Shown: positions 1-64,000, counted from the stretch's first letter. The stretch is 64,000 nucleotides of DNA from Streptomyces griseus subsp. griseus (GCF_000720255.1 NZ_JOJE01000025.1:47946-111945); one strand, 5' to 3'. Translations and numbers: made by a program. The notes: generated by a model from the sequence alone, not told the origin.

Positions 1-92
1 GAAGGTCCTACGATCGGCTGCGGGATCTGGCGCTGTCCCCGTCGGACTCGCCGGCGTTCATCAGGGACGTACTGGAGGAGCACAGATCATGA
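1..92 (+). CDS. XRE/Scr1-type regulator, C-terminal end (partial)
   Basis: The frame is open from base 3 to a TGA at 90-92, giving the last 29 codons of a gene that begins outside the window. The tail (YDRLRDLALSP then AFIRDVLEEHRS) resembles the end of the DUF5753 domain that follows an N-terminal helix-turn-helix in Streptomyces Scr1-type regulators. The stop overlaps the ATG of the DUF397 gene by four bases, which is the usual arrangement for such regulator/DUF397 pairs. The family call rests on this short tail and the neighbour only. Confidence 0.75.
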   Translation, partial: RSYDRLRDLALSPSDSPAFIRDVLEEHRS

Positions 93-310
93 AGCAGACC
101 CCCGACCTCAGCACCGCCCTCTGGCGCAAGTCGAGCTACAGCGACGGGGGAGCCAACAACCGCGTCGAGGTGGCCGTCGGCCACACAGACCTCGTCCCTG
201 TCCGCGACAGCAAGATCCCGGCAGCCAGTGCGCTGCTGTTCTCGGCCGCCTCCTGGTCCGTGTTCGTGGACGGGGTCAAGGGAGAGACGGGGCTGTACAC
301 CTTCGGGTGA
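89..310 (+). CDS. DUF397 domain protein
   Basis: A 73-residue protein with the DUF397 hallmarks: WRKSSYSDGGANN near residue 12, a central VPVRDSKIP block and a terminal LLFSAASWSVFVDGVK. Family members are small partners of XRE/DUF5753 regulators in Streptomyces; some such pairs influence development or antibiotic production, and others behave like toxin-antitoxin modules. The ATG overlaps the upstream stop (ATGA), so translation is probably coupled. The position after NN that is often cysteine (NNCVEVA) is arginine here. The protein has a short C-terminal extension (GETGLYTFG). Confidence 0.88.
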   Translation: MKQTPDLSTALWRKSSYSDGGANNRVEVAVGHTDLVPVRDSKIPAASALLFSAASWSVFVDGVKGETGLYTFG

Positions 311-445
311 CATCGCTCGGAGTTCTTGACCGGCGATGCTGCGCCACCAGTGAGCTGATCTTGTGCCCAGGACACAGACGACTGATCCCGGAAGTGCGAG
401 GCGGCTACGGTCGTAGACACGGCGCGTCGAAGGAGGGCATCGGCC

Positions 446-793
446 ATGACTGCTCATGCTACGGACGCCGATCCGGTCATCCCTCCCATGCCCGAGCGGA
501 CGCCGAAGGCGCTGCGTGAGGCCATCGCCGAGCATGCCCCCGTGCTCCTTCCTGACTTCGACGAGCACTGGAAATGGGCGATTGCCGACACTTACGACCT
601 TGGCCCCGTGCCGGCGTTCATGGCCCGCTGGTGGGGTGGGTACGCCATCGCCCGCGACCCCAGGCTCGACGCGCACGTGCAAGATCTCGAGCACCGCGCC
701 GCAGAGTCCACCGACATCGCCGAAGCCCGGGCCCTGCTCGAAGAGGTGGCGAAGATTCGCTATCGGGTGCGAGAACTGGAGCCCGGCGAGTGA
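446..793 (+). CDS. Small conserved protein, DUF6247-like (possible antitoxin-type partner)
   Basis: The product has 115 residues and follows a good ribosome site (AAGGAGGG at about 430-437). The segment RTPKALREAIAEHAPVLLPDF followed by a basic/aromatic helix resembles small actinobacterial DUF6247-type proteins, but I cannot confirm the family by eye. The C-terminal half (residues about 75-112) is a charged helix that could form a coiled coil. The gene overlaps the next one by four bases (GTGA), so the two are probably co-translated. Two small coupled genes of this kind suggest a toxin-antitoxin-like couple. No catalytic motif is visible. Confidence 0.6.
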   Translation: MTAHATDADPVIPPMPERTPKALREAIAEHAPVLLPDFDEHWKWAIADTYDLGPVPAFMARWWGGYAIARDPRLDAHVQDLEHRAAESTDIAEARALLEEVAKIRYRVRELEPGE

Positions 794-1149
794 CCGACGG
801 TTTCATGGGGCCGCCTTGTCAGATGGACTGGCGGCTCGATGCTTTCGCTGCCCGCGAAGCGCTGTCGGCGTATGCACAGAAGATGGTCGACGCCGCGCGT
901 GCCGAACTGGTCACGGCGAAAGATCCGTATTTCCGAGGCATCGAGACGGATGCCGATCTTCCCGACGGCATGATGGTCAGACGGGACCGTTCCAGCGATC
1001 CGAAAGGCCGTCACATCTTCTTCTTCGACGACGGAAACGGCTGGCTGAAGTACGTCTTCGTGCCCCGCGTCGAAGATCCCCAGATCGTGGTTGAGGAGAT
1101 CTTCTGGCAGGGTGCCGAACCCCCTACGGAAGCTCCGGCGGAGCCATAG
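790..1149 (+). CDS. Small hypothetical protein coupled to the preceding gene (possible toxin-type partner)
   Basis: Reading from the GTG at 790, which overlaps the previous stop, gives 119 residues; an ATG at 805 is the alternative start. The sequence has a helical N-terminus (residues about 15-40) and a later strand-rich block (RHIFFFDDGNGWLKYVFVP), followed by an acidic, proline-rich tail. The layout of a helix and then strands is reminiscent of small RelE/ParE-like folds, but no diagnostic residue supports that. Its last 26 bases overlap the convergent histidine-kinase gene. The function is unknown. Confidence 0.5.
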   Translation: MTDGFMGPPCQMDWRLDAFAAREALSAYAQKMVDAARAELVTAKDPYFRGIETDADLPDGMMVRRDRSSDPKGRHIFFFDDGNGWLKYVFVPRVEDPQIVVEEIFWQGAEPPTEAPAEP

Positions 1150-2593
1150 GCGCCCCCGGCAGCCGTACCGTCACCACCGTCCCGCCGCCCTCCGCGCGGG
1201 CCAGTGTCACCTCGCCGCCAGACTGCTGGACCGTACGGGCCACGATGGACAGGCCCAGGCCAGAGCCCGGGAGGGCCCGCGCGCTCGGCGAGCGCCAGAA
1301 GCGGTCGAAGACGTGGGGGAGTTCCTCGGCGGGGATGCCGGAGCCGTGGTCGCGGACGCTCAGGACGCCCTCGCTGAGCTGCACCTCGATCGTGCCGGCC
1401 TCCGGGCTGAACTTCACCGCGTTGTCGAGGATGTTGACGATCGCCCGCTCCAGCGCGGCCGGTTCCGCCCGTACGTACCAGGGGGCGAGGGACGCCGTGA
1501 TCGTCAGTTCCGGGCCGCGCAGGCGCGCTCTGCGCAGGGCCGCCTCGACCGTGTCGTCCAGCGACACCACCTGGACGCGTTCACCACGCTGCCCCTCCGA
1601 GCGGGACAGCTCCTGCAGGTCACCGATCAGCGATGCCAGCTCCGTCACCTGCGCCTTCACCGACGCCAGCAGCGCCTTGCGGTCCGCCTCGGGGATCGGG
1701 CGGCCCGTCTCCTCGCTGCGGGTGAGGAGTTCGATGTTGGTGCGCAACGAGGTCAGGGGTGTACGGAGTTCGTGGCCCGCGTCCGCGATCAGCTGCTGCT
1801 GCAGCTCCCGCGAGCTCGCCAGCGCCGACGTCATCGAGTTGAAGGAACGCGACAGGCGCGCCACCTCGTCCTCGCTGGCGTCGTCGACCGGGATACGGAT
1901 GCTCAGGTCCTCCGTGCGGGCGACGTGCTCCACGGCCTCCGTCAGCTTGTCGACCGGACGCAGCCCCGCCCGCGCCACCGCCAGGCCCGCCGCGCCCGCG
2001 CCGATGACTCCGAGACCGGAGACGAGGAGCAGGATCAGGGCGAGCTCGTTCAGGGTGGACTGGGTGCTCTTGAGGGGGACCGCGATGAGGAGAGCGGCCT
2101 GGGGGAGCGGCTGCGGCTCGCTCCCCGGGCCCTGACTGACGTACAGCGGGGTGGTCAGCACCCGTACCGCGTTGCCGTCCTGGTCCGTGCCGTTGCGCTT
2201 GACCTCCCTCCGGGGCGACCCCTCCTTGACGAGGTCCTTGTCCGCCCCGGTGACCTTGACCGTGCCCTCGGAGTTCGACGAGACGCACGTCTTGCCGTCC
2301 GCCGTCACGAGCTGGAGGTAGAGGTCCCGCACCCGGAAGTCACGGCGGGTGTCCACCGGTGCGCTGGGGCAGTCGGCGAGGGTGTTCACGACACCGGAGG
2401 CCGGCTGGACCCCCGCCGCCTGCTGCAGATCCTCATCGAGCTGGTCGTACAGCTTGCCCTGCACGATGAACCAGCACGTCACCGAAGCCGCCGCCACCGC
2501 GAACGCCACCGCCGCCGCGACCAGCAGGGCCAGCCGGGAGCGGATCGGCAGGGAGCGGAACCGGCGTACGAGCCCGTGCGTCCAGGCACTCAC
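1124..2593 (-). CDS. Sensor histidine kinase, MprB-like
   Basis: This 489-residue membrane kinase starts at a GTG that overlaps the regulator stop (GTGA). It has one membrane helix near residues 20-45, an extracytoplasmic domain to about 165, a second helix ([17 protein letters not shown]) and a HAMP linker. The dimerisation/phosphoacceptor helix contains [13 protein letters not shown], where the histidine is phosphorylated. The ATPase domain has [11 protein letters not shown] (N box), GSGIP (G1), FDRFWR (F box) and GSGLGLSIV (G2). Architecture and pairing match MprB/CseC-type envelope-stress sensors. The neighbouring HtrA-like protease supports this, because mycobacterial MprAB controls the HtrA-type protease PepD. 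Confidence 0.95.
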
Positions 2594-3324
2594 TCAGCGC
2601 CGCCCTGCCGCAGTACGTACCCCACGCCCCGAACCGTGTGCACGAGCCGCGGCTCGCCGCCCGCCTCGGTCTTGCGGCGCAGGTACATGACGTACACGTC
2701 GAGGGAGTTGGACGACGGCTCGAAGTCGAAGCCCCAGACCGCCTTCAGGATCTGCTCGCGGGTGAGGACCTGGCGCGGGTGCGCCATGAACATCTCCAGG
2801 AGCGTGAACTCGGTGCGGGTGAGCTCCACCGGGCGCCCGGCCCGGGTCACCTCGCGCGTGGCGAGGTCCATGCGCAGGTCGGCGAAGGTGAGGGTGTCGT
2901 CCTCCTCGACCGCGTCCGCGACGGCCGCCGCGTAGGAGCTGCGGCGCAGCAGCGCGCGGACCCGGGCGAAGAGTTCGTCCAGTTCGAAGGGCTTGACCAG
3001 GTAGTCGTCGGCGCCCGCGTCGAGCCCGGTGACGCGGTCGCCGACCGTGTCACGGGCGGTCAGCATCAGGATCGGGGTGGTGTCGCCGGCGCCGCGGATG
3101 CGGCGGGCGGCGGTCAGACCGTCCATGCGGGGCATCTGGATGTCGAGGACGACCAGGTCGGGGCGGTAGGCCGTGGCCTTGTCCAGGGCGTCCGCGCCGT
3201 CGACCGCGACCTCCGTGTCGTAGCCCTCGAAGGCGAGGCTGCGCTGGAGTGCTTCGCGTACCGCCGGCTCGTCGTCGACGATCAGGATGCGCTGGGGGTC
3301 ACGGTCGCCTTCGGCGGGGCTCAT
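2590..3324 (-). CDS. OmpR-family response regulator, MprA-like
   Basis: The protein has 244 residues. The receiver domain starts with [14 protein letters not shown] (acidic pair) and carries the phosphorylatable aspartate in [13 protein letters not shown] and the conserved lysine in [11 protein letters not shown]. After an acidic linker comes an OmpR winged helix ([16 protein letters not shown], then [14 protein letters not shown]) that binds DNA. It is the first gene of the two-component operon and overlaps the kinase start. It probably controls envelope-stress genes, perhaps the HtrA-like protease upstream. The start at 3324 is an ATG, and no earlier in-frame start is attractive. Confidence 0.95.
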
Positions 3325-3418
3325 GGGCTCGGAATCCTCGGGTGCGGTGGGACGACAGGGGCGGGCGGAACGGCTTCAGCCTCGCATGATTCCCGGTGGC
3401 AGGGTGTGGGAGAAGGGG

Positions 3419-3598
3419 TCAGCCGCGGGCCGGTGCACGGCGGCGGCCGCGGGCGGTCGCCCGGTGGGCCTTCGCCGTGCGGGACGCCACCTCCGGCGCC
3501 CGGCCCGCCGGCGCGTGCAGTGCGTACGCCACGCCGAGGGCCAGGCCGAGATCGGCCGCGCCGACGCCGGTCACCGGGTGCGAAACCTGCTTGATCAT
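3419..3598 (-). CDS. Small basic protein downstream of the HtrA-like protease
   Basis: The predicted product has 59 residues. The ATG at 3598 is preceded by GCAGGAG at a good distance, which decides this start over the longer frame to 3706. The N-terminal half (VGAADLGLALGVAYALHAPAG) is short and hydrophobic, and the C-terminal third is very rich in Arg and Ala. It lies 25 bases after the protease gene on the same strand and is probably co-transcribed with it. I do not recognise a family; a membrane-associated partner of the protease is possible but unsupported. Confidence 0.55.
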   Translation of the reverse strand: MIKQVSHPVTGVGAADLGLALGVAYALHAPAGRAPEVASRTAKAHRATARGRRRAPARG

Positions 3599-3623
3599 GA
3601 CGTACTCCTGCGGTCGCGGTGGC

Positions 3624-4649
3624 TCAGTTGTCGGAACCGCCGGCCCGCAGGCTCGACAGGTCGGACTTGACGGTGTTGATCGGGATGGCGAAGCCGAGGC
3701 CGACACTGCCCGCGTCGGAGGAGGAGTCGGAAGCCGCCGAGTACATCGCGGAGTTGATGCCGATGATGTTGCCGTTCATGTCGATCAGCGCGCCGCCGGA
3801 GTTGCCGGGGTTCAGCGAGGCGTCCGTCTGGATCGCCTTGTACGTCGTCGTCGACGAACCGGTGTCGCCGTTGAACTGCTGACCGCCGAACGAGAACGGC
3901 CAGCCGCCGCCCCGCTGCTGCTGCTCCTGCTGGCCCTCCTCGGTGGGCACGGTCACGTCACGGTTCAGGGCCGAGACGATGCCGCTGGTGACGGTGCCGG
4001 ACAGGCCCTCGGGCGAGCCGATCGCCACGACCGAGTCGCCGACGCTCACGGCGGAGGAGTCGCCGAGGCCGGCCGTCTTCAGGCCGGAGGCGTTCTCCAG
4101 CTTGATCAGCGCCAGGTCCTTCTTGCTGTCCGTGCCGACGACGTTCGCGGTGTACGTCTTGCCCTCGCTGGTCCTCACCTTGACCGACGAGGCGCCGGCT
4201 ATGACGTGGTTGTTGGTGATGATCTCGCCGTTGCTGGTGATGATCACGCCGGATCCGGTGGACTCACCGGAGTTCGAGGTCGCGTTGATCTCGACGATGC
4301 TCGGGCTGACGGCGGCGGCGACCGCCGCGATGTCGCCCTTCTTGCTCGACGGCACCACGCTCGTGGTGGTGCTGCTCGCGGTGGCCTGGTCCTTGCCGGT
4401 CAGCTCCTGGATGCCGTAGGCCGTGCCGCCGCCGATCGCCGCGGCGACGATCGCGACGGCGGCGAGCAGCGCGACCGGGCCGCGGTTGCGCTTCCTCCTC
4501 GGCGCGGGCGGAGGCACGGGTGCCTGGGCCACCGTCGGCTGGTACGGCGGCGGAGGCGGCCACTCCGGGTTCACCGGGGCGGAAGACACCTGCTGCTGGT
4601 TCTGGTACGGGTTCTCGTACTCGCCGCTGCGGCGGATGCTGTCGGTCAT
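3624..4649 (-). CDS. Membrane-anchored HtrA/DegP-like serine protease without a visible PDZ domain
   Basis: The protein has 341 residues from the ATG at 4649 (MTDSIRRSGEYENPYQ). A proline/glutamine-rich cytoplasmic N-terminus is followed by one membrane helix (VALLAAVAIVAAAIGGG) and an extracellular trypsin-fold domain. The catalytic triad is readable: His in IITNNHVIAG, Asp in SKKDLALIKL and Ser in NPGNSGGAL. HtrA family members degrade or refold misfolded envelope proteins. The protein ends at FAIPINTVKSDLSSLRAG, just where a PDZ domain normally begins, so the regulatory PDZ appears to be absent. The MprAB-like system beside it is a plausible regulator. Confidence 0.92.
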   Translation of the reverse strand: MTDSIRRSGEYENPYQNQQQVSSAPVNPEWPPPPPYQPTVAQAPVPPPAPRRKRNRGPVALLAAVAIVAAAIGGGTAYGIQELTGKDQATASSTTTSVVPSSKKGDIAAVAAAVSPSIVEINATSNSGESTGSGVIITSNGEIITNNHVIAGASSVKVRTSEGKTYTANVVGTDSKKDLALIKLENASGLKTAGLGDSSAVSVGDSVVAIGSPEGLSGTVTSGIVSALNRDVTVPTEEGQQEQQQRGGGWPFSFGGQQFNGDTGSSTTTYKAIQTDASLNPGNSGGALIDMNGNIIGINSAMYSAASDSSSDAGSVGLGFAIPINTVKSDLSSLRAGGSDN

Positions 4650-4918
4650 GGAACAGAGAGTGACGCCCGACCATGAGAGCTTCCTGAGTGCTCGCTGAGA
4701 AGCCCGACAGAACCTCGTATGCCCGATATAAGGGCGGCCGGGAGCGCTCCCGGCGGTCCCGGGAAACGGGAGGTTGCGCCGGGATGAGATCGCGGTGGGC
4801 GACAAAGGAAACCTTGTCGGACCTGTCGTGAAGGACGTGTGCAAAGGGGCTGTCGGGGCGCAATCTTGCTTGGTTCAGCCACCAGCCACCTCCCCTCAGC
4901 CCACTTCAGGAGCCTTGA

Positions 4919-6676
4919 GTGATACGTGCCCTGCGCGGCCGCTGGAGACGCCCCGTCACGGCGCTCCCCGCGGCCGCCCTCGCACTCGCACTGAGCTGCG
5001 CCGGCCTTCTCGCCGCCCAGCCCGCGACCGCGGCGGACGGACCGGCCGGACTGCCCGACGCGGGCGTCGCCGCCCAGTCGCAGACCCCGCAGCCGACCGC
5101 CTCCACCGAGGAACTGCACGACCGCGTCATCGCCGCGGCGAAGACCCAGGCGACTGTGACGACCAAGCCGTCCCAGTCGCCCTTCATCATCGGCGGCGGC
5201 GAGACGACGATCTCCAGTGCCCCGTGGATGGTCCAGCTCGCCTACTACGACGACACCACCGGCGACGGCTACTTCTGCGGTGGCACCCTGGTCGCCCCCG
5301 ACAAGGTCCTCACCGCCGCCCACTGTGTCGCGGGTCTGAACTGGGCGAAGAACGGCGCCGTCCTGGCCGGCACCGCCACCCTGAACGACCCGAGCGCCGG
5401 TGACGCGGCCGGCGTCTGGCGCCAGTGGACCCACCCCCACTTCAACGGCGACACCCTCCAGAACGACATCGCGGTCCTCACCCTCGACCGTCCGCTGGAG
5501 GAACCCTGGCTGCGCCTGGCCGCGTCCAACGACAGCGCCCTGTACAAGGCGGGCACCAGCGCCAAGGTCTACGGCTGGGGCCTGACCTCCGGCGCCGACG
5601 GCGCCGACCTGTCGGCCAAGCTGCGCACCGCCACCCTTCCGCTGGTCGCCGACTCCACCTGCGACAGCGCGATGCAGTCGGTCCTCGGCAAGGACGCCTT
5701 CATCGAGGGCTCCATGATCTGCGCGGGCACCCCCGCCACCGGCACCGACGAGGGCACCACCAGCCCCTGCAACGGTGACTCGGGCGGCCCGCTGGTCGTC
5801 GGTAACAAGATCGTCGGCATTGTCTCCTGGGGCGTCTCCGGCTGCACCGCCCAGGGCGCCTACCCGGTCTTCACCAAGGTCTCCTCGTACACCTGGGCCG
5901 CCCAGCCCCGCATCGACGACGCCGACCTGTCCTACGACGGCCGCGCCGACCTCCTCGCCCGCACGCCCTCCGGCGGCCTCTTCGAGCAGGACAGCAAGGG
6001 CACCTCACTGGCCCAGCGCGCCTTCCAGGGCAGCGGCTACCAGACCATCAGCTGGGGTCTGCAGGCCGACCTGGACCGGGACGGCTTCCAGGACCTGATC
6101 ATCCGGGACAAGACCGACGGCAAGCTGTACCGCAGCTACCTGGACCACGCCTCCGGCGAGGCCACCTGGATGCAGGTCAGCTCCGTCTGGGGCGGCTACA
6201 AGTCCTACGCCATCCCGGGCGACCTCACCGGCGACGCCCGCCCCGACCTGGTCGCCGTCGACACCGACGGCTCGGTCTACCTCTACCCCGGCAAGGGCAA
6301 CGGCCAGTTCTACGCCAAGGTCAAGGTCGTCGACCGAGCCTGGAAGGGCGTGCAGATCTTCGGCCACGGCGACCTCTCCGGCGACGGCAAGGCCGACCTC
6401 CTGGTCCGCAACGGCTCGGGCGTCCTCTACCTCTACCGCGGCACCCAGCAGCAGAACACTCCGTGGTCCGCCCGCGTCCAGGCCCGCACCGGCTTCACCT
6501 TCACGTCCTACGTGGCCAACGGCGACGTCACCGGCGACGGAATCGCCGACCTCATCACCCGCGACGCGTCCGGCAACCTCTGGCTCTACCCCGGCACGAA
6601 CAAGGCGTCGACCAGTCTCTTCGCCTCACGCATCAAGCTGGGCACGGGCTTCAACCAGTACAACTTGCTGTTCTGA
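4919..6676 (+). CDS. Secreted trypsin-like serine protease with FG-GAP/VCBS repeats
   Basis: The product has 585 residues and starts at a GTG after AGGAG. A signal peptide (RRPVTALPAAALALALS, cleaved near ATAADG) is followed by a propeptide. The S1 trypsin domain begins at about IIGGGETT and carries TAAHC (His), NDIAVLTL (Asp) and GDSGGPL (Ser). From about residue 340, several repeats with DxxxDGxxDLLxR calcium-binding-like loops form an FG-GAP/VCBS beta-propeller segment, with the last repeat near residue 540. The protein is probably an extracellular protease with a carbohydrate- or protein-binding propeller. It stands alone, divergent from the HtrA gene and followed by a strong hairpin. Confidence 0.95.
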   Translation: MIRALRGRWRRPVTALPAAALALALSCAGLLAAQPATAADGPAGLPDAGVAAQSQTPQPTASTEELHDRVIAAAKTQATVTTKPSQSPFIIGGGETTISSAPWMVQLAYYDDTTGDGYFCGGTLVAPDKVLTAAHCVAGLNWAKNGAVLAGTATLNDPSAGDAAGVWRQWTHPHFNGDTLQNDIAVLTLDRPLEEPWLRLAASNDSALYKAGTSAKVYGWGLTSGADGADLSAKLRTATLPLVADSTCDSAMQSVLGKDAFIEGSMICAGTPATGTDEGTTSPCNGDSGGPLVVGNKIVGIVSWGVSGCTAQGAYPVFTKVSSYTWAAQPRIDDADLSYDGRADLLARTPSGGLFEQDSKGTSLAQRAFQGSGYQTISWGLQADLDRDGFQDLIIRDKTDGKLYRSYLDHASGEATWMQVSSVWGGYKSYAIPGDLTGDARPDLVAVDTDGSVYLYPGKGNGQFYAKVKVVDRAWKGVQIFGHGDLSGDGKADLLVRNGSGVLYLYRGTQQQNTPWSARVQARTGFTFTSYVANGDVTGDGIADLITRDASGNLWLYPGTNKASTSLFASRIKLGTGFNQYNLLF

Positions 6677-6695
6677 ACATCAGGGTCTCAGTGAA

Positions 6696-6717
6696 CCGCG
6701 CCCCGAAAGGGGCGCGG
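6696..6717 (+). terminator. Rho-independent-type hairpin after the trypsin gene
   Basis: A perfect 9-bp GC stem (CCGCGCCCC / GGGGCGCGG) closes on a GAAA tetraloop, 20 bases after the protease stop. No T-run follows, as is common in Streptomyces. Confidence 0.75.
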
Positions 6718-6787
6718 GGCGCTGTCGATGTGCGGCTCCGCCGCGTGGGCGCGACGAGCCACACCCCACCCGCACGCGCGAGCCGGC

Positions 6788-7810
6788 CTAAGCACACCCA
6801 CACGACCGGCGCACCACCAGCCGTGACGGGAACACCTTCAGCCGCTCCCGCCGGGAACCGGCAACCCGCACACCGTCATCCAGCACCAGATCCACCGCCG
6901 CCCGAGCCATCGCCGACCGGTCCGACGCCACCGTCGTCAACCGAGGATCGGCCAGCCCCGCCTCCTTGATGTCGTCGAAGCCGACGACACCCAGCTCTCC
7001 CGGCACATCGATCCGCAGCTCACGGGCCGCCCGCAGCAAGCCGATCGCCTGGTCGTCGGTGGAGCAGAAGACGGCCGGCGGCCGCTGCGGCCCGGAGAGG
7101 ATCTCCAGCGCGACCTGGTACGCGTCGTACCGGTTGTACGGCGCCTCGAAGAGCCGTCCCTCCGTCGAGATCCCCGCCTCGGCCATCGCCCGGCGCCAGC
7201 CCTCGACGTGGTCGGAGACGGGGTCGCCGACCGAGGGGGTCTCGGCGGTGCCGCCCATACAGGCGACGTACTCGTAGCCGTGCTCCAGCAGGTGCCGTAC
7301 GGCGAGCTGCGCGCCGCCCAGGTCGTCCGTGACGACGGCGACGTCGTCGATGGCCTCGGGCCGCTCGTGCAGCAGGACGACCCTCGCGTCCCACGCCTCG
7401 ATCTCCGCGGCGGCCTGGTCGTTCAGCGCGTGGCTGACCAGGATGAGCCCGGAGACGCGCATGCCGAGGAACGCCCGCAGATAGTGGACCTCGCGCTCAG
7501 CGACGTAGTCGGTGTTCCCGACGAGCACCATTTTTCCGCGCTCGGAGGCCGCCTGCTCGACCGCGTGCGCCATCTCCCCGAAGAAGGGCTGGCGCGCGTC
7601 CGGGATGATCAGTCCTATGAGATCCGTGCGCCGGGACGCCATCGCCTGGGCGACCCGGTCCGGGCGGTACCCCAGCTCCTTGATCGCGGCGAGGACACGC
7701 TCGCGCGTGGCCGGGGCGACCGGCCGGGGTCCGTTGTTGATGACGTAACTGACGACGGCGGTGGAAGTTCCCGCAAGTCGCGCCACATCATCCCGAGTCA
7801 CCTTGGCCAC
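6788..7810 (-). CDS. LacI-family transcriptional regulator
   Basis: This 340-residue repressor starts at a GTG at 7810. The N-terminal helix-turn-helix and hinge ([21 protein letters not shown], then [16 protein letters not shown]) are typical of LacI/GalR proteins. Residues about 60-335 form the periplasmic-binding-protein-like sensor domain ([28 protein letters not shown]). The effector is probably a sugar or related small molecule. No transporter or sugar enzyme is adjacent, so the ligand and targets cannot be inferred. It is followed, in the same direction as glnR, with an intervening gap of 107 bases. Confidence 0.93.
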
Positions 7811-7917
7811 GCGCGGAGTCTACGCGGATGGACCCGCTCTGGGCAGGGCGTCAGGGGCCACAGCTGTGCGAAGGCAACGCCCCACCCGGGCGTCGCGACG
7901 CCCTGCCCGGGCGTCCG

Positions 7918-8697
7918 CTAGGCCTCCGCGCGGGCCTCTGCCGCGTCCAGCGCGGCCGTATCGTCCGCATCTTCCGATTTTGCCCGGTCTGCCTTGGCCT
8001 TGGCCTCCTCGGTCGCCCGCTCGACCTTCTCCGGCGTAACGAATCGATAACCGACGTTCCGGACGGTTCCGATCAGCGACTCGTGCTCGGGGCCGAGCTT
8101 GGCGCGCAGCCGTCGTACGTGCACGTCGACCGTGCGGGTGCCGCCGAAGTAGTCGTAGCCCCACACCTCCTGCAGCAGCTGCGCGCGCGTGAAGACGCGG
8201 CCCGGGTGCTGTGCGAGGTACTTCAGGAGCTCGAACTCCTTGAAGGTGAGGTCCAGGACCCGGCCCTTGAGCTTGGCCGAGTACGTCGCCTCGTCGACCG
8301 AGAGGTCGCCGTTGCGGATCTCCATCGGGGAGTCGTCGTTGACGATCTGCTGCCGGCCCATGGCCAGCCGCAGCCGGGCCTCCACCTCCGCGGGACCTGC
8401 GGTGTCGAGGAGGACGTCGTCGATGCCCCAGTCGGCGGTGACGGCGGCGAGGCCGCCCTCGGTGACGACGAGGACGAGCGGACAGCCGGGGCCGGTCGAC
8501 CGCAGCAGCTGGCACAGGCTGCGGACCTGTGGGAGGTCGCGGCGGCCGTCGATCAGGATGACGTCGGCACCGGGGGTGTCGACGAGAGCGGGTCCCTCCG
8601 CCGGGGCGACCCGCACGTTGTGCAGGAGCAGGCCAAGGGCGGGGAGCACCTCCGTCGACGGCTGGAGGGCATTGGTCAGGAGCAGCAGAGAACTCAT
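7918..8697 (-). CDS. glnR: GlnR, global nitrogen response regulator
   Basis: The protein has 259 residues. The ATG at 8697 has a near-perfect ribosome site (GAGGAGG), which rejects the longer frame to 8745. The N-terminus ([16 protein letters not shown]) and the atypical receiver domain match actinobacterial GlnR. The receiver keeps Asp50 (ILIDGRRDL) but lacks the full phosphorylation pocket. The C-terminal winged helix ([14 protein letters not shown], then [14 protein letters not shown]) is OmpR-like. GlnR activates glnA, glnII, amtB and other nitrogen-assimilation genes in Streptomyces. The C-terminal tail is an Ala/Lys/Asp-rich extension. It is a single gene, divergent from the hydrolase gene. 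Confidence 0.95.
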
Positions 8698-8867
8698 ACG
8701 TCTGGTTCCTCCTCGGTCCCTGCGAGGACGTGGGCGGTACGGCAACTGCTCTGCGATCCCGGGGCCCGTACACCTGCGGTTTTCCGCTTCGTATACAACG
8801 CTTCCGAAAGCACAAAAGGACCCGGGGGCTACGCTGCCCGAGTCCTCTGTCCAGCAGAATAGCCCAC

Positions 8868-9728
8868 ATGAGCACTGGTCGGGCAGGTCATGTGGCGCGA
8901 TCCACCACTCGTCCGCATGGCGAGACGCCCAGACGGAGCCCTTTGCGGACGTTTCTGCGCACGGTCGACGGCGTATCGATCAATTCCGTATACGAGCCGG
9001 GTGAGGTCGTATACGACGCTCGGCGGACACCTTCTGTCGGCCTCGTGTTCGTGATCGCACACGGATTCACCGGCGCTGTGGACCGGCCACATGTACGACG
9101 GGTGGCGCGTGCCTTCGCCCGTCACGGAGCCGTGGTCACCTTCTCCTTCCGCGGGCACGGCGCGTCGGGCGGGCACTCCACCGTCGGCGACCGCGAGGTG
9201 TACGACCTGGCGGCCGCGGTGCGCTGGGCCCGCGAACTCGGGCACACGCGCGTGGTCACCGTCGGCTTCTCCATGGGCGGCTCGGTGGTGCTGCGGCACG
9301 CGGCGCTGAACGGCGGGGACAAGCACGACGACCCGGCCCGTACGGACGCGGTGGTCTCCGTCAGTGCGCCGGCCCGCTGGTACTACCGGGGGACCGCCCC
9401 CATGCGGCGGTTGCACTGGCTGGTGACCCGGCCCGAGGGGCGGCTCGTGGGCCGCTACGGGTTCGGTACCCGCATCCACCGCCGCGAGTGGGACCCGGTG
9501 CCCCTCTCCCCGGTGGAGGCGGTCCCACGGATCGCGCCGACCCCGCTGCTCATCGTGCACGGCGACCGGGACGGCTACTTTCCCCTCGACCACCCCCGGA
9601 TGCTCGCGGCCGCAGCCGGTGACCACGGGGAACTGTGGCTGGAACCCGGCATGGGGCACGCCGAGCACGCGGCGCACGACGTGCTGCTGGCCCGCATCGC
9701 GGACTGGGCGGCAGCGCGAGCGGGCTAG
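8868..9728 (+). CDS. Alpha/beta hydrolase
   Basis: From the ATG at 8868 the product has 286 residues. The alpha/beta-hydrolase fold is clear: an oxyanion segment FVIAHGFTG, a nucleophile elbow GFSMGGSVV (Ser), and a late aspartate/histidine region ([11 protein letters not shown] and GMGHAEHA). The substrate is unknown; monoacylglycerol-lipase-like or general esterase activity is typical for this class. The start is uncertain because no strong ribosome site precedes it. It is divergent from glnR and followed closely by the MoaD-like gene. Confidence 0.88.
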
Positions 9729-9774
9729 CCTGACCGTGTACACCGCCGAGTCTGATCGCTGATTGAGGAAACCG

Positions 9775-10029
9775 ATGGCAAAGGTCACGGTGCGCTACTG
9801 GGCCGCCGCCAAGGCCGCGGCCGGCGTCGCCGACGAGCCGTACGACGCGGCCACGCTCGCGGAGGCGCTGGACGCGGTGCGCGAGCGGCACGCCGGTGAG
9901 CTGAGCCGCGTGCTGCGGCGGTGCTCGTTCCTCGTCGACGGCGATCCCGTGGGGACGCGCGCGCATGAGACGGTACGGCTGGCCGAGGGCGGCACGGTTG
10001 AGGTGCTCCCGCCGTTCGCAGGAGGGTGA
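9775..10029 (+). CDS. MoaD/ThiS-family sulfur-carrier protein
   Basis: An 84-residue beta-grasp protein that ends in the diagnostic Gly-Gly (LPPFAGG). In this family the C-terminal glycine is adenylated and thiocarboxylated to deliver sulfur for molybdopterin, thiamine or related products. The ATG at 9775 follows TGAGGAA, which makes the upstream ATG at 9763 less likely. No moaE or thiG homologue is adjacent, so the pathway cannot be fixed. The sulfurtransferase gene at 12.4 kb is a possible sulfur donor. Confidence 0.9.
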   Translation: MAKVTVRYWAAAKAAAGVADEPYDAATLAEALDAVRERHAGELSRVLRRCSFLVDGDPVGTRAHETVRLAEGGTVEVLPPFAGG

Positions 10030-10032
10030 GCA

Positions 10033-11136
10033 GTGAGCAACCAGCCGTATGAGGGGTACGACCCTTATGCCCAGCAGCATCAGCAGCCGCAGCAACAGCA
10101 CCAGGCGTGGCCTCAGGACGAGTACGCGCAGCAGTACCGGCAACAGCCGTACCAGCAACAGCCGTACCAGCAACAGCAGTACCAGCAGCCCCACGACGAG
10201 GCGCAGCAGTACACGCAGCAGTGGCAGGGGCAGACCTGGGACACGCAGGTGCAGGGGTACCAGCCGGTTCACGAGGAACCGGGCGCCGCGGTCCACGCCA
10301 CCCCGGGCGACGGCGGGCAGCGGGGCGCCGCCGAGGATCCCCCCGTCTACGGGCCCTCGACCCTCGCCGGGAACTCCCGCGTCACCGACGCCCAGCGCGC
10401 CCGCCTCGAAGGACGCTCCCCGATCATCGAGCCCGGCATGCAGCCGGCCGCGCTCACCGCGCTGCTCGGTGTGCTGGTGTCCGGTACCGCGGCGATCGGG
10501 TCGTACGCCCTCCTCGTGCCCCTCGTCCTGCTCCAGGCCGTCACCGCCGCGGGCTGGTTCCGGCTGAACGGGATGTGGCCCGCCCGGCAGGGCATCGCGC
10601 TGGCGTTCCTGGGAGCGCTGGTGTCGGACGTGGCGCTGCTCGTGGCGGGGAGGGACAACGCGCCCGCCGCGATCCTCGGGACGCTGGGTGTGTGGGTGCT
10701 GCTCTGTCTCGTGCTCCAGCTGCGTTCGCACGCCGACCCGGACGAGCGGATGTACGGCCTGATGGCGACCGTGACGTCGTCGGCGCTGGCCATCGTGGCG
10801 ACCGGGTTCCTCGCGGCGGAGCCGGACGCGGTCACGGTCGGCGCGGCCGCGGTGGCCGTCGCCGTACTGGCCCGTGCGCTGCCGCTGCCGACCCCCGCCT
10901 CCGTGGTGGTCTCGCTGCTGGCCGCGGCCGGTGCCGGGATCGCCGTGGGCGGGCTGACGGACCTGCAGTCGAAGGGCGCGCTGCTGGGCGCGGGAGCGGC
11001 GGTCTGCGCGCTGATCGGGCACCGGGTCGCGAGCTACGACTACCCGTCCCGGTTCGTGCACTTCACGGCGGGCGTGGCCCTGCCGCTGTCCGCCGCCGCG
11101 CCGGTTGTGTGGGTGTTGGGGCAGGCCCTCGGCTGA
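10033..11136 (+). CDS. Membrane protein with a Gln/Pro/Tyr-rich N-terminal domain
   Basis: The GTG start overlaps a GGAGGG ribosome site at the end of the previous gene, three bases away, so the two are probably co-transcribed. Residues 1 to about 110 are low-complexity (repeated YQQQP, QQYRQQ) and probably disordered in the cytoplasm. Residues about 135-365 contain at least seven hydrophobic helices (LTALLGVLVSGTAAIGSY, GIALAFLGALVSDVALLVAG and others). This resembles a Streptomyces-conserved membrane protein of unknown function. No transporter motif is seen. Confidence 0.85.
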   Translation: MSNQPYEGYDPYAQQHQQPQQQHQAWPQDEYAQQYRQQPYQQQPYQQQQYQQPHDEAQQYTQQWQGQTWDTQVQGYQPVHEEPGAAVHATPGDGGQRGAAEDPPVYGPSTLAGNSRVTDAQRARLEGRSPIIEPGMQPAALTALLGVLVSGTAAIGSYALLVPLVLLQAVTAAGWFRLNGMWPARQGIALAFLGALVSDVALLVAGRDNAPAAILGTLGVWVLLCLVLQLRSHADPDERMYGLMATVTSSALAIVATGFLAAEPDAVTVGAAAVAVAVLARALPLPTPASVVVSLLAAAGAGIAVGGLTDLQSKGALLGAGAAVCALIGHRVASYDYPSRFVHFTAGVALPLSAAAPVVWVLGQALG

Positions 11137-11242
11137 CCTGTGAGCGCTTGTCACAGGTGATCGACAAAAGCGGGGTGGCCCCACGGCCCAGGGTTACCGT
11201 GGCTGTCTCTGTCACGGACAGCCAAGTGGGGGAACACGGCAA

Positions 11243-11977
11243 ATGCGCGCGCTGCGGATACTTCTGGTCACGGTCATCGTCCTGGGCGTGCTGTTCGTGA
11301 TCGTCGACCGGGTCGCGGTGCACTTCGCCGAGGGCGAGGCGGCCGACAGGCTGAAGTCGACCGAGAACCTGGCGTCCACGCCGGACGTGTCCATCGACGG
11401 CTTCCCCTTCCTGACCCAGGTCGCCGGCGGTGAGCTCGACGAGGTCGAGGTCGGCATCAAGGACTACGAGGCGCCCACCGGCAGTGGTGGCAGGACCATC
11501 CGGATCGACGACATGAAGGCCGAGATGAAGGGCGTCACCTTCTCCGGCGACTACAGCTCCGCCACCGCCGCCTCCGCGACCGGCACGGCGACCATCGCCT
11601 ACGACGAGCTGCTCAAGGCGGCCAAGTCGGAGCCGACGCGGGTCGCGCCCGCGGTGACCGCGCAGGTGGTGGGCCTGTCCGACGGCGGCAACGGCAAGAT
11701 CAAGGTCCAGATCGACGCGACGGTCCTCGGGGTGAAGCTGCCCAAGCCGGTCTCCGTGCTCAGCTCGGTCACGGTCGACGGGGACACCGTGCGGGTGCGC
11801 GCCGACTCGCTGCCCGACCTCGGCATCGACCTCGCCGAGACCGTGATCCGTTCGATCACCGACTTCCAGCAGACCATCGAGCAACTGCCCGGCGGTATCC
11901 GGCTGGACAAGGTGCAGGCCGCGCAGGACGGTGTGGACATCACGGTGAAGGGTTCGAACGTCAGGCTCGCCGGGTAG
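11243..11977 (+). CDS. DUF2993 (LmeA-like) envelope lipid-binding protein
   Basis: The product has 244 residues. An N-terminal signal/anchor helix (ILLVTVIVLGVLFVIVDRV) is followed by a DUF2993 domain with the typical IDGFPFLTQVAGGELDEVEV block and a later VTVDGDTVRV repeat. Family members bind phospholipids at the outer face of the membrane; mycobacterial LmeA acts in lipomannan elongation. It is located 106 bases after the Q-rich membrane protein gene. The specific lipid is unknown here. Confidence 0.88.
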   Translation: MRALRILLVTVIVLGVLFVIVDRVAVHFAEGEAADRLKSTENLASTPDVSIDGFPFLTQVAGGELDEVEVGIKDYEAPTGSGGRTIRIDDMKAEMKGVTFSGDYSSATAASATGTATIAYDELLKAAKSEPTRVAPAVTAQVVGLSDGGNGKIKVQIDATVLGVKLPKPVSVLSSVTVDGDTVRVRADSLPDLGIDLAETVIRSITDFQQTIEQLPGGIRLDKVQAAQDGVDITVKGSNVRLAG

Positions 11978-12143
11978 GACCAGGTCCGGCGTCCGGTGGA
12001 CCCAGGTGTCCGATCAGCGAGACACCGATGTCCGATCCGTAGATCGAGTGGGGGCGCGGACGCCCGGGAACCGTGCGGGGCACGGCCGGACACCCTCCCG
12101 TTCTCACATCCCGGACGATCGCATCTCAAAATGCGACACACCG

Positions 12144-12173
12144 GTGACATGCCCGCCTCTCCCTCCCTACGAT
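12144..12173 (+). promoter_or_regulatory. Candidate promoter of the leader peptide/sulfurtransferase operon
   Basis: GTGACA (12144-12149) and TACGAT (12168-12173) are separated by 18 bases, close to the housekeeping consensus. The -10 element ends only eight bases before the ATG of the leader peptide, so the transcript is probably leaderless or nearly so. Confidence 0.5.
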
Positions 12174-12181
12174 CGACAACT

Positions 12182-12262
12182 ATGAAGCGACAGGCGGATC
12201 TCACGAAGCGGCGGGCAGTAGACCTGTGCCGCGTCGCCGCCATGCTCTGTCGCCCCTTCTGA
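12182..12262 (+). CDS. Cysteine-type leader peptide ahead of the sulfurtransferase operon
   Basis: A 26-residue reading frame (MKRQADLTKRRAVDLCRVAA, then MLCRPF) too short for most gene finders. Its arginine-rich AVDLCRVAAMLCR core recurs as a putative leader peptide upstream of actinobacterial sulfur genes. It holds two Cys codons near its end (TGC at 12227, TGT at 12248), so ribosome speed could report charged tRNA-Cys. The stop is followed directly by a hairpin, and the sulfurtransferase gene begins 120 bases later. I infer translational attenuation by cysteine supply. Confidence 0.8.
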   Translation: MKRQADLTKRRAVDLCRVAAMLCRPF

Positions 12263-12264
12263 GT

Positions 12265-12280
12265 GGAAGCGCCGGCTTCC
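12265..12280 (+). promoter_or_regulatory. Hairpin directly after the leader peptide stop
   Basis: GGAAGC and GCTTCC form a 6-bp stem with a GCCG loop, two bases after the TGA at 12260-12262. A ribosome stalled at the Cys codons would leave it free to fold, whereas one at the stop would cover it. It is a candidate part of an attenuator. Confidence 0.4.
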
Positions 12281-12382
12281 GCATCCCCCACCGCCCTGCA
12301 GAGGGCATATGTGTGCTGCCCCCACTCGGGGCCGCACTCTCACTCGCACGCCCCGCCGTAACTGCCCCGGAGGAGAAACAGC

Positions 12383-13222
12383 ATGAGCCGCAGCGACGTC
12401 CTGGTAGACGCCGACTGGGTCCAGGAGCACCTGGACGACCCGAGCATCGCCATCGTCGAGGTGGACGAGGACACCAGCGCGTACGAGAAGAACCACATCC
12501 GCAACGCGATCCGGATCGACTGGACCCAGGACCTCCAGGACCCGGTCCGCCGTGACTTCATCGACCAGGAGGGCTTCGAGAAGCTCCTGTCGGCGAAGGG
12601 CATCGCCAACGACACGCTGGTGATCCTCTACGGCGGCAACAACAACTGGTTCGCGTCCTACGCCTACTGGTACTTCAAGCTGTACGGCCACGAGAACGTC
12701 AAGCTGCTCGACGGTGGCCGCAAGAAGTGGGAGCTGGACGCCCGCGAGCTGGTCGAGGAGGTGCCCGAGCGCGCCACGACCGACTACAAGGCCAAGGCGC
12801 AGAACACCTCCATCCGCGCCTTCCGTGACGACGTGGTCGCCGCGATCGGTTCGCAGAACCTGGTCGACGTCCGCTCGCCCGACGAGTTCTCCGGCAAGCT
12901 GCTCGCCCCCGCGCACCTGCCGCAGGAGCAGTCGCAGCGTCCGGGTCACGTCCCGAGCGCCCGCAACATCCCGTGGTCGAAGAACGCCAACGACGACGGC
13001 ACCTTCAAGTCGGACGACGAGCTCAAGGAGCTCTACGCCGAGGAGCAGGTGGACCTGGCCAAGGACACCATCGCCTACTGCCGCATCGGTGAGCGCTCCG
13101 CGCTGACCTGGTTCGTCCTGCACGAGCTGCTCGGTGTCGAGAACGTCAAGAACTACGACGGTTCCTGGACCGAGTACGGCTCCCTCGTCGGCGTGCCCAT
13201 CGAGCTCGGCGCCAACAAGTAA
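12383..13222 (+). CDS. cysA: Thiosulfate sulfurtransferase (rhodanese)
   Basis: This 279-residue tandem rhodanese is called CysA or SseA in actinobacteria. The N-terminal domain (VDADWVQEHLDDPS, then AHIRNAIRIDW-like KNHIRNAIRIDW) is inactive. The C-terminal domain carries the catalytic cysteine in IAYCRIGERSALTW, with the CRxGxRS loop typical of thiosulfate-type enzymes. It moves sulfane sulfur from thiosulfate to cyanide or protein acceptors. A clear ribosome site (GGAGGAGA) precedes the ATG. It forms an operon with the DUF1416 gene and sits under the cysteine-type leader peptide. Confidence 0.95.
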   Translation: MSRSDVLVDADWVQEHLDDPSIAIVEVDEDTSAYEKNHIRNAIRIDWTQDLQDPVRRDFIDQEGFEKLLSAKGIANDTLVILYGGNNNWFASYAYWYFKLYGHENVKLLDGGRKKWELDARELVEEVPERATTDYKAKAQNTSIRAFRDDVVAAIGSQNLVDVRSPDEFSGKLLAPAHLPQEQSQRPGHVPSARNIPWSKNANDDGTFKSDDELKELYAEEQVDLAKDTIAYCRIGERSALTWFVLHELLGVENVKNYDGSWTEYGSLVGVPIELGANK

Positions 13223-13297
13223 GCGCCGACGCGCACCGAACAGACCAAACCACCCCGACCGGCCTTCCTTCCGGTCAGACCCCTTCTGGAGAAAGAC

Positions 13298-13585
13298 ATG
13301 TGTGGAGCGAAGGCCGGCGGCCCGGACGCCTCGACGATCAAGCCCGGTGAGACCACGATCCAGGGTCAGGTGACCCGCGACGGCGAGCCGGTGACGGGCT
13401 ACGTCCGTCTGCTGGACTCGACCGGCGAGTTCACCGCGGAGGTCCCGACCTCCGCCACGGGCCAGTTCCGGTTCTACGCCGCCGAGGGCACGTGGACCGT
13501 TCGCGCCCTCGTCCCCGGCGCCACCGCCGACCGCACGGTCGTCGCCCAGAAGGGCGGCCTCGCGGAGGTCGCGATCGCGGTCTGA
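13298..13585 (+). CDS. DUF1416 protein linked to sulfurtransferase
   Basis: A 95-residue protein beginning MCGAKAGGPD and built mainly of beta strands (IQGQVTRDGEPVTGYVRLLD, FYAAEGTWTVRALV). It matches the DUF1416 family, which almost always follows cysA-type sulfurtransferase genes in actinobacteria. The fold looks like a carboxypeptidase-regulatory (Ig-like) domain. The N-terminal MCGAK cysteine may be functional in sulfur transfer, though this is inference. The gene lies 75 bases after the sulfurtransferase and ends at a strong terminator. Confidence 0.92.
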   Translation: MCGAKAGGPDASTIKPGETTIQGQVTRDGEPVTGYVRLLDSTGEFTAEVPTSATGQFRFYAAEGTWTVRALVPGATADRTVVAQKGGLAEVAIAV

Positions 13586-13603
13586 GCACGCTCAGTACCG
13601 GCA

Positions 13604-13648
13604 GGAGGGCCGCACCCCCCGGGTTGGACGCCTGGGGTGCGGCCCTCC
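13604..13648 (+). terminator. Strong terminator of the sulfurtransferase operon
   Basis: A perfect 15-bp inverted repeat (GGAGGGCCGCACCCC at 13604-13618 with its complement at 13634-13648) encloses a 15-base loop. It starts 18 bases after the DUF1416 stop. Confidence 0.85.
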
Positions 13649-13674
13649 GGCTCGTCCGGACCTACTCTGGACGT

Positions 13675-13938
13675 ATGTACGCACGGCGACGGCACGTTTA
13701 CTTCGCCATGATGGGGACCTGCGTCGGTCTCTTCGTCCTGGCCTGGGGAGTCGTACGCATCTGGTCCGTCCCGGCGGCGGTGGGGATGTGCGTGGTCGCC
13801 ATGCTCATTCCGCCCGTGGCGGCGATGGTGGCCAACCGGCGGGGCCCCGAGGACCGCTGGTGGGACGACCCTTCGGGGGACCCGGAGTCCGACGAGTGGT
13901 GGGACGAGCTGGACGGCAAGAAGCGGCCCCGTCCCTAG
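13675..13938 (+). CDS. DUF3099-type small membrane protein
   Basis: Reading from the ATG at 13675 gives 87 residues. Two hydrophobic helices (VYFAMMGTCVGLFVLAWGVV and AAVGMCVVAMLIPPVAAMV) are followed by an acidic, Trp-rich tail (RWWDDP, EWWDEL). This matches the DUF3099 family common in Streptomyces. No function is known. The longer frame upstream overlaps the terminator and is not used. Confidence 0.82.
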   Translation: MYARRRHVYFAMMGTCVGLFVLAWGVVRIWSVPAAVGMCVVAMLIPPVAAMVANRRGPEDRWWDDPSGDPESDEWWDELDGKKRPRP

Positions 13939-13961
13939 GGACGGGCACCGCGTCCCACGTC

Positions 13962-14324
13962 TCAGTAGACGAGCGCCTGCGTCTCGTCGCCGAGGGCCTC
14001 CTGGACGAACACCTGCGCACCCGCGATCCGTACGCCCTCGATGACGTCCTTCTCGGTGATCTCCCGCCGGGCGGCGCACTGCGTGCACAGCGTGACCCGC
14101 CCGCCGGCCAGCAGGGAGTCGAGCAGATCGGGCAGCGGCGCGGCGTGCGGCAGCTCGAACTCCGCGGCCCGCCCCCGCAGCGCGAACCAGGCGGACTCGC
14201 CGGTCAGCCACAGAGACACCTCGACCCCACTGGCCACGGCCACCGCCGCCACGGTGAACGCCTGCGAACACCGCTCGGGCGCGTCCGCCCCCGCCGTCAC
14301 CTTGATCACGAGCTTCTTCGCCAT
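13962..14324 (-). CDS. DsrE-family protein
   Basis: A 120-residue DsrE/DsrF-like protein, starting MAKKLVIKVTAGADAPERC. The family includes sulfur-relay subunits (TusD, DsrE). The block GGRVTLCTQCAARREIT carries two cysteines (CTQC) at the place where sulfur-relay relatives have their active cysteine. Together with the sulfurtransferase and MoaD-like genes it suggests a local sulfur-trafficking theme. It is convergent with the DUF3099 gene, and the intergenic gap is 23 bases. Confidence 0.88.
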   Translation of the reverse strand: MAKKLVIKVTAGADAPERCSQAFTVAAVAVASGVEVSLWLTGESAWFALRGRAAEFELPHAAPLPDLLDSLLAGGRVTLCTQCAARREITEKDVIEGVRIAGAQVFVQEALGDETQALVY

Positions 14325-14439
14325 GTCCGCATCGTAAGCCCGGGCCGGGGAGGGCCCACCTCACACGGAGCGCCCGACCCCGGCCGCGTAAGCTGGGGCC
14401 CGGCTCTGTCGTATGACCACCCTCGCTCAAGGAGCACCC

Positions 14440-14538
14440 GTGGAGATCTTCTTCGAAACCCTGCTGGTCCTGGTCTGCGTCGGCGTGCTCGCCTTCGCAG
14501 GACTGACCGTGAAGAAGCTGTACCAGGGCCAGCGCTGA
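14440..14538 (+). CDS. 32-residue single-pass membrane peptide
   Basis: A short frame from the GTG at 14440, preceded by AAGGAGC at a good distance. It encodes EIFFETLLVLVCVGVLAF, a single hydrophobic helix, followed by a basic end (KKLYQGQR). Genes of this form sit just before the FABP-family gene in Streptomyces. It is too short for automatic gene finding but has a good ribosome site and conserved-looking design. The function is unknown. Confidence 0.7.
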   Translation: MEIFFETLLVLVCVGVLAFAGLTVKKLYQGQR

Positions 14539-14561
14539 ACCACGTCTAGGAACTTCGCCTC

Positions 14562-15137
14562 ATGATCGAGATCCCGTCCGACCTGCACAAGAACCTCGTC
14601 CCGCTCGCCTTCCTGCTCGGCAACTGGGCCGGCGCGGGCGTGCATGACTTCCCCGGCGCGGAGAAGTGCAACTTCGGCCAGGAAGTCAGCTTCACGCACG
14701 ACGGCCGGGACTTCCTGGAGTACCACTCCCGCACCTGGGTGCTGGACAACGACGGCAACAAGGTGCGGCCGCTGGAGACGGAGTCCGGCTTCTGGCGCAT
14801 CGTCGACGCCCGCAAGGTCGAGGTCACGATGACCCGCGACGACGGCGTCATCGAGATCTGGTACGGCGAGCTGGCCGACAAGAAGCCGCAGATCGACCTG
14901 GTGACGGACGCGGTGGCGCGTACGGCGGCCGCCCAGCCCTACAGCGGCGGCAAGCGGCTGTACGGCTACGTCAAGAGCGACCTGATGTGGGTCGGCGAGA
15001 AGCAGACCCCCGAGGTCGAGCTGCGCCCCTACATGTCGGCCCAGCTGAAGAAGGTCGTCACCCCGGAGGAGGTCGAGCGCTGGGCGAAGGCCCTGCCCGA
15101 CGACATGCCGGACGACGGCATCGCTTTCTTCAAGTAG
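14562..15137 (+). CDS. FABP-family (nitrobindin-like, DUF1794) protein
   Basis: This 191-residue beta-barrel protein has the hallmarks LLGNWAGAGVHDFPG, then TWVLDNDGNKVRPLETESGFWRI, of the actinobacterial FABP/nitrobindin family. Nitrobindins bind heme b with a C-terminal histidine, but I do not see the expected heme histidine near the end of this sequence, so heme binding is doubtful. It lies 23 bases after the small membrane peptide and 16 before nur, so the three probably form one transcript. Confidence 0.9.
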   Translation: MIEIPSDLHKNLVPLAFLLGNWAGAGVHDFPGAEKCNFGQEVSFTHDGRDFLEYHSRTWVLDNDGNKVRPLETESGFWRIVDARKVEVTMTRDDGVIEIWYGELADKKPQIDLVTDAVARTAAAQPYSGGKRLYGYVKSDLMWVGEKQTPEVELRPYMSAQLKKVVTPEEVERWAKALPDDMPDDGIAFFK

Positions 15138-15153
15138 TCCTAGACTCGTCGGT

Positions 15154-15591
15154 GTGGTGAGCACCGACTGGAAGAGCGACCTCAGGCAGCGCGGCTACCG
15201 GCTGACGCCGCAGCGTCAGCTTGTCCTCGAAGCCGTGGACACCCTTGAGCACGCGACCCCCGACGACATCCTCGTGGAAGTGAGGAAGACGGCGTCGGGG
15301 GTCAACATTTCCACCGTCTACCGGACCCTGGAGCTCCTGGAGGAGCTCGGTCTGGTCAGCCATGCCCACCTCGGGCACGGGGCGCCGACGTACCACCTCG
15401 CGGACCGGCACCACCACATCCACCTGGTCTGCCGCGACTGCGAGAACGTCATCGAGGCGGACGTGGAGGTGGCCGCCGACTTCACCGCCAAACTGCGGGA
15501 CACCTTCGGCTTCGACACGGACATGAAGCACTTCGCGATCTTCGGTCGCTGCAAGGACTGCTCGCTGAAGAGTTCAACTACCGAGTCGTAG
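15154..15591 (+). CDS. nur: Nur, nickel-responsive Fur-family repressor
   Basis: At 145 residues, it matches the S. coelicolor Nur sequence as I recall it almost throughout (VSTDWKSDLRQRGYRLTPQR). The N-terminal winged helix contains SGVNISTVYRTLELLEELGL. The metal sites lie in HHHIHLVCRDC (residues about 86-96) and in the C-terminal CKDC pair. Nur with Ni(II) represses sodF and the nickel uptake genes and indirectly allows sodN expression. The GTG at 15154 is used; a second GTG follows at once. It is co-directional with the FABP and YgfZ-like genes. Confidence 0.95.
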   Translation: MVSTDWKSDLRQRGYRLTPQRQLVLEAVDTLEHATPDDILVEVRKTASGVNISTVYRTLELLEELGLVSHAHLGHGAPTYHLADRHHHIHLVCRDCENVIEADVEVAADFTAKLRDTFGFDTDMKHFAIFGRCKDCSLKSSTTES

Positions 15592-15601
15592 GCTTACGTA
15601 T

Positions 15602-16567
15602 ATGAAAAGCCCCCTGCTGTCCCTGCCCGGCGCCGTCCCCGCCGAGGGTGTGGACGAAGGCGTAGCCGCCCATTACGGCGACCTGTTCCGCGAGCAGCGC
15701 GCCCTCTCCGACGGCACCGGTTTCGTCGACCTCTCGCACCGCGGTGTCCTGTCCGTCTCCGGCGACGACCGGCTCAGCTGGCTGCACCTGCTGCTCACCC
15801 AGCACGTCAGCGCGCTGCCCGTCGGCGAGGCCACCGAGGCGCTGATCCTCTCCGCGCACGGTCACATCGAGCACGCGCTCTACCTCGTCGACGACGGCGA
15901 GACGGTCTGGGCCCACGTGGAGCCCGGCACCCAGGAAGCGCTGATCGCGTACCTGGAGTCGATGAAGTTCTTCTACCGCGTCGAGGTCGCCGACCGCACG
16001 GCTGAGTTCGCGGTCGTGCACCTGCCGGCCGGTTCCATCACCGAGGTGCCGGACAAAGTCGTCGTGCGGGAGACGCCGTACGGGCGTGATCTGTTCCTGC
16101 CGCGCGCCGACCTGGAGTCGTACGCCGAGAAGGCCGGTCCCGCGGCCGGGATCCTCGCCCACGAGGCGCTGCGGGTCGAGCAGCACCGTCCGCGCCTCGG
16201 CTTCGAGACCGACCACCGCACCATCCCGCACGAGCTGGGCTGGATCGGCACGGCGGTGCACCTCCAGAAGGGCTGCTACCGCGGCCAGGAGACGGTCGCC
16301 CGTGTGCAGAACCTGGGCAAGCCCCCGCGCCGGCTCGTCTTCCTGCACCTCGACGGCAGCGAGGTCCACCTGCCGGCCCGCGGCACGGAGCTCCGCCTCG
16401 CGGACGACAGCCCCGACGGCCGGAAGATCGGCTTCATCACCACGTCCGTACGCCACCACGAACTCGGCCCGGTGGCCCTCGCCCTGATCAAGCGCAACGT
16501 ACCGGCGGACGCCCCCCTGATGGCCGACACCACGGCCGCCGCGCAGGAGACCGTCGTGGAGCCGTAG
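15602..16567 (+). CDS. YgfZ/GcvT-like folate-binding protein
   Basis: The product has 321 residues. It carries the YgfZ signature KGCYRGQETVAR at residues about 223-234, whose cysteine is essential in YgfZ. YgfZ family members bind folate and help repair or assemble Fe-S clusters of certain enzymes. The N-terminal part (FVDLSHRGVLSVSGDDRLSWLH) resembles the aminomethyltransferase fold. It begins 10 bases after nur, so co-transcription is likely. Confidence 0.93.
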   Translation: MKSPLLSLPGAVPAEGVDEGVAAHYGDLFREQRALSDGTGFVDLSHRGVLSVSGDDRLSWLHLLLTQHVSALPVGEATEALILSAHGHIEHALYLVDDGETVWAHVEPGTQEALIAYLESMKFFYRVEVADRTAEFAVVHLPAGSITEVPDKVVVRETPYGRDLFLPRADLESYAEKAGPAAGILAHEALRVEQHRPRLGFETDHRTIPHELGWIGTAVHLQKGCYRGQETVARVQNLGKPPRRLVFLHLDGSEVHLPARGTELRLADDSPDGRKIGFITTSVRHHELGPVALALIKRNVPADAPLMADTTAAAQETVVEP

Positions 16568-16586
16568 AGCGGGCTCCGGACAGCCC

Positions 16587-17012
16587 CTAGACCTCGATGA
16601 GGACCGTGAACGGGCCGTCGTTCGTCAGGGAGACGCGCATGTGGGCGCCGAAGCGGCCGGTGGCCACCGTGGCGCCCAAGGCGCGGAGCTGGGTGACGAC
16701 CTCGTCGACGAGGGGCTCGGCGACCGGGCCGGGGGCGGCCGCGTTCCAGGTGGGGCGGCGGCCCTTGCGGGCGTCGCCGTAGAGGGTGAACTGGCTGATC
16801 ACCAGGAGTGGGGCGTCGATGTCGCTGCACGACTTCTCCTCGTGCAGCACCCGCACCGACCAGAGCTTGCGGGCGAGTTGGGCCGCCTTCTCCTCGGTGT
16901 CCTCGTGGGTGACCCCGACCAGGACGCACAGCCCCTCGCCGATGATCTCCCCGACTGTCTCGCCGTCCACGACGACGCTCGCGCCGTCCACCCTCTGCAC
17001 CACTGCACGCAT
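16587..17012 (-). CDS. dtd: D-aminoacyl-tRNA deacylase
   Basis: A 141-residue enzyme that removes D-amino acids (and glycine) mischarged onto tRNA. Diagnostic segments are [17 protein letters not shown] at the N-terminus, [11 protein letters not shown] (the SQFTL motif) near residue 70, and the cross-subunit Gly-cisPro-type block [17 protein letters not shown] at the end. The family's Gly-Pro dipeptide is seen as GPFTVLIE. The length is normal. It is convergent with the YgfZ-like gene. Confidence 0.95.
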
Positions 17013-17180
17013 ACGACCATCATGCCGGGTGACGAACGGCGGTCCGCGTATGGTCCGGACCAGGCTGCTTTTTGATCCTTAAGCCCCCATCTGGGGCCGT
17101 TCGGGGGCACTCGGTCACATAGGGGCCACTTGGGGTGGCACGATGCTGCCACACGCCGGTCGAGGGGACGGTAGAGGCAT

Positions 17181-17798
17181 ATGAGCACACCGAGTACCGG
17201 GCAGCCGCCCGGGGCTGTCTCGTTGACCCACAGGGGAGACCGCGACAGCCCCCGGCCGCCCGTGCAGCGCACCGACAGCCCGCTGCTGTCCGTGGATCCG
17301 CCCGAGCACGACCTGACCGTGCTGAGCCTGCCCGAGCTGCGCACCCTGCGCCGGGACGCCCAGCGCGACGAGGCCGATCTGAGCTATGTGCGGCGGCTGC
17401 TCCAGGGACGGATCGACATCCTGCGGGCGGAGCTGGCGCGGCGCGGCCCCACGTCGGTAGTGGACGCAGATGAGTCGTCCGTCGTCGAGCGGCTCCCGGA
17501 GATCCTCACGGACGCCCCGGCCCGGCACCGTTCCTCGGCCCGCCACGTCACCCTGGGCACCCCGCACAACGAGGAGTACCGGCGGCTGGCCTCGGACATG
17601 CTCGCCGAGGTCGAACTGTCGGACCTCGGCGCGCGCACGGACGTCGAGCTCAACTCCGCGATGGGCCGGCTCGTCCGCTACGAGCGGCAGGTCTCCCTGC
17701 GCCGCCAGCGCCTCCAGCGCACCGCCGACGACTGCGGCGCCGAGATCACCCGCCGCTACCGCGACGGCGAGGCCCAGGTGGACGACCTGCTGGTGTGA
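17181..17798 (+). CDS. rsiG: RsiG, c-di-GMP-dependent anti-sigma factor for WhiG
   Basis: This 205-residue coiled-coil protein carries two copies of the c-di-GMP signature E(X)3S(X)2R(X)3Q(X)3D: E64-S68-R71-Q75-D79, and E168-S172-R175-Q179-D183. RsiG armed with a c-di-GMP dimer holds the sporulation sigma factor WhiG inactive in Streptomyces, so it gates the step from hyphae to spores. Both motifs are complete, so ligand binding should be intact. The first ~40 residues are Pro/Ser-rich and probably disordered. The ATG at 17181 follows GGTAGAGG. Confidence 0.95.
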   Translation: MSTPSTGQPPGAVSLTHRGDRDSPRPPVQRTDSPLLSVDPPEHDLTVLSLPELRTLRRDAQRDEADLSYVRRLLQGRIDILRAELARRGPTSVVDADESSVVERLPEILTDAPARHRSSARHVTLGTPHNEEYRRLASDMLAEVELSDLGARTDVELNSAMGRLVRYERQVSLRRQRLQRTADDCGAEITRRYRDGEAQVDDLLV

Positions 17799-17905
17799 GG
17801 GACGGCGTGAGGCCGACGTGAGGGACGGTGCGGCGGGGAGCCCGGCGTGCGGGCCCCGGGGAAATCCTCACGACACCCCGACCGCCACCGTCCTACCGTG
17901 GCCCC

Positions 17906-19159
17906 ATGACCCCCCGCACCGACATCGACGTACGTCCGATCACCGAGGCGGAGCTGCCCGAGTGGCTCCGCGCCCTCAACACGGGCTTCCTGCGCTCGTC
18001 CCTGACCTCAGAGGCCGAACTGGACAGCCGCCGCACCCAGTTCGTCCCTGGCCGCTACCTCGGCGCCTTCGAGGGCGCCCGGTGTGTGGCGACCTTCAAG
18101 TCCTTCGCCCAGGAGCTGACGGCCGTGGGCGGCGCGACCGTTCCCGCGAACGCCGTCACGGGTGTCACGGTCACGCCCACGCACCGCCGTCGCGGCCTGC
18201 TCACCCGCATGATGAGCCAGGACCTGGCCGCCGCGAAGGACCGCGAGGACGTGGTCGCCACGCTCATCGCCGCCGAGTACCCGATCTACGGCCGCTACGG
18301 CTTCGGCCCGGCCACCTGGATGACCGAGTGGACCGTCGACGTGCCGCGGTCCGGCCTCGACCCGCGGTTGTCCGGTCCGCGGGACGGCAGCCGGATCGAC
18401 ATCGTGGAGGGCGAGGACGTCCGCAAGCTGGGCCCCGAACTGCACGAGCGGGTACGCGGGGCGCAGCCGGGCGCCGTCAGCCGTGACGAACTCTGGTGGA
18501 AGGTGAACACGGGCGTCGTCCCGTTCATCCAGAACTGGACAGAGCCGTTCTACGCGGTCCACCGCTCGCCGGGCGGCGAGGTCGACGGCCTGGTGTCGTA
18601 CCGCGCCGACGAACACTGGGGCGACGCCAAGCAGCCCCTGAACACCGCCACCGTGAGCTGGCTGCTCGCGGCGAACCCGGCCGCCGAGCGGGCCCTGTGG
18701 CTGTACCTGTGCTCGATCGACTGGATCGCGAGGGTGAAGTCGGGCTGGCGGGCCCCTGACGACCTGCTTCCGTTCTTCCTGCCCGACCCCAGGGCGGCGA
18801 GCAGCACCACGCAGGCCGACTGGCTGTGGGTGCGGCTCCTGGACGTCGTACGGGCCCTGGAGGCGCGTACGTACGACGCTGAGGGCTCGCTGGTGCTGGA
18901 GGTCGCCGACGGGGCCGGGCTGGCCGGCGGCCGCTATCTGCTGGAGGCGTCGGCGGACGGGGCGTCCTGCACGCGGACCACGCGCGGCGCCGACCTCGTC
19001 CTCGATGTGCGGGAGTTGGCGACGCTGTGGCTGGGCGACGAGTCGGCGGTGCGGCTCGCGGCGCTGGGCCGGGTGCGCGAAGAACGAGCGGGCGCCGCCC
19101 GAGTGGCCGACGCCCTGCTGCGTACGTCCAGGCGGCCTTGGTGCCCGGACATGTTCTGA
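17906..19159 (+). CDS. Eis-like GNAT N-acetyltransferase
   Basis: The protein has 417 residues from the ATG at 17906. The first GNAT domain has the acetyl-CoA loop [18 protein letters not shown] and the [11 protein letters not shown] segment, which includes the tyrosine used as general acid in Eis. A second GNAT-like domain and an SCP2-like C-terminal domain follow. The protein ends in WCPDMF; in Eis the terminal Phe carboxylate is part of the active site, and that feature is kept. Eis enzymes acetylate aminoglycosides and other amines at several positions. The natural substrate here is unknown. Confidence 0.92.
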
Positions 19160-19246
19160 GCTCCTTCCGATGGACGGTGGGGACGGTGGGGAAGTACCGC
19201 ATCCGTAGCTGTGCTCTGGTGAGCCGTGCTCCTTCGAGCTGCATGA

Positions 19247-19313
19247 AGTTGTCGGTGTGGAGTTGTCGGTGTGAAGTTGTGACTGTGCCCTGCCCTGTGG
19301 AGTTGTGACTGTG
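19247..19313 (+). repeat. Short tandem AGTTGT repeats upstream of devB
   Basis: AGTTGTCGGTGTG repeats in 14-base steps at 19247 and 19261, followed by AGTTGTGACTGTG at 19275 and 19301. The AGTTG core also occurs in the palindrome at 19378-19398, so these may be half-sites for the same regulator. Confidence 0.6.
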
Positions 19314-19329
19314 CCGACGCCGGGCTCCC

Positions 19330-19351
19330 GGCTCCCCTCCGGAAGGGAGCC
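19330..19351 (+). terminator. Hairpin after the Eis-like gene
   Basis: GGCTCCC and GGGAGCC lie at the ends of a 22-base nearly perfect palindrome centred on TCCGGA, with one mismatched pair. It lies 170 bases beyond the acetyltransferase stop, in the 320-base gap before devB. Confidence 0.5.
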
Positions 19352-19377
19352 CGATCCTCCAAGTTTGACCATGTCGT

Positions 19378-19398
19378 TGAAGTTGGCGACCAACTTCA
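19378..19398 (+). promoter_or_regulatory. Palindromic operator upstream of devB
   Basis: TGAAGTTGG and CCAACTTCA form perfect 9-base arms around CGA. A TATAAC box (19427-19432) lies downstream. Similar arms occur upstream of devA, so this is a candidate binding site for DevA/DevB. Confidence 0.65.
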
Positions 19399-19482
19399 CT
19401 GTACTTATCTCCGCTTGGAAGCGTCCTATAACCACCTTCCCGTGAACTGCCCAAAGATGGCGGGAAGTTGTACTGTTTTGTG

Positions 19483-20391
19483 GTGGACCCGGAACACGCC
19501 CCCGTCAGTGGACGGAAGAGGCCACATCGGCCACAGAAGTCACACCACGACGTGGCCGACGAGCTGCGCACCCGGATCAGGTCCGGCGTGCTGCGGCCCG
19601 GCCAGCGCATGCCCACCCAGGCGAAACTGGCCGACGAGTTCGGGGTCGAGCGCGGGACCGTACGCCAGGCCCTGCGCATCCTCCAGGCGGAGCGCCTGCT
19701 CACCAACGTTTCCAAGGGCAGCCCGGCCACCGTCGCTCCGGACCTGGGGCGCGGGCATATTCCGGCCGGTCCGGCCGCGCCGCCGCTGCCCACCACCGTG
19801 GCCCTCGCCCCGCGCATAGCCGACGCGTTCGCGGCCTCCCACGTGGAGGTCGACGCTCTCTGTCTGACCTCGGTCTCCCTCACGCTCGCCATCGGCGAAC
19901 CTCTGCGCCGGATCCACGCGGGGGAGCTGAAACCGGCCAAGATCGACGTCCGTGTCATGCTGCCGAGCCGGGACATCGAGCTGGCCTTCCCTACCCCGGT
20001 GGACACCGCCGAGCACAACCGGCTGCAGCACCGCTGGCTGGCCCACCGCAACGCCCAGGGTCAGGTGCTGCGGCACAACCTGCTGGCCCTGCGCGCCACG
20101 CACGGCATCGACGTGCGCGTCTCCTTCCGCGCGCTGCCCTTCACCCCGCCCGTGAAGCTGTACCTGCTCAACGGCTGCGAGGCGCTCTTCGCGTACTACA
20201 CGCTGACGCGGCGCGAGCAGGAGATCGACCACGAGAACCTCGAGCTGTACGACGCCGAGGGAACCCGGTCGATGCTGTTCGCCTTCGCCCGGGACGCCGG
20301 GCCGCGTGACACGACGTTCGTGGAACAGTCCCGCCTGTGGTTCAACGCACTGTGGGGGACGATCAGTTCGGAGCTGGTGCTCACGAGCTAA
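19483..20391 (+). CDS. devB: DevB-like GntR-family developmental regulator
   Basis: The product has about 302 residues. The N-terminal GntR winged helix (VADELRTRIRSGVLRPGQRMPTQ-type; FGVERGTVRQALRILQ) is followed by a C-terminal effector domain with VRVMLPSRDIELAFP and PFTPPVKLYLLNG. It is a paralogue of devA 1.3 kb downstream, and the gene order matches S. coelicolor devB (SCO4188). In that species dev genes are needed for proper aerial growth and septation. The GTG at 19483 aligns with the devA start, because AAGTTGTA sits 10 bases before both; no ribosome site is visible, so the mRNA may be leaderless. GTG 19480 is the alternative. Confidence 0.87.
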   Translation: MDPEHAPVSGRKRPHRPQKSHHDVADELRTRIRSGVLRPGQRMPTQAKLADEFGVERGTVRQALRILQAERLLTNVSKGSPATVAPDLGRGHIPAGPAAPPLPTTVALAPRIADAFAASHVEVDALCLTSVSLTLAIGEPLRRIHAGELKPAKIDVRVMLPSRDIELAFPTPVDTAEHNRLQHRWLAHRNAQGQVLRHNLLALRATHGIDVRVSFRALPFTPPVKLYLLNGCEALFAYYTLTRREQEIDHENLELYDAEGTRSMLFAFARDAGPRDTTFVEQSRLWFNALWGTISSELVLTS

Positions 20392-20430
20392 TCGTCCCCC
20401 ACGGAGGCTGACCCGGTCGACGCGTACCGC

Positions 20431-20619
20431 TCACAGGGCGGGCCCCGCGACCAGGAGGGCGAGCACGACCGCCCCGACGGAGCTCACGGCCGGGCTCTTG
20501 GCCTTGATGCCGACGGTGAGCAGCAGCATGCCGATGGCGCCGGCGACGCCGTACTTGACCTGGATGACCTGTTCGGAGCCGACGATGAAGAACGCGGAGA
20601 GGAGGGCGAAGGCAGGCAT
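20431..20619 (-). CDS. Small two-helix membrane protein between devB and devA
   Basis: A 62-residue protein with a strong ribosome site (AAGGAGG) before the ATG at 20619. Two hydrophobic segments (FALLSAFFIVGSE and GAIGMLLLTVGI, plus a terminal VGAVVLALLVAG) suggest two or three membrane passes. It is transcribed against devB and away from devA. The position corresponds to the small gene between devB and devA in S. coelicolor. The function is unknown. Confidence 0.75.
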   Translation of the reverse strand: MPAFALLSAFFIVGSEQVIQVKYGVAGAIGMLLLTVGIKAKSPAVSSVGAVVLALLVAGPAL

Positions 20620-20670
20620 GATGGTCCTCCTTGGTGCTGCCGGGCTGTGACGAGCGGAGGCAAAACTTCC

Positions 20671-20701
20671 GCCAACTTCCTGAAGTTGGCAGCCAACTCT
20701 G
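20671..20701 (+). promoter_or_regulatory. Overlapping inverted repeats upstream of devA
   Basis: GCCAACTTC and GAAGTTGGC form perfect 9-base arms around CT (20671-20690). The right arm also pairs partly with CCAACTCTG (to 20701), giving an arrangement like the devB palindrome. The following segment (cacttggcagctacctataa) matches the devB promoter region. It is a candidate autoregulatory site. Confidence 0.65.
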
Positions 20702-20785
20702 TATAGGTTGTCCCCACTTGGCAGCTACCTATAAACAACTTTCAAACAACTCCACATAGATGGATCAAAGTTGTAGCGTTTGGTC

Positions 20786-21658
20786 GTGACTCAGGAGAAC
20801 GTGGCAGTGAACGGCAGCAGAAGGATCGCGCCCCAGGAGATCGCCGACGTGCTCCGCGAACGGATCCGCGCCGGGGAGCTCAAGGCGGGGGACCGCCTGC
20901 CCACCCAGGCCGAGCTCGCCGATGAGTTCGGCGTGGAACGCGGCACGGTGCGCCAGGCCCTGCGCGCGCTCCAGGACGACGGCCTGCTCAGCAACGTCAG
21001 CAAGGGCAGCCCACCGCGGATCGCGGAGCCGGCTCCGGCGCGTGACGAACCCCAGCCGACCATGGTGGGGCTCGCGCCACGGCTGGTGGAGGCGTTCTCC
21101 GCGCAGCGGGTGCGGGTCGACACCGTCTGTCACACCGCGGAGACCCTGATGCTGGCACTCGGTGTGCCGCTCAGGCTGATCCACGAGGGCCGTATCCGTC
21201 CCGAGGCGATCGACGTGCGCATTCTGGTGCCGTCCCGCGAGATCAACCTCGCCTTTCCCGTCTCGGTCGAGGTCGACGGAGACGAGGACCCGGTCCACAG
21301 GCGCTGGTTGTCGATGCGCAACGCCCAGGGCCAGGTCCTGCGCCACAACCTGCTCGCCCTGCGCTCCACGCACGGCATCGACGTCCATGTCACCTTCCGC
21401 GCGCTGCCCTTCACCCCGCCGGTCAAGCTGTACCTGCTCAACGAGGAGGAGGCGCTGATCGGCTACTACACGCTCACCCGGCGGGAGGAGGAGTGGGACA
21501 CCGGAACCCTCGACATGTACGACGCCCTCGGATCCGAGTCGCTGCTCTTCTCCTTCGTCAAACGAACCGGTCAACGCGACGCCGCCTTCGTAAAGGAATC
21601 CCAGAAGTGGTTCGACGCCCTCTGGGAAACCATTACCTCGGACGTGACACTCTCCTAG
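20786..21658 (+). CDS. devA: DevA, GntR-family developmental regulator
   Basis: The product has 290 residues. The GntR winged helix (IADVLRERIRAGELKAGDRL, then FGVERGTVRQALRALQ) is followed by the DevA-subfamily effector domain: IDVRILVPSREINLAFP, then PFTPPVKLYLLNEEEALIGYYT and FDALWETI at the end. In S. coelicolor DevA is required for normal aerial development and represses its own promoter. The inverted repeats upstream fit autoregulation. The GTG at 20786 is chosen by alignment with devB. The stop overlaps the GTG of devE by one base, so the two form an operon. Confidence 0.92.
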   Translation: MTQENVAVNGSRRIAPQEIADVLRERIRAGELKAGDRLPTQAELADEFGVERGTVRQALRALQDDGLLSNVSKGSPPRIAEPAPARDEPQPTMVGLAPRLVEAFSAQRVRVDTVCHTAETLMLALGVPLRLIHEGRIRPEAIDVRILVPSREINLAFPVSVEVDGDEDPVHRRWLSMRNAQGQVLRHNLLALRSTHGIDVHVTFRALPFTPPVKLYLLNEEEALIGYYTLTRREEEWDTGTLDMYDALGSESLLFSFVKRTGQRDAAFVKESQKWFDALWETITSDVTLS

Positions 21659-22470
21659 TGGCTTCTGAGACGACGCAGACCGAACAGGCAGCTGTAGAGA
21701 CCGAGAAGGAACCGGACCCGGACACGGAGACCCTCCGGGAACTGACCATCCGCGCCCGGGTCGTGCTGTGGGACTTCGACGGGCCGATCTGCCGGCTCTT
21801 CGCCGGACACGCGGCGGAAGACGTGGCCGTCGAGTTGACGGACTGGCTGGAGGGGCACGGACCGAGCGGGTTGTTGACGCGGGCCGAGCGGGAGAGCCTG
21901 GATCCACACGTCGTCCTGCGCGCCGTCGACCGCCGGCTTCCCGGCAGCGAGTTGGCGGTGGAGCTGGAAGAACGTCTCACCCGGGAAGAACTGCGGGCGG
22001 CGGAGTCGGCCATGCCCACGGGGTACGCCGACATCCTGATACAGACCTGGACCGCGGCGGGCGTCCGGTTGGCCATCGCCACGAACAACTCCGCGCGGGC
22101 GGTGCTCACGTATCTGGCGAGCCGTGAACTGGTCCAGTGCTTCGGCCGGCACGTCTACGGCCGGACGCAGGACCTGCACCTGCTCAAGCCGGACCCGGAC
22201 ACCCTCGAGCGGGCCCTGGAGGCGTTGCGTACGCCGGCGTCCGCCGCGCTGTTCATCGGTGACACTCCCTCGGACGTCCAGGCCGCGCGCGAGGCCGGCG
22301 TGGCCTTCGTCGGCTATGCGCGCAACGAGCGGAAGGCGAAACTGCTCAGGGAGGCAGGGGCGGAGCACGTGGTGAGCTCTCTGAGTCTGCTGCTGGAGGT
22401 GGTCCGGGGACGAGCTCTGGAGGACGCCGAACGGGTTGTTTCGTGCACGGGGCCGCGCAGACCTGAATAG
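21658..22470 (+). CDS. devE: DevE-type HAD-superfamily hydrolase
   Basis: This 270-residue protein is translationally coupled to devA (TAG/GTG sharing one base). HAD motifs are complete: VVLWDFDGPICRLF (the DxD nucleophile pair), IATNNSARA (motif II), LKPDPDTLERAL (Lys, motif III) and LFIGDTPSDVQAA (motif IV). It is probably a small-molecule phosphatase with an alpha-helical cap. The devA-devE operon is known in S. coelicolor, and devE is developmentally relevant there. The first 30 residues (ASETTQTEQAAVETEKEP) are acidic and probably disordered. Two more HAD genes of the same type lie in this window. Confidence 0.9.
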   Translation: MASETTQTEQAAVETEKEPDPDTETLRELTIRARVVLWDFDGPICRLFAGHAAEDVAVELTDWLEGHGPSGLLTRAERESLDPHVVLRAVDRRLPGSELAVELEERLTREELRAAESAMPTGYADILIQTWTAAGVRLAIATNNSARAVLTYLASRELVQCFGRHVYGRTQDLHLLKPDPDTLERALEALRTPASAALFIGDTPSDVQAAREAGVAFVGYARNERKAKLLREAGAEHVVSSLSLLLEVVRGRALEDAERVVSCTGPRRPE

Positions 22471-22604
22471 GTGGGAGACGAGGGGATGCCCGGTCCGGAC
22501 GTGCGCGAAGAGGATGTGCGCGGCAGGATGCGGCCCGGGCCTCTCCGGCACGGCCACGTGCCCGGTGCGAGCATTCCGGAAAAGAGGCGCTACCCTCTGC
22601 GGCC

Positions 22605-23699
22605 ATGCCACCTCTGCCACAGGAAGCGCGTCAGGCGCTCGTGCACCGTCTTGTGGAGTCCGCGCGGCGCCGAGGCCGAGGTCGGGTACTCAAGGGTCAC
22701 CACAACACGAACTACGTTCTGCGGGTGGGTGTCGGACTCGCCGTGCTGTTGGGTGCCATGCCTCTCGCGCGCCTGAAGTACCGGGTTCCGCTGGAGACGA
22801 TCGAGGTGGTGCCGCGCATCTGGGCCCGCGAGGCCGACGTTCTCGACGTCGTCTGCCGGTACCTGAGCGAGGTGCCGCGGTGTCTGGCCGTACTGGGGGA
22901 ACGCGGGGAGCGCTCGCTGCACGCCTATCTGGCCGGCAAGGCTCTCAGCGAGAGGAACCCGGACGGTGCCGTCGACGACCAGCTCATGCGCGCGTTCGCC
23001 GCGTTCTTCGTCAGGACCGCGCAGGTGCCGGCCCACGAGCTGCCCGAGCGTCCCGACGGCTGGCCGCAGGACGGCGACAGCGAGGGTTTCCTCGACTGGC
23101 TCATCGACTTCGCGGAACACCACGTGCACCGTCCCAACCGGCACCGGTTCGGCAGGCTCTTCGACGATGTGGGCATTCCCGAGGAGGCGATGGAGGTGTT
23201 CCGCAAGGAGCACCGCGGGCTGACTCCGCGCCCCTTCCGGCTTCTCCACACCGACGTCCACCGGGCCAACGTCATCGTCCGGGGCGAGGAACTCGCAGTG
23301 ATCGACTGGGAGTTGGCCACGTTCGGTGATCCGCTGCACGACCTGGCCACGCACATGGTGCGCATGGGATACGACGCCGGGGAACGTGCTCGCATGACGG
23401 AACTGTGGGCACAAGCCATGCTGGCGGCGGGCTGCGGTGACCTGACGAAGGGCATGGAGGCCGATCTGCCCGTCTACGTCGATTTCGAGTACGCGCAGTC
23501 GGTGTTCACCGACGTGATGCGCGCGGCACTCGCTCTGCCGTCCGACCCGCAGGAGGAGCACTTCCGGTCCGCCGCCCGACGCGTCACCCGCGCCCTGGAG
23601 CTGGCGCAACGGCCCTTGGGGCTGGCGCGGGTGCGGGGGGCGGAGCGCGTGGTGACGGCCCTGCGCGACTGGCACGGCGCGTCCGTGGTGTCGCAGTGA
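22605..23699 (+). CDS. Aminoglycoside-phosphotransferase-fold kinase
   Basis: A 364-residue APH/choline-kinase-fold protein. The catalytic loop LLHTDVHRANVIV supplies the base Asp and the metal Asn, and AVIDWELATFGDPLHDLA supplies the DFG-equivalent Asp. The substrate is unknown; the family also includes homoserine and sugar kinases and lipid kinases, so a resistance role should not be assumed. It overlaps the next HAD gene by four bases (GTGA), so kinase and phosphatase are co-translated. The protein is homologous to the first half of the 25576 gene, so the two arose by duplication. Confidence 0.88.
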   Translation: MPPLPQEARQALVHRLVESARRRGRGRVLKGHHNTNYVLRVGVGLAVLLGAMPLARLKYRVPLETIEVVPRIWAREADVLDVVCRYLSEVPRCLAVLGERGERSLHAYLAGKALSERNPDGAVDDQLMRAFAAFFVRTAQVPAHELPERPDGWPQDGDSEGFLDWLIDFAEHHVHRPNRHRFGRLFDDVGIPEEAMEVFRKEHRGLTPRPFRLLHTDVHRANVIVRGEELAVIDWELATFGDPLHDLATHMVRMGYDAGERARMTELWAQAMLAAGCGDLTKGMEADLPVYVDFEYAQSVFTDVMRAALALPSDPQEEHFRSAARRVTRALELAQRPLGLARVRGAERVVTALRDWHGASVVSQ

Positions 23700-24460
23700 C
23701 GGCTGCGCGTCGGGAGGACACCGGGCCCGGGGACGGACGAATCCTCGACGACCCCGGCGGGATGCGGGAGCTGTCGCGGCACATCGGACGCGGGCGCTGT
23801 GTGCTGTTCGACTTCGACGGGCCGCTGTGCCGTCTCTTCCCGGACGGGGCGTCGGCTCCTCTGGCGGACGTACTGCGCAGGCACCTCGCCGCGCGCGGCG
23901 CCCTGGATCTGCTGCCGCCGGACGCCTTGGTGTCCATCGATCCGCAGGCTGTGCTGCGGGCCGTGGATCAGGCCCGTCATGGGGACGCTCTCGTGGCCGA
24001 GCTGGAGGAACTGCTGGTGGCGGGCGAACAGGCCGCCGCGGCGATCGCGCCACCCACGCCGCACGCGGACCTGTTGGTGCGGCGACTGGGGAGCGCGGGT
24101 GTGCGCATGGCGGTGACCACGAACAATTCACCCTCGGCAGTGGCCGTGTTTTTGAAGAGGGCGGGACTGTACGGGTATTTCGCGGGTCACGTCTACGGCC
24201 GCACCGACGATCCCAGGCAGCTGAAGCCGAATCCCCATTGTCTGCTGCGGGCGTTGGAGGGGCTCGAGGCGAGGGCCGACGAGGCCGTGATGATCGGCGA
24301 TACGGCGACGGACCACCGAGCGGCGGACTTCGCCGGTGTGGCCTTCGCCGGGTACGCGGCGGACACGGACGAGGCGAAAGGGCTCTGGGAAGCGGGCGCG
24401 GACTTCGTCTTCTCCCGTTACGACCTCCTGTCCCTCATGATTCCGGCGTCCTCTTCCTGA
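23696..24460 (+). CDS. HAD-superfamily hydrolase, DevE-like
   Basis: The product has 254 residues and begins at the GTG that overlaps the phosphotransferase stop. HAD motifs are CVLFDFDGPLCRLF, VTTNNSPSAV, LKPNPHCLLRAL and VMIGDTATDHRAA. It shares order and wording with DevE (LCRLF, NNS, HVYGRT, then LKP), so it is a paralogue. Coupling to a kinase-fold gene suggests that the pair adds and removes phosphate on one compound, which is inference. Its ribosome site lies inside the upstream gene. Confidence 0.88.
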   Translation: MTAARREDTGPGDGRILDDPGGMRELSRHIGRGRCVLFDFDGPLCRLFPDGASAPLADVLRRHLAARGALDLLPPDALVSIDPQAVLRAVDQARHGDALVAELEELLVAGEQAAAAIAPPTPHADLLVRRLGSAGVRMAVTTNNSPSAVAVFLKRAGLYGYFAGHVYGRTDDPRQLKPNPHCLLRALEGLEARADEAVMIGDTATDHRAADFAGVAFAGYAADTDEAKGLWEAGADFVFSRYDLLSLMIPASSS

Positions 24461-24523
24461 CAGCCGTTCCACCGGGCACCATGAACAGGCTCGGAGCAAC
24501 GCACATGTCGGACGGGGGATTTG

Positions 24524-25489
24524 GTGGCAGGGACATCGCTGAGAAGCAGAGTCGCGTCCGGCTGGGCGCGTGCGGAGAGCACGCTCTCCCGGCTTCTGCT
24601 GCTGGCTGTCTTCGTCGTCGGTCTGATCGCACAGTTCGTGAAGCCGGTGGGTGACGCGCTGGAGGGAAAGGCATACATCGGCGGGGCGTTGCTGAGCCTG
24701 GTCGGCTATGTGCTCTACAGCGAGGTACAGCGGCTGAACACGGCCCATGAGGCCCAGCGGGAGATGACGGAAACCCTGCGGGACATGATCGAGCGGCTGA
24801 GCTCGTCCCAGCAGCCGGGGGCGGGCGCGCAGGTCACCCCGGAGGCGCTGGTGGAGAAATTCAGGGAGGCGCTCCGCGACGGGGAAGAAGTCGACTTCGC
24901 GGTGATCGGTTTCACCGGAGAGACTTTCGCTCCCCCGTTGAAACAGCTGCTGGGAAGCCTGCCCCGCAATTCGGACCGCAAGGTCAATGTCCGTGTCCTG
25001 GTCCCCGATTTCGCCCAGGAGATTCAGGTGCCCGGCCTGATACGGGCGGACGGCAAGGTCACGGACGCGGTCGGTTTCCGGCGGTACCTGGTGCAGCAGA
25101 TCAGTGGGTACGAGGCAGAGCTGAAGAGAATGAAGGGCAGGATGCAGCACCACGGGCAGGGCAGGCTGTCCATCGAGTTTCGCGTCATGCATATGTCGCC
25201 CTCGCTCAAGCTCTACCTGATCAACAGCGACCAGGTGTTCGAGGGCATCTACGACAAGATCGAACTTCGCCCCGACGAATACAGCTCGGACGTCCGAGAG
25301 GGGGATCAGTTGCTGGATCTCATCGGGCACGACTCGCTGCTGACACACTGGCACAGGGACGACGGACGTCGGGCGCGCGAGATCATCGACCGTCGCCGCA
25401 CATTCTTCGACACCCTCTGGAACGCGGCTCACGGATTGCCCGCGAACTCCCTGACCGGCGATCCCAACGGTTCCTCGGCAGCGTCCTGA
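24524..25489 (+). CDS. Membrane protein with a DevA/DevB-like effector domain
   Basis: The product has about 321 residues from the GTG at 24524 (TTG 24521 is the alternative). Two hydrophobic helices (LSRLLLLAVFVVGLIAQFV and GALLSLVGYVLYSEV) are followed by a coiled-coil stretch (QRLNTAHEAQREMTETL). The soluble part, residues about 105-310, resembles the C-terminal domains of DevA and DevB: VNVRVLVPDFAQEI, MSPSLKLYLINSDQVFEGIY and RRRTFFDTLWNAA align with their blocks. The strand-helix order is vaguely phospholipase-D-like but lacks the HxK motif. It may be a membrane sensor for the same ligand. The function is not established. Confidence 0.72.
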   Translation: MAGTSLRSRVASGWARAESTLSRLLLLAVFVVGLIAQFVKPVGDALEGKAYIGGALLSLVGYVLYSEVQRLNTAHEAQREMTETLRDMIERLSSSQQPGAGAQVTPEALVEKFREALRDGEEVDFAVIGFTGETFAPPLKQLLGSLPRNSDRKVNVRVLVPDFAQEIQVPGLIRADGKVTDAVGFRRYLVQQISGYEAELKRMKGRMQHHGQGRLSIEFRVMHMSPSLKLYLINSDQVFEGIYDKIELRPDEYSSDVREGDQLLDLIGHDSLLTHWHRDDGRRAREIIDRRRTFFDTLWNAAHGLPANSLTGDPNGSSAAS

Positions 25490-25575
25490 CCCAGCCCCTC
25501 GGTTTCGACCGGACGGGAAGCAAAGCAGCGACGGGCGGGCGGTGCGTAGGCTCGGCGGCACAAGCAGAGATCGGG

Positions 25576-27792
25576 GTGGGGGATCGCATGAGGCAGCCGA
25601 TGAACCCGGTCGTGTCGGACCTCGTCGTCCGGCCCCGACTCGGTACGGGCGCTGCCCCGCGTCCTACGGGCGTCATCGGCGAGTTCGCGCAACGGGCCGT
25701 GAAACACGGCAGACGCGAAAGCGGTGGGCACCACAGCCTCGCTCACGTCATGCCGGCGACGGAGAGCGTCGCGCCGCTGCTGGGAGTGGCCCCCGGCACC
25801 CCCGTGTCCGTGCGGACCCCGCGTCCCGGAGCGTTGCCCCTCGTGATCCGCACTTGGGGCGCCGAGCCGCAGATCCTCGACGCGATCAAAACGCTGCCAC
25901 AGGTGCCGCGCTGCCTCGATGAGGGTCCCGGCTTCGCCATCCACACCCATGTGGAGGGCCTGCCGCTGTCCGCCGTCCGCCCGGACGGGAAACCCGTCGA
26001 CTCCGTCCACATTCAGGAGCTGGCCGAGTTCCTCGCCCGTACCACCGAGGTAGGACTCGGCGCGCTGCCGCGGTTGCCCGCCGTGTGGCCCAGCGACCAC
26101 ACGGACAGTCAGGGCTTCCTGAGGACGCTGGCCCGGCTCGCCGACGCGCAGATCCGCAAGCCGAACTGGGACGTCTTCGGTGGTCTGTTCAAGGCGCTCG
26201 GCATCCCGGAGGACGCCCTCGTCCGGCTGGCCGAGCGGGTGCCGTCCATGGCGCGGCGGCCGTACGGCCTGATCCACACGGACCTGCACCGGGGCAACGT
26301 CATCCTCGACGGCCGTCGCGATGGCCCCCCGCTCCACATCGTGAACTGGGAGCTGGCCAGTTACGGCGATCCCCTCCACGACCTCGCCACCCACCTCGTG
26401 CGCATGCGGTACCCGCAGGGCCAGTGGGACGAGGTCGTCGACGCCTGGGCCAGGGCCATGCAGCAGGTCCGCCCCTCCGCCGCCAACGGAATCGGCAAAG
26501 ACCTCTCCCACTACGTCGACTTCGAGCGGACGCAGGCCGTCTACCCCGACGTCATGCGCGCCGCGCGGTCGCTGGAGGACTCGCCCGGGGAGGCGGGCCT
26601 CGCCGAGGCGACGGAGAAGGTGCTGCGGGCCCTGCGGCCGGCGGCGCGGCTGCTCGGGCTGCGGAGCGTGCCGGACGCACCCGAGATCCAGGGCGCCCTG
26701 TTCCGCTGGCTGGCCTCGCGCAACAGCGAGGTGCGCACCGGCCGGGGCTGGGTCGCACGCGCCTTCGTCCTGCGGCCCGACCTCCGGCTCCCTGAGCGCC
26801 CGGATTTCCCCGACTCCGCCGTGCGCGACGCGCTGCTGGCCGAGGGAGCCGCAGCGGCGGACCTGGTCTTCAAGGGCACCGCCCACCTGAACACCGTGGT
26901 CAGGGTGCCGGACGCCGACTTCCCCGTTGTCGTACGGCGCAGACTGCCGAACGTCCGCCGACGCGAGCGCGTCTTCCTCAGCGAGCACGCGGTGCTGAAC
27001 GCGATCCACCGTTCGGCGGTGGAGGGGGTGACGGCGCCCAGGGTCCTCGCCCTGGGCAGCAGTTTCGGCGGTGACGCCTTCGCCATTCATACCTACGTCG
27101 GCCCGCGCGACACCGGCCGCCCCCTTGGCCACCCGGTGAACGGCCTGCGACCGCACGAGGCGGACGGGCTCGTGGACCAGCTCTGCTCCCTGCGGCACGT
27201 GAGGTACCTGGAAGTCGACCCGGCTGCTGGGCAGGCCAACTTCTGTATCTGGCTGTGCGGTCAACTCGTGGAACTGGTAGCGGAGTTGCCAAGGGAAACC
27301 CAGGGAATGGCCCGGCTTCTCGGCCTGCCCGACGCACACCGGCTGGCCCAGATCCTGAGCCGCCTCACGGTCAGCGAGCGCATGCCCGCCCTGCTGCACG
27401 GCGACCTCAACCCGTGGAACCTCGTCCGTCGGGACGACGCCCTCGCGCTGACCATCATCGACTGGGAGATGGCGTTGATCGGCGACCCCCTCTACGACCT
27501 CGTCCGGCACATGCACCTCACGCCGACCCGGCCGGAGATCCGCGATCGCATGTTCCGTCGCTGGGCCGCCCGTCTGCCCGCCGAGTACACGGTCAACTGG
27601 GCGCGGGACCGGCACGTCTACCGCTGGCTCGAGCTCGTGCGCTCCGCGTACGTCGACCTCGACCGCCTGGTGACGGGCGCGAGCCTCGACGTCCCCAACG
27701 TCCGCCGGGCCGTCGACTCGTACCCGATGACTCTGGCGGCCGCCATGGGCTTCCTCGGCCTGCCTGCCCGCAGCCCCGCCGATCTCGCCTGA
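25576..27792 (+). CDS. Tandem aminoglycoside-phosphotransferase-fold protein
   Basis: This 738-residue protein has two kinase-fold halves. Half 1 (residues about 60-380) is homologous to the 22605 kinase and has LIHTDLHRGNVIL, but the DFG-equivalent reads IVNWELASYGDP with Asn instead of Asp. Half 2 (residues about 410-735) has LLHGDLNPWNLV and IIDWEMALIGDP, so all catalytic residues are present. The first half may therefore be a pseudokinase that regulates the second. The GTG at 25576 follows a GGGGTG stretch; ATG 25588 is an alternative. It is the last of the co-directional dev-side genes. Confidence 0.85.
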   Translation: MGDRMRQPMNPVVSDLVVRPRLGTGAAPRPTGVIGEFAQRAVKHGRRESGGHHSLAHVMPATESVAPLLGVAPGTPVSVRTPRPGALPLVIRTWGAEPQILDAIKTLPQVPRCLDEGPGFAIHTHVEGLPLSAVRPDGKPVDSVHIQELAEFLARTTEVGLGALPRLPAVWPSDHTDSQGFLRTLARLADAQIRKPNWDVFGGLFKALGIPEDALVRLAERVPSMARRPYGLIHTDLHRGNVILDGRRDGPPLHIVNWELASYGDPLHDLATHLVRMRYPQGQWDEVVDAWARAMQQVRPSAANGIGKDLSHYVDFERTQAVYPDVMRAARSLEDSPGEAGLAEATEKVLRALRPAARLLGLRSVPDAPEIQGALFRWLASRNSEVRTGRGWVARAFVLRPDLRLPERPDFPDSAVRDALLAEGAAAADLVFKGTAHLNTVVRVPDADFPVVVRRRLPNVRRRERVFLSEHAVLNAIHRSAVEGVTAPRVLALGSSFGGDAFAIHTYVGPRDTGRPLGHPVNGLRPHEADGLVDQLCSLRHVRYLEVDPAAGQANFCIWLCGQLVELVAELPRETQGMARLLGLPDAHRLAQILSRLTVSERMPALLHGDLNPWNLVRRDDALALTIIDWEMALIGDPLYDLVRHMHLTPTRPEIRDRMFRRWAARLPAEYTVNWARDRHVYRWLELVRSAYVDLDRLVTGASLDVPNVRRAVDSYPMTLAAAMGFLGLPARSPADLA

Positions 27793-27853
27793 GGCCGGCA
27801 GCCCGGGGCCGGGGCCGGGGGCGCCGGCCCGGGCGGTGCGTAGGCTCGGCGGC

Positions 27854-28477
27854 ATGAGTGAGATGGGGCTGCGGGAGCGCAAGAGGCAACGGATGTACCA
27901 GGCCGTGTCGGACATCGCCGTGCGGCTCTTCATCGAGAAGGGGTTCGACGCGGTGTCCGTGGCCGAGATCGCCGCCGCGGCGGAGATCTCCAAGCCCACC
28001 CTCTTCCGGTACTTTCCGGCCAAGGAGGACCTGGTCCTGTACCGATTCGCCGACCATGAGCGGGAGGCCGCGCGGGTCGCCACGCAGGGCCCTTCCCCGC
28101 TGGGGGCGCTGCGCCGGCACTTCCTCGACGGGCTTGACCGCTTCGACCCCGTCACCGGCCTCAACGACCACCCGGAGGTACTCGCGTTCCACACCCTCCT
28201 GCACAGCACTCCCTCCCTGGTCGCCCGCCAGTACGGCTACCTGGAGCGGTCGGAGGCCGCGCTCGCCGAGGCGCTCGGCGGCGACCTGGACGCACGGCTC
28301 GCCGCCGGTCAGATCATCGCCGTACAGCGGGTGCTGGCTCTCGAGAACTGGCGGCGGATCGCGGGCGGGGAGCGGGTGGAGGACGTGAGCCAGGAAGCGG
28401 TGGCGGCTGCGGAGCGGGCGTTCGCGCGGCTGGAGAAGGCGCTGCCGTGGCTCGCACAGAAAACCGAGCCTCGGTAA
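27854..28477 (+). CDS. TetR-family transcriptional regulator
   Basis: A 207-residue regulator from the ATG at 27854. The N-terminal helix-turn-helix (VAEIAAAAEISKPTLFRYFPAKEDL) is typical of TetR proteins, and the C-terminal domain is all-helical with no recognisable ligand type. It lies just before a palindrome at 28483-28495 and the HelD-like gene, so it probably regulates one or both. An ATG nine bases later (27863) is an alternative start. Confidence 0.92.
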   Translation: MSEMGLRERKRQRMYQAVSDIAVRLFIEKGFDAVSVAEIAAAAEISKPTLFRYFPAKEDLVLYRFADHEREAARVATQGPSPLGALRRHFLDGLDRFDPVTGLNDHPEVLAFHTLLHSTPSLVARQYGYLERSEAALAEALGGDLDARLAAGQIIAVQRVLALENWRRIAGGERVEDVSQEAVAAAERAFARLEKALPWLAQKTEPR

Positions 28478-28482
28478 AAAAT

Positions 28483-28495
28483 GTAACCCGGTTAC
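28483..28495 (+). promoter_or_regulatory. Palindrome between tetR and the HelD-like gene
   Basis: GTAAC and GTTAC flank CCG, and the sequence GTTAATCGGGTAC follows. It sits five bases after the TetR stop and 24 before the helicase-like start, so it is a candidate TetR operator and promoter. Confidence 0.55.
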
Positions 28496-28518
28496 GTTAA
28501 TCGGGTACGCTCGGTGGA

Positions 28519-30537
28519 ATGACGTCGAGCCTTGACCGCGAACTGCACACCGAACGCGTCCACCACGACACCTGCCGTTCCGCACTCGCCGCCATGATCG
28601 AGGGCGCCGACGAACAGGTCGTCACCGGCGAGGACGTCTCCGCCTCCGGTGCCGACGCCGAGGTCCTCGGGTACGGGCTGCGCAGCCGGGCCAAGGATTT
28701 GAAGGAACTGCCCGAGGGGCCGCTGTTCTTCGGACGGCTGGACTTCTCCGGGGGCGAGCACGGCGGGCTGAACTACCACGTGGGCCGCCTGCGGATCAGC
28801 GAGCACCCCGCCGCCCCGCCCCTCGTGGTCGACTGGCGGGCCCCCGTCTCCCGTGCCTTCTACCAGGCGAGCGCCCGCGACCCGCGGGGCGTCGCCGTCC
28901 GCCGGCGCTTCGGCTGGGCGCCGGGCAGCCGGGGCGACTCCGCCGACCTCACCGGCCTGGAGGACGAGCACCTGGGCCGGGGCGAGTCCGGACCGGGCGA
29001 CATCGTCGCGCGGGAGATCGAACGTCCTCGGGTCGGCCCCATGCGGGACATCGCGGCGACCATCCAGCCGGAGCAGGACGACCTCGTACGGGAGGACCTC
29101 ACCGTCTCGGCGTGCGTGCAGGGCGCTCCCGGCACCGGCAAGACGGCCGTCGGCCTGCACCGCGCCGCCTACCTGCTCTACACCCACCCCCAGCGGATCC
29201 GGCGTGGCGGTCTGCTCATCCTCGGCCCCAACCGCACCTTCCTCTCCTACATCTCCGAGGTGCTGCCCGCCCTCGGCGAGACCGGCGTACGGCAGTCCAC
29301 CCTCGCCGACGAGATCGCGCGCCACCCCGTCACCGGGACCGACGACGAGCGCTCGGCCCGGGTGAAGCACGACGCCCGGATGGCCGAGGTGCTGCGGCGG
29401 GCGCTGTACGCGCGCGTGGCCGACGGCGAGGCCGGTGACCTCACCGTTCCGGACGGCTCGTACCGCTGGCGGGTGAGCGCCGGGGAGCTGGCGCGGATCG
29501 TGGCGGGGGTGCGGGCGGAAGAGCCGCCGTACGGCGTCGGGCGGGAGCGCGTGCGGTCCCGGATCGTGCGGCGGATCCAGGAGCAGGCCGAGCGGCGCAG
29601 CGGACCGACTCCGAGCGCGTGGGTGCGGAAGGTCGAACGGTCACGGGCGCTGAACGCGTACGTCGACGCCGTGTGGCCGAGGCTGCGCCCCGAGGAGGTC
29701 GTCGCCCCGCTCCTGTCCGACCCCGACGAACTGGCGCGGGCGGCGGAGGGACTGCTGGACGCCGAGGAGCAGAAGGCGCTGCTGTGGACCCGGCCGCCTC
29801 GCTCGCCGAAGTCCGCGCGCTGGTCGGCCGCGGACCTCGTCCTCCTCGACGAGGTGGCCGGGCTCGTCGAACATCCCGAGGGGTACGGCCATGTGGTCGT
29901 CGACGAGGCGCAGGACCTCTCCCCGATGGAGTGCCGGGCCATCGCGCGGCGGGCCTCCTTCGGTTCGCTGACCGTGCTCGGCGACCTGGCCCAGGGCACC
30001 ACCCCGTGGGCCGCCCGCTCCTGGCCGGCCCTCCTCGCCCACCTGGGGAAACCGGACACCCCGGTGATCCCCCTGACCACCGGCTTCCGCGTCCCCGAGC
30101 CGGTCGTGGCCCTCGCCAACCGCCTCCTAGACCGCCTCGACGTCGACGTCCCTCCGGCCCGCTCCCTGCGCCGCGACGGCGAGCTGCGCATCCGCGAGGC
30201 GGCCGGCGACCTGCCGGGCGCGGTCGTGGCCGCCGCACGCGACGCCCTCACCCGCGAGGGCTCGGTCGGCGTCATCACCGCGGACGCCGACACAGCCCGC
30301 ATCCGCGAGGCCCTCCGCACCGCCGGCCTGCGGCCCGCGGGCCCCGACGACCCGGCCGCCCGCCTCACCGTCGTACCGGCCGGACTCGTCAAGGGCCTCG
30401 AGTACGACCACGTCGTCGCCGTGGAACCGGCGGCCATCACCGAGGCGGAGGAACGCGGAGCCCACCGCCTCTACGTGGCCCTGACCCGAGCGGTCTCCCA
30501 CCTCGACGTGGTCCACGACCGCCCACTGCCGTTCTGA
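28519..30537 (+). CDS. HelD-like RNA-polymerase-associated SF1 ATPase
   Basis: The product has 672 residues. The Walker A block QGAPGTGKTAVGLHRAAYLLYT, at residues about 202, and the DEAQDLSPMEC Walker B are characteristic of HelD proteins rather than UvrD. HelD binds RNA polymerase, enters its channels and releases stalled or damaged complexes. The close relative HelR displaces rifamycin from RNA polymerase and confers tolerance. The N-terminal coiled-coil region is short, as in actinobacterial class II HelD. I saw no rifamycin-associated element upstream. Expression is probably controlled by the adjacent TetR. Confidence 0.88.
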   Translation: MTSSLDRELHTERVHHDTCRSALAAMIEGADEQVVTGEDVSASGADAEVLGYGLRSRAKDLKELPEGPLFFGRLDFSGGEHGGLNYHVGRLRISEHPAAPPLVVDWRAPVSRAFYQASARDPRGVAVRRRFGWAPGSRGDSADLTGLEDEHLGRGESGPGDIVAREIERPRVGPMRDIAATIQPEQDDLVREDLTVSACVQGAPGTGKTAVGLHRAAYLLYTHPQRIRRGGLLILGPNRTFLSYISEVLPALGETGVRQSTLADEIARHPVTGTDDERSARVKHDARMAEVLRRALYARVADGEAGDLTVPDGSYRWRVSAGELARIVAGVRAEEPPYGVGRERVRSRIVRRIQEQAERRSGPTPSAWVRKVERSRALNAYVDAVWPRLRPEEVVAPLLSDPDELARAAEGLLDAEEQKALLWTRPPRSPKSARWSAADLVLLDEVAGLVEHPEGYGHVVVDEAQDLSPMECRAIARRASFGSLTVLGDLAQGTTPWAARSWPALLAHLGKPDTPVIPLTTGFRVPEPVVALANRLLDRLDVDVPPARSLRRDGELRIREAAGDLPGAVVAAARDALTREGSVGVITADADTARIREALRTAGLRPAGPDDPAARLTVVPAGLVKGLEYDHVVAVEPAAITEAEERGAHRLYVALTRAVSHLDVVHDRPLPF

Positions 30538-30570
30538 GGGAGCGACGGGCGGACCCCGGCCCCGACGCCG

Positions 30571-31476
30571 CTACGCCTTGCCGCCGAGGAGCTCGGCCAC
30601 GCGGGTGTAGCCGTCGGTGCCGTGGCCGCGGGCGATGACACGGCGTACCTGGCCCTCGGCCGCGCGCATCACGCCCGCCTCGATGCCGTGGGACTCGGCG
30701 GTCTCGATGACGTGGGCCATGGTGGAGACGGTGGAGGTGATGGGATTGCCCTCGCCGGAGAAGGAGCCGCTGTCGACGTCGTCCGCCCACTCCGCGAACA
30801 GCGGCGGCAGGATGGTCGAGATGCCCTGGGCGAAGGGGGCGAGTTCGCGTGCGGTGATGCCCTCGGCCCGGGCCACGGCCAGGGCGTGCACGTAGCCGAC
30901 CATCGCCGTCCAGAAGACGTCGAGCAGCGCGATGTCGTAGGCGGCGGCCCGGCCGATGTCCGTGCCGAGGTGGGTGTGGGAGCCGCCGAGGGCGTCCAGG
31001 ACGGGCCGGACCTCCTGGTAGAGGTCCTCGGGGCCGCTGTGGAGGAACACCGCGTCCGGCTTCCCGATGCTCGGGGTCGCGGTCATGATCGCGCCGTCCA
31101 GGTAGCGGATGCCGTGCGCGGCCGCCCAGTCGGCCGTGGAACGGGCCCGGGTGGGGGTGTCGGCGGTGAGGTTGACGACCGTACGGCCCTTGAGCGCGGC
31201 CGTGACCGCCTCGTCGCGCAGGATGCCGTCGGCGGCGTCGTAGTTGACCACGCAGACCACGGTCACCCCGCTCGCGGCGACCGCCTGTGCGGCCGACCCG
31301 GCGCCGTGCGCCCCGCGCTCCACGAGCTCCCGGTCCCGGCCCGGGGTGCGGTTCCAGACCGTGGTCCGCACCCCCGCGTCCAGGAACGCCCCGGCCAGCG
31401 CCCGGCCCATCGGGCCCAGACCGAGCACGGTGACGGTGACGGCAGACTGGTCGGCAGGCATGGAGGACATGCTCAA
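30571..31476 (-). CDS. Imine-reductase-like NAD(P)-dependent oxidoreductase
   Basis: This 301-residue protein of the 6-phosphogluconate/hydroxyisobutyrate dehydrogenase fold has the Rossmann motif VLGLGPMGRALAGAF near residue 16 and an NADPH-type loop NRTPGR. The C-terminal helical domain contains DIALLDVFWTAMVGYVHALAVA, as in imine reductases, which dimerise around the active site. The catalytic Lys of the dehydrogenases is replaced (RAAAYDIALLD), which supports an imine-reductase-like role. It is divergent from the HxlR gene, which probably regulates it. Confidence 0.88.
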   Translation of the reverse strand: MSMSSMPADQSAVTVTVLGLGPMGRALAGAFLDAGVRTTVWNRTPGRDRELVERGAHGAGSAAQAVAASGVTVVCVVNYDAADGILRDEAVTAALKGRTVVNLTADTPTRARSTADWAAAHGIRYLDGAIMTATPSIGKPDAVFLHSGPEDLYQEVRPVLDALGGSHTHLGTDIGRAAAYDIALLDVFWTAMVGYVHALAVARAEGITARELAPFAQGISTILPPLFAEWADDVDSGSFSGEGNPITSTVSTMAHVIETAESHGIEAGVMRAAEGQVRRVIARGHGTDGYTRVAELLGGKA

Positions 31477-31540
31477 CTCCCTTGAAAATGAGTACGGTTA
31501 CGATGACTGAGACCGACGATTGCTGACGAATGGGGCGGGG

Positions 31541-31918
31541 ATGTCGCGCGAGCGCGCCAAGGACCTGAACGTCTGTGGAGTCACTGCCGCGATCGCCGTG
31601 ATCGACGGCAAGTGGAAGACCTCGCTGCTGTGGCTGCTGGAGTCCGGCCCGCACCGGCCCGGTGAGCTGCGCCGGCGGCTGCCGGGGCTCAGCGAGAAGG
31701 TGCTGACTCAGGCACTGCGCGAGATGGAGGAGGACGGGCTGGTGCACCGCGAGGTGCACGACGTCCTGCCGCTGAAGACCGTCTACTCCCTGACCGGATT
31801 CGGCCGGGACCTGTCCGAGGCCATCGCCCCCCTTTCCGACTGGGGCCACCGGCGTCTGGACAGACTCGCCGAAAGCACCTCCGCATCCCCCGTCCCGGCG
31901 GCCGCGTCGGCCACCTGA
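31541..31918 (+). CDS. HxlR-family transcriptional regulator
   Basis: The product has 125 residues. The winged helix (VIDGKWKTSLLWLLESGPHRPGEL, then LPGLSEKVLTQALREMEEDGLV) is typical of HxlR/DUF24 regulators, many of which sense electrophiles or quinones through an N-terminal cysteine; here a Cys lies at residue about 11 (NVCGVT). The start is the ATG at 31541; GCGGGG precedes it. It is divergent from the imine-reductase-like gene across 64 bases, in which AGTACGGTTACGATGACT is an imperfect palindrome. Confidence 0.9.
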   Translation: MSRERAKDLNVCGVTAAIAVIDGKWKTSLLWLLESGPHRPGELRRRLPGLSEKVLTQALREMEEDGLVHREVHDVLPLKTVYSLTGFGRDLSEAIAPLSDWGHRRLDRLAESTSASPVPAAASAT

Positions 31919-31973
31919 GACCAGCCTCGCCGGGACGGCGGGCGGTGCCAAGTACCCACAAAAAAGTGGGTAC

Positions 31974-32726
31974 CTACGATCGGCCGGTCCTGACCGACTC
32001 CAGCACGGGCAGCAGGGAGTCCACGAGGCACTGGGCCCCGGCGTCCCTCAGCGGCTTGGCCTTGCGCTCGTTGCGCGCGTAGCCCAGGAACGGCACTCCG
32101 GCCTGCGCAGCGGCCACGAAGTCGGTGGGGGCGTCCCCGATCATCAGCGCGGCCGAGGGCTCGCAGCCCATGGCGTTCAGCGCGCGGTTCAGGCAGTCCG
32201 GGTCGGGCTTGAGGAGGTGGGGGTCCTCGGTGCGCCCGTAGACGTGGGGCGCGAAGCAGGACGTGGTACCGCGGCTGTCGAGGTAGGCGACCACCGCCCG
32301 CGGATGGTTGTTCGTGGTGATCGCCAGCCGTGAGCCGACCGCCGTCCAGGTGCGGATCAGGGGGTCGGCGTACGCGGTCGGTCTGGCCGAGACCGCGGCC
32401 TTCAACTCCGCCTGGGTGAGGCGTTCCCCCGCCTCGGCGACCAGGTCGCTGTGGCGGTGCCGCCGGTGCAGCGCGCGCAGCACGGTCTGCGGGTCCAGCG
32501 CCTGCCGTTCGGCGTCGGTGAGCAGGCCGTGCAGTCCCCGGCCGCCGAGCCAGTCCACCAGGTCGTTCGCGACCTGCTCCGCCGGATGCCCGGCGAAGAG
32601 GTTGCAGATCGGCCCGTCGAAGTCCCACAGCACGACTCGCGCACGAGTGATCAGCTGTCGCAGTCGCTCGTTCTCGTTCTCGGTCTCCGCCGTCACCCGT
32701 TCAGTCTGCGTCGTCTCAGAAGTCAC
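31974..32726 (-). CDS. DevE-type HAD hydrolase, second copy
   Basis: This 250-residue protein is clearly a duplicate of DevE: the start TSETTQTE, the WDFDGPICNLF nucleophile block, TTNNHPRAVVAYL, HVYGRTEDPHLLKPDPD and LMIGDAPTD all match. All four HAD motifs are kept. The GTG at 32726 overlaps a TGA that ends a remnant of a devA-like gene, the same junction type as devA-devE. It therefore survived the loss of its regulator partner. It ends 56 bases from the HxlR gene. Confidence 0.9.
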   Translation of the reverse strand: MTSETTQTERVTAETENENERLRQLITRARVVLWDFDGPICNLFAGHPAEQVANDLVDWLGGRGLHGLLTDAERQALDPQTVLRALHRRHRHSDLVAEAGERLTQAELKAAVSARPTAYADPLIRTWTAVGSRLAITTNNHPRAVVAYLDSRGTTSCFAPHVYGRTEDPHLLKPDPDCLNRALNAMGCEPSAALMIGDAPTDFVAAAQAGVPFLGYARNERKAKPLRDAGAQCLVDSLLPVLESVRTGRS

Positions 32727-32783
32727 GAGGAGAGTGTCAGCTCCGAGGTGATGGTTTTCCCAGAGGGCGTCGAACCCGTTCTC
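32723..32783 (-). pseudogene. Remnant of a devA-like gene (3' end only)
   Basis: The last ~60 bases before the HAD copy match the 3' end of devA nearly base for base: TTCGACGCCCTCTGGGAAA, then CACCTCGG, GACACTCTCCT and the GTG junction of devE. One extra A in the AAAA run breaks the frame. Translated in pieces it reads FDALWE and then TITSELTLSS, against DevA FDALWETITSDVTLS. The rest of the gene is gone, and the CYTH gene stop abuts it. Confidence 0.85.
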
Positions 32784-33258
32784 AGACCGTGGGGGCCACC
32801 GCCAGCGCCGCGTTGGAGTATCTGCGGTCGCCGGTGACGTCGGCGCCCACCCAGGGCGGGAGGACGAGCGAAGCGTCCTGTGCGTCCTGGACGTCTTCCC
32901 ATTCGATCTCCAGGACGATCAGGCCCGTATGAGCTCCGACGTACTGGTCGACGACCCATTCGCCGGCTTCGGACGTCGCGAGGTGGTGGCGCTTCTTCTC
33001 CACGAGCCCGCCGGAGCGGTGCGCCAGCAGTTCCCGTGCGTCCGGCACCGGGATCGGGTACTCGAACTCGGCGCGTTCGGGGCCGGGGCGCTTGGCCTTG
33101 ACGGTGAGGAAGGCCTCCGTGTCGTCCGTGACACGGACCCGCACCTCGCGGTGCGGGTCCGTGGAGAGGTAGCCCTGGCGCAGCAGCGTGGTCCTGGTGA
33201 CCAGTGCGCGCCAGCCGTCGCCCCGTACCAGGAACTTCCGCTCGATCTCCCGGCCCAT
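32782..33258 (-). CDS. CYTH-domain triphosphatase
   Basis: A 158-residue triphosphate tunnel enzyme. The N-terminal GREIERKFLV is the CYTH ExExK signature, and later strands (REVRVRVTDD, FLTVKAKRPG, VLEIEWEDV) supply the basic and acidic tunnel residues. Family members hydrolyse inorganic tripolyphosphate, thiamine triphosphate or, rarely, make cAMP. It reads toward the HAD copy, and its stop abuts the devA remnant. Its relation to the phosphonate cluster is unclear. Confidence 0.9.
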   Translation of the reverse strand: MGREIERKFLVRGDGWRALVTRTTLLRQGYLSTDPHREVRVRVTDDTEAFLTVKAKRPGPERAEFEYPIPVPDARELLAHRSGGLVEKKRHHLATSEAGEWVVDQYVGAHTGLIVLEIEWEDVQDAQDASLVLPPWVGADVTGDRRYSNAALAVAPTV

Positions 33259-33268
33259 GCCGTTCCTT

Positions 33269-34123
33269 TCAGGTGGTTCCGAGCATCAGGGCGATGCCCG
33301 CCATCATGACGCCGGCCGCGACGATCCTGGCGGCCCCGAACCGCTCCTTGAAGATGAAGACGGAGATGGCCGCGCCGGCGATCACGCTGGACTCCCGCAG
33401 CACGGCGACGGGCGCCAGCGGGGCCCGGGTCTGGGCCCACAGCACGAGCCCGTACGACACGACCGACAGCACCCCGCCGAGCAGTCCGGGCACCGCCACG
33501 GGCCGCAGTCGTTCGGCGAGGCCGCCGCGCAGCCGCACCGTGGCGTAGACGGGGATGGCCGTGCCGTCGAGCACCATCAGCCAGCCGATGTAGCCGAGGG
33601 CCGCCCCGGCCGAGCGCACGCCGACGCCGTCGACGAGGGTGTAGGCGGCGATGGTGAGCCCGGTCGTGGACGCCATGGCGATCGCCGGCCACTGCGGGGG
33701 CCGGCCCGACCGGCCGCGGACGCCCCACAGCGCGAGGCCGACGAGGCTGAGGGTCACCAGGACCATGCCCGTGGTGGCCGCGGCGCCCATCCGTTCCCCC
33801 AGGACGAAGGTCGCGAAGAGGGTCACCACGATCGGGGCCACCCCGCGCGCGATCGGATACACCTGGCCGAAGTCGCCGAGCCGGAAGGACCGGATCAGCG
33901 CCACCTGGTATCCGACGTGCAGGACGACGGAGGTGATCAGGAAGGGCCAGGCGGCCGCCGCCGGCAGCGGGGCCCAGGCCGCGAGGAGCGCGCCCGACGC
34001 GGTGCGGCCGATTCCGACCAGGGTCAGTCCGGCGAGTTCGTCCTTGATGCGGTGGGTGATCGCGTTCCAGCCGGCGTGGGTGACCGCCGCCAGCAGGACC
34101 ACCAGGGCCACCAGGGGCGTCAC
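33269..34123 (-). CDS. EamA/DMT-family transporter
   Basis: The product has 284 residues and starts at a GTG overlapping the previous stop (GTGA). It has about ten hydrophobic helices in two EamA repeats (LVALVVLLAAVTHAGWNAIT, then IAAYTLVDGVGVRSAGAALGYIGW and VAVLRESSVIAGAAISVFIFKERFG). DMT transporters export amino acids and related metabolites. As the last gene of the long minus-strand operon it may export a phosphonate product or precursor. The C-terminal FKERFGAARIVAAG is the usual family end. Confidence 0.9.
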   Translation of the reverse strand: MTPLVALVVLLAAVTHAGWNAITHRIKDELAGLTLVGIGRTASGALLAAWAPLPAAAAWPFLITSVVLHVGYQVALIRSFRLGDFGQVYPIARGVAPIVVTLFATFVLGERMGAAATTGMVLVTLSLVGLALWGVRGRSGRPPQWPAIAMASTTGLTIAAYTLVDGVGVRSAGAALGYIGWLMVLDGTAIPVYATVRLRGGLAERLRPVAVPGLLGGVLSVVSYGLVLWAQTRAPLAPVAVLRESSVIAGAAISVFIFKERFGAARIVAAGVMMAGIALMLGTT

Positions 34124-35142
34124 CCGGCGGGCCCGGCGGCCAGCGCGGCGAGCACCTCGGACCTGCTGGACGGGTCGAGCATGTCGACGTTGGCCCGGAA
34201 GCAGCGGGCCCCCGCCACCAGCTCGGCCAGCCGGCTCCTCATCGTGCCCAGCGCGCCGGTGAACTTCTCGAAGTCCCCGCCGAAGTGCGCGAGGAGGTCG
34301 TCCTTGAGACCGTAGTTGGTCACCGCGGACGCGAACTGCTCCAGGAACAGGACCGTCTGGTCGGGGGAGATGCGCTCGAAGCCGCGGTGGCCGGCCGGGT
34401 CGTGGTCGGTGATCACGATGTTGCGTATCCGGCCGGTGTCCGCGGGTGTGCCGGGGAACAGCAGCTCCGGGGGCGCGAGGTGGTCGCCGCTCTCCACATG
34501 GGGAGTGAGCCGGTGCCGTTCGATGAGCTCGTCGAAGTCGGCACCGCGCCGGATCCGGACCGTGGACGGGACGGCGAAGGCGACCCCGTCCCGCACCAGG
34601 ACGTGGGTGTTCGTCAGGAACCGGGCCCCGGCGCGGCACGCCTGGGTCAAGAAGACCGTCTTGCCGCCGCCGTTGGGGCCGACGAGAAGCGTGGCGCTGC
34701 CGTCGTCGAAGGCGAACCCGCCCGCCTTGAGGTGGAGGTAGCCGTGGTCGACGGCGAAGTCGGTCAGGATCCGCTTGACGAAGTAGGGCCAGACCGTGCG
34801 CTCCAGCCGGTGCCCGAAGACGTACGACCGGTGTCCCTCGGTGATCAGGTGGGCGGGGGCGCCGAAGATGTGGTTCAGGTAGTAGCCGGCCCTGAACCGC
34901 TTGGCCCGCAGGGTGCGGTCGGCGCGGGCCCGCAGTTCCTCCGGGTCGAAGGCGTCCCGGTCGAGGTCCACGCAGTGGATCTCGTAGTCGGCGGGTTCAC
35001 CGGCCTCGGTGGGCGGCACTTCGCGGGAGAAGTACGCGTAGGCGTCGAACTCGGGCAGGTTGGAGGAGATCCTGATCTTCAGCAGGTTCAGGTCCACCAG
35101 CTTCGACGAACGCCTGGGCAGCTCGCGCAGGTTCAAGGTCAT
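34120..35142 (-). CDS. P-loop protein, HPr-kinase-like
   Basis: The product has 340 residues and contains one Walker A motif (TLLVGPNGGGKTVFLTQACRAG) near residue 152, followed by a strand and NTHVLVRDG, as in HPr kinase-like proteins encoded in natural-product clusters. Residues 1-140 form an unrecognised N-terminal domain, and residues about 210-340 a helical tail. It overlaps both neighbours (carrier protein and EamA) by four bases. A role as a second kinase step for self-resistance, analogous to FomB, is possible, but nothing in the sequence proves it. Confidence 0.7.
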   Translation of the reverse strand: MTLNLRELPRRSSKLVDLNLLKIRISSNLPEFDAYAYFSREVPPTEAGEPADYEIHCVDLDRDAFDPEELRARADRTLRAKRFRAGYYLNHIFGAPAHLITEGHRSYVFGHRLERTVWPYFVKRILTDFAVDHGYLHLKAGGFAFDDGSATLLVGPNGGGKTVFLTQACRAGARFLTNTHVLVRDGVAFAVPSTVRIRRGADFDELIERHRLTPHVESGDHLAPPELLFPGTPADTGRIRNIVITDHDPAGHRGFERISPDQTVLFLEQFASAVTNYGLKDDLLAHFGGDFEKFTGALGTMRSRLAELVAGARCFRANVDMLDPSSRSEVLAALAAGPAG

Positions 35143-35399
35143 GAGCGCACCAGGCTGTCGACCGCCGCGACGATCCGGCCGACGGTCGAGAAGGTCTCCC
35201 GGGTGAGCAGGGCGTCGGGGAACTCGATGTCGAAGGTGTCCTCCAGACCCGCCATCAGGGACACGCTGCCCAGCGAGTCAAGGCCGGCCTGCCACAGGTC
35301 GGTGTCGGGGCCGATGGCCGCGGGGTCCGCGGACGGGCCGAGGAGGGGCAGCAGGATCTCCCGGACCGCCTGCTCCAGGGCCGTGGTCGTCTCTTCCAT
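35139..35399 (-). CDS. Peptidyl/acyl carrier protein
   Basis: An 86-residue carrier protein with the phosphopantetheine serine in the motif AGLDSLGSVSLM at about residues 40-51. The flanking acidic helices are typical. It is free-standing, so the adenylation and condensation proteins of the cluster must act on it in trans. The ATG at 35399 follows AAAGGAAC. Overlaps with the downstream gene (GTGA/ATGA) place it in the operon. Confidence 0.92.
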   Translation of the reverse strand: MEETTTALEQAVREILLPLLGPSADPAAIGPDTDLWQAGLDSLGSVSLMAGLEDTFDIEFPDALLTRETFSTVGRIVAAVDSLVRS

Positions 35400-35425
35400 G
35401 ACGCGTGTTCCTTTCGGGCCGGGGC

Positions 35426-35974
35426 TCAGGCGACCGCTTCGGCGCGGAAGCGCTCGACCACCTGCTGCGGGGTCCACTGCACGCGCCGGCCGGCGTGCGC
35501 GCCGCGCGGGGCGCACTTCACGTGCACCAGGGACGTGACACCGCGCTCGGGCCGCACGGCCGCCAGGCCCTCGGCCGAGTCGACGCTGAACGCGGCCGAG
35601 TAGCCCGCGGCGAGGGCGAGGGCGGCGGGGTCACCGATGCGGACCGGGCGCTGGCCGCCGGTGCTCTCGTGCAGTCCGTTGTCGAGCACCACGTGGACCA
35701 GGTCGGGGGCGTGCTCGGCGATCAACGGCAGCACGCTGAGGTTCATCGCGAAGGAGCCGTCGCCGTCGAGGACCACCACGTGCTTGTCGGGGCGCGCCAG
35801 GGCCACACCCAGACCGACGGGGGCGGCCATGCCCATGGAGCCGACCAGGTAGAGGTTCTGCGGCCGGTCGGCGGTGTTGTAGAGGTCGCGGGTGATGAAC
35901 CCGCAGGTCGACACATACAGCGAGGTGGGGAACTTCTCCGTGACCTCGCGGATCGCGTCCTGGATACCGAACAT
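35426..35974 (-). CDS. Phosphonopyruvate decarboxylase, beta (TPP-binding) subunit
   Basis: The product has 182 residues and is the C-terminal half of a thiamine-diphosphate decarboxylase. The cofactor motif is VVVLDGDGSFAMNLSVL (GDG followed at about 27 residues by DNG in VVLDNGLHESTGGQ). It must pair with the alpha subunit encoded immediately upstream, two bases away. Phosphonopyruvate decarboxylation makes the PEP mutase equilibrium irreversible and gives phosphonoacetaldehyde. Sulfopyruvate decarboxylase is also split in this way, but the pepM context decides the call. Confidence 0.9.
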   Translation of the reverse strand: MFGIQDAIREVTEKFPTSLYVSTCGFITRDLYNTADRPQNLYLVGSMGMAAPVGLGVALARPDKHVVVLDGDGSFAMNLSVLPLIAEHAPDLVHVVLDNGLHESTGGQRPVRIGDPAALALAAGYSAAFSVDSAEGLAAVRPERGVTSLVHVKCAPRGAHAGRRVQWTPQQVVERFRAEAVA

Positions 35975-35976
35975 GG

Positions 35977-36519
35977 TCAGATGCCTTCCTTCACGATGAG
36001 GACGGGGGTGAACCGGCCGTCCTCGGCCTTCGCCAGGCACCGGTCGACCGAGGCGTAGGGCTTCTCCGGGTCGAAGACCGTGTGCTTCAGGTCGAACACG
36101 TCCAGCAGATTGGTCAGTTCACGGCCGATCACGTCGTGTTCCACCGCGTCGTTGCCGTCGTGACCGCGCCAGCTGACGATCAACGGCACATGCAGGTCGT
36201 AGATCAGGTTCAGCGACGTCAGCACGTTCAGCGAGTAGCCGAGACCGGAGTTCTGCATGAGGACCACGGGCCTCGCTCCGGCGGCGGCGAGCCCCGAGGC
36301 GACGCCGAGCGCGGAGTCCTCACGCGGCGCCGGCAGATAGGTCAGGCCATCGGCGAGCGGTGCCTGCTTGCCTTCGAGCACGTTGAACACGCCCTTGAGC
36401 AGCGAGCAGGGCACCCCGGTGAAGTGGGTGAACCCCCGCTCGGCGAAGGCCCGGACAAGCTGCTGTGCGGGGGTTTCCAGCTGCCCGGCCGGTGCCGGTT
36501 CGATCTGGGTGACGGTCAT
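35977..36519 (-). CDS. Phosphonopyruvate decarboxylase, alpha subunit
   Basis: The product has 180 residues and is the N-terminal (pyrimidine-binding) half. The block FTHFTGVPCSLLKGVFNVLE matches phosphonopyruvate decarboxylases, and EDSALGVASGLAAAGARPVVLMQNSGLG follows, with the catalytic glutamate in ED. Its TGA is two bases from the ATG of the beta subunit, so the subunits are co-translated. Most phosphonate clusters encode a single chain of about 370-380 residues, so the split is unusual. Confidence 0.9.
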   Translation of the reverse strand: MTVTQIEPAPAGQLETPAQQLVRAFAERGFTHFTGVPCSLLKGVFNVLEGKQAPLADGLTYLPAPREDSALGVASGLAAAGARPVVLMQNSGLGYSLNVLTSLNLIYDLHVPLIVSWRGHDGNDAVEHDVIGRELTNLLDVFDLKHTVFDPEKPYASVDRCLAKAEDGRFTPVLIVKEGI

Positions 36520-36582
36520 GACGTGAACTCACTTCCGGGGTACGGGTGCCGCGCGCCCCGACGGGCGCGCGGCACGGGCCGG

Positions 36583-37308
36583 TTACGGCCAGGCGTTCAG
36601 TTCGGGCAGGGCGGCGGCTGTCGTGGTGGGCGCCACGGAGTGGGGGCGGCCCGAGATCCAGGCGGCCAGCGACCGCAGGGAACCGCGGACCTCGGTGCCG
36701 TCGCCGGCGCCCTTGCGCCATTCCTGCCCGGTGTCCTCGGCGACGAGGACGGTGCCCTCGGGCAGCCGGGGCTGCAGGAACGAGACGACATGGGCCGAGA
36801 GCGCGGCGCTCCAGTCCTCGGAGCGGTGGCCCGCGCCGAGGTCGACGCCGTGCAGTTCGGTCTCCCGCCACCACGCCAACTGCGTCGCGAACAGCGGCGA
36901 GTTGCGGTACGCGCAGGGCAGGTCCCAGCCGTCGGGGCCGAGCGCCGCCCACGCCTCCTCCAGGGCGGTCAGGCCCTCCTCCAGCTGCTCGCGCAGCCAT
37001 TCCACGGGGCGGTCGTGCAGCTCCTCGATGCGCCGGTCACGGGTGGGCCGGCCGCCGTCGTACACCTCGATGGTGCGGCCCTCGACGGCGTACCGGGCCT
37101 GCCGGGCGAAGGCCCTGGAGAGGTCCGCGAGGTGGATCAGGACGTGGCCCCGGGTCCAGCCGGGCAGTTCGATCGCCGCGCGGGCGTCCTGCTCGGTGAG
37201 TCCGGCCGCCTCGGCGCGCAGCCGCTCGTGGGCCGCGGTGATCTCCTTCAGCCGCTCCGGGATCTCGATGCCGCCGTACTCCGGGGCGTTGTAGGGGGTG
37301 TTGCTCAT
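36583..37308 (-). CDS. DinB/mycothiol-dependent maleylpyruvate-isomerase-type protein
   Basis: The product has 241 residues. The fold is the four-helix DinB bundle with the PGWTRGHVLIHLADLSRAFARQ metal block (His in HVLIHL) and a second His in WWRETELHGVDLG, which form the usual three-His metal site. Family enzymes use mycothiol as a thiol cofactor or co-substrate. In a biosynthetic cluster it may conjugate or release mycothiol from an activated intermediate. It overlaps the FAD enzyme gene by four bases (ATGA). Confidence 0.85.
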   Translation of the reverse strand: MSNTPYNAPEYGGIEIPERLKEITAAHERLRAEAAGLTEQDARAAIELPGWTRGHVLIHLADLSRAFARQARYAVEGRTIEVYDGGRPTRDRRIEELHDRPVEWLREQLEEGLTALEEAWAALGPDGWDLPCAYRNSPLFATQLAWWRETELHGVDLGAGHRSEDWSAALSAHVVSFLQPRLPEGTVLVAEDTGQEWRKGAGDGTEVRGSLRSLAAWISGRPHSVAPTTTAAALPELNAWP

Positions 37309-39557
37309 GCCGGGGTCCTTTCGATGTCCTTCGTCTCCGTGCCGGCCGGGGCCCCCTGCGGCATGAACGCGTTGATCCAGCACAGGATGTCCCGGATGAC
37401 GTGGTGGTCCTTGTTCGGACGGAGAGCGCCGATCTGGTGGTACATCACACCTTCGCTGGGCGGGCCCAGGAAAGTGATCCGCGACTCGACCGTGCCATCC
37501 GCCCGCACCGGATGGAACTCGGGGGTCAGGTCCAGGCCACCGGGCACGAAGTCGCCCTCTCCCACACCGGGGTTGGTCCACTTCCGTACCAGTCCGCGGC
37601 GCAGCAGGTTGGGATAGACCGGCATCACGTCGCGCTCCGCGTCGAAGGAGTGCACACGGGCGTCCACCAGCACGTCGGCCTGTCGTACGGTGCCGGTCAC
37701 CGGGCCGGTCACCCGGAACCGGCCGCTGTCCTCGTCGGTTTCGACGCGGGCGCCGGGGCCGGCCGAGATGTCGACGTGGCCGGAGCGGATGAGCGCGGTC
37801 ACCTTCTCCATGGCCTCGACCGAGGCGCCCTGGCAGAGCCGGTTGTGGTGCGGGGTGTACACGCCGAGGAAGGTGCGGTGGGAGGAGGCGCGCAGTCCGC
37901 CGAAGTCGACCGCGTCGATCACCACCCCGCGCAGGTCGCGCCAGGCCGCGTCGGCGGCGGCCTTCGCCGGGTTGCTCAGGTTGCCCTGGGCCGCCCAGCG
38001 GATGTCCACGTCGAGGAAGTCGAGGAAGGTCTCGACGTATTCCTCGGCGTTCGCGTAGCCGCTGCGCGGGACGGGGCTGATCGTCCGCTCCCAGGAGAAG
38101 CGGTGCTCGGCGGCGCGCCGGGGGTGCCGCCACGGGGACTCGGCGGCGGCCACCGCGGCCGCGAACTGCTCGGGGACGTCGGCCAGGTCGAGCAGTTTGG
38201 CGGCCTGGTCGGCGCCGTGCACCACGGTGAGGAAGGAAGCGAGCAGACCGGCGAGCGGCGGCTGCCCGTCCCGCGGAGCGCCGGCCGGGGCCGTGCGGCC
38301 CGCCAGTGCCTCGTCCACCCGGGCGGCGGCGGACCGCGCCAGCTCCTCCAGCGGGGCCAGCAGGAACGCGGCCGCCTCCTGGTGGTCCGCGAACGCGTCG
38401 GCGTCCGCGAGGAACTTGTCGTACGCCGGCCGGGCCGCGCGGATCGCCGCCGCACGGAACTCCGTGCCGTACAGGGTGCCGTAGTAGATGAGCGACATCT
38501 CGAGCAGGATCAGCGGGAAGACGTGCGCCTCGAAGTCGAGCTGGCGCTTTTCGTGGCCGCCGATGACGTTGGGTACGCCCACCGTGGCGCGCAGTTCGGC
38601 CACGGCGGCCGTGGTGAGGAACGGACCCTTGTACTCAAGGGTCGCGATGTCGCGTTCCTTCTCGTTGTACGGGCGCGCGAAGGTGAACAGTCCGGAGCGG
38701 CTGAAGGCGACGACGGAGTCGGGCTCGCGTCCGCACGGCCGGTACTCCAGCCGGCCGTCCGGGCCGCGCTCGAAGGTGCCGCCCCTGCCCTCCGTGAGGT
38801 ACAGCAGCACGTCGATACCGGTGAGCCCCATGCCCAGGCAGGCCACGGTGGTCCCGGGGCCGGTGCGGGCCGGGTCGAGGGACCGCTCCAACGGGTAGGC
38901 GTTCGGGATCAGATGGGCCTGGTGCCGGGCGGCGAAGTCCGCCCAGGCGGCCTGCCGCGGATCGAGTTCGGGCCGGTTGGAGGAATGACCCGTGAGCATG
39001 AGGACGTAGTCCGCCTCGTACGGCGTGGCTCCGTCCGCGGTGAGGATCCCGAACCGCTCGCCGCGCTCCTCCAGGTCCACCACTTCGGACCGCCTGAGCG
39101 TCACCGAGACGCCCTCGGCCGCGCTCAGGATGGCGACGTACTGGGTGAACTGGTCCTTCAGGGCGAGGCCGTGCAGGTAGCGCTTGGGCCAGTCCTCCGC
39201 GACCAGGTCGAAGCGCGCGTCGCCGGTCTCCTGGAACTTCCTGCGGCACCACTGCAGGAAGGTGGGCCGCTCGTCGGCCGTGAGCAGCGGGCCGGCCTCC
39301 ACGACGCTCTCGTCGGCGGCGAACGCCACCTGGCCCACGACCCGGTTGAGATAGCTGGTTTTGGTCTGGTCGGGGCTGTGCACCTGGCCGGGGCCGAACT
39401 CGCCCGAGAGGTCGTAGATCGCGATCTCCAGGGGCACCGGCCGGTCGTTGGCGCGCACCAGAGCGGCGAGACGTTCCAGCACGTAGGTGCAGGTGGGTCC
39501 GCCGCCCACGATGGCCAGGTGAATCGGTGCAGTGGCTGGGGAGTTGTCGGTCGTCAC
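37305..39557 (-). CDS. Large FAD/NAD(P)-binding protein (PF13454-type)
   Basis: The product has 750 residues. The N-terminal IHLAIVGGGPTCTYVLERLAAL is a Rossmann FAD motif, followed by GPGQVHSPDQTKTSYLNR and a second NAD(P)-type glycine block TVACLGMGLTGIDVLLYL. The C-terminal half has GASVEAMEKVTALIRSGHVDI and a long unrecognised region. Some members of this flavoprotein group oxidise amines or amino acids. A role in N-oxidation of the aminoethylphosphonate or diaminopropionate nitrogen is inference. It is four bases from the aminotransferase gene. Confidence 0.8.
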   Translation of the reverse strand: MTTDNSPATAPIHLAIVGGGPTCTYVLERLAALVRANDRPVPLEIAIYDLSGEFGPGQVHSPDQTKTSYLNRVVGQVAFAADESVVEAGPLLTADERPTFLQWCRRKFQETGDARFDLVAEDWPKRYLHGLALKDQFTQYVAILSAAEGVSVTLRRSEVVDLEERGERFGILTADGATPYEADYVLMLTGHSSNRPELDPRQAAWADFAARHQAHLIPNAYPLERSLDPARTGPGTTVACLGMGLTGIDVLLYLTEGRGGTFERGPDGRLEYRPCGREPDSVVAFSRSGLFTFARPYNEKERDIATLEYKGPFLTTAAVAELRATVGVPNVIGGHEKRQLDFEAHVFPLILLEMSLIYYGTLYGTEFRAAAIRAARPAYDKFLADADAFADHQEAAAFLLAPLEELARSAAARVDEALAGRTAPAGAPRDGQPPLAGLLASFLTVVHGADQAAKLLDLADVPEQFAAAVAAAESPWRHPRRAAEHRFSWERTISPVPRSGYANAEEYVETFLDFLDVDIRWAAQGNLSNPAKAAADAAWRDLRGVVIDAVDFGGLRASSHRTFLGVYTPHHNRLCQGASVEAMEKVTALIRSGHVDISAGPGARVETDEDSGRFRVTGPVTGTVRQADVLVDARVHSFDAERDVMPVYPNLLRRGLVRKWTNPGVGEGDFVPGGLDLTPEFHPVRADGTVESRITFLGPPSEGVMYHQIGALRPNKDHHVIRDILCWINAFMPQGAPAGTETKDIERTPA

Positions 39558-39561
39558 CGGT

Positions 39562-40689
39562 TCACCACTCCTTTTTCTCGGTCTCGTGCTTGCTCAGGAC
39601 GTCGTCGAACGCGGCGAAGAAGCCGGCGATGTCGGCCGCGGTGAGCTGGCCCATGTTGGCCAGCCGGAACACTCCGGCGGACTTCGCCTGGGTGGCGTAG
39701 ATGACGTAGCCGCGCTCCTTGAGCCCGTCGTGGAGTTCGTCGTACGTCAGGCCGCCCGCGAGATGGGCGTTGGTGATCGAGGCGGCCCGCTGGTGCGGGG
39801 GGAGGAGCAGTTCGATGCCGCGCTGCTCGAGGCCCTCGCGGATCTCCCGGGCCCGGTCCGTGTAACGGCGGCCGCGGGCGGCCACGCCCTCCTCCAGGGT
39901 CAGGTCCAGCGCGGTGTCGAGGGCGCGCAGGACCTGCAGGGCCGGGGTGAACTGGGGGCTGCGGTCGAGGACCTGGGCGCGGTAGCCCGCGAACAGGTCG
40001 AAGTAGAAGGTGCGTGCGGGCAGCGGCTCCAGCGCGGCGAGGCGTTCGCGCGGGGCGCAGACGAAGCTGATCCCGGGCAGCCCCTCCAGGCACTTGTTCG
40101 CGGTGCCGACGCACCAGTCGACGTGGTCGGCGACGACGTCGAGCTCCTCGGCGCCCAGGCTGCTGATGGCGTCGACGATCAGCGACCGGCCGTGCCGGGC
40201 GACGACGTCGCCCAGCTCACGCAGGGGGTTGAGCATGCCGGTGCTGGTCTCGTGGTGGACCATGCCGACGTGCGTGACGCCGGGGTTCTCGCCCAGAAAG
40301 CGGTCGACCGTCTCGGGCGTGATCGGATTGGCCCACCCGAATTCGAGATGGTCCACGTCGATGCCGTGGACTCGGGCGATGCGCAGCAGCCGTTCGCCGT
40401 AGTGGCCGTTGTCGAGGACGAGGAGCCGCCCGTCGGCCGGTACGACGGAGCTGACGACCATCTCCAGGGCCGCCGTGCCCGAGCCCGTGAGCAGCACGGC
40501 GGTGTGCGAGTCGCCGCCGCCGCACACCTCGACGATCTTGTCGGCCACGGCGACCAGGAGCTCCTGGGCCTCGGGTTCGCGGTGGCACTCGTCGGGCGAG
40601 GCGATGGCGGCGCGGACCCGGTCGTGCACATTGACCGGACCCGGGTTCAGCAGGACGACCCGGTCTCGCCGGTCGGGCGCGGTGGTCAT
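39562..40689 (-). CDS. PhnW-like class V aminotransferase (AEP-type)
   Basis: The product has 375 residues from the ATG at 40689, which overlaps the kinase stop (ATGA). The fold-type I PLP site has the Lys in CVGTANKCLEGLPGISF, preceded by VDAISSLGAEELDV. It matches 2-aminoethylphosphonate-pyruvate aminotransferases (VVLLNPGPVNVHDRVR at the start). In this setting it would convert phosphonoacetaldehyde to AEP, giving the amino-phosphonate unit. The reverse direction is known in catabolic operons, which this is not. The longer frame upstream is a shadow of the kinase gene. Confidence 0.9.
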   Translation of the reverse strand: MTTAPDRRDRVVLLNPGPVNVHDRVRAAIASPDECHREPEAQELLVAVADKIVEVCGGGDSHTAVLLTGSGTAALEMVVSSVVPADGRLLVLDNGHYGERLLRIARVHGIDVDHLEFGWANPITPETVDRFLGENPGVTHVGMVHHETSTGMLNPLRELGDVVARHGRSLIVDAISSLGAEELDVVADHVDWCVGTANKCLEGLPGISFVCAPRERLAALEPLPARTFYFDLFAGYRAQVLDRSPQFTPALQVLRALDTALDLTLEEGVAARGRRYTDRAREIREGLEQRGIELLLPPHQRAASITNAHLAGGLTYDELHDGLKERGYVIYATQAKSAGVFRLANMGQLTAADIAGFFAAFDDVLSKHETEKKEW

Positions 40690-41558
40690 GGGGCGTTCTC
40701 CAGGAAGAGGGCGGGTGAGAGGGTGCCGTCGGCCGGGGCGCGCCGCGAGATCAGCGTGCGCGGGGCGTCTCGCGGCCAGTCCGGCAGCGGGGCGAACAGG
40801 TGCCTGAGGTCGGCCGCCGTGCGGTCGCCGCGGGTGATGACGCACTCGGCGCCGCGCCGGGCGGAGTCGGCCAGCGCCTCGACCTTGCCCTCCATGGCAC
40901 CGGTGGCATCCCATGCGTCCGTCCAGAACAGGGCGTGTGCGGCAGCCAGGTCGTCGGGATCGAGGTGGGCGAGCACCGGGGACCCGGGGCCCCCGGTGTG
41001 GATGCCGTCGACATCGGTGAGGGCCACCACCCGGACCGGGCCCAGGCCCAGGCCCAGCAGGACGGCGGGTACGTCGTCGCTGCTGAGGATGCGCAGGGTG
41101 CCCTCGGCGGTGACGTAGCAGTCGCTGGACAGCACGGGCAGCGCGCCCTGGGCGAGCAGCCGGCCGACGACCGCGGTGTGGCAGGCCCGGGTGCCGTCGG
41201 GGCGCTCCTCGAGCATGGAGGTGACCTGGAGCGGGACGGCCCGCACGCCCCTGGCGCGCAGCCGGGTCGTCCACGCCCAGCGCATCAGGAACGCCGGTTC
41301 GGTCAGGGCGACGGCGGCGTACGGGTCGTCCTTGGCCGCTTTGATCCGCAGCCCGACCGGGTGGCAGAGCGCTCCGCCCCCGGTCACCAGGACCACCCGG
41401 CCGGGGAAGGCGGCGACCAGGTCCGCGAGCAGTGCGGCGTAGTCGTCGATCGCCGTGTAGTCGGTCTCGCCGGTGTGCCGCTTGTCGGAGAGGAGGCTGC
41501 CGCCGACCTTCAGGACGAGCAGCCCCGGCTCACCGGCCCGCGCGCCGGGGCCGGTCAC
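40686..41558 (-). CDS. Amino-acid-kinase-fold kinase, FomA/isopentenyl-phosphate-kinase-like
   Basis: The product has 290 residues and starts at a GTG overlapping the previous stop. Hallmarks are LLVLKVGGSLLSDK at the N-terminus, VVLVTGGGALCHPVG, and VVALTDVDGIHTG with GAMEGKVEAL near the end. These fit the IPK/FomA branch of the amino-acid kinase family. FomA phosphorylates fosfomycin on its phosphonate and protects the producer. In a phosphonate cluster, a self-resistance or activation kinase is the best reading. The substrate cannot be read from the sequence. Confidence 0.85.
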   Translation of the reverse strand: MTGPGARAGEPGLLVLKVGGSLLSDKRHTGETDYTAIDDYAALLADLVAAFPGRVVLVTGGGALCHPVGLRIKAAKDDPYAAVALTEPAFLMRWAWTTRLRARGVRAVPLQVTSMLEERPDGTRACHTAVVGRLLAQGALPVLSSDCYVTAEGTLRILSSDDVPAVLLGLGLGPVRVVALTDVDGIHTGGPGSPVLAHLDPDDLAAAHALFWTDAWDATGAMEGKVEALADSARRGAECVITRGDRTAADLRHLFAPLPDWPRDAPRTLISRRAPADGTLSPALFLENAP

Positions 41559-42742
41559 TGGAGCGGCACATTCGAGGCGGTGCCCGCGGTGTGCCGGCCG
41601 GGGTCGAAGAGACGCGCGAGGAAGCTCTGCTGCCAGCGTGCGGTCTGCCCGTCGAGAGAGCCGTACTGCTCCAGGTAGTCGGTGTCGTCCGGGCGCACCT
41701 TGTCGAGCACCCAGGCGGGCACGGACTGTGGGTACAGCACGGCGGTGAAGTGCAGGGCGTAGTAGACGATCGCCTCGGCACCGACCTGGCGGACCCGCTC
41801 CAGGAACCGCTGCCAGGCGTCGTCGTCGGTGGCCTCGGCCACCAGGCTCAGGTCGAGGAACTTGCTGAGCTGCAGGTCCTGCTTGTTCTCGAAGAAGTGC
41901 AGGCTCACCGCCTCCTTGTGGAGGTGGGAGCACAGGTCGAGCAGCCGGTCGTCCGGGGCCGGGATCCAGGCGGGCACACCGCACAGCACGGCGGGGGCGG
42001 CCCGGTCGAGCAGTTCCTCGGCGGCCACGGAGATGCCGGTCTTCTTCTGGAAGATGTCGTGGCAGATGTCGACGTTGAAGTCGGTGATGTCGGGACGCCC
42101 GCCGGGTTTGCGGTACGGCAGCTGGTTGCTGAGGTTCAGCTTCCAGAACAGCTGCGTCTGGCGGTTGTACGGTTCGATGCGCTCGCCGTCCTCGGCGACC
42201 TGGCCCTGGAGGTAGCCGAGCCGGACGAGCACCTCGTGGGCGGCGGGCGCGTCGTCGCGGGCCAGCAGGACGTCGAGGTCCGCGATGCGACGCAGCGCCG
42301 GGTCGTGGTACTCGCCCTCGCCGAGGGAGAAGCCCTTGCGGACCGCGAACGGCAGTCCGGCGGCGGTGAGTTCGGCGAAGACCCGGCCGAATTCGTCGGC
42401 GAGTGCCTGGTTGCGGGCGCGGTTGCTCAGGTAGGCGCCGATGAACACCCAGGCGTAGGGGAAGCCGGGGGACTCCCCCGCCTTGCGGTCCAGGCGGTAG
42501 CGGTCGACGTGCCGGCCGATCAGCGGCAGCAGCTTGTGCCAGGCGGCCGCCTCCAGGAAGGCGCCCCAGTCGTGGTCGGGGCGGGCCGCCAGGGCGCGGA
42601 TCTCGGCGACGTCGGCCTCGCTCAGCCGCAGCCGGGCGAGCCTGAGCAGCAGCCGGGCGTGGGTGGGCAGGTCGTCGACGGTCACCTCGGGGACGGCGGG
42701 AGCGTCGGCAGCCGGTACGGGGATCGTGTTCTCGCTTGCCAT
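41555..42742 (-). CDS. Nucleotidyltransferase-fold protein (PF14907-type)
   Basis: This 395-residue protein carries KGFSLGEGEYHDPALRRIADLDVLL, the G-S/D..D-x-D part of a nucleotidyltransferase fold, at residues about 130-155. The PF14907 group is found in several natural-product clusters but has no settled reaction. It lies one base after the adenylation gene and overlaps the kinase, so the three are co-translated. CMP activation of the phosphonate, as in some other phosphonate pathways, is one possibility. Confidence 0.75.
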   Translation of the reverse strand: MASENTIPVPAADAPAVPEVTVDDLPTHARLLLRLARLRLSEADVAEIRALAARPDHDWGAFLEAAAWHKLLPLIGRHVDRYRLDRKAGESPGFPYAWVFIGAYLSNRARNQALADEFGRVFAELTAAGLPFAVRKGFSLGEGEYHDPALRRIADLDVLLARDDAPAAHEVLVRLGYLQGQVAEDGERIEPYNRQTQLFWKLNLSNQLPYRKPGGRPDITDFNVDICHDIFQKKTGISVAAEELLDRAAPAVLCGVPAWIPAPDDRLLDLCSHLHKEAVSLHFFENKQDLQLSKFLDLSLVAEATDDDAWQRFLERVRQVGAEAIVYYALHFTAVLYPQSVPAWVLDKVRPDDTDYLEQYGSLDGQTARWQQSFLARLFDPGRHTAGTASNVPLQ

Positions 42743-42743
42743 G

Positions 42744-44435
42744 TCACACCTTTGCCGGGGTTGTGCCGTCCTGCGTCAGCTGGCGCAGTGCACGGTGGTC
42801 GGTCTTGCCGTTCTGGGTCAGCGGCAGCGCGTCGAGCTCGGTGAGCCGGCGCGGCACCATGGCCTCGGGGAGCGAGTCGGCCAGGTAGGTCCGCAGCTCC
42901 TCCGCGGGGACGGGGCGCAGCAGCGTGTAGCAGGCGGCGAGTTCGGGCCGCCCGTCGACGACGGGCACCACGACGGCGCACTCGTCGACCGCGGGGTGAC
43001 GCCGCAGGACGACTTCGATCTCGTCGAGCTCCATGCGCACTCCGGCGACCTTGACCTGCCGGTCCACGCGTCCCAGGTAGTGGACGACACCGTCCTCGAA
43101 GCGCGCCAGGTCGCCTGTGCGGTACAGCCGCCCGGTGGGCGAGTCCGGGTCGAAGGGATCGGTGAAGAACGCGGCGGCGTTGTTCTCGGGGTCGTTGAGG
43201 TAGCCGAGTCCGACGACCACTCCGCCGACGAACAGCTCGCCCGGCTCGCCGGGGTCGGCGGCCCGCCACTGTCCGCCGTCCTCGCGGGCGAGGAGGTAGA
43301 GACGGGCGCCGGTGACCGGTGCGCCGACGGGGAGCCGGGAGCGGGTGGTGTCCTGTGCGGTCACCTCGTGGTGGGTGATGTCGTCCGAACACTCCGTGGG
43401 GCCGTAGGCGTTGAGCAGCCGGATGTGGGGCGCGGCGGCCAGGAAGCGGGCGGCGAGGTTGGTGTGCAGCTCCTCGCCGGTGGAGATCAGCCAGCGCAGC
43501 GCGGGCAGGGCGACACCGGTGCGGCGCTCCGCCTGGTCGGTGATCCAGCCGACGACGGTCGGCACGAGTTCGACGACGGTGACGCCGGACCGCTCCAGGA
43601 CGTTCGTCAGGCGCCGCGGGAAGGCCAGCTCCGGCTCGCGGACCACGACCACGGTGCCGCCGACGAGCAGCGGGGCCAGCATCTGCCAGATGGAGATGTC
43701 GAAGACCAGCGGAGCGGTGAAGGCAAGCCGGTCCGCTTCGGTCAGGCCGAGGTCCTCGACCTTGGCCCAGAGGTGGTTCATCATGCCGCGGTGCTCCACC
43801 GAGGCGCCCTTGGGCCGCCCGGTGGTGCCGGAGGTGAAGATGCAGTAGCGGGGCTCCAGGGAGCGGTCCGGGGCGTCCTCCGCGGACGGGACGGGCACCG
43901 GCGCGCCGGGCCCGGAGGCGTCGCCGCCGGGTGCCGAGACCACCGTCGTCCCCAGCTCGGCCGCCGCCTTCACGGCCGTACGGCCGCGCGGGCCGTCGCC
44001 CCCCGGGTCGCCGGAGTAGTCGAGCAGCAGGTCGGCGCCGCTGCGCGCCAGCACCTCACCGACCCGCTGGGCCGGCCAGTCGGGGGCGATGGGCAGGTAG
44101 ACGGCGCCGAGGCTCTCGAGGGCGAGGAACCCCGCGATCGTGTCGGCCGAGCGGTCGCCGACCGCCGCGACGACCGTGCCGGCCGAGCAGCCGGCCGCGC
44201 TCAGCACGGTGCGGAACCGGTCGACGCGGGCGAGCAGTCCGGCGTAGGTCAGGGCCGGCTCGCCGTCGACGACCGCGGTGCGGTCCGGGGTCCGTGCCGC
44301 GGTGCGGGCCACTCGCGACAGCACACCGGACGCGGTGTCGAACCGGCCGCCGTCCCGGCCCAGGCCCAGCACGCGGGCCCGCTCCGCGGCACCCGGTGCG
44401 AGCGGCAGGGGCGCCGGCGTCAGGGGCGCGGTCAT
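42744..44435 (-). CDS. Stand-alone NRPS adenylation enzyme
   Basis: The product has 563 residues. Core motifs are YCIFTSGTTGRPKGASVEH (A3), FDISIWQ (A4), NAYGPTECSDD (A5), LYRTGDLARFEDGVVHYLGRVDRQVKV (A7/A8) and NGKTDHRAL (A10). The substrate pocket reads Asp-Ile-Trp at 235/236/239, Glu at 278, Ala at 322 and Asp-Asp at 330-331, by eye alignment. Acidic pocket residues suit a basic amino acid such as diaminopropionate. It would load the free carrier protein. It overlaps sbnB-like by four bases (ATGA). Confidence 0.9.
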   Translation of the reverse strand: MTAPLTPAPLPLAPGAAERARVLGLGRDGGRFDTASGVLSRVARTAARTPDRTAVVDGEPALTYAGLLARVDRFRTVLSAAGCSAGTVVAAVGDRSADTIAGFLALESLGAVYLPIAPDWPAQRVGEVLARSGADLLLDYSGDPGGDGPRGRTAVKAAAELGTTVVSAPGGDASGPGAPVPVPSAEDAPDRSLEPRYCIFTSGTTGRPKGASVEHRGMMNHLWAKVEDLGLTEADRLAFTAPLVFDISIWQMLAPLLVGGTVVVVREPELAFPRRLTNVLERSGVTVVELVPTVVGWITDQAERRTGVALPALRWLISTGEELHTNLAARFLAAAPHIRLLNAYGPTECSDDITHHEVTAQDTTRSRLPVGAPVTGARLYLLAREDGGQWRAADPGEPGELFVGGVVVGLGYLNDPENNAAAFFTDPFDPDSPTGRLYRTGDLARFEDGVVHYLGRVDRQVKVAGVRMELDEIEVVLRRHPAVDECAVVVPVVDGRPELAACYTLLRPVPAEELRTYLADSLPEAMVPRRLTELDALPLTQNGKTDHRALRQLTQDGTTPAKV

Positions 44436-45481
44436 GCGGCACCCGCGCTCTGGTGACGGTCCAGCTCGTGGAAGAAGCCGCCGATCGGGACGGTGTCGCC
44501 GGCGGCGGTGGCGAGCCGATGCACATGGGCGCCGACGACGAGGTCCAGCACGCCCAGACCGAACGGCGAGAAGATGACGGGCCGGTCGGTGGGTGCCGTG
44601 AACTTGCCGGCGAGGACGTCGTACAGCGTGGCGTCCAGGAAGTCGCGGTTGCCGGTCCGCTGTTCGGCCAGGTGCACGGAGGTGTCGGCCTTCAGCACGT
44701 GCTCGACGTCGTCGACGACGTTGGCGCTGCGCAGCACGACCTCGGTGCCCAGGTCACGCAGCGAGACGTGCAGCACGAGGGGGTTGTGGTCGAACCAGGA
44801 GGGATCGACCACGTGCGGGGTGGCCGCGGTGGTCGCGAACACGATCAAATCCGAGGACCGGACGAGGGACTCCGCGTCCTGGTGCACCCGCACCGGCCGG
44901 CCGGTCGGTCCGAGGACCTGCTCGGCGAAGGAGGCGGCGTACTCCGCGCTGAGGTCGAACACCCCGAACTCGTCGATCTGCCAGCCCAGTTCGGACAGGT
45001 AGTCCTGGACGAACCGGGCGATCAGCCCGGTGCCGAAGAAGCCGACGCGGCGCGGGGTGCCGCGCTGCTCGGCCAGTCGGCGGGCGGCGGAGGCGGCCGA
45101 CGCCGCGGTGCGCACCGCGCTGATGATCGACCCTTCGAGACAGGCGTACGGGTACCCGGTGCGCGGGTCGTTGAGCAGCAGGAGCGCCGAAGCGCGCGGA
45201 ATGCCCAGGTCGAGGTTGGTGGGGAAGCTGGAGATCCATTTGATGCCGTCCACCCCGACCTCGCCGCCCACCGAGGCCGGCAGCGCGATGATGCGCGCGG
45301 TGGGCCGGTCGGGGAAGCGGAGGAAGTAGGACGGCGGGTTCACGGTCTGTCCCTCGCCGTGGAGCCGGTAAGCGTCCTCGACCAGGTCGATGATCTCCGC
45401 CCGGCGTCCCGCCAGGCTTCTGTGGACGGCCTCGCCCGGGACGACGGAGAATCCCGGGGGTCCGGCCTGTTGCTCAGCCAT
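44432..45481 (-). CDS. SbnB-like dehydrogenase (diaminopropionate synthesis)
   Basis: This 349-residue ornithine-cyclodeaminase-family protein has the NAD motif VGFFGTGLIARFVQDYL and the family LVVGAHVHRL end. SbnB oxidatively cleaves N-(1-amino-1-carboxyethyl)glutamate to L-2,3-diaminopropionate and 2-oxoglutarate. It overlaps the sbnA-like gene by eight bases, and the pair is the diagnostic Dap cassette. The substrate assignment relies on that pairing, because ornithine cyclodeaminase itself is similar. Confidence 0.9.
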   Translation of the reverse strand: MAEQQAGPPGFSVVPGEAVHRSLAGRRAEIIDLVEDAYRLHGEGQTVNPPSYFLRFPDRPTARIIALPASVGGEVGVDGIKWISSFPTNLDLGIPRASALLLLNDPRTGYPYACLEGSIISAVRTAASAASAARRLAEQRGTPRRVGFFGTGLIARFVQDYLSELGWQIDEFGVFDLSAEYAASFAEQVLGPTGRPVRVHQDAESLVRSSDLIVFATTAATPHVVDPSWFDHNPLVLHVSLRDLGTEVVLRSANVVDDVEHVLKADTSVHLAEQRTGNRDFLDATLYDVLAGKFTAPTDRPVIFSPFGLGVLDLVVGAHVHRLATAAGDTVPIGGFFHELDRHQSAGAA

Positions 45482-46448
45482 TGCTGTCTTCCCGTTCCGT
45501 GTGGAGGTCGCCGTAGGTGTCCTGGACCCACGCGTCGTCGTAAACCGTTTCGATGTAGCGATCGCCCAGGTCGGCGGAGATGGCCACCGCGTTCAGCGAG
45601 CGGCCCGGGTCGTGCTCGGCCAGCCACCGGGCGGCGCCGCTGACGACGGTCCCGGTGGAGCCGCCGAGGAGGAACCCGTGCCGGGCCAGACGCCGGCACA
45701 TCCGTACCGCGTCCTGCTCCGGCACCTGGACCACGTCGTGGACCAGGCCCCGGTGCACGAAGGGCATGGGTTCGCTGGCCCCGAGCCCGGGCAGATGACG
45801 TGGGCCGGCGGCCAGGCCGAAGTTGACCGAGCCCACGGTGTCCACCGCGACGATGCGCACCCCGGGCCGGTTCTCCCGGAAGTACTCCGCGCATCCGCTG
45901 AGCGTCCCGCCGGTCCCCACGCCGACGAAGAGCACGTCGAGACCGGGGAACTGTTTCGCTATCAGGGGCGCGGTGTTCTCGTAGTGGGCCAGCCAGTTGG
46001 CCGGGTTCTCGTACTGGTTGAGCCATACGTAGCCGGTGTTGTGCTCGCACAGCTCCCGTACGAGTGCCTTGCGCGCGGAGAGGTAGCTGCCGCTCGCGTC
46101 GGGCCGGTCCACCACCACGACCTCGCTGCCGAGCGCCCGCATCAGTTTGACCGTCGCCGGGTTGCACTTGGGGTCGGTGACACAGACGAAGGGGATCGAC
46201 CGCGCCGCCGCGACGATGCTCAGCGCCACGCCGAGGTTGCCCGAGGAGGATTCGACGAGGGTGGAGCCCTCCTCGATCAGACCGTTCCTGAGGCCGGAGG
46301 CGACCATGGACGTGGCGGCCCTGAGCTTCACGGAGCCCGCGAAGTTGAAACCCTCGCACTTGAGGTTCAGCGGGATGCCGAGCGTGTGGTCCAGGTCGAT
46401 GTAGACGTCGCTGTCGAGCAGGTCGTCCGCCGTAGAGATGATTGCCAA
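45474..46448 (-). CDS. SbnA-like PLP synthase (diaminopropionate synthesis)
   Basis: This 324-residue cysteine-synthase-fold enzyme has the PLP lysine in NFAGSVKLRAATSM and the phosphate-binding loops ESSSGNLGVAL and GTGGTLSGC. SbnA condenses O-phospho-L-serine with L-glutamate. The first codon appears to be TTG at 46448; the next in-frame alternatives would cut into the fold. It overlaps the sbnB-like gene. The pair provides L-Dap as a building block. Confidence 0.9.
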   Translation of the reverse strand: MAIISTADDLLDSDVYIDLDHTLGIPLNLKCEGFNFAGSVKLRAATSMVASGLRNGLIEEGSTLVESSSGNLGVALSIVAAARSIPFVCVTDPKCNPATVKLMRALGSEVVVVDRPDASGSYLSARKALVRELCEHNTGYVWLNQYENPANWLAHYENTAPLIAKQFPGLDVLFVGVGTGGTLSGCAEYFRENRPGVRIVAVDTVGSVNFGLAAGPRHLPGLGASEPMPFVHRGLVHDVVQVPEQDAVRMCRRLARHGFLLGGSTGTVVSGAARWLAEHDPGRSLNAVAISADLGDRYIETVYDDAWVQDTYGDLHTEREDSNG

Positions 46449-46530
46449 GGGTCCTGTCCGCTTCTGTGCGCTGGTCCGCTCACGGCCGCCGTCCGCTCGT
46501 TCCTCACGCGCCGCGCGGTTGTCCTCGCGG

Positions 46531-47391
46531 TCAGCTGTCGAGCTTCTGCCAGGTGTCGAGCCCCTGGAGCGCGAAGATGTCCTTGACGGAGGCGATGGAG
46601 CCCTCGAGTGCCGTGGTGTCGCCGTTCTCGTACACGGAGCGGTAGGTGTCGCGCAGTGCGCTGACCGTGGCGCGCAGGCCGTGGTTGGCGTAGATGACGA
46701 CGGAGACGCCGGCCTTCTGGATGTCGTCGATGTGCCAGTCGGGGTAGGTGGTCGGGACGATGACCACGGGGACGCGGAAGTCCCAGCCCTCCAGGAAGGC
46801 GACGACCTGGTCGCGCGTCTTGGCCTTGGAGTGGACGAGCACGGCGTCCGCGCCGGAGTCGGCGTAGGTGCGGCAGCGCTCCAGGGCCGCGTCCACGTCG
46901 AGGCCGCTGATGAGCGCTTCGGTGCGGGCGATGACGAAGGTCTCCGTGGAGGCCTGCGCCTCCTTGGCGATCTTGATCTTCTTGGCGAACTCCTTGGTGC
47001 CGAGCAGTGTCTGACCGCCCGCCACGAAGCTGTTCATCTTGGGGAACAGCTTGTCCTCCATGCAGAGTCCGGTGATCCCGGCCGCCTCGAACTCGTGGAC
47101 CATGTGCGCCACGTTGAGGTTGCCCCCGTAGCCGGTGTCGCAGTCGGCCACGACCGGGATGCGCAGCACCTTCTGGATGTTCGCGGCGGCTTCGAGGTAC
47201 TCGGTCATGCTCAGGATGCTGGCGTCGGGCAGGCCGCGGGACGCGGAGACCTCGAGGCTCGACGACCACACGGCCTGGAAGCCGGCCTCTTCGGCCAGCA
47301 GTCCGCCCAGTGCGTGGTTCGCTCCCGCGACCCGGACGACGTCGTTGTCCGCCAGGACGGAGCGGAATGAGGGGTATATGGGTCGCTGCAC
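46531..47391 (-). CDS. pepM: Phosphoenolpyruvate mutase
   Basis: This 286-residue member of the isocitrate-lyase superfamily carries the PEP-mutase signature E112-D-K-L-F-P-K-M-N-S121 (MEDKLFPKMNSF), which separates it from carboxyvinyl-carboxyphosphonate mutase and methylisocitrate lyase. It converts PEP to phosphonopyruvate, the C-P bond-forming step. It is first in the minus-strand operon, divergent from the oxygenase gene. A TTGNCAA site at 47432 is 41 bases upstream of its start. The 82-base gap to sbnA-like has no visible terminator. Confidence 0.96.
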   Translation of the reverse strand: MQRPIYPSFRSVLADNDVVRVAGANHALGGLLAEEAGFQAVWSSSLEVSASRGLPDASILSMTEYLEAAANIQKVLRIPVVADCDTGYGGNLNVAHMVHEFEAAGITGLCMEDKLFPKMNSFVAGGQTLLGTKEFAKKIKIAKEAQASTETFVIARTEALISGLDVDAALERCRTYADSGADAVLVHSKAKTRDQVVAFLEGWDFRVPVVIVPTTYPDWHIDDIQKAGVSVVIYANHGLRATVSALRDTYRSVYENGDTTALEGSIASVKDIFALQGLDTWQKLDS

Positions 47392-47652
47392 GCCTGAAAC
47401 TCCTGGTCTTTTGACAGTGAAATGGCAATCCTTGCCAAAGTGCTGGGCTGTGCTGAGCTGTGCTGAGCTGTGTGCTGAGCTGCTGTGAACTGCCGAGATC
47501 TGGCCATCGAGGCGTTTGATCGATCGGCACAGTCCAGAAAGCTAGATGGGCTTGGCAAGGGTTGTCAATGACTTGTCAACGCATTGCCAACGTGCTGCAA
47601 TCGTCCTGGCCCGGCTGTCGGGCCGACGGGAAGAAGAGAGGAACAGCAGAGA
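47392..47652. promoter_or_regulatory. Divergent promoter region of the phosphonate cluster
   Basis: Contains five TTGNCAA sites: 47432-47438, 47552-47558, 47562-47568, 47573-47579 and 47584-47590. The last four lie 10-11 bases apart, on one face of the helix, 60-100 bases before the oxygenase start. The same motif recurs upstream of the small peptide gene and the XRE-TPR gene, so it is a candidate binding site for that regulator. Confidence 0.72.
47441..47484 (+). repeat. Short tandem repeats TGCTGAGCTG
   Basis: TGCTG(A/G)GCTG occurs at 47441, 47451, 47461 and, after a two-base insertion, 47473-47482. It lies in the pepM promoter region, between the pepM-proximal TTGNCAA site and the four phased sites. 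Confidence 0.7.
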
Positions 47653-48621
47653 ATGAGCACTGCGCTCGCGCCTACTCACCCACGCACTCTGGAAGTCCCC
47701 GCCGAGGCGTTCCACACCTTCTCGGAGCAGGCTCAGAGCGAACTGGCCGCCTACGTGGCCGAGCTCGACCGGCAGCACCCGGAGGGACGCGTCGACGCCG
47801 TCGAGGTGGACCTCTCCGCCGTACCGCTGTTCGCCGCGGAGGTCGACGGGAGCCGCGACGTCATCGACTCCCGCGTCCACTTCATCGTGTACGACCGCGT
47901 GGCGGGCGTCCGGTCGCTGCGCCAACAGGCCCTGTACGCCTGGGTGCTGGGCATCGCGCTGGGCCGGCCCATGGTCCAGAACACCGACGGCTGGCGCCTG
48001 ATCGAGGTGTACGACCGCGGCGTGCGCAAGACCATCGAGGACGGCGCCCGCTACCACCAGACCAAGCAGGGCTCGTACATGCACAACGACGCCGTCAACG
48101 ACGTCGACCCCATCGACTACCTGCTGCTGTCCTGCGGCCAGTCCGCGTACATCGGCGGCGAGAGCATCCTCGTCGACGCGAAGCCCGTCCACGACGTCCT
48201 CGCCGAGCACCCCGACGTCCTCAAGATCCTCACTCAGGACTTCTGGTTCGAGAAGCGCGGCATGTCGCTGACCGCGGAGACCGGCTTCTTCCGCTCCCCG
48301 ATCATCCGGTACACCGCCGAGGGCGAACCGCTGGTCCGCTATTTCCGGACGTACATCGAGGTCGCCCACGAGAAGAAGGGCGAGCCGATCACCGACGAAC
48401 AGCGCGCCGCCCTCGACTTCTTCGACGCCGTCCTCGACCAGTCGTCCGTGCAGTACCGCATCCGCCTCGAACGAGGCCAGACCCTGGTCTCCGCCGACGA
48501 CCGGTTCCTGCACACCCGCACGGCCTTCTACGACCGGTTCGCGCCCCGCGAGATCGACCTCGGCAACGACAGCCCGGACCAGGTCAACCGCTACATGTTC
48601 CGCATGTGGTCGAGCAAGTAG
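47653..48621 (+). CDS. Fe(II)/2-oxoglutarate-dependent oxygenase (TauD/clavaminate-synthase type)
   Basis: The product has 322 residues from the ATG at 47653. The iron facial triad is readable: H144 and D146 in SYMHNDAVN and distal H287 in RFLHTRTAF, with an Arg for 2-oxoglutarate nearby. This family hydroxylates or desaturates phosphonates in several pathways, so oxidation at a carbon of the aminoethylphosphonate is the likely role. It is first in the plus-strand operon, under the phased operator. Confidence 0.9.
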   Translation: MSTALAPTHPRTLEVPAEAFHTFSEQAQSELAAYVAELDRQHPEGRVDAVEVDLSAVPLFAAEVDGSRDVIDSRVHFIVYDRVAGVRSLRQQALYAWVLGIALGRPMVQNTDGWRLIEVYDRGVRKTIEDGARYHQTKQGSYMHNDAVNDVDPIDYLLLSCGQSAYIGGESILVDAKPVHDVLAEHPDVLKILTQDFWFEKRGMSLTAETGFFRSPIIRYTAEGEPLVRYFRTYIEVAHEKKGEPITDEQRAALDFFDAVLDQSSVQYRIRLERGQTLVSADDRFLHTRTAFYDRFAPREIDLGNDSPDQVNRYMFRMWSSK

Positions 48622-48675
48622 CCCCGCACCGCCCACCGTCACGCAGCGCAGCACGTTCAGCCGAGGAGAACACCC

Positions 48676-50019
48676 ATGCCCAGTGACTCCCTCCGCTCGG
48701 TGGGCCACGACCTGGCCGCCGAGATGCGCCGGCAGCGCCCGCACGACTGCGTCGCGACGTCGGCCGCGGTGCAGTCGTGGCACCGCGTCGGCGGCCGGTA
48801 CGCCGAAGGGCGCGTCCGTGACATCAGCGTGCAGCGGGGGCAGGCCACGGCCGCGCGCTATGTGCTGCGCGACTCCTACCGGCACCACGCCGTCTCCGGC
48901 CTCGACCCGGCGGTGGCGCGGCTCGCCGCCGACGACGCCCGGGACCCGGTCGGCCACCGCGCCCCGGACACCGGTCCGGTGCCGGAGTGGATGGAGCTGT
49001 CCGCCGCGCTCGGCGCCCTGGCCGAACTGGAGGAATCGGCCCGGAAGTTCGACCCCTCGGTCGCGCAGGTCGTGGTGGACTTCGAGCTCGGGGACCAGGA
49101 CCTGGTGCTCGCCGACGACGCCGGACTGTACGACGAACACCGGCTGCTGAGCTACCTCACGATCCGGGTGATCGCCCGCCGCGGCGGCCGCGTCGCCACC
49201 GGCTTCTACACCCCCGGTGTCAGCGGGCCGCTGAGCGGCATCGACGTCCGCGCCGCCGGACAGGAGGTGGCCCGCCGCGCGGTGACCGGGCTCGACGCCA
49301 GACCCGCGCCGGTCGGCCGGCTCCCCGTCGTCGTGGCGGGCGGCCGGGGCATGGTCCTGCTGCACGAGGCCTGCTGCCATCCGCTGGAGGGCGACGAGGT
49401 GCTGCGCGGCTCCGTCTACGCCGGCCGTCTCGGCGAGGACATCGCCTCCCCCCTCGTCACCCTGGTCGACGACCCCACGGTGGGGCAGGCGGTGGGCAGT
49501 TACACCTACGACGACGAGGGCACCGTGGGCAGCCCGACCACCCTCATCGAGAACGGCGTGCTCACCGGCTATCTGACCGACCAGGAGTCGGCGGCCCGCC
49601 TCGGCCGGGCCTCCAGCGGCAACGGCCGGTGCACGACGGTGCTGCAGCCGCCCCAGCCACGGATGACCAACACCTGTCTGGCGGCCGGCACCTCGAGCGT
49701 GGCCGACATCATCGCCTCCACCGAGCACGGCATCTACGCCCAGCACGTCGGCGGCGGCGAAGTCATCGAGTCGACCGGCGAGTTCACCTTCCGGGTGACC
49801 AACGGATACCTCATCGAGAACGGGCGGATCACCGACCCGATAGAAGAGACGACCATCACGGGAACGGGAACGCAGGTGCTCCGGGACATCGACGCCGTGG
49901 CCGACGACAGCACGGTCGGCGCCGCCAAGTGCGGCAAGTTCGGACAGTGGGTGACGGTCGGCGTGGTCGGCCCCACCCTCAGGGTCGGTTCGCTGCTGGT
50001 GGGCGGTACCGAGCGATGA
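48676..50019 (+). CDS. TldD-family metallopeptidase
   Basis: The product has 447 residues. The zinc site is MVLLHEACCHPLEGDE (HExxxH, at residues about 230-235), with ENGRITDPIEETTITGTG in the C-terminal domain. TldD with TldE forms a heteromeric protease that degrades unfolded peptides and matures microcin B17. An active site is present here, so the pair should be functional. It may process a precursor or an exported peptide. It overlaps the TldE gene by four bases (ATGA). The ribosome site is CCGAGGAGA. Confidence 0.9.
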   Translation: MPSDSLRSVGHDLAAEMRRQRPHDCVATSAAVQSWHRVGGRYAEGRVRDISVQRGQATAARYVLRDSYRHHAVSGLDPAVARLAADDARDPVGHRAPDTGPVPEWMELSAALGALAELEESARKFDPSVAQVVVDFELGDQDLVLADDAGLYDEHRLLSYLTIRVIARRGGRVATGFYTPGVSGPLSGIDVRAAGQEVARRAVTGLDARPAPVGRLPVVVAGGRGMVLLHEACCHPLEGDEVLRGSVYAGRLGEDIASPLVTLVDDPTVGQAVGSYTYDDEGTVGSPTTLIENGVLTGYLTDQESAARLGRASSGNGRCTTVLQPPQPRMTNTCLAAGTSSVADIIASTEHGIYAQHVGGGEVIESTGEFTFRVTNGYLIENGRITDPIEETTITGTGTQVLRDIDAVADDSTVGAAKCGKFGQWVTVGVVGPTLRVGSLLVGGTER

Positions 50020-51359
50020 GCGGCACACGGAGCACGAGCGCCTCCCCCGCGACGGCGAGCGACGCCCTGATCGAGGAAGCGGCACGGCACGGCGCGGACG
50101 CCGAGGTGTGGACGCTGCGCCGGCGGACCGATGAGCTGGTCTGCCGCCTCGGCACCGTCGAACGCCGCAGCGACGTGGCCAACGGCGCCACCGCCCTCAC
50201 CGTGTGGGCGGAGGGCACCGAGGGCTACGCGGTGCAGAACGTCCCCGACTCCCGTGACCCCGCCCTGGTCACCGCCGCCCTCGCGGTGGGCCGGGCACTG
50301 TCCGGGACCGGCGCCGTCCCGCCGCCCCCGCCCGCTCCCGGAGCGCCGCAATGGGCGCCGGACACCCCGCCACCGCACCTGGACGCCGAGGCCACCGAAC
50401 GGCTCCGGGCGCTCAGCGCGGGCGACGACGGCCTGGAGGTCGAACTGCGCGCCGGCGCCGACCGCTCCCACATAAGGCTGCACCGCGCCGGAGCCCCGCC
50501 CATCGGCTACGACACCGGCGTCGTCCAGCTGCACACCCGCATCACCGCCCGCGGCGACGGCATCGGCTACATCGGCCACCAGTCCTACGGCCGCTCCGTG
50601 CCGGACCTGCTCGACCGGGTGGAGAGCACGGAACTCCCCGAGCTCGTCGGACTGGCACGTCTGCTGGCCGCGAAGCCCGTCCCGCGGCTCGTCTACGACG
50701 ACCTCCTGGTCGACGGCCGGGTGCTGGTCAAGCTGCTCTCGCTGATCGTCCCCGCCTTCCTGCTGGACTCCGTCCTCGAAGGGCGCTCCCCGCTCGCGGA
50801 CCGCACCGGCGAAGCGGTCGCCTCGCCGGGCGTCGGCCTCGTGGACGACCCGACCGCACCCGACAGCCCGCTCCCGGTCCCCTGGGACGGCGAGGGAACC
50901 GTCTGCGGCCGCACCGCGCTGATCGAGGACGGTACGCTGCGCGGCTTCCTCAGCGCCCGCCGCACGGCAGCCGAGGCGGGCACGACCAGTACTGGCTCCG
51001 GGCAGCGCGGCCCCGGTGGCGAGATGGTCACCGTCCAGCCCGGTCATCTGCGGCTGAGTCACACCACCGACCTCGGCACCGAGTTCCGGCCCGGCCGCAC
51101 CGTGCTGCACGTGGTGCAGGCCAACGGAGCGCACACCTCCAACCCCATCACCGGCGAGTTCTCCATCGGCGCCAACGCGGTGGTCGTCGGGCCGGACGGC
51201 ACCCGGAACAACGCGGGCAACATCACCCTCGCCGGCAACGTCTTCGAGCTGCTGCGGAACATCGACGGACACGACGGCCGGGTACGGGTCAACCGCAGCC
51301 ACAACTCCTTCGTCGCGGGGCCAGGGGTATGGACCACCAGCCTCACGACCGGCCGCTAG
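50016..51359 (+). CDS. TldE/PmbA-family partner of TldD
   Basis: The product has 447 residues from the ATG at 50016. The fold matches TldE (AVQNVPDSRD, then HIRLHRAGAPPIGYDTGVVQL and the end FVAGPGVWTTSLTTGR), but it has no HExxxH site, as expected for the non-catalytic partner. The alanine- and proline-rich linker near residues 95-115 is low-complexity. It is co-translated with TldD, so the pair forms one heteromer. Confidence 0.88.
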   Translation: MSGTRSTSASPATASDALIEEAARHGADAEVWTLRRRTDELVCRLGTVERRSDVANGATALTVWAEGTEGYAVQNVPDSRDPALVTAALAVGRALSGTGAVPPPPPAPGAPQWAPDTPPPHLDAEATERLRALSAGDDGLEVELRAGADRSHIRLHRAGAPPIGYDTGVVQLHTRITARGDGIGYIGHQSYGRSVPDLLDRVESTELPELVGLARLLAAKPVPRLVYDDLLVDGRVLVKLLSLIVPAFLLDSVLEGRSPLADRTGEAVASPGVGLVDDPTAPDSPLPVPWDGEGTVCGRTALIEDGTLRGFLSARRTAAEAGTTSTGSGQRGPGGEMVTVQPGHLRLSHTTDLGTEFRPGRTVLHVVQANGAHTSNPITGEFSIGANAVVVGPDGTRNNAGNITLAGNVFELLRNIDGHDGRVRVNRSHNSFVAGPGVWTTSLTTGR

Positions 51360-51375
51360 GCCACGGGGAGTCCAC

Positions 51376-52635
51376 ATGTCACTGCTGAAGAACCCCGAGT
51401 TCCGGCTGTTCTGGGGCGCCCAGACGATCAGCATGATCGGGACGAACACGAGCAGGACCGCCATCCCGCTGCTCGCCGCGACCACGCTCGCCGCGACCCC
51501 GATGCAGATGGGGGTGCTGGGGGCGGCGCAGACCTTCGCCTTCCTGCTCGTCGGGCTGCCCGCCGGAGTCCTGGTCGACCGGGCCCGACGACGTCCCGTC
51601 CTCATCGTCTGCGATCTGCTGCGGGCCGCCCTGATGATCCTGATCGGCGTGGGTTTCTTCCTGGACCGGATCTCCTTCCCGGCCCTGCTGGCAGGCATGC
51701 TGCTGATCGGGTTCGCCACCGTCTTCTTCGAGATCGCCTACCAGTCCTACATCCCGGTCGTGGTGGGCCGCGACCGGCTCGTGGAGGGCAACGCCCGTCT
51801 GGAGAGCACCAACTCGGTCTCCCGGACGGTCGGCCCCACCCTCGGCGGCTCCCTCGTGGAACTCGCCGGCGCCACCGCCACCCTGTGCACCCAGTCGGTC
51901 GCACACCTGCTGTCGGTGTTCCTGCTGTCCCGCATCCGCACCGCCGAACCGGTCCCGGAAGGACGCCCCGACCGGCGCATGGGAGCCGAGATCCGAGCGG
52001 GTCTGCGTTTCGTACTGCGCCACCCGGTGTTCCGCGCCATCACGGGTTCGGCCGCCACGTACAACTTCTTCTACGCCATGACCGTGCCGCTGGTGACACT
52101 GCTGCTGGTGGACGAGATCGGGTTCTCGGGCACCCTCGTCGGCGTCCTCATGACCATCGGCGGGGTCGGCGGAGTGCTCGGCGCCGCCCTGTCCGGCCGG
52201 CTCGCGCTCCGGCTCGGCCAGGTCCGCGCGATGCGGCTGGGCTATCTCACGACGGTGCCCACCACCCTGCTGATCCCGTTCGCCGGCGACGGCTGGGCCG
52301 CGCTGCTGTTCGCCGGGCCCTGGTTCGTCACGGCCTTCGGAATCATCGTCTACAACGTCGGCCAGGCCAGCATCCGGCAGGCGCTGTGCCCGCCCGACCT
52401 GCTGGGCCGGATGAACGCCAGCGTGCGCTTCCTCGTCTGGGGAATCCTGCCGCTCGGCTCCCTCGCGGGCGGCGCGCTGGGCGAGTGGGCCGGAGTACGG
52501 ACCGCCCTGTTCATCGCCGGGGCGGGGATGAGCGCCGGCGGACTGTGGCTGGTCTGTTCCCGGCTGCGGAGCATGCGCGACCTGCCCGCGCCGGAGGACT
52601 TCCCCTCGGCGCACACCGCCCCCCTGAGCAAGTGA
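51376..52635 (+). CDS. MFS transporter
   Basis: This 419-residue protein has about 12 hydrophobic helices. It begins LLKNPEFRLFWGAQTISMIG and has the loop GLPAGVLVDRARRRPVLIVCDLLRA (GxxxDRxxRR-type A-motif). The C-terminal half repeats the pattern (AALSGRLALRLGQVRAMRLG). It resembles drug/enterobactin-exporter-type MFS proteins (MFS_3). It probably exports the finished product or confers resistance. The gene is preceded by GGGGAG. Confidence 0.92.
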   Translation: MSLLKNPEFRLFWGAQTISMIGTNTSRTAIPLLAATTLAATPMQMGVLGAAQTFAFLLVGLPAGVLVDRARRRPVLIVCDLLRAALMILIGVGFFLDRISFPALLAGMLLIGFATVFFEIAYQSYIPVVVGRDRLVEGNARLESTNSVSRTVGPTLGGSLVELAGATATLCTQSVAHLLSVFLLSRIRTAEPVPEGRPDRRMGAEIRAGLRFVLRHPVFRAITGSAATYNFFYAMTVPLVTLLLVDEIGFSGTLVGVLMTIGGVGGVLGAALSGRLALRLGQVRAMRLGYLTTVPTTLLIPFAGDGWAALLFAGPWFVTAFGIIVYNVGQASIRQALCPPDLLGRMNASVRFLVWGILPLGSLAGGALGEWAGVRTALFIAGAGMSAGGLWLVCSRLRSMRDLPAPEDFPSAHTAPLSK

Positions 52636-52646
52636 ATGGAGCAATC

Positions 52647-53924
52647 ATGTCTTCCCGTTTCGTGGTCTTCATCGACTCGCCGTGGACCGGCGCGGGCCAG
52701 GACTGTGCCCGCTATCTGCTGGAACAGGGCGTCACGCCGATCATCGTCGCCGCCGACCCGGCCGCACTGCATCCCTCCCTGCTGCACGACTACGCCGAGC
52801 TCGGCGTGGAGATCCGGGCCTGCGACGTGGACTCCGTCGACGCCGTCGTGGACTTCTGCCGCGAACTCGGCACAGAGGGCGAGGTCATCGGCGTGACCTC
52901 CGTGTACGAGTACTACTGCGACACCGGCGCGGAGGTCGCCGCCCGCCTGGGCCTGGCCGGCCCGGATCCCGAGGCGGTGGCGAAGTGCCGCTCCAAGGCC
53001 GCGATGCGCGAGGCCATGGCGGGCACACCGGGCCTCAACCCGCTCTTCCAGGTCGCCGACTCCCCCGCGCAGGCCGTGGCCGCCGCCGAGAGCATCGGCT
53101 ACCCCGTGGTCGTCAAGCCGCTGGACCTGACGGGCAGTCTCTTCGTACGCCGCTGCGACTCGGCCGACGACGTCGCCGCGATCACCGGGCAGGTCATGGA
53201 GCTCGGCGAGTACCTCGGACACACGGTGACCCCGAAGGTGGTCGTGGAGGAGTGCGTGCCCGGCGCCGAGTACTCGGCCGAGATCGTGCACGGCAAGGTC
53301 CTCGGCCTCACCGAGAAGATCGGCAGCGAGCCGCCGCTGTTCCTGGAGATGGGGCACGTCTTCCCCGCGGCCCTGCCGCCCGAGCGCGAACGGCTCCTGG
53401 TCGAGAAGGCCGAGCAGGCGGTGCGGGCCATCGGTGTCACCTGGGGTCCCGCGCACGTGGAACTGAAGCTCACCGCGGACGGCACGGACGCCCGCGTCAT
53501 CGAGGTGAACGGCCGGATCGCGGGCGACCGCATCCCCGAGGCCGTCCGGATCGCCAGCGGCGTCGACATGTGCCGTCTGCACATGTTCGCGCTCCTCGGC
53601 GGCACCCCCGATCTGACCCTGCGCTGCGACCGTACGGCCGCGATCCACTTCCTGATGCTGCAGCGCAGCGGCCGTCTCGACGCCATTCACGGCATGCCGG
53701 AGGCCAAGGCGGTGAAGGGCGTCCACGAGGTGCACCTGCGCCCGGGAGTCCAGGCGGGCATGACCTACGAGGCCAACGGCTCCAACCGGGACCGCGCGGC
53801 CTGGATCATCGCCGAGGGTGCCGACCGGGACGAGGCACTCGGGCGGGCGCGCGCGGCGGGCGGGGAACTCACCTTCGCCTGGTCGCCGGCCGGCGCCACG
53901 GCCGAGGGGGCCCAGCCGGCATGA
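52647..53924 (+). CDS. ATP-grasp ligase 1
   Basis: This 425-residue protein of the carbamoyl-phosphate-synthase-like L-amino acid ligase type contains the P-loop-like VVVKPLDLTGSLFVRRC and the metal-binding VIEVNGRIAGDRIP. It activates a carboxylate as acyl phosphate and joins it to an amine. With three ATP-grasp ligases and an adenylation enzyme in the cluster, the order of coupling is unknown. It overlaps the condensation gene by four bases. Confidence 0.9.
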   Translation: MSSRFVVFIDSPWTGAGQDCARYLLEQGVTPIIVAADPAALHPSLLHDYAELGVEIRACDVDSVDAVVDFCRELGTEGEVIGVTSVYEYYCDTGAEVAARLGLAGPDPEAVAKCRSKAAMREAMAGTPGLNPLFQVADSPAQAVAAAESIGYPVVVKPLDLTGSLFVRRCDSADDVAAITGQVMELGEYLGHTVTPKVVVEECVPGAEYSAEIVHGKVLGLTEKIGSEPPLFLEMGHVFPAALPPERERLLVEKAEQAVRAIGVTWGPAHVELKLTADGTDARVIEVNGRIAGDRIPEAVRIASGVDMCRLHMFALLGGTPDLTLRCDRTAAIHFLMLQRSGRLDAIHGMPEAKAVKGVHEVHLRPGVQAGMTYEANGSNRDRAAWIIAEGADRDEALGRARAAGGELTFAWSPAGATAEGAQPA

Positions 53925-55345
53925 CGCCAGAGCGCGGGCCGGCGAGCCCGCCCGTACCGGTGTCCCGTCGCACCGTGGCCGTGCCCTTCGCGGCGGGCCG
54001 GTCCGGCCGGGCTCCACTGACCTGGAGCCAGCAGTACTACCTGGCGGAGCTGGACGCGGCCCGCCCGCACGGCCGCAGCCTGGCCATCACCCGGCTCTAC
54101 CCCCTACGGGCCGGAGTCCGCGAGGAGGAGGCGACGGCCGCGCTGCGCGAGCTCGTCGAACGCTACGAGAGCCTGCGCAGCCGGGTGACACGGACCGCTC
54201 CTCCCGGCCAGCAGGCGCACGGCCACGGCTCGTTGCAGGTGACGGCGCACGACCTCGCCGCGCCCGCCGCGGCCCACGAGGTCCATGCGGCGGCCGAGGC
54301 CGTGCTCGCGGACCTCGCCCGCGTTCCCTTCGACGTCGCCGAGGAGTGGCCGCTTCGGGCCGCCCTGATCGGCGTCGGCGGGCGGCCCCGCTTTCTCGCC
54401 CTGGCCTTCAGCCATGTCGCCGTGGACGCCTTCGCGCTGCTGCCGGTCAGCGCCTTCCTGATCGACCGGTGCGCGCAGGCGGACCCGGTCGCGCGGACCG
54501 CGCCCGGTTCCGCCGTCGAGGGTCTGCAGCCGCGTGAGCTGGCCGGGGCCGAGGCGTCCGAGACGGCGTCCCGCTCCGCCCGACGGGCGCTGCGGCACGC
54601 CGAGCGGGCCCTGCGGCGCATGCCCGCGGCGCCCGCCTGCGCCGGTCTGCCGGGGGCCGGCGAGCGGTTCCGTTTCCTGCGCCGCAGGTCGGCCGCGCTC
54701 GACCTCGCCGTGGGCGCGGTGGCGGCACGCACCGGGGAGAGTCCCGCCTCCGTACTGACCGCGGCCGTACTGGCCACCGACGCCGCTCGAACCGGCGAGC
54801 GGTACGGCGCCGTCCAGCTGATCTCCGCGAACAGACTGCGCCCGGAAACCGTCGACGCGGTCGTCCCCTGCTCCCAGCCGGTGCTGTGCTGCGTGGACAC
54901 GTGGGACGCGTCCTTCACGGAGCTGGTGCGCCGTACCGCGTCCGCGTCCCTGCGCGCCTACGCGGCCGGTCCGTGCCCGCCCGCCGCCCTGGCGGAACTG
55001 CGCGCCACCGTGGAGAAGGAGCGGGGCGTACGGCTGGACGGCGCCCCGACCCTCAACTACCGCCCACGGGCGACCCCGCTGCCCGTGCGGGAGGCCGGCG
55101 CCGAAGAGCTGCGCCGGGCCGCGGCCGACGCCGAGACCGCTTGGGTGGACAGCGCCATGCTCTGGCAGTCCGCCCACTACCTCAGCGCCGACGTCGACGG
55201 CTCGGGCGTGCGGCTGCTGCTGCAGGTGGACACGGCTGTCCGGACTCCCCGGTGGGCCGAACGCTGGCTGGCCGACCTGGAAGACCTGCTCTGCGCCGCC
55301 GCATCGGACGCCACCGCGACCCGCACGCCCGCCGGACTCGGCTGA
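53921..55345 (+). CDS. Free-standing NRPS condensation-domain protein
   Basis: The product has 474 residues. The condensation motif HHxxxDG is degenerate: LALAFSHVAVDAFALL keeps the catalytic second His (first His is Ser) and the Asp, while the Gly is Ala. The N-terminal LTWSQQYYLAELDA is the family start. It is expected to form a peptide bond from the carrier-bound residue. The start overlaps ATP-grasp 1 (ATGA). The degenerate motif leaves activity to be tested. Confidence 0.85.
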   Translation: MTPERGPASPPVPVSRRTVAVPFAAGRSGRAPLTWSQQYYLAELDAARPHGRSLAITRLYPLRAGVREEEATAALRELVERYESLRSRVTRTAPPGQQAHGHGSLQVTAHDLAAPAAAHEVHAAAEAVLADLARVPFDVAEEWPLRAALIGVGGRPRFLALAFSHVAVDAFALLPVSAFLIDRCAQADPVARTAPGSAVEGLQPRELAGAEASETASRSARRALRHAERALRRMPAAPACAGLPGAGERFRFLRRRSAALDLAVGAVAARTGESPASVLTAAVLATDAARTGERYGAVQLISANRLRPETVDAVVPCSQPVLCCVDTWDASFTELVRRTASASLRAYAAGPCPPAALAELRATVEKERGVRLDGAPTLNYRPRATPLPVREAGAEELRRAAADAETAWVDSAMLWQSAHYLSADVDGSGVRLLLQVDTAVRTPRWAERWLADLEDLLCAAASDATATRTPAGLG

Positions 55346-55394
55346 CCCTCCGACGCCGCGCACCCCCTCGACACGTATGAATCCGGAGAGCCCC

Positions 55395-56642
55395 ATGACA
55401 GACACGCGACAGCAGCAGACCGTCCTCCTGATCGGCGCAGGTGTGATGGCCGAGGGCTATCTGCGCGCGGCCCAGGCGGCGGGCCTGCGGGTGGGCATCG
55501 TGGAGACGCCCGCCCGGCACGCGGCCCTGACCGGGCGTTTCCCTTGCATCGTGGACTTCGAACCGGCGGCGGAGGCGACCGTGACCCGGGACGAGAGCTG
55601 GCTGTCCCCGGCCATGACCCTGGCCGGCCGGCTCGTTCCGGACGCCGTGTGGGCGTTCGCGGAGGCCCACGTCATGGCCGCGGCCATGGTGCAGCACCGC
55701 CTCGGACTGCCGGGCCCCGGTCTCGACGCGGCGACCGTCTCCCGCAACAAGGCGTTCCAGCGCGCCGAGTTCCACCGCGCGGGCCTGCCGCAGCCCGGTC
55801 ACCGGCACACACTGCGGCTGTCGGACCAGCGGGAGTGGGCGCTCGCCCGGCTGCCCGTCGTGGTGAAACCCGTGTCGCTGCAGGGCAGCCAGGGCGTGGA
55901 GCGGGTCGCGAGCGCCGCGGAGTGGGACGACGTGGTGGCCAGGCGGGAGAGCGAGGGGCCCCTGCTGGTCGAGGAGTACGTGGAGGGCCAGGAGTACAGC
56001 GTGGAGGCGCTGGTGCACCAGGGCCGGGTCCTGTTCACCAACCTGACCCGCAAGGAGACCAGCGGGCCGCCGTACTTCGTCGAGCTGTTCCACGAAGCCG
56101 GCTACGGCGCGGACCGGCCCCTGCTGCGCAAGGCCGCGGAAGAGCTGTGCGCGGGTGTCGTGGAGGCCCTGAACTTCTCCACCGGCGTCGTCCACCTGGA
56201 GTTCCGCGCACGCGCCGACCAGGATTTGGTGATCATGGAGGTGGCCGTCCGCACCCCAGGCGACCACATCATGGAACTCGTCGCCCGCGCACATGACTTC
56301 GACGTCTTCGCCGCCTGTCTGAGCCTCGCCCTCGGCGAGGTTCCGAAGACGCCCGAGGCACCGGCACGCGCCGCGGGCAGCCTCTTCCTGTCGGCGCCGG
56401 AAGCGGGCCGGCTGACCGCGCTCGACCTCGCCGCGTGGGCGGCCCGGCCCGAGGTCGCCCGACACGACGCCCGCCTCTCGCCCGGCGCGCAGGTGCGCCC
56501 CGCGCAGAACTCGGGAGATCGCCTCGCCTGGGCGGTGCTCGAGTGCCCGACCGGGCAGGAACTGCGCCTGCTGGCCGAGCGGTTGGTCACCGAGGCCGTG
56601 GTGGAGATCGACCCGGCCGACGCGCCCGCCCCCGGGGCGTGA
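55395..56642 (+). CDS. ATP-grasp ligase 2
   Basis: This 415-residue ATP-grasp protein has VVVKPVSLQGSQGVERV and EEYVEGQEYSVEALV. The metal-binding block reads IMEVAVRTPGDHIM, where the usual Asn of E-x-N-x-R is Val or Ala, so metal binding may differ. The ATG at 55395 is chosen because GGAG lies eight bases upstream; an ATG at 55377 would add six residues. It forms a series with ATP-grasp 1 and 3. Confidence 0.85.
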   Translation: MTDTRQQQTVLLIGAGVMAEGYLRAAQAAGLRVGIVETPARHAALTGRFPCIVDFEPAAEATVTRDESWLSPAMTLAGRLVPDAVWAFAEAHVMAAAMVQHRLGLPGPGLDAATVSRNKAFQRAEFHRAGLPQPGHRHTLRLSDQREWALARLPVVVKPVSLQGSQGVERVASAAEWDDVVARRESEGPLLVEEYVEGQEYSVEALVHQGRVLFTNLTRKETSGPPYFVELFHEAGYGADRPLLRKAAEELCAGVVEALNFSTGVVHLEFRARADQDLVIMEVAVRTPGDHIMELVARAHDFDVFAACLSLALGEVPKTPEAPARAAGSLFLSAPEAGRLTALDLAAWAARPEVARHDARLSPGAQVRPAQNSGDRLAWAVLECPTGQELRLLAERLVTEAVVEIDPADAPAPGA

Positions 56643-56696
56643 GCCGCGTCGCACCGGCCGAGTCCTCCCAACACCCCCATCAGATCGAGGAGTTCC

Positions 56697-57941
56697 ATGT
56701 CCAAGCAGCGCGTCCTGATCGTCGGTGGACGGATCGAGAACGTCCGCAAAGCCAAGGAGCAGGGATACGAGGTCGTCTTCCTGCAGCGCCCCGAACTGTT
56801 CCTCGCGGAGCACGCCAAGCTGGTGGATGCCGCGCTGCTGGTCGACTACCGGGACTGGGGCATCCTCGAACCCCTGATCACAGCGGCCCATCAGGTGTAC
56901 GGCTTCACGACCGCCGTGACCACGAGCGAGGCCGGACTGGAACCCGCCGCGCGCATCAACGACCTGCTGGGGCTCGGCGGTGTCTCCCACGACGTGGCCC
57001 TGCTGCTGCGGGACAAGCTGCGCATGCGCCGCCATCTCGCCTCCGTGGCACCGGAGATCACCGTCGCCGCCGAGGAACTCGACGGCCGGGAGAGCCTCGA
57101 CCGGTTCGCGGCGGCCCACGGATACCCGTTCATCGTGAAGCCGGTGGACGGCATCGCCAGCCTCGGCCTCCAACTGGTCACGGACGAGGCGGAACTCGAC
57201 CGCGTCTGGGAGACGGCCCGCGGACTGCGTGGGGTGGAGCACCAGTTCGCCTCGGCGTTCCCCCTCGAGCGGTTCATCATGGAGGAGTACGTCGACGGTC
57301 CGGAGTTCAGCGTCGAGGCCTTCACCTTCGCCGGCCGGCACGTGATCGTGGCGATCACCGAGAAGCTGACCTCCGACAACTTCGTGGAACTCGGCCATGT
57401 CGTGCCCGCCCGGGTGTCCCCGGACTCGGCGAGCGCGATCGAGCGCTGCGTGCGGACCTTCCTCGACGCGATCGGGCTCCAGGAGGGCCCGAGCCACACG
57501 GAGGTGCGGCTCTCGGGCCGGGGGCCCCGGGTGATCGAGTCGCACAACCGGCCGGGCGGCGACCGCATCCGGGACCTGGTGGAGGCGGCTTACGGCTTCG
57601 ACATCGAGCGGTACACCGTCGCCTGGGCGAGCGGCACCCTGCCGGCGCTGGAGAGCAGGCCCCCGCTGCGGCAGGCCGCGGCGACCCGCTTCCTGAGCGC
57701 GGAGCCGGGCACGGTGACGGCGGTGGAGGGGCTGGCGGAGGCGGCGGAGCAGACGGACGTGCTGACCGTCGCCCTCGACGTCGCCGTCGGCGACACCGTA
57801 CGGCCGCTGCGCTCCAGCTGGGACCGGATCGGGCAGGTGGTCGCCGTGGGGCCGGACGCGGACGCCGCGCTCGCCCGGTGCGAGAAGACCGGCGCGAGCG
57901 TCGTCGTCCGCACGGAGGTTACGGCCGATGCCCCCGAGTGA
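56697..57941 (+). CDS. ATP-grasp ligase 3
   Basis: This 414-residue ATP-grasp protein has FIVKPVDGIASLGLQLV and EEYVDGPEFSVEAFTF. The metal block VIESHNRPGGDRI is intact (E, N, R). It is closest in layout to L-amino acid ligases that make dipeptides. Its last 14 bases overlap the PPOX gene. The ribosome site is ATCGAGGAG. Confidence 0.9.
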   Translation: MSKQRVLIVGGRIENVRKAKEQGYEVVFLQRPELFLAEHAKLVDAALLVDYRDWGILEPLITAAHQVYGFTTAVTTSEAGLEPAARINDLLGLGGVSHDVALLLRDKLRMRRHLASVAPEITVAAEELDGRESLDRFAAAHGYPFIVKPVDGIASLGLQLVTDEAELDRVWETARGLRGVEHQFASAFPLERFIMEEYVDGPEFSVEAFTFAGRHVIVAITEKLTSDNFVELGHVVPARVSPDSASAIERCVRTFLDAIGLQEGPSHTEVRLSGRGPRVIESHNRPGGDRIRDLVEAAYGFDIERYTVAWASGTLPALESRPPLRQAAATRFLSAEPGTVTAVEGLAEAAEQTDVLTVALDVAVGDTVRPLRSSWDRIGQVVAVGPDADAALARCEKTGASVVVRTEVTADAPE

Positions 57942-58605
57942 CCCGGCGCGCCCGCCCGTCCAGCAGCCCGGCGCCCCAGCGGGTTCCGGCCACATCGAGA
58001 TCACGTCCGAGGAGGAGTTGCGTGGCCTGATCGGTGAGGCGAACCCGGTCGTCTTCGGCAAGGCGACCCGGCTGCTGGGCGAGTTCGAGAGGGCGTGGAT
58101 CCGGCACACACCGCTGGTGATGATCGCGACGGCGGCTCCGGACGGCTCCTGCGACGTGTCCCCCAAGGGTGATCCGGCGGGCTTCGTGCAGGTCCTCGAC
58201 GACTCCACGCTGGCGATGCCGGACCGGCCGGGCAACCGGCGGCTCGACAGCTGGCGCAACGTCCTGCAGAACCCGCACATCGGAATGATCTTCGTGATTC
58301 CGGGGCGGGGCGACACCCTGCGGGTCAACGGACGGGCGCGGCTGGTCCGTACGCCGACGCTGCTGGACGGGATGGTCGTCAAGGGCAATCGGCCGAAACT
58401 GGCCGTTCTGGTGGACGTCGAGGAGGCCTATTTCCACTGCGCAAAGTCGTTCATGCGAGCCGGTGTCTGGGATCCTGCGTCCTGGACGCCGGAAGCGGCG
58501 CCGTCCAGGGCCCGCATCGCCAGGAGCACGGAGTGGAAGGACGTACCCCTTGACGTGCTCGAAGAGCGGTACGGGGCGTCCTACGAGCGCCGCCTCTACC
58601 CGTGA
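57928..58605 (+). CDS. PPOX-class (pyridoxamine-5'-phosphate-oxidase-like) flavoprotein
   Basis: The product has 225 residues. The split-barrel FMN-binding fold is indicated by TPLVMIATAAPDGSCDVSPKGD and LAMPDRPGNRRLDSWRNVLQNPHIGMIFVIPG. It resembles MSMEG_1061-type PPOX proteins that bind FMN or F420. The role could be reduction or oxidation of an intermediate. It is the last gene of the plus-strand operon, overlapping ATP-grasp 3 by 14 bases. Confidence 0.85.
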   Translation: MPPSDPARPPVQQPGAPAGSGHIEITSEEELRGLIGEANPVVFGKATRLLGEFERAWIRHTPLVMIATAAPDGSCDVSPKGDPAGFVQVLDDSTLAMPDRPGNRRLDSWRNVLQNPHIGMIFVIPGRGDTLRVNGRARLVRTPTLLDGMVVKGNRPKLAVLVDVEEAYFHCAKSFMRAGVWDPASWTPEAAPSRARIARSTEWKDVPLDVLEERYGASYERRLYP

Positions 58606-58659
58606 CCGGCAGACCGCAGGTGCCGATGGACACGACCCCGACGCCATGGATGCCAGGGA

Positions 58660-58720
58660 TTGTCAATGCAATGACGAAGTGAACACTCGGTAATTGCCAA
58701 TGTTTGTCAAGTCTTGCCAA
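58660..58720 (+). promoter_or_regulatory. Phased TTGNCAA sites upstream of the peptide gene
   Basis: TTGTCAA at 58660-58666, then TTGCCAA 58694-58700, TTGTCAA 58704-58710 and TTGCCAA 58714-58720. The last three are exactly 10 bases apart. The peptide start lies about 135 bases downstream. The pattern matches the cluster's divergent promoter. Confidence 0.72.
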
Positions 58721-58855
58721 GCCGGTTGAGGCGGGGCTAGCTTGATTGTCAGGCGGGCCGCACGGGGGAAATGGCCACCTCTGGAGCGCGCCTTGCCCGC
58801 GGTCAACGGTGATCGCACCTCTCACCCCACCAGCAACAGGCAAGGATCGATCATC

Positions 58856-58996
58856 GTGAAGGTTCTCGTGGGCGGACTGGCTGCCCTGGCGCTCTCTCTT
58901 CTCCTCTCCGCGGGGCACGCTCCGGTTCAGCCCTCCCTTCAGGCGTCCGTGAGCACCCAAGCGGCCGCGGTCGCCGACCCCATAGACTGGCCCTGA
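58856..58996 (+). CDS. Small exported peptide, candidate signalling pheromone
   Basis: The product has 46 residues from the GTG at 58856, with AAGGA about nine bases upstream. A hydrophobic signal-like segment (VKVLVGGLAALALSLLL) is followed by a short mature region that ends in ADPIDWP. The hydrophobic segment and the small tail resemble RRNPP pro-peptides, and the XRE-TPR regulator gene begins 173 bases later. A longer frame from 58742 is possible but has no good ribosome site. Its function as a signal is inference from context. Confidence 0.6.
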   Translation: MKVLVGGLAALALSLLLSAGHAPVQPSLQASVSTQAAAVADPIDWP

Positions 58997-59022
58997 CCGG
59001 TCAAAGCTTGCAAAACGCAACC

Positions 59023-59049
59023 TTGCCAACTTTAGACAAGGTTTGCCAT
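59023..59049 (+). promoter_or_regulatory. TTGNCAA-type sites upstream of the XRE-TPR gene
   Basis: TTGCCAA (59023-59029), TAGACAA (59033-59039, degenerate) and TTGCCAT (59043-59049) lie 10 bases apart. They are 120 bases before the regulator start, so autoregulation is likely. Confidence 0.6.
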
Positions 59050-59169
59050 ACTCTTGGTCTGGGGGAGTCGCCGAGGCGACTCCCCCTTGAGTGCCTTCTA
59101 GGGCCAAACGCGCCTGTGCGGGGCGCCGCTGACTGAACCCGATCATCACCCTCGAGGACGGATCCACTC

Positions 59170-60390
59170 ATGCTGGAGCAGCCGAGCTTCGGCCGACGCC
59201 TGCGTCAGTTGCGACTGCAGCAGGGCAAGTCGCAGTCGGAGCTGACCGGACCCGGAATGTCGGCCGCCTATCTGTCCAGGCTCGAATCCGGGGCACGCCC
59301 GCCGACCGACCGCGCCGTGGCGTATCTGGCCGAGCGACTGGACGTGCCGGTCGAAAGCTTCGCCCAGTACTCCGAGAACGATCTGGCCGATCTGGTCATG
59401 ACTCTCTCCTCGCGACCGCACGGTGAGCGTGACGGGGAGATCCGCGACCTTCTCAACGACGCGCTCAGCACCGCCATCGACGTGGACGCCACGACGCGCT
59501 GGGAGGCTCTCGACCTCTTCGCCCGCCAGCACTCGGCACTCGGCGAGTTCCAGGAGGAGCGCACCGTCCTGGAGAAGCTGGAGGTGATGAGCCGCGAGCT
59601 GAACCGCCCGGCGCTGCACGTCTACGTCCTGCAGCGCATCGCCCGATGTTGCCGAAACCTCGGCGACATGGAGGGTGCCCGGAGCTCGGCCCAGGAAGCG
59701 CTGGAGCTCACCCGGCGGCACCAATTGCGCGTCCTGACCGCGGACCTCGTCCGCGCCAAGCTCCTGCTCATCTCCGCCGAAGCGGAACTCGGCAACCTCG
59801 CGGAAGCGGCCGCCCTCAGCACCGAGGTGTGCGAGAGCCTGCCGCACGGCGAGGGCGCACTCGCCGCCGAGGCCTACTGGACCGCGTCCACCGTCCGGGC
59901 CAGGCAGGGCAACTTCAGCCAGGCGTTCGAGTTCATCGAGAGGGCGCTCGCGGCCCTGGACAGCCGCGAGGAACTCACCCTGTGGATGCGTCTCAGGCTG
60001 GCCGCGGCAAGCCTGTCGCTCCAGTCCATGCCGCCCCGCCTCGACCGGGCCGAGGCCCTGCTGACCGAGGTGGAGCCTGCGCTCAAGCTCGCAGGCCCGC
60101 CGAGGAACGTACAGGAACTGCTCCTCCTCAAGGCCCAACTCGCCTATCGGCAGGGCCAGATGGAGCGCACCGCCGAGCTCGTCGCGGCCGCCGAGGACGA
60201 TGTGCACCTGCTGACCTACCGGGACCAGATCCGCTTCCGGCTGCTGCGCGACATGCTCGCCGCCTACGCCGGCGACTCCGGCGCGGACCACCGACTGCGG
60301 GAACTGGCCGCCCAGGTACAGGCGGCGCGGATGCCCGACCTCAGCGCGGAAGTGTGGCGCGCCATCGCCGAGAGCGTTCCGGCCGCCTAG
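59170..60390 (+). CDS. XRE-family regulator with TPR domain (RRNPP-like)
   Basis: The product has 406 residues. The N-terminal helix-turn-helix (FGRRLRQLRLQQGKSQSELT, then YLSRLESGARPPTD) is XRE-type, and residues about 95-400 are helical repeats with TPR-like spacing (ALGEFQEERTVLEKLEVM, NLGDMEGARSSAQEALEL, QGNFSQAFEFIERALAAL). This architecture is that of RRNPP regulators (NprR, PlcR) that bind secreted peptides. It is located beside the peptide gene and the phosphonate operon, whose promoters share TTGNCAA sites. Its stop codon lies at the edge of a MITE. Confidence 0.88.
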   Translation: MLEQPSFGRRLRQLRLQQGKSQSELTGPGMSAAYLSRLESGARPPTDRAVAYLAERLDVPVESFAQYSENDLADLVMTLSSRPHGERDGEIRDLLNDALSTAIDVDATTRWEALDLFARQHSALGEFQEERTVLEKLEVMSRELNRPALHVYVLQRIARCCRNLGDMEGARSSAQEALELTRRHQLRVLTADLVRAKLLLISAEAELGNLAEAAALSTEVCESLPHGEGALAAEAYWTASTVRARQGNFSQAFEFIERALAALDSREELTLWMRLRLAAASLSLQSMPPRLDRAEALLTEVEPALKLAGPPRNVQELLLLKAQLAYRQGQMERTAELVAAAEDDVHLLTYRDQIRFRLLRDMLAAYAGDSGADHRLRELAAQVQAARMPDLSAEVWRAIAESVPAA

Positions 60391-60530
60391 GGCCTGTCGT
60401 TTGGATCAGGTCGCAGGGCAGCGACGGTGCTTTTCGGAGGGCGTCGATGCGGAGCATCGGCAACCGACGACAACGCCGCAGATGGGCGTGCCAGACCCCG
60501 CGTCTGCGGCGTGATCCAAACGACAGGCCC
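60390..60530. mobile_element. 141-bp MITE-like element
   Basis: GGGCCTGTCGTTTGGATCA (60390-60408) and its perfect inverse at 60512-60530 bound 141 bases without a gene. TA flanks both ends (60388-60389 and 60531-60532), as a target duplication. The left TA plus the first G forms the TAG stop of the XRE gene, so the insertion did not change its length. Confidence 0.75.
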
Positions 60531-60544
60531 TAGGTGGATCGACC

Positions 60545-60967
60545 TTAAGCCGAGGTGTCGCGCTGAGTGCCCGAGGTCATCTGCACGGGGGCAGCGGCGA
60601 TCAGCAGTGCGGCGAACACGATGGGGGCGGCTGTCTGATACCCCATCCAGACTTCACCCCCGGCGGCGCTGCCCTGTCGCGCCATCAGGAGGCCGGTCAG
60701 GGCTGTCAGCACCCAGCCGCTGTCGTAGGCGATCATGAGCCGCGTGTAGGTACGCATCGACCGGCTGCGCGTGTATCTGATCTCGATGCCGCCGCCGATC
60801 AGCAGGGCCACGCCTGAGACGACCATCAGCCAGGTCGGCGTCCCGAGCAACCGGCCGAGCGGGGCGGCGCCGGCGATGCAGACAGCGGCGAGCAGCACCT
60901 TGAAGGCGCCGTCGGCAATGGCCCCCACCGTCTGGCGGGTCACCCGCGATGCCACGACCTGGGCCAT
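60545..60967 (-). CDS. Small integral membrane protein
   Basis: The product has 140 residues from the ATG at 60967, chosen because GGAGG lies six bases upstream. Four hydrophobic helices (FKVLLAAVCIAGAA, TWLMVVSGVALLIGGG, GWVLTALTGLLMA and PIVFAALLIAAA) are visible. It resembles small Streptomyces membrane proteins of unknown function. It is divergent from a TetR gene, with a palindrome in between, so it is probably the repressed gene. Confidence 0.78.
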   Translation of the reverse strand: MAQVVASRVTRQTVGAIADGAFKVLLAAVCIAGAAPLGRLLGTPTWLMVVSGVALLIGGGIEIRYTRSRSMRTYTRLMIAYDSGWVLTALTGLLMARQGSAAGGEVWMGYQTAAPIVFAALLIAAAPVQMTSGTQRDTSA

Positions 60968-61001
60968 GAGCATCCTCCCCAAAGCTCGTCCTCGACCGGT
61001 T

Positions 61002-61018
61002 CCGTAACGAGATTACGG
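61002..61018 (+). promoter_or_regulatory. Palindrome between the membrane protein and tetR
   Basis: CCGTAA and TTACGG are perfect arms around CGAGA, 14 bases from the TetR start and 35 from the membrane-protein start. Candidate TetR operator. Confidence 0.7.
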
Positions 61019-61031
61019 TAATAATCAAACT

Positions 61032-61661
61032 ATGAGAATGACGAGAGCGGAGGCCAAGGAACGCAACCGCCGCGCCTTGCTGGACGCCGCGTTCCAGGTC
61101 GTATCCCGCGACGGGTACCGGGCCAGGCTTGATGAGATCGCCGAACGCGCCGACCTGACCACCGGCGCCATCTACTCACTGTTCGGGAGCAAGAACGGCC
61201 TGGTGGTCGCCCTGGTCGCCGATTACCTGCGGCCGTACTACGAGGAGATCGAGCGGGCGGTTCCCGCTGGACTTGATCTGCTGGAAGCGGTCGACGCCTT
61301 CGCCCGTTACTACCGGCGCGGTTGTGACGCTCCGGACGCGCTGTCAGGCCTGTCGCTCCAGATCACCTTGCTGGACATGGCCCTGCATGACCCAGAGCTG
61401 GGGTCCCAGCTCGCCACGTCCATCCGGGCGCAGGAGAGCCATCTGATCGCGCTGTTCACCGGAAGGTCGCACAAGGGAAGCGTCGTGACGCCGCAACAGG
61501 CGCAACGCCTGACCACCGCGCTCAGGGCACTGTTCGTCGGCCTCAGCCAGGGCGTCCCGCTCGGTCTTGCCCCTGGTGCCGACGAGCAGTACTTCGCCGA
61601 CGCTGCCCGCGCTCTGGCATCCGGGATGCCCCTCATCGATCACGATGGGGATGCTTCGTGA
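61032..61661 (+). CDS. TetR-family transcriptional regulator
   Basis: The product has 209 residues. The helix-turn-helix (LDEIAERADLTTGAIYSLFGSKNGLVVAL) is typical TetR, and the C-terminal domain is helical without a known ligand type. There are two close ATG codons (61032, 61038); no strong ribosome site precedes either. Probably autoregulates and represses the divergent membrane-protein gene through the palindrome. Confidence 0.92.
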   Translation: MRMTRAEAKERNRRALLDAAFQVVSRDGYRARLDEIAERADLTTGAIYSLFGSKNGLVVALVADYLRPYYEEIERAVPAGLDLLEAVDAFARYYRRGCDAPDALSGLSLQITLLDMALHDPELGSQLATSIRAQESHLIALFTGRSHKGSVVTPQQAQRLTTALRALFVGLSQGVPLGLAPGADEQYFADAARALASGMPLIDHDGDAS

Positions 61662-61766
61662 GGGGCAGTCAGGACAAAGGGCAGCGAGGTGACCGGGGCG
61701 GCCCTCGCTGTCGGCCGTTCATCCGGCTGCCCTGCCGCGCCGGGCTTCACCCCGGAAGGCCCCTTC

Positions 61767-61934
61767 ACTGGCGTGGTCGACGTCGATGGTGTCGAGCCGG
61801 CGGCGGGTGATGCGCTCGCTGCCGTCAAGGGTCGCGGCGATGGCAGCGGCCCGGTGGGAGAGGCTTCCGATCATGCCGCCGCTGCGTTGGTGGAGGTGGG
61901 GGTGCAGGAAGGCAAGGGTCTCGGCCTTGTGCCG
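61767..61934 (-). pseudogene. Fragment of a TniB/IstB-type transposition ATPase
   Basis: About 55 codons read on the minus strand as LAFLHPHLHQRSGGMIGSLS, then AATLDGSERITRRRLDTIDVDHAS, which match the C-terminal part of AAA+ transposition helper proteins (FLH..TGGMIGSLS..I). No start, Walker motif or transposase partner remains. It is a remnant. Confidence 0.6.
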
Positions 61935-61959
61935 GTGGAGCCGGAGTGGGGCCTCCATC

Positions 61960-62061
61960 GTCCAGCCGCACATCGTGGAGACCTGGAAGCTGTCGACCGA
62001 CCCGCAGTTCGTGGCCAAGGTCCGCGACGTGGCGGGCATCTACCTCGCCCCGCCGGAGAAA
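61960..62061 (+). pseudogene. Fragment of an IS630-type transposase
   Basis: About 34 codons: VQPHIVETWKLSTDPQFVAK, then VRDVAGIYLAPPEK, matching the segment just before the catalytic DEK-type block of IS630 transposases (the VLCVDEK part is missing). It is joined end to end with the minus-strand fragment, so two different elements have been rearranged here. The 463-base gap between the TetR and kinase genes holds nothing else. Confidence 0.7.
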
Positions 62062-62124
62062 CGGTCTGGTCCTGGCTGCAATTGGCCGACGTCACCGCCC
62101 CGAGGAGGTCAGTAGGGTGGGTTC

Positions 62125-63906
62125 ATGCCGAAGCGCGAACCGTTCATCATCGACGGAGTCACTTACGAGCGCGATTCAGCTCCGGGAGAGGGCGGATCAG
62201 CCGTGGTGTGGAAGACCCGCCGTAAGCCCGACGGTCAGGTGTTCGCAGTCAAACGGATTACGAAGGACCGCGACGCGGACTCCGCTCGCAACAAGCGTTT
62301 CAAGCAGGAGATCGAGTACGGACAGACATCGAGCCACCCGAACGTCGTGAGTATCCACGCGCGCTCAGAGGACGCGAACTTCTTTTACTACGTCATGGAC
62401 TTCTACCCGATGACGCTGCGAAACGTGATCAACGACGAAGCCGATGCTGACGTGCTTCTCGACTACGCGCGCCAGCTCTGCGATGCGCTCGCGTACGTGC
62501 ACGGCGACGGCATAGTGCATCGCGACATCAAACCTGAGAATGTCCTCGTCGACCCTGATGCGCGTCGGCTCGTCCTGGCCGACTTCGGCATCGCGCATTT
62601 CAAGGACTCCTCGCTCACGAATCGCGGGGACCTCTTAGCGAACCGGAACTACCTCGCTCCCGAGCAGATGGTGAGGAACAACGCCCTCGGTATCGGCAAG
62701 CCGGCGGACATCTTTGCGCTCGGCCTCGTCATAACCGAGATGTTCACGAAGCAGAACGCCCGAGGGCGACGACACGCGCTTGTGCGCGACCGCTATCCTT
62801 TCCTAGCCGACCTCGACCTGATCATTGAACAGATGCTGCTCCAGGACGAGGCGCAGCGGCTCCGCATCGACACCGTACGCGGCATGCTTCGGGTAACCCT
62901 TCAGCGGCTCGACTCGGCAATCGAGGAGATCTCCGATGATCTGCGCCCCAACGAAGTGTCCGCCGACAGCTCGTCCGGCGAGGTCGAGCGGATCCTCGGC
63001 CGTGCCGCCAGAGACGTGCTGTCGGCGAAGCATGTCTTCGAGCGGGTCGCCGACGGAGAGCTCGACCGATTCAACCTCAACTATCACTGCGAGGTTGCGT
63101 ACAGGGTGAGCCCGGAGCTGTTCAATACATGTGCTCAAGCCGTTGTATATGCCTTGTGCAAGGCGAAGTTCGACTATGAGGGCGCCGGGCGGTGGGACGA
63201 GAACGACGACGCTCTCGTGTTGTCGGCCGCCAAGGCGGGACTCCAACGCGAGTTGGAGACGATTCTGGCTGATTTCCCCCTCCCTCAGTCTTCGCGCTGG
63301 GACGGTCTGCCACGGCGGTCGGCTCACTTGTTCCGGTTCTGCAAGGACTACCACTGCGAAGAGCTGCTGACGAGCATCCGCGAATCTGTCTACGGTGAAG
63401 GCAATGGCTCGTTGCCGGCGAATCTGATCAGCGCCCCGATCCTCTGGATCACCAGCTGGATTCGTACGAATCTGGACACCGACTACCTGGAGTTCGACAA
63501 AACAGTTCGCGAGGACATCGGTTTCGAGCGCCACCTCTCGGTGCTCTGGGACGAGACGCTTCCGTTGGATTCGGCCCGAGAAGCGGTGGGAGTGGATCTG
63601 TTGACCGCGCCGCTCAACGCCGACGACGTCGCCGGCACACTGCAGGCGCTTGAAGCGAGGTGGGATGTCTCCGTGGGAGAGCTCGTAGACGGTGGGTACT
63701 CGGTCATGTTCCGGTCACGCAACACGTACCGCTGCTTCCACGACGAGGCGCTCGACCTCGCAGAACCGGGCTCAGTATTCGAAGCCGACGTCCTCAATCT
63801 GCTCCGCCCTGAGGCGGAGTTCGACGACCTCGTCGCACTCACATGGGATCGGGACTTCGACGTGGCCATCACGCTCGGGAAGGTCCTCGGCATCCGCACG
63901 CCCTAG
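62125..63906 (+). CDS. Soluble Ser/Thr protein kinase with an unknown C-terminal domain
   Basis: The product has 593 residues. The kinase domain (residues about 10-260) has GEGGSAVVWK, the ATP lysine in FAVKRITKD, the catalytic loop VHRDIKPENVL (D134) and ADFGIAH (DFG), plus NYLAPEQM. Residues about 270-593 are an unrecognised domain with no membrane helix, unlike the PknB type with PASTA repeats. Base composition is visibly less GC-rich than the neighbours. It sits at the end of a mobile-element junction, so horizontal transfer or a defence role is possible. Confidence 0.88.
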   Translation: MPKREPFIIDGVTYERDSAPGEGGSAVVWKTRRKPDGQVFAVKRITKDRDADSARNKRFKQEIEYGQTSSHPNVVSIHARSEDANFFYYVMDFYPMTLRNVINDEADADVLLDYARQLCDALAYVHGDGIVHRDIKPENVLVDPDARRLVLADFGIAHFKDSSLTNRGDLLANRNYLAPEQMVRNNALGIGKPADIFALGLVITEMFTKQNARGRRHALVRDRYPFLADLDLIIEQMLLQDEAQRLRIDTVRGMLRVTLQRLDSAIEEISDDLRPNEVSADSSSGEVERILGRAARDVLSAKHVFERVADGELDRFNLNYHCEVAYRVSPELFNTCAQAVVYALCKAKFDYEGAGRWDENDDALVLSAAKAGLQRELETILADFPLPQSSRWDGLPRRSAHLFRFCKDYHCEELLTSIRESVYGEGNGSLPANLISAPILWITSWIRTNLDTDYLEFDKTVREDIGFERHLSVLWDETLPLDSAREAVGVDLLTAPLNADDVAGTLQALEARWDVSVGELVDGGYSVMFRSRNTYRCFHDEALDLAEPGSVFEADVLNLLRPEAEFDDLVALTWDRDFDVAITLGKVLGIRTP

Positions 63907-63971
63907 TAGGGCTTGGTCAGGTCGGTTGTGGTGGCGCGTGTCCTTCGGGACGGGTGCGGCGTTGAGGGTGT

Positions 63972-64000
63972 GTGACTCCGGACGAGATTGCTGTGGTGCG
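63972..64000 (+). CDS. Start of a possible mobile-element gene (partial)
   Basis: After the kinase stop, GGGCTTGGTCAGGTCGGTTG begins a sequence that looks like a Streptomyces IS left end, and a GTG at 63972 opens a frame MTPDEIAVVR that runs out of the window. Too little is visible to identify the family. Confidence 0.25.

Follow-up and report, generated by a model that had tools for sequence, protein, structure and literature searches.

A Streptomyces griseus gene cluster predicted to join aminophosphonate N-oxidation with carrier-bound diaminopropionate

Phosphonate natural products such as fosfomycin and phosphinothricin fall into few classes. The window analysed here, a 64,000-nucleotide stretch of Streptomyces griseus subsp. 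griseus, holds phosphonate genes beside genes for diaminopropionate (Dap) supply, which raises the question whether they form one pathway and what it would make. A first-pass annotation had proposed a phosphonopeptide with an oxidised 2-aminoethylphosphonate (AEP) and Dap, and had recognised no characterised phosphonate pathway with a Dap cassette; none was found in a title-level literature search, several key papers being beyond its reach.

By tblastn, the gene set recurs in ten named assemblies, which span three genera (type I; PepM 75-99%) and include G020, G127 and G113 (FomB-bearing same-genus loci); TldD/TldE are missing from the G113 version. Judged from this recurrence in relatives, the cluster is not a chance neighbourhood. 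Three more Streptomyces clusters (type II) retain the Dap cassette, the N-oxygenase and the ligases; in these, a set of dehydrogenase, PGK-like, semialdehyde-dehydrogenase and Fe-ADH genes (C3 set) replaces the phosphonopyruvate decarboxylase (Ppd) and the dioxygenase.

The span was determined as 32782-60390, one gene cluster of about 25 genes. The boundaries 33269..60390 given before were correct on the right and one gene short on the left, where a CYTH gene (32782-33258) belongs.

32782..33258, minus strand: CYTH-domain protein (PF01928 42.1 bits)
59170..60390, plus strand: HTH-TPR regulator, right edge (PF13560 42.8 bits)

The CYTH gene adjoins the EamA gene in six of the ten type I relatives (L045, L046, L047, L049, L052, L079; tblastn 52-82%), was not found by tblastn in L048, L050, L051 and L053 of the same ten, and probably marks the left edge. 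The HTH-TPR regulator is kept in three type I and three type II clusters. A minus-strand operon runs from PepM through EamA and a plus-strand operon from TauD through PNPOx; with the starts chosen here, eight 4-base stop/start overlaps occur between cluster genes. PepM, the split Ppd, the aminotransferase, SbnA/SbnB, the carrier protein, the adenylation and condensation proteins and three ATP-grasp ligases all lie where the first-pass annotation had placed them (profile searches, motifs). Its list lacked a PcxL-family flavin N-oxygenase, an FrbJ-related dioxygenase and FomA/FomB-type kinases, as well as a PF14907 nucleotidyltransferase, a mycothiol-enzyme relative and TldD/TldE. Three points alter the earlier picture: the oxidation can be named, Dap is probably core, and the phosphonate head is apparently exchangeable.

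The head group would be formed by the following genes.

46531..47391, minus strand: PepM, phosphoenolpyruvate mutase (PF13714 184.9 bits, cut-off 31.5)
35977..36519, minus strand: PpdA, phosphonopyruvate decarboxylase N-terminal TPP half (TIGR03297 95.3 bits, positions 1-153)
35426..35974, minus strand: PpdB, phosphonopyruvate decarboxylase C-terminal TPP half (TIGR03297 133.9 bits, positions 171-358)
39562..40689, minus strand: AEP-type (PhnW/AepZ) aminotransferase (TIGR03301 346.4 bits, just below cut-off 360.8)
47653..48621, plus strand: TauD-type Fe(II)/2-oxoglutarate dioxygenase (PF02668 73.9 bits; HND and distal His)

PepM carries EDKLFPKMNS, which fits EDKx5NS, presumably the PepM signature motif; its nearest solved structure is PepM 5unc, and its score lies under the NCBIfam equivalog cut-off (TIGR02320 276.7 bits vs 319.55). 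PpdA and PpdB are two separate genes. The aminotransferase is nearest to AEP-pyruvate aminotransferase 1m32 and the dioxygenase to FrbJ 5eqn (E 7.9e-13) among solved structures. The dioxygenase, which is proposed to hydroxylate C1 of AEP, was present in 10/10 type I genomes and in none of six other genomes searched whole. As the C3 route would place a hydroxyl beside the amine carbon, the same hydroxy-amine motif is plausibly re-created in type I by the dioxygenase. Counting against this argument, L061 and L085 have Ppd and no TauD match at their loci (for L085, none in a whole-genome search), and plain AEP may be N-oxidised there.

37305..39557, minus strand: FAD/NADPH N-oxygenase, PcxL-HpxL / CreE-FzmM family (PF13454 88.9 bits)

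The solved structure nearest to the N-oxygenase is 8cp2, whose residues N62, R266, R409, R412 and R577 are retained. In its aspartate pocket, R13->T, R276->E, N413->G and R416->I are replaced in 11/11 type I sequences (window included), the alignment near R276 being less sure. Residue 707 is His in the same 11; among the other 38 rows it is Phe in 37 and a gap in one. A role as a CreE/FzmM aspartate N-hydroxylase is not supported, since the four aspartate-binding residues of 8cp2 are not conserved. Relatives at 49-53% identity occur fused to PepM. In the tree the type I enzymes come out as a single clade (100/100). It lies in a mixed group, which also comprises C3-set clusters, L061 and L085 and stands apart from a 16-row Ppd clade; support is weak (85/55) for the branch joining type I to the type II group. 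PcxL, itself not a row of this tree, may belong with the 16-row clade. According to the available parts of the sources, PcxL (WP_051704824.1; PMC10404684) acts on AEP (PMC10404684, PMC12366243), PcxL-type enzymes continue as far as the oxime (PMC10404684), and the hydroxyphosphonocystoximic acid pathway passes through S-HAEP (PMC10404684, PMC12366243). The oxidation in the cluster can be assigned, on sequence, to a putative flavoprotein of the PcxL and CreE/FzmM family without the aspartate pocket, plus the FrbJ-related dioxygenase.

The sequence flanking 48 N-oxygenase loci (L045-L092) was read for neighbouring genes. PepM was matched in 42/48 and the aminotransferase in 40/48; Ppd occurred in 28/48, the C3 set in 15/48, either in 43/48, and both in no locus. 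The phosphonate head thus appears exchangeable between two routes. SbnA and SbnB were both present in 13/48 loci, all of which also match the adenylation enzyme, carrier protein, PF14907 protein, FomA-like kinase, mycothiol-family protein, aminotransferase and PepM.

45474..46448, minus strand: SbnA, Dap biosynthesis PLP synthase (TIGR03945 364.3 bits, cut-off 349.95)
44432..45481, minus strand: SbnB, Dap biosynthesis dehydrogenase (TIGR03944 402.9 bits, cut-off 326.9)
42744..44435, minus strand: free NRPS adenylation (A) enzyme (TIGR01733 344 bits, cut-off 317.4)
35139..35399, minus strand: free peptidyl/acyl carrier protein, PCP (PF00550 41 bits; GLDSL phosphopantetheine site)
53921..55345, plus strand: free condensation (C) protein (PF00668 26.3 bits, below cut-off 30.6)

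SbnA is nearest to the solved structure of SbnA, 5d87. The ten-residue code of the A enzyme, read from its sequence, is DIWEITADDK; orthologues vary at position 299 alone, where aligned, and a literature search found no published match. The residues at 278, 330 and 331 are acidic, which we take to suit a diamino acid, and the enzyme is predicted to activate Dap. Catalytic motifs in the cluster are intact except in the C protein, which has SHVAVDA where HHxxxDG is expected, the first His and last Gly missing. SHVAVDA is retained in 5/5 Streptomyces relatives where aligned, with one extra adjoining F/Y change; the C proteins of L051 and L107 score above the PF00668 cut-off (76.4 and 76.9 bits). 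A C protein was present in 9/9 clusters read on that side (window included).

The remaining genes encode kinases, ligases, exporters and tailoring proteins.

34120..35142, minus strand: FomB-family phosphonate-monophosphate kinase (NF000361 581.8 bits, cut-off 400; P-loop GPNGGGKT)
40686..41558, minus strand: FomA-like amino-acid-kinase-fold phosphonate kinase (PF00696; NF000338 176.7 bits, below cut-off 550)
41555..42742, minus strand: PF14907 nucleotidyltransferase (145.7 bits; DxD motif)
36583..37308, minus strand: mycothiol-dependent maleylpyruvate isomerase family protein, MDMPI/DinB fold (TIGR03083 82.8 bits, cut-off 50)
52647..53924, plus strand: ATP-grasp ligase 1 (PF13535 60.7, PF18603 51.3 bits)
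55377..56642, plus strand: ATP-grasp ligase 2 (PF13535 72.6, PF18603 45.2 bits)
56697..57941, plus strand: ATP-grasp ligase 3 (PF13535 91.1, PF18603 77.5 bits)
48676..50019, plus strand: TldD-type metalloprotease subunit (PF19289 207 bits; HEACCH)
50016..51359, plus strand: TldE/PmbA-type subunit (PF19289 136.1 bits in the enclosing ORF)
51376..52635, plus strand: MFS exporter (PF07690 145.1 bits)
33269..34123, minus strand: EamA-type transporter, phn_DUF6-like (PF00892; TIGR03340 126.2 bits, below cut-off 288.15)
57928..58605, plus strand: PPOX-type FMN flavoprotein, PNPOx (TIGR04025 231.8 bits, cut-off 170)

The FomB-family kinase, probably a self-resistance protein, was found in 10/10 type I relatives and was not seen in the type II loci, which carry a FomD-like DUF402 gene below its equivalog cut-off. 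The FomA-like kinase is nearest to FomA 3d40 among solved structures (E 1.5e-48). The DxD motif of the PF14907 protein is retained in every orthologue aligned. The mycothiol-family protein retains its His and Glu/His motifs and is nearest to 2nsf, Cgl3021 (E 2.1e-7). The ligases are of the ATP-grasp/LAL_C2 type, and an 'argininosuccinate lyase' model (NF002563) matches all three over its ATP-grasp half only. The TldE/PmbA-type subunit reaches 24.1 of 438 bits with the NCBIfam PmbA model. The EamA-type transporter, probably an exporter, is present in 9/10 type I relatives (exception L051), and the PPOX-type flavoprotein in 9/9 clusters with the matching flank read (window included).

Gene content, motifs, conservation of the cluster and the split between Ppd and the C3 set are read from sequence; in the scheme that follows, we deduce from the genes all substrates, the sequence of the steps and the chemistry that joins the parts. 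PepM would convert PEP to phosphonopyruvate, PpdA/PpdB this to phosphonoacetaldehyde, and the PhnW-type aminotransferase this to AEP. The FrbJ-related TauD enzyme would hydroxylate C1, giving 2-amino-1-hydroxyethylphosphonate, and the PcxL-family flavoenzyme would oxidise the amine to a hydroxylamine or oxime; the order of these two enzymes could be opposite. L-Dap would be supplied by SbnA/SbnB, and the free A enzyme would attach it to the free PCP. Coupling of Dap with the N-oxidised head group would fall to the C protein, the mycothiol-family enzyme or both, and the link would be a hydroxamate, an amidoxime or a ring closed via the vicinal diamine of Dap. In the Streptomyces clusters the three ATP-grasp ligases would add amino acids later, and TldD/TldE, where present, would trim the peptide. 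The FomA- and FomB-type kinases would add phosphate to the phosphonate, either protecting the producer or providing a handle, and the MFS and EamA proteins would export the product, presumably a phosphonopeptide containing Dap. That the locus is one biosynthetic cluster for a phosphonate natural product made by this AEP/N-oxidation/Dap route is our best reading, which we hold at about an even chance. Our confidence is slightly lower because L061 and L085 have Ppd without a TauD match; also counted against it are PepM, aminotransferase and FomA scores below NCBIfam equivalog cut-offs, and the sub-cut-off score and degenerate HHxxxDG of the C domain.

The gene evidence fits the proposed product with oxidised AEP and Dap, but Dap is probably its core and not a peptide decoration, because two members of the family with no ligase seen in the flanks read retain the Dap cassette. 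These distant members, Streptosporangium and Dactylosporangium, are included in the 13 SbnA/SbnB loci and keep SbnA, SbnB, the A enzyme, PF14907 and a C domain; no ATP-grasp ligase was matched in the flanks read, and ligase 3, the one ligase searched genome-wide, has no orthologue there (best matches 35% and 32%). This, with an A code that looks suited to a diamino acid, weighs against the unlikely alternative that Dap is simply one residue among others in a short phosphonopeptide, strung with them onto oxidised AEP by the ligases, with A, PCP and C handling another acyl unit. The three ATP-grasp/LAL_C2 ligases would agree with such a role, and two ATP-grasp ligases build phosphonoalamide peptides in the available part of PMC11867202.

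Unlikely, too, is a product like FR-900098, for which the flavoenzyme would go no further than the N-hydroxylamine. Acylation of this by the C protein, with carrier-bound Dap, would then yield an N-Dap-N-hydroxy aminoalkylphosphonate, with a three-carbon FR-33289-like backbone in type II. FrbJ as the nearest structure of the dioxygenase, the C protein in all nine clusters read, and type II genes compatible with a 3-amino-2-hydroxypropyl head are in favour of this reading; however, PcxL-type enzymes go on to the oxime in the available text of PMC10404684, the mycothiol-family gene is left without a role, and the C protein motif is degenerate.

A bolder reading, also unlikely, is that the Dap cassette builds the warhead: the N-oxidised hydroxy-phosphonate would be raised to the nitrile-oxide level and trapped by mycothiol or directly by carrier-bound Dap, whose vicinal diamine would give a phosphonate amidoxime or imidazoline(-carboxylate). 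The same machine would take a two-carbon head from Ppd, aminotransferase and dioxygenase (type I) or a three-carbon head from lactate-type dehydrogenase, PGK-like kinase and semialdehyde dehydrogenase (type II). If true, the pharmacophore would represent a new class, with homologues supplied by nature.

It is distinctly improbable that Dap is only a carrier-tethered precursor, converted to another building block (e.g. by the PPOX-type flavoprotein) and absent from the product; the free A and PCP with tailoring genes and the flavoprotein in all nine clusters would suit this, but, flavoproteins aside, no gene with an obvious function in modifying a PCP-bound amino acid was recognised. L-alanosine-like N-N chemistry, in which the flavoenzyme makes nitrosuccinate from aspartate and nitrous acid nitrosates Dap, shares the Dap origin and CreE family with alanosine (available part of PMC11705231) but is very hard to uphold, as a Pfam scan of the cluster proteins found no cupin or CreD-type lyase domain, the lyase model NF002563 hits the ligases only in its ATP-grasp half, and the aspartate pocket is not conserved.

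Under the preferred reading, the cluster looks built for an undescribed phosphorus-carbon antibiotic-like molecule. Besides the window, at least 13 named assemblies hold a member of the family, and the cluster is carried by named strains. For aminophosphonate N-oxidation joined with carrier-bound diaminopropionate, a literature search, with some key papers beyond reach, found no counterpart. The natural pair of clusters with swapped head-group routes allows one to ask directly which part of the molecule is the active unit, and the FomA/FomB-type genes hint at a toxic phosphonate resembling fosfomycin that merits isolation.

Among known systems, phosphonocystoximate and hydroxyphosphonocystoximate (hydroxynitrilaphos) share an N-oxygenase of the same family (PcxL/HpxL) acting on AEP, and the latter pathway has a hydroxylated AEP intermediate, as proposed here (available parts of PMC10404684, PMC12366243). 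The N-acetylcysteine part of phosphonocystoximate (available part of PMC13302981) is one that a mycothiol-family enzyme would suit. Relative to pcx, the cluster apparently adds SbnA/SbnB, A, PCP, C, PF14907, FomA/FomB, TldD/E and ATP-grasp genes, and its N-oxygenase falls outside the clade that may hold PcxL. Phosphonoalamides, rhizocticin, plumbemycin and valinophos combine PepM with ATP-grasp ligation, as in the cluster; the available part of PMC11867202 mentions no Dap cassette, carrier protein or such N-oxygenase for them. With fosfomycin the cluster shares FomB, above its curated cut-off, and a kinase whose nearest solved structure is FomA, and type II shares the FomD-like gene; however, the FomA-like and FomD-like proteins are below equivalog cut-offs, and the scan of the cluster proteins turned up neither a radical methyltransferase nor an epoxidase family. 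FR-900098 and FR-33289 follow an N-oxidised, hydroxylated aminoalkylphosphonate logic like that of the cluster, which shares an FrbJ-related dioxygenase with them; it presumably differs in N-oxygenase family and carbon route and in its added Dap cassette. SbnA/SbnB-type Dap supply is known from staphyloferrin B and dapdiamide. L-Alanosine has it too (available part of PMC11705231). In contrast to these three, the cluster proteins scanned include no siderophore synthetase, lyase or cupin, and the Dap genes lie inside the pepM operon.

The window lies within contig C25 of a 9.9-Mb genome of 265 contigs. The cluster consists of two divergent operons at 32782-60390, which meet between PepM (minus strand) and a TauD-type dioxygenase gene (plus strand):

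Within 32782-60390, minus strand, in order from the divergence: PepM, SbnA, SbnB, free adenylation protein (A), PF14907 nucleotidyltransferase, FomA-like kinase, AEP-type aminotransferase, FAD/NADPH N-oxygenase, MDMPI-family protein, PpdA, PpdB, free carrier protein (PCP), FomB, EamA, CYTH
Within 32782-60390, plus strand, in order: TauD, TldD, TldE, MFS, ATP-grasp ligase 1, condensation protein (C), ATP-grasp ligase 2, ATP-grasp ligase 3, PPOX flavoprotein and, last, an HTH-TPR regulator

With the start codons as chosen, there are 4-base overlaps between eight neighbours, and the overlaps linking SbnA, SbnB and A tie the diaminopropionate (Dap) genes to the pepM operon. This overlap, together with the occurrence of the Dap genes with pepM in 13 of 48 loci, rules out two unrelated adjoining clusters. 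The single Dap/pepM gene set described in the first-pass annotation is real, conserved and coherent. A Dap siderophore was ruled out as well, since the siderophore synthetase family is absent among the cluster proteins scanned. Every catalytic motif that was checked is intact: EDKx5NS of PepM, GLDSL of PCP, HND plus the distal His of the dioxygenase, HEACCH of TldD, DxD of the nucleotidyltransferase and the P-loop of FomB. The weak point is the C protein, which scores under the Pfam cut-off and carries SHVAVDA where HHxxxDG is expected.

Relatives were collected in two ways. A FomB search of 392 same-genus genomes gave 18 matches at E 0.001, eight of them above the cut-off, and the FomB-bearing loci of 9 of the 17 genomes besides the window's were read. 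Four of the eight above-cut-off genomes, the window's own included, carry the Dap cluster, which was found in G020 (S. flaveolus), G127 (S. californicus) and G113 (S. lonarensis); these three are already among the type I relatives and are no extra cases. An N-oxygenase pattern scan, using one genome per species (84,980 species), gave 61 loci; as it relied on two short peptide patterns, it is not exhaustive. Forty-eight (L045-L092) were counted; L093-L105 were left out of residue comparison, gene-content counts and tree, L093, only 4.7 kb long as a contig, has matches to PepM and the aminotransferase, and L094-L105 match at 25-35%. Flanks of more than 10 kb cover six clusters (S. flaveolus, S. 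californicus, S. lonarensis; Streptosporangium, Dactylosporangium; type II), with L046, L047, L048, L052 and L079 excluded.

Clusters like the window's (type I) make up 10 of the 48 loci: S. flaveolus, S. sp. S3(2020), S. hokutonensis, S. sp. NRRL WC-3549, S. californicus, S. lonarensis, S. bikiniensis and S. sp. SCUT-3, and outside Streptomyces, Streptosporangium carneum and Dactylosporangium aurantiacum. Their PepMs are 75-99% identical to that of the window, with 86-99% in the eight Streptomyces relatives. PMC11867202 reports that PepMs sharing 80% identity or more accompany similar products, a rule under which these eight would fall.

Both SbnA and SbnB were found in 13 of the 48 loci, and all 13 have matches to A, PCP, PF14907, the FomA-like kinase and MDMPI. 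A ligase-3 orthologue occurs in 11 of these 13 genomes at 65-96% identity; genome-wide, the best ligase-3 match is 35% in Streptosporangium and 32% in Dactylosporangium, and the flanks of both gave no match to ligases 1-3. The two retain a C protein which passes Pfam, and Streptosporangium has an additional second A gene. TldD and TldE had no match in the Streptosporangium, Dactylosporangium and S. lonarensis clusters; in S. lonarensis, TauD is directly followed by MFS. The A code DIWEITADDK varies among orthologues only at position 299, where aligned. Its acidic residues would suit a second amino group, and the literature search found no published match to this code. Dap looks better viewed as part of the product core; the phosphonopeptide class proposed in the first-pass annotation is a plausible hypothesis.

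The nearest solved relative of the flavin N-oxygenase is 8cp2, which, judging by context, is probably the aspartate N-hydroxylase described in PMC10404684. There, the aspartate N-hydroxylase is grouped with PcxL (AEP to 2-hydroxyiminoethylphosphonate) and FzmM/CreE. The aspartate-pocket residues are altered in all 11 type I flavoenzymes, and N62, R266, R409, R412 and R577 (8cp2 numbering) are retained. Because relatives exist as PepM fusions and the N-oxygenase is paired with PepM in 42 and with the aminotransferase in 40 of the 48 loci, the data point to an aminophosphonate as substrate. PepM-family and N-oxygenase domains were seen on a single chain in proteins P0074, P0076, P0077, P0079, P0083, P0087, P0094, P0098 and P0177, two of them named Solirubrobacterales. 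Alanosine-type N-N chemistry was rejected on the strength of the altered aspartate pocket and the absence of a cupin/lyase domain among the cluster proteins Pfam-scanned. The Pantoea pantaphos flavoprotein HvrB was rejected as a counterpart, being NtaA-like according to PMC7858074. Separately, flavoprotein relatives at 25-29% in loci L100-L104 (Leeuwenhoekiella, Mesonia, Cytophagaceae MAG, Rhodopirellula) have an SbnA-like gene nearby (37-39%) and no PepM match.

The rooting of the maximum-likelihood tree (50 rows) is not firm, 8cp2 having an end branch of 6.26. In this tree the type I N-oxygenases form one clade (100/100), nested in a 20-row group (100/98) in which Dap clusters mix with non-Dap ones and Ppd clusters with C3-set ones. 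Apart from this group, a 16-row clade comprises Ppd clusters with no SbnA/SbnB match. Support is low (85/55) for the branch that unites type I with the type II group.

Type II comprises Streptomyces anulatus NRRL B-2873, S. sp. I6 and S. sp. NRRL S-455. These clusters contain PepM, SbnA, SbnB, A, PF14907, PCP, the FomA-like kinase, aminotransferase, N-oxygenase, MDMPI, TldD, TldE, MFS, three ligases, C, the PPOX gene and the HTH-TPR regulator. Searches of the whole genomes gave no match to TauD and, for PpdB, weak matches only, as other thiamine enzymes give. Around pepM, in the extra flanks L108, L110 and L111, lie genes for a 2-hydroxyacid dehydrogenase, a semialdehyde dehydrogenase of ArgC type, a PGK-like kinase and an Fe-ADH, together with a FomD-like DUF402 gene; the families were assigned in L108, and L110 and L111 have matches to them. 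This gene set suggests a head group of three carbons, made via phosphonolactate. PMC12871164 describes 2-hydroxyacid dehydrogenases as a known way of coupling to PepM, and PMC12723261 mentions Streptomyces sp. I6 as holding two phosphonate clusters. The FomD-like gene (L108:6555-7166) also has matches in L054, L060, L065, L085, L110 and L111, hinting at nucleotidyl-phosphonate intermediates, with PF14907 perhaps as their maker.

Within the sequence read, Ppd was found in 28 of the 48 loci, the PGK/semialdehyde-dehydrogenase set in 15, both in none and neither in five (L058, L059, L065, L080, L092). L065, whose contig begins at SbnB and which groups with L085, was counted as partial, without route assignment. 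Zero overlap would have a chance of 1.4e-8 if loci were independent; as they are related, this gives the order of size only. S. acidiscabies carries two loci in one genome, one per route (L060, L085). C3-type clusters were also seen in Pseudomonas cerasi (L084), Xenorhabdus (L088), Erwinia piriflorinigrans (L089) and Pantoea allii (L090), with the N-oxygenase family at 33-36% adjoining PepM and PGK/ArgC/Fe-ADH matches. Two further C3-type clusters, L054 and L078, are without SbnA/SbnB and match PepM, the FomA-like kinase, the aminotransferase, the N-oxygenase and, as MDMPI-like, the mycothiol-family protein; PGK and Fe-ADH share a single open frame in L054 as called.

All 10 type I genomes carry the dioxygenase, which was found in none of the six other genomes searched. 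Hydroxylation of AEP at C1 by this enzyme would place a hydroxyl carbon beside the amine in the two-carbon series. Because the C3-route amine adjoins a hydroxyl carbon, this would recreate the C3-route motif, if the relatives use that route; we infer that the dioxygenase may restore the hydroxy-amine motif on AEP. Its nearest solved relative, FrbJ, was counted as support for C1 hydroxylation, as was S-HAEP, an intermediate of hydroxyphosphonocystoximic acid according to PMC12366243. Against this reading stand L061 and L085, which fall within or next to the mixed group of the tree: both have Ppd and no TauD match, so plain AEP may also be N-oxidised.

FomB scores above its curated threshold, and for the second kinase the closest solved structure is FomA; the pair would fit phosphorylation of a phosphonate drug for self-protection. 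CYTH adjoins EamA in 6 of the 10 type I relatives; the type II loci gave no CYTH match and, in the sequence read, no FomB match either. The CYTH protein (32782-33258, at the cluster edge) was found solely in clusters with FomB in the sequence read, and our guess is a triphosphate-type hydrolase re-arming a doubly phosphorylated product. Left of the cluster, 22605-27792 holds a HAD hydrolase, a gene without an assigned family and two genes for APH-family phosphotransferases, of which the second shows two matched stretches. Another cluster, L031 in genome G029, has FomA (47%), FomB (56%), PepM (53%), Ppd and TauD (34%) matches and no SbnA/SbnB match.

Literature searches on pepM with diaminopropionate, FomA/FomB in phosphonate clusters (which yielded resistance reviews), phosphonates with ATP-grasp, phosphonate with Dap/SbnA, and the strain numbers with phosphonate (which led to work on another species) found no description of the cluster in the texts covered. 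Within that coverage, the earlier statement that no characterised phosphonate pathway with a Dap cassette is recognised provisionally stands. The cluster family belongs to the PepM phosphonate clusters and its novelty is provisional: it is real, conserved and coherent, a variant within this known kind of cluster.
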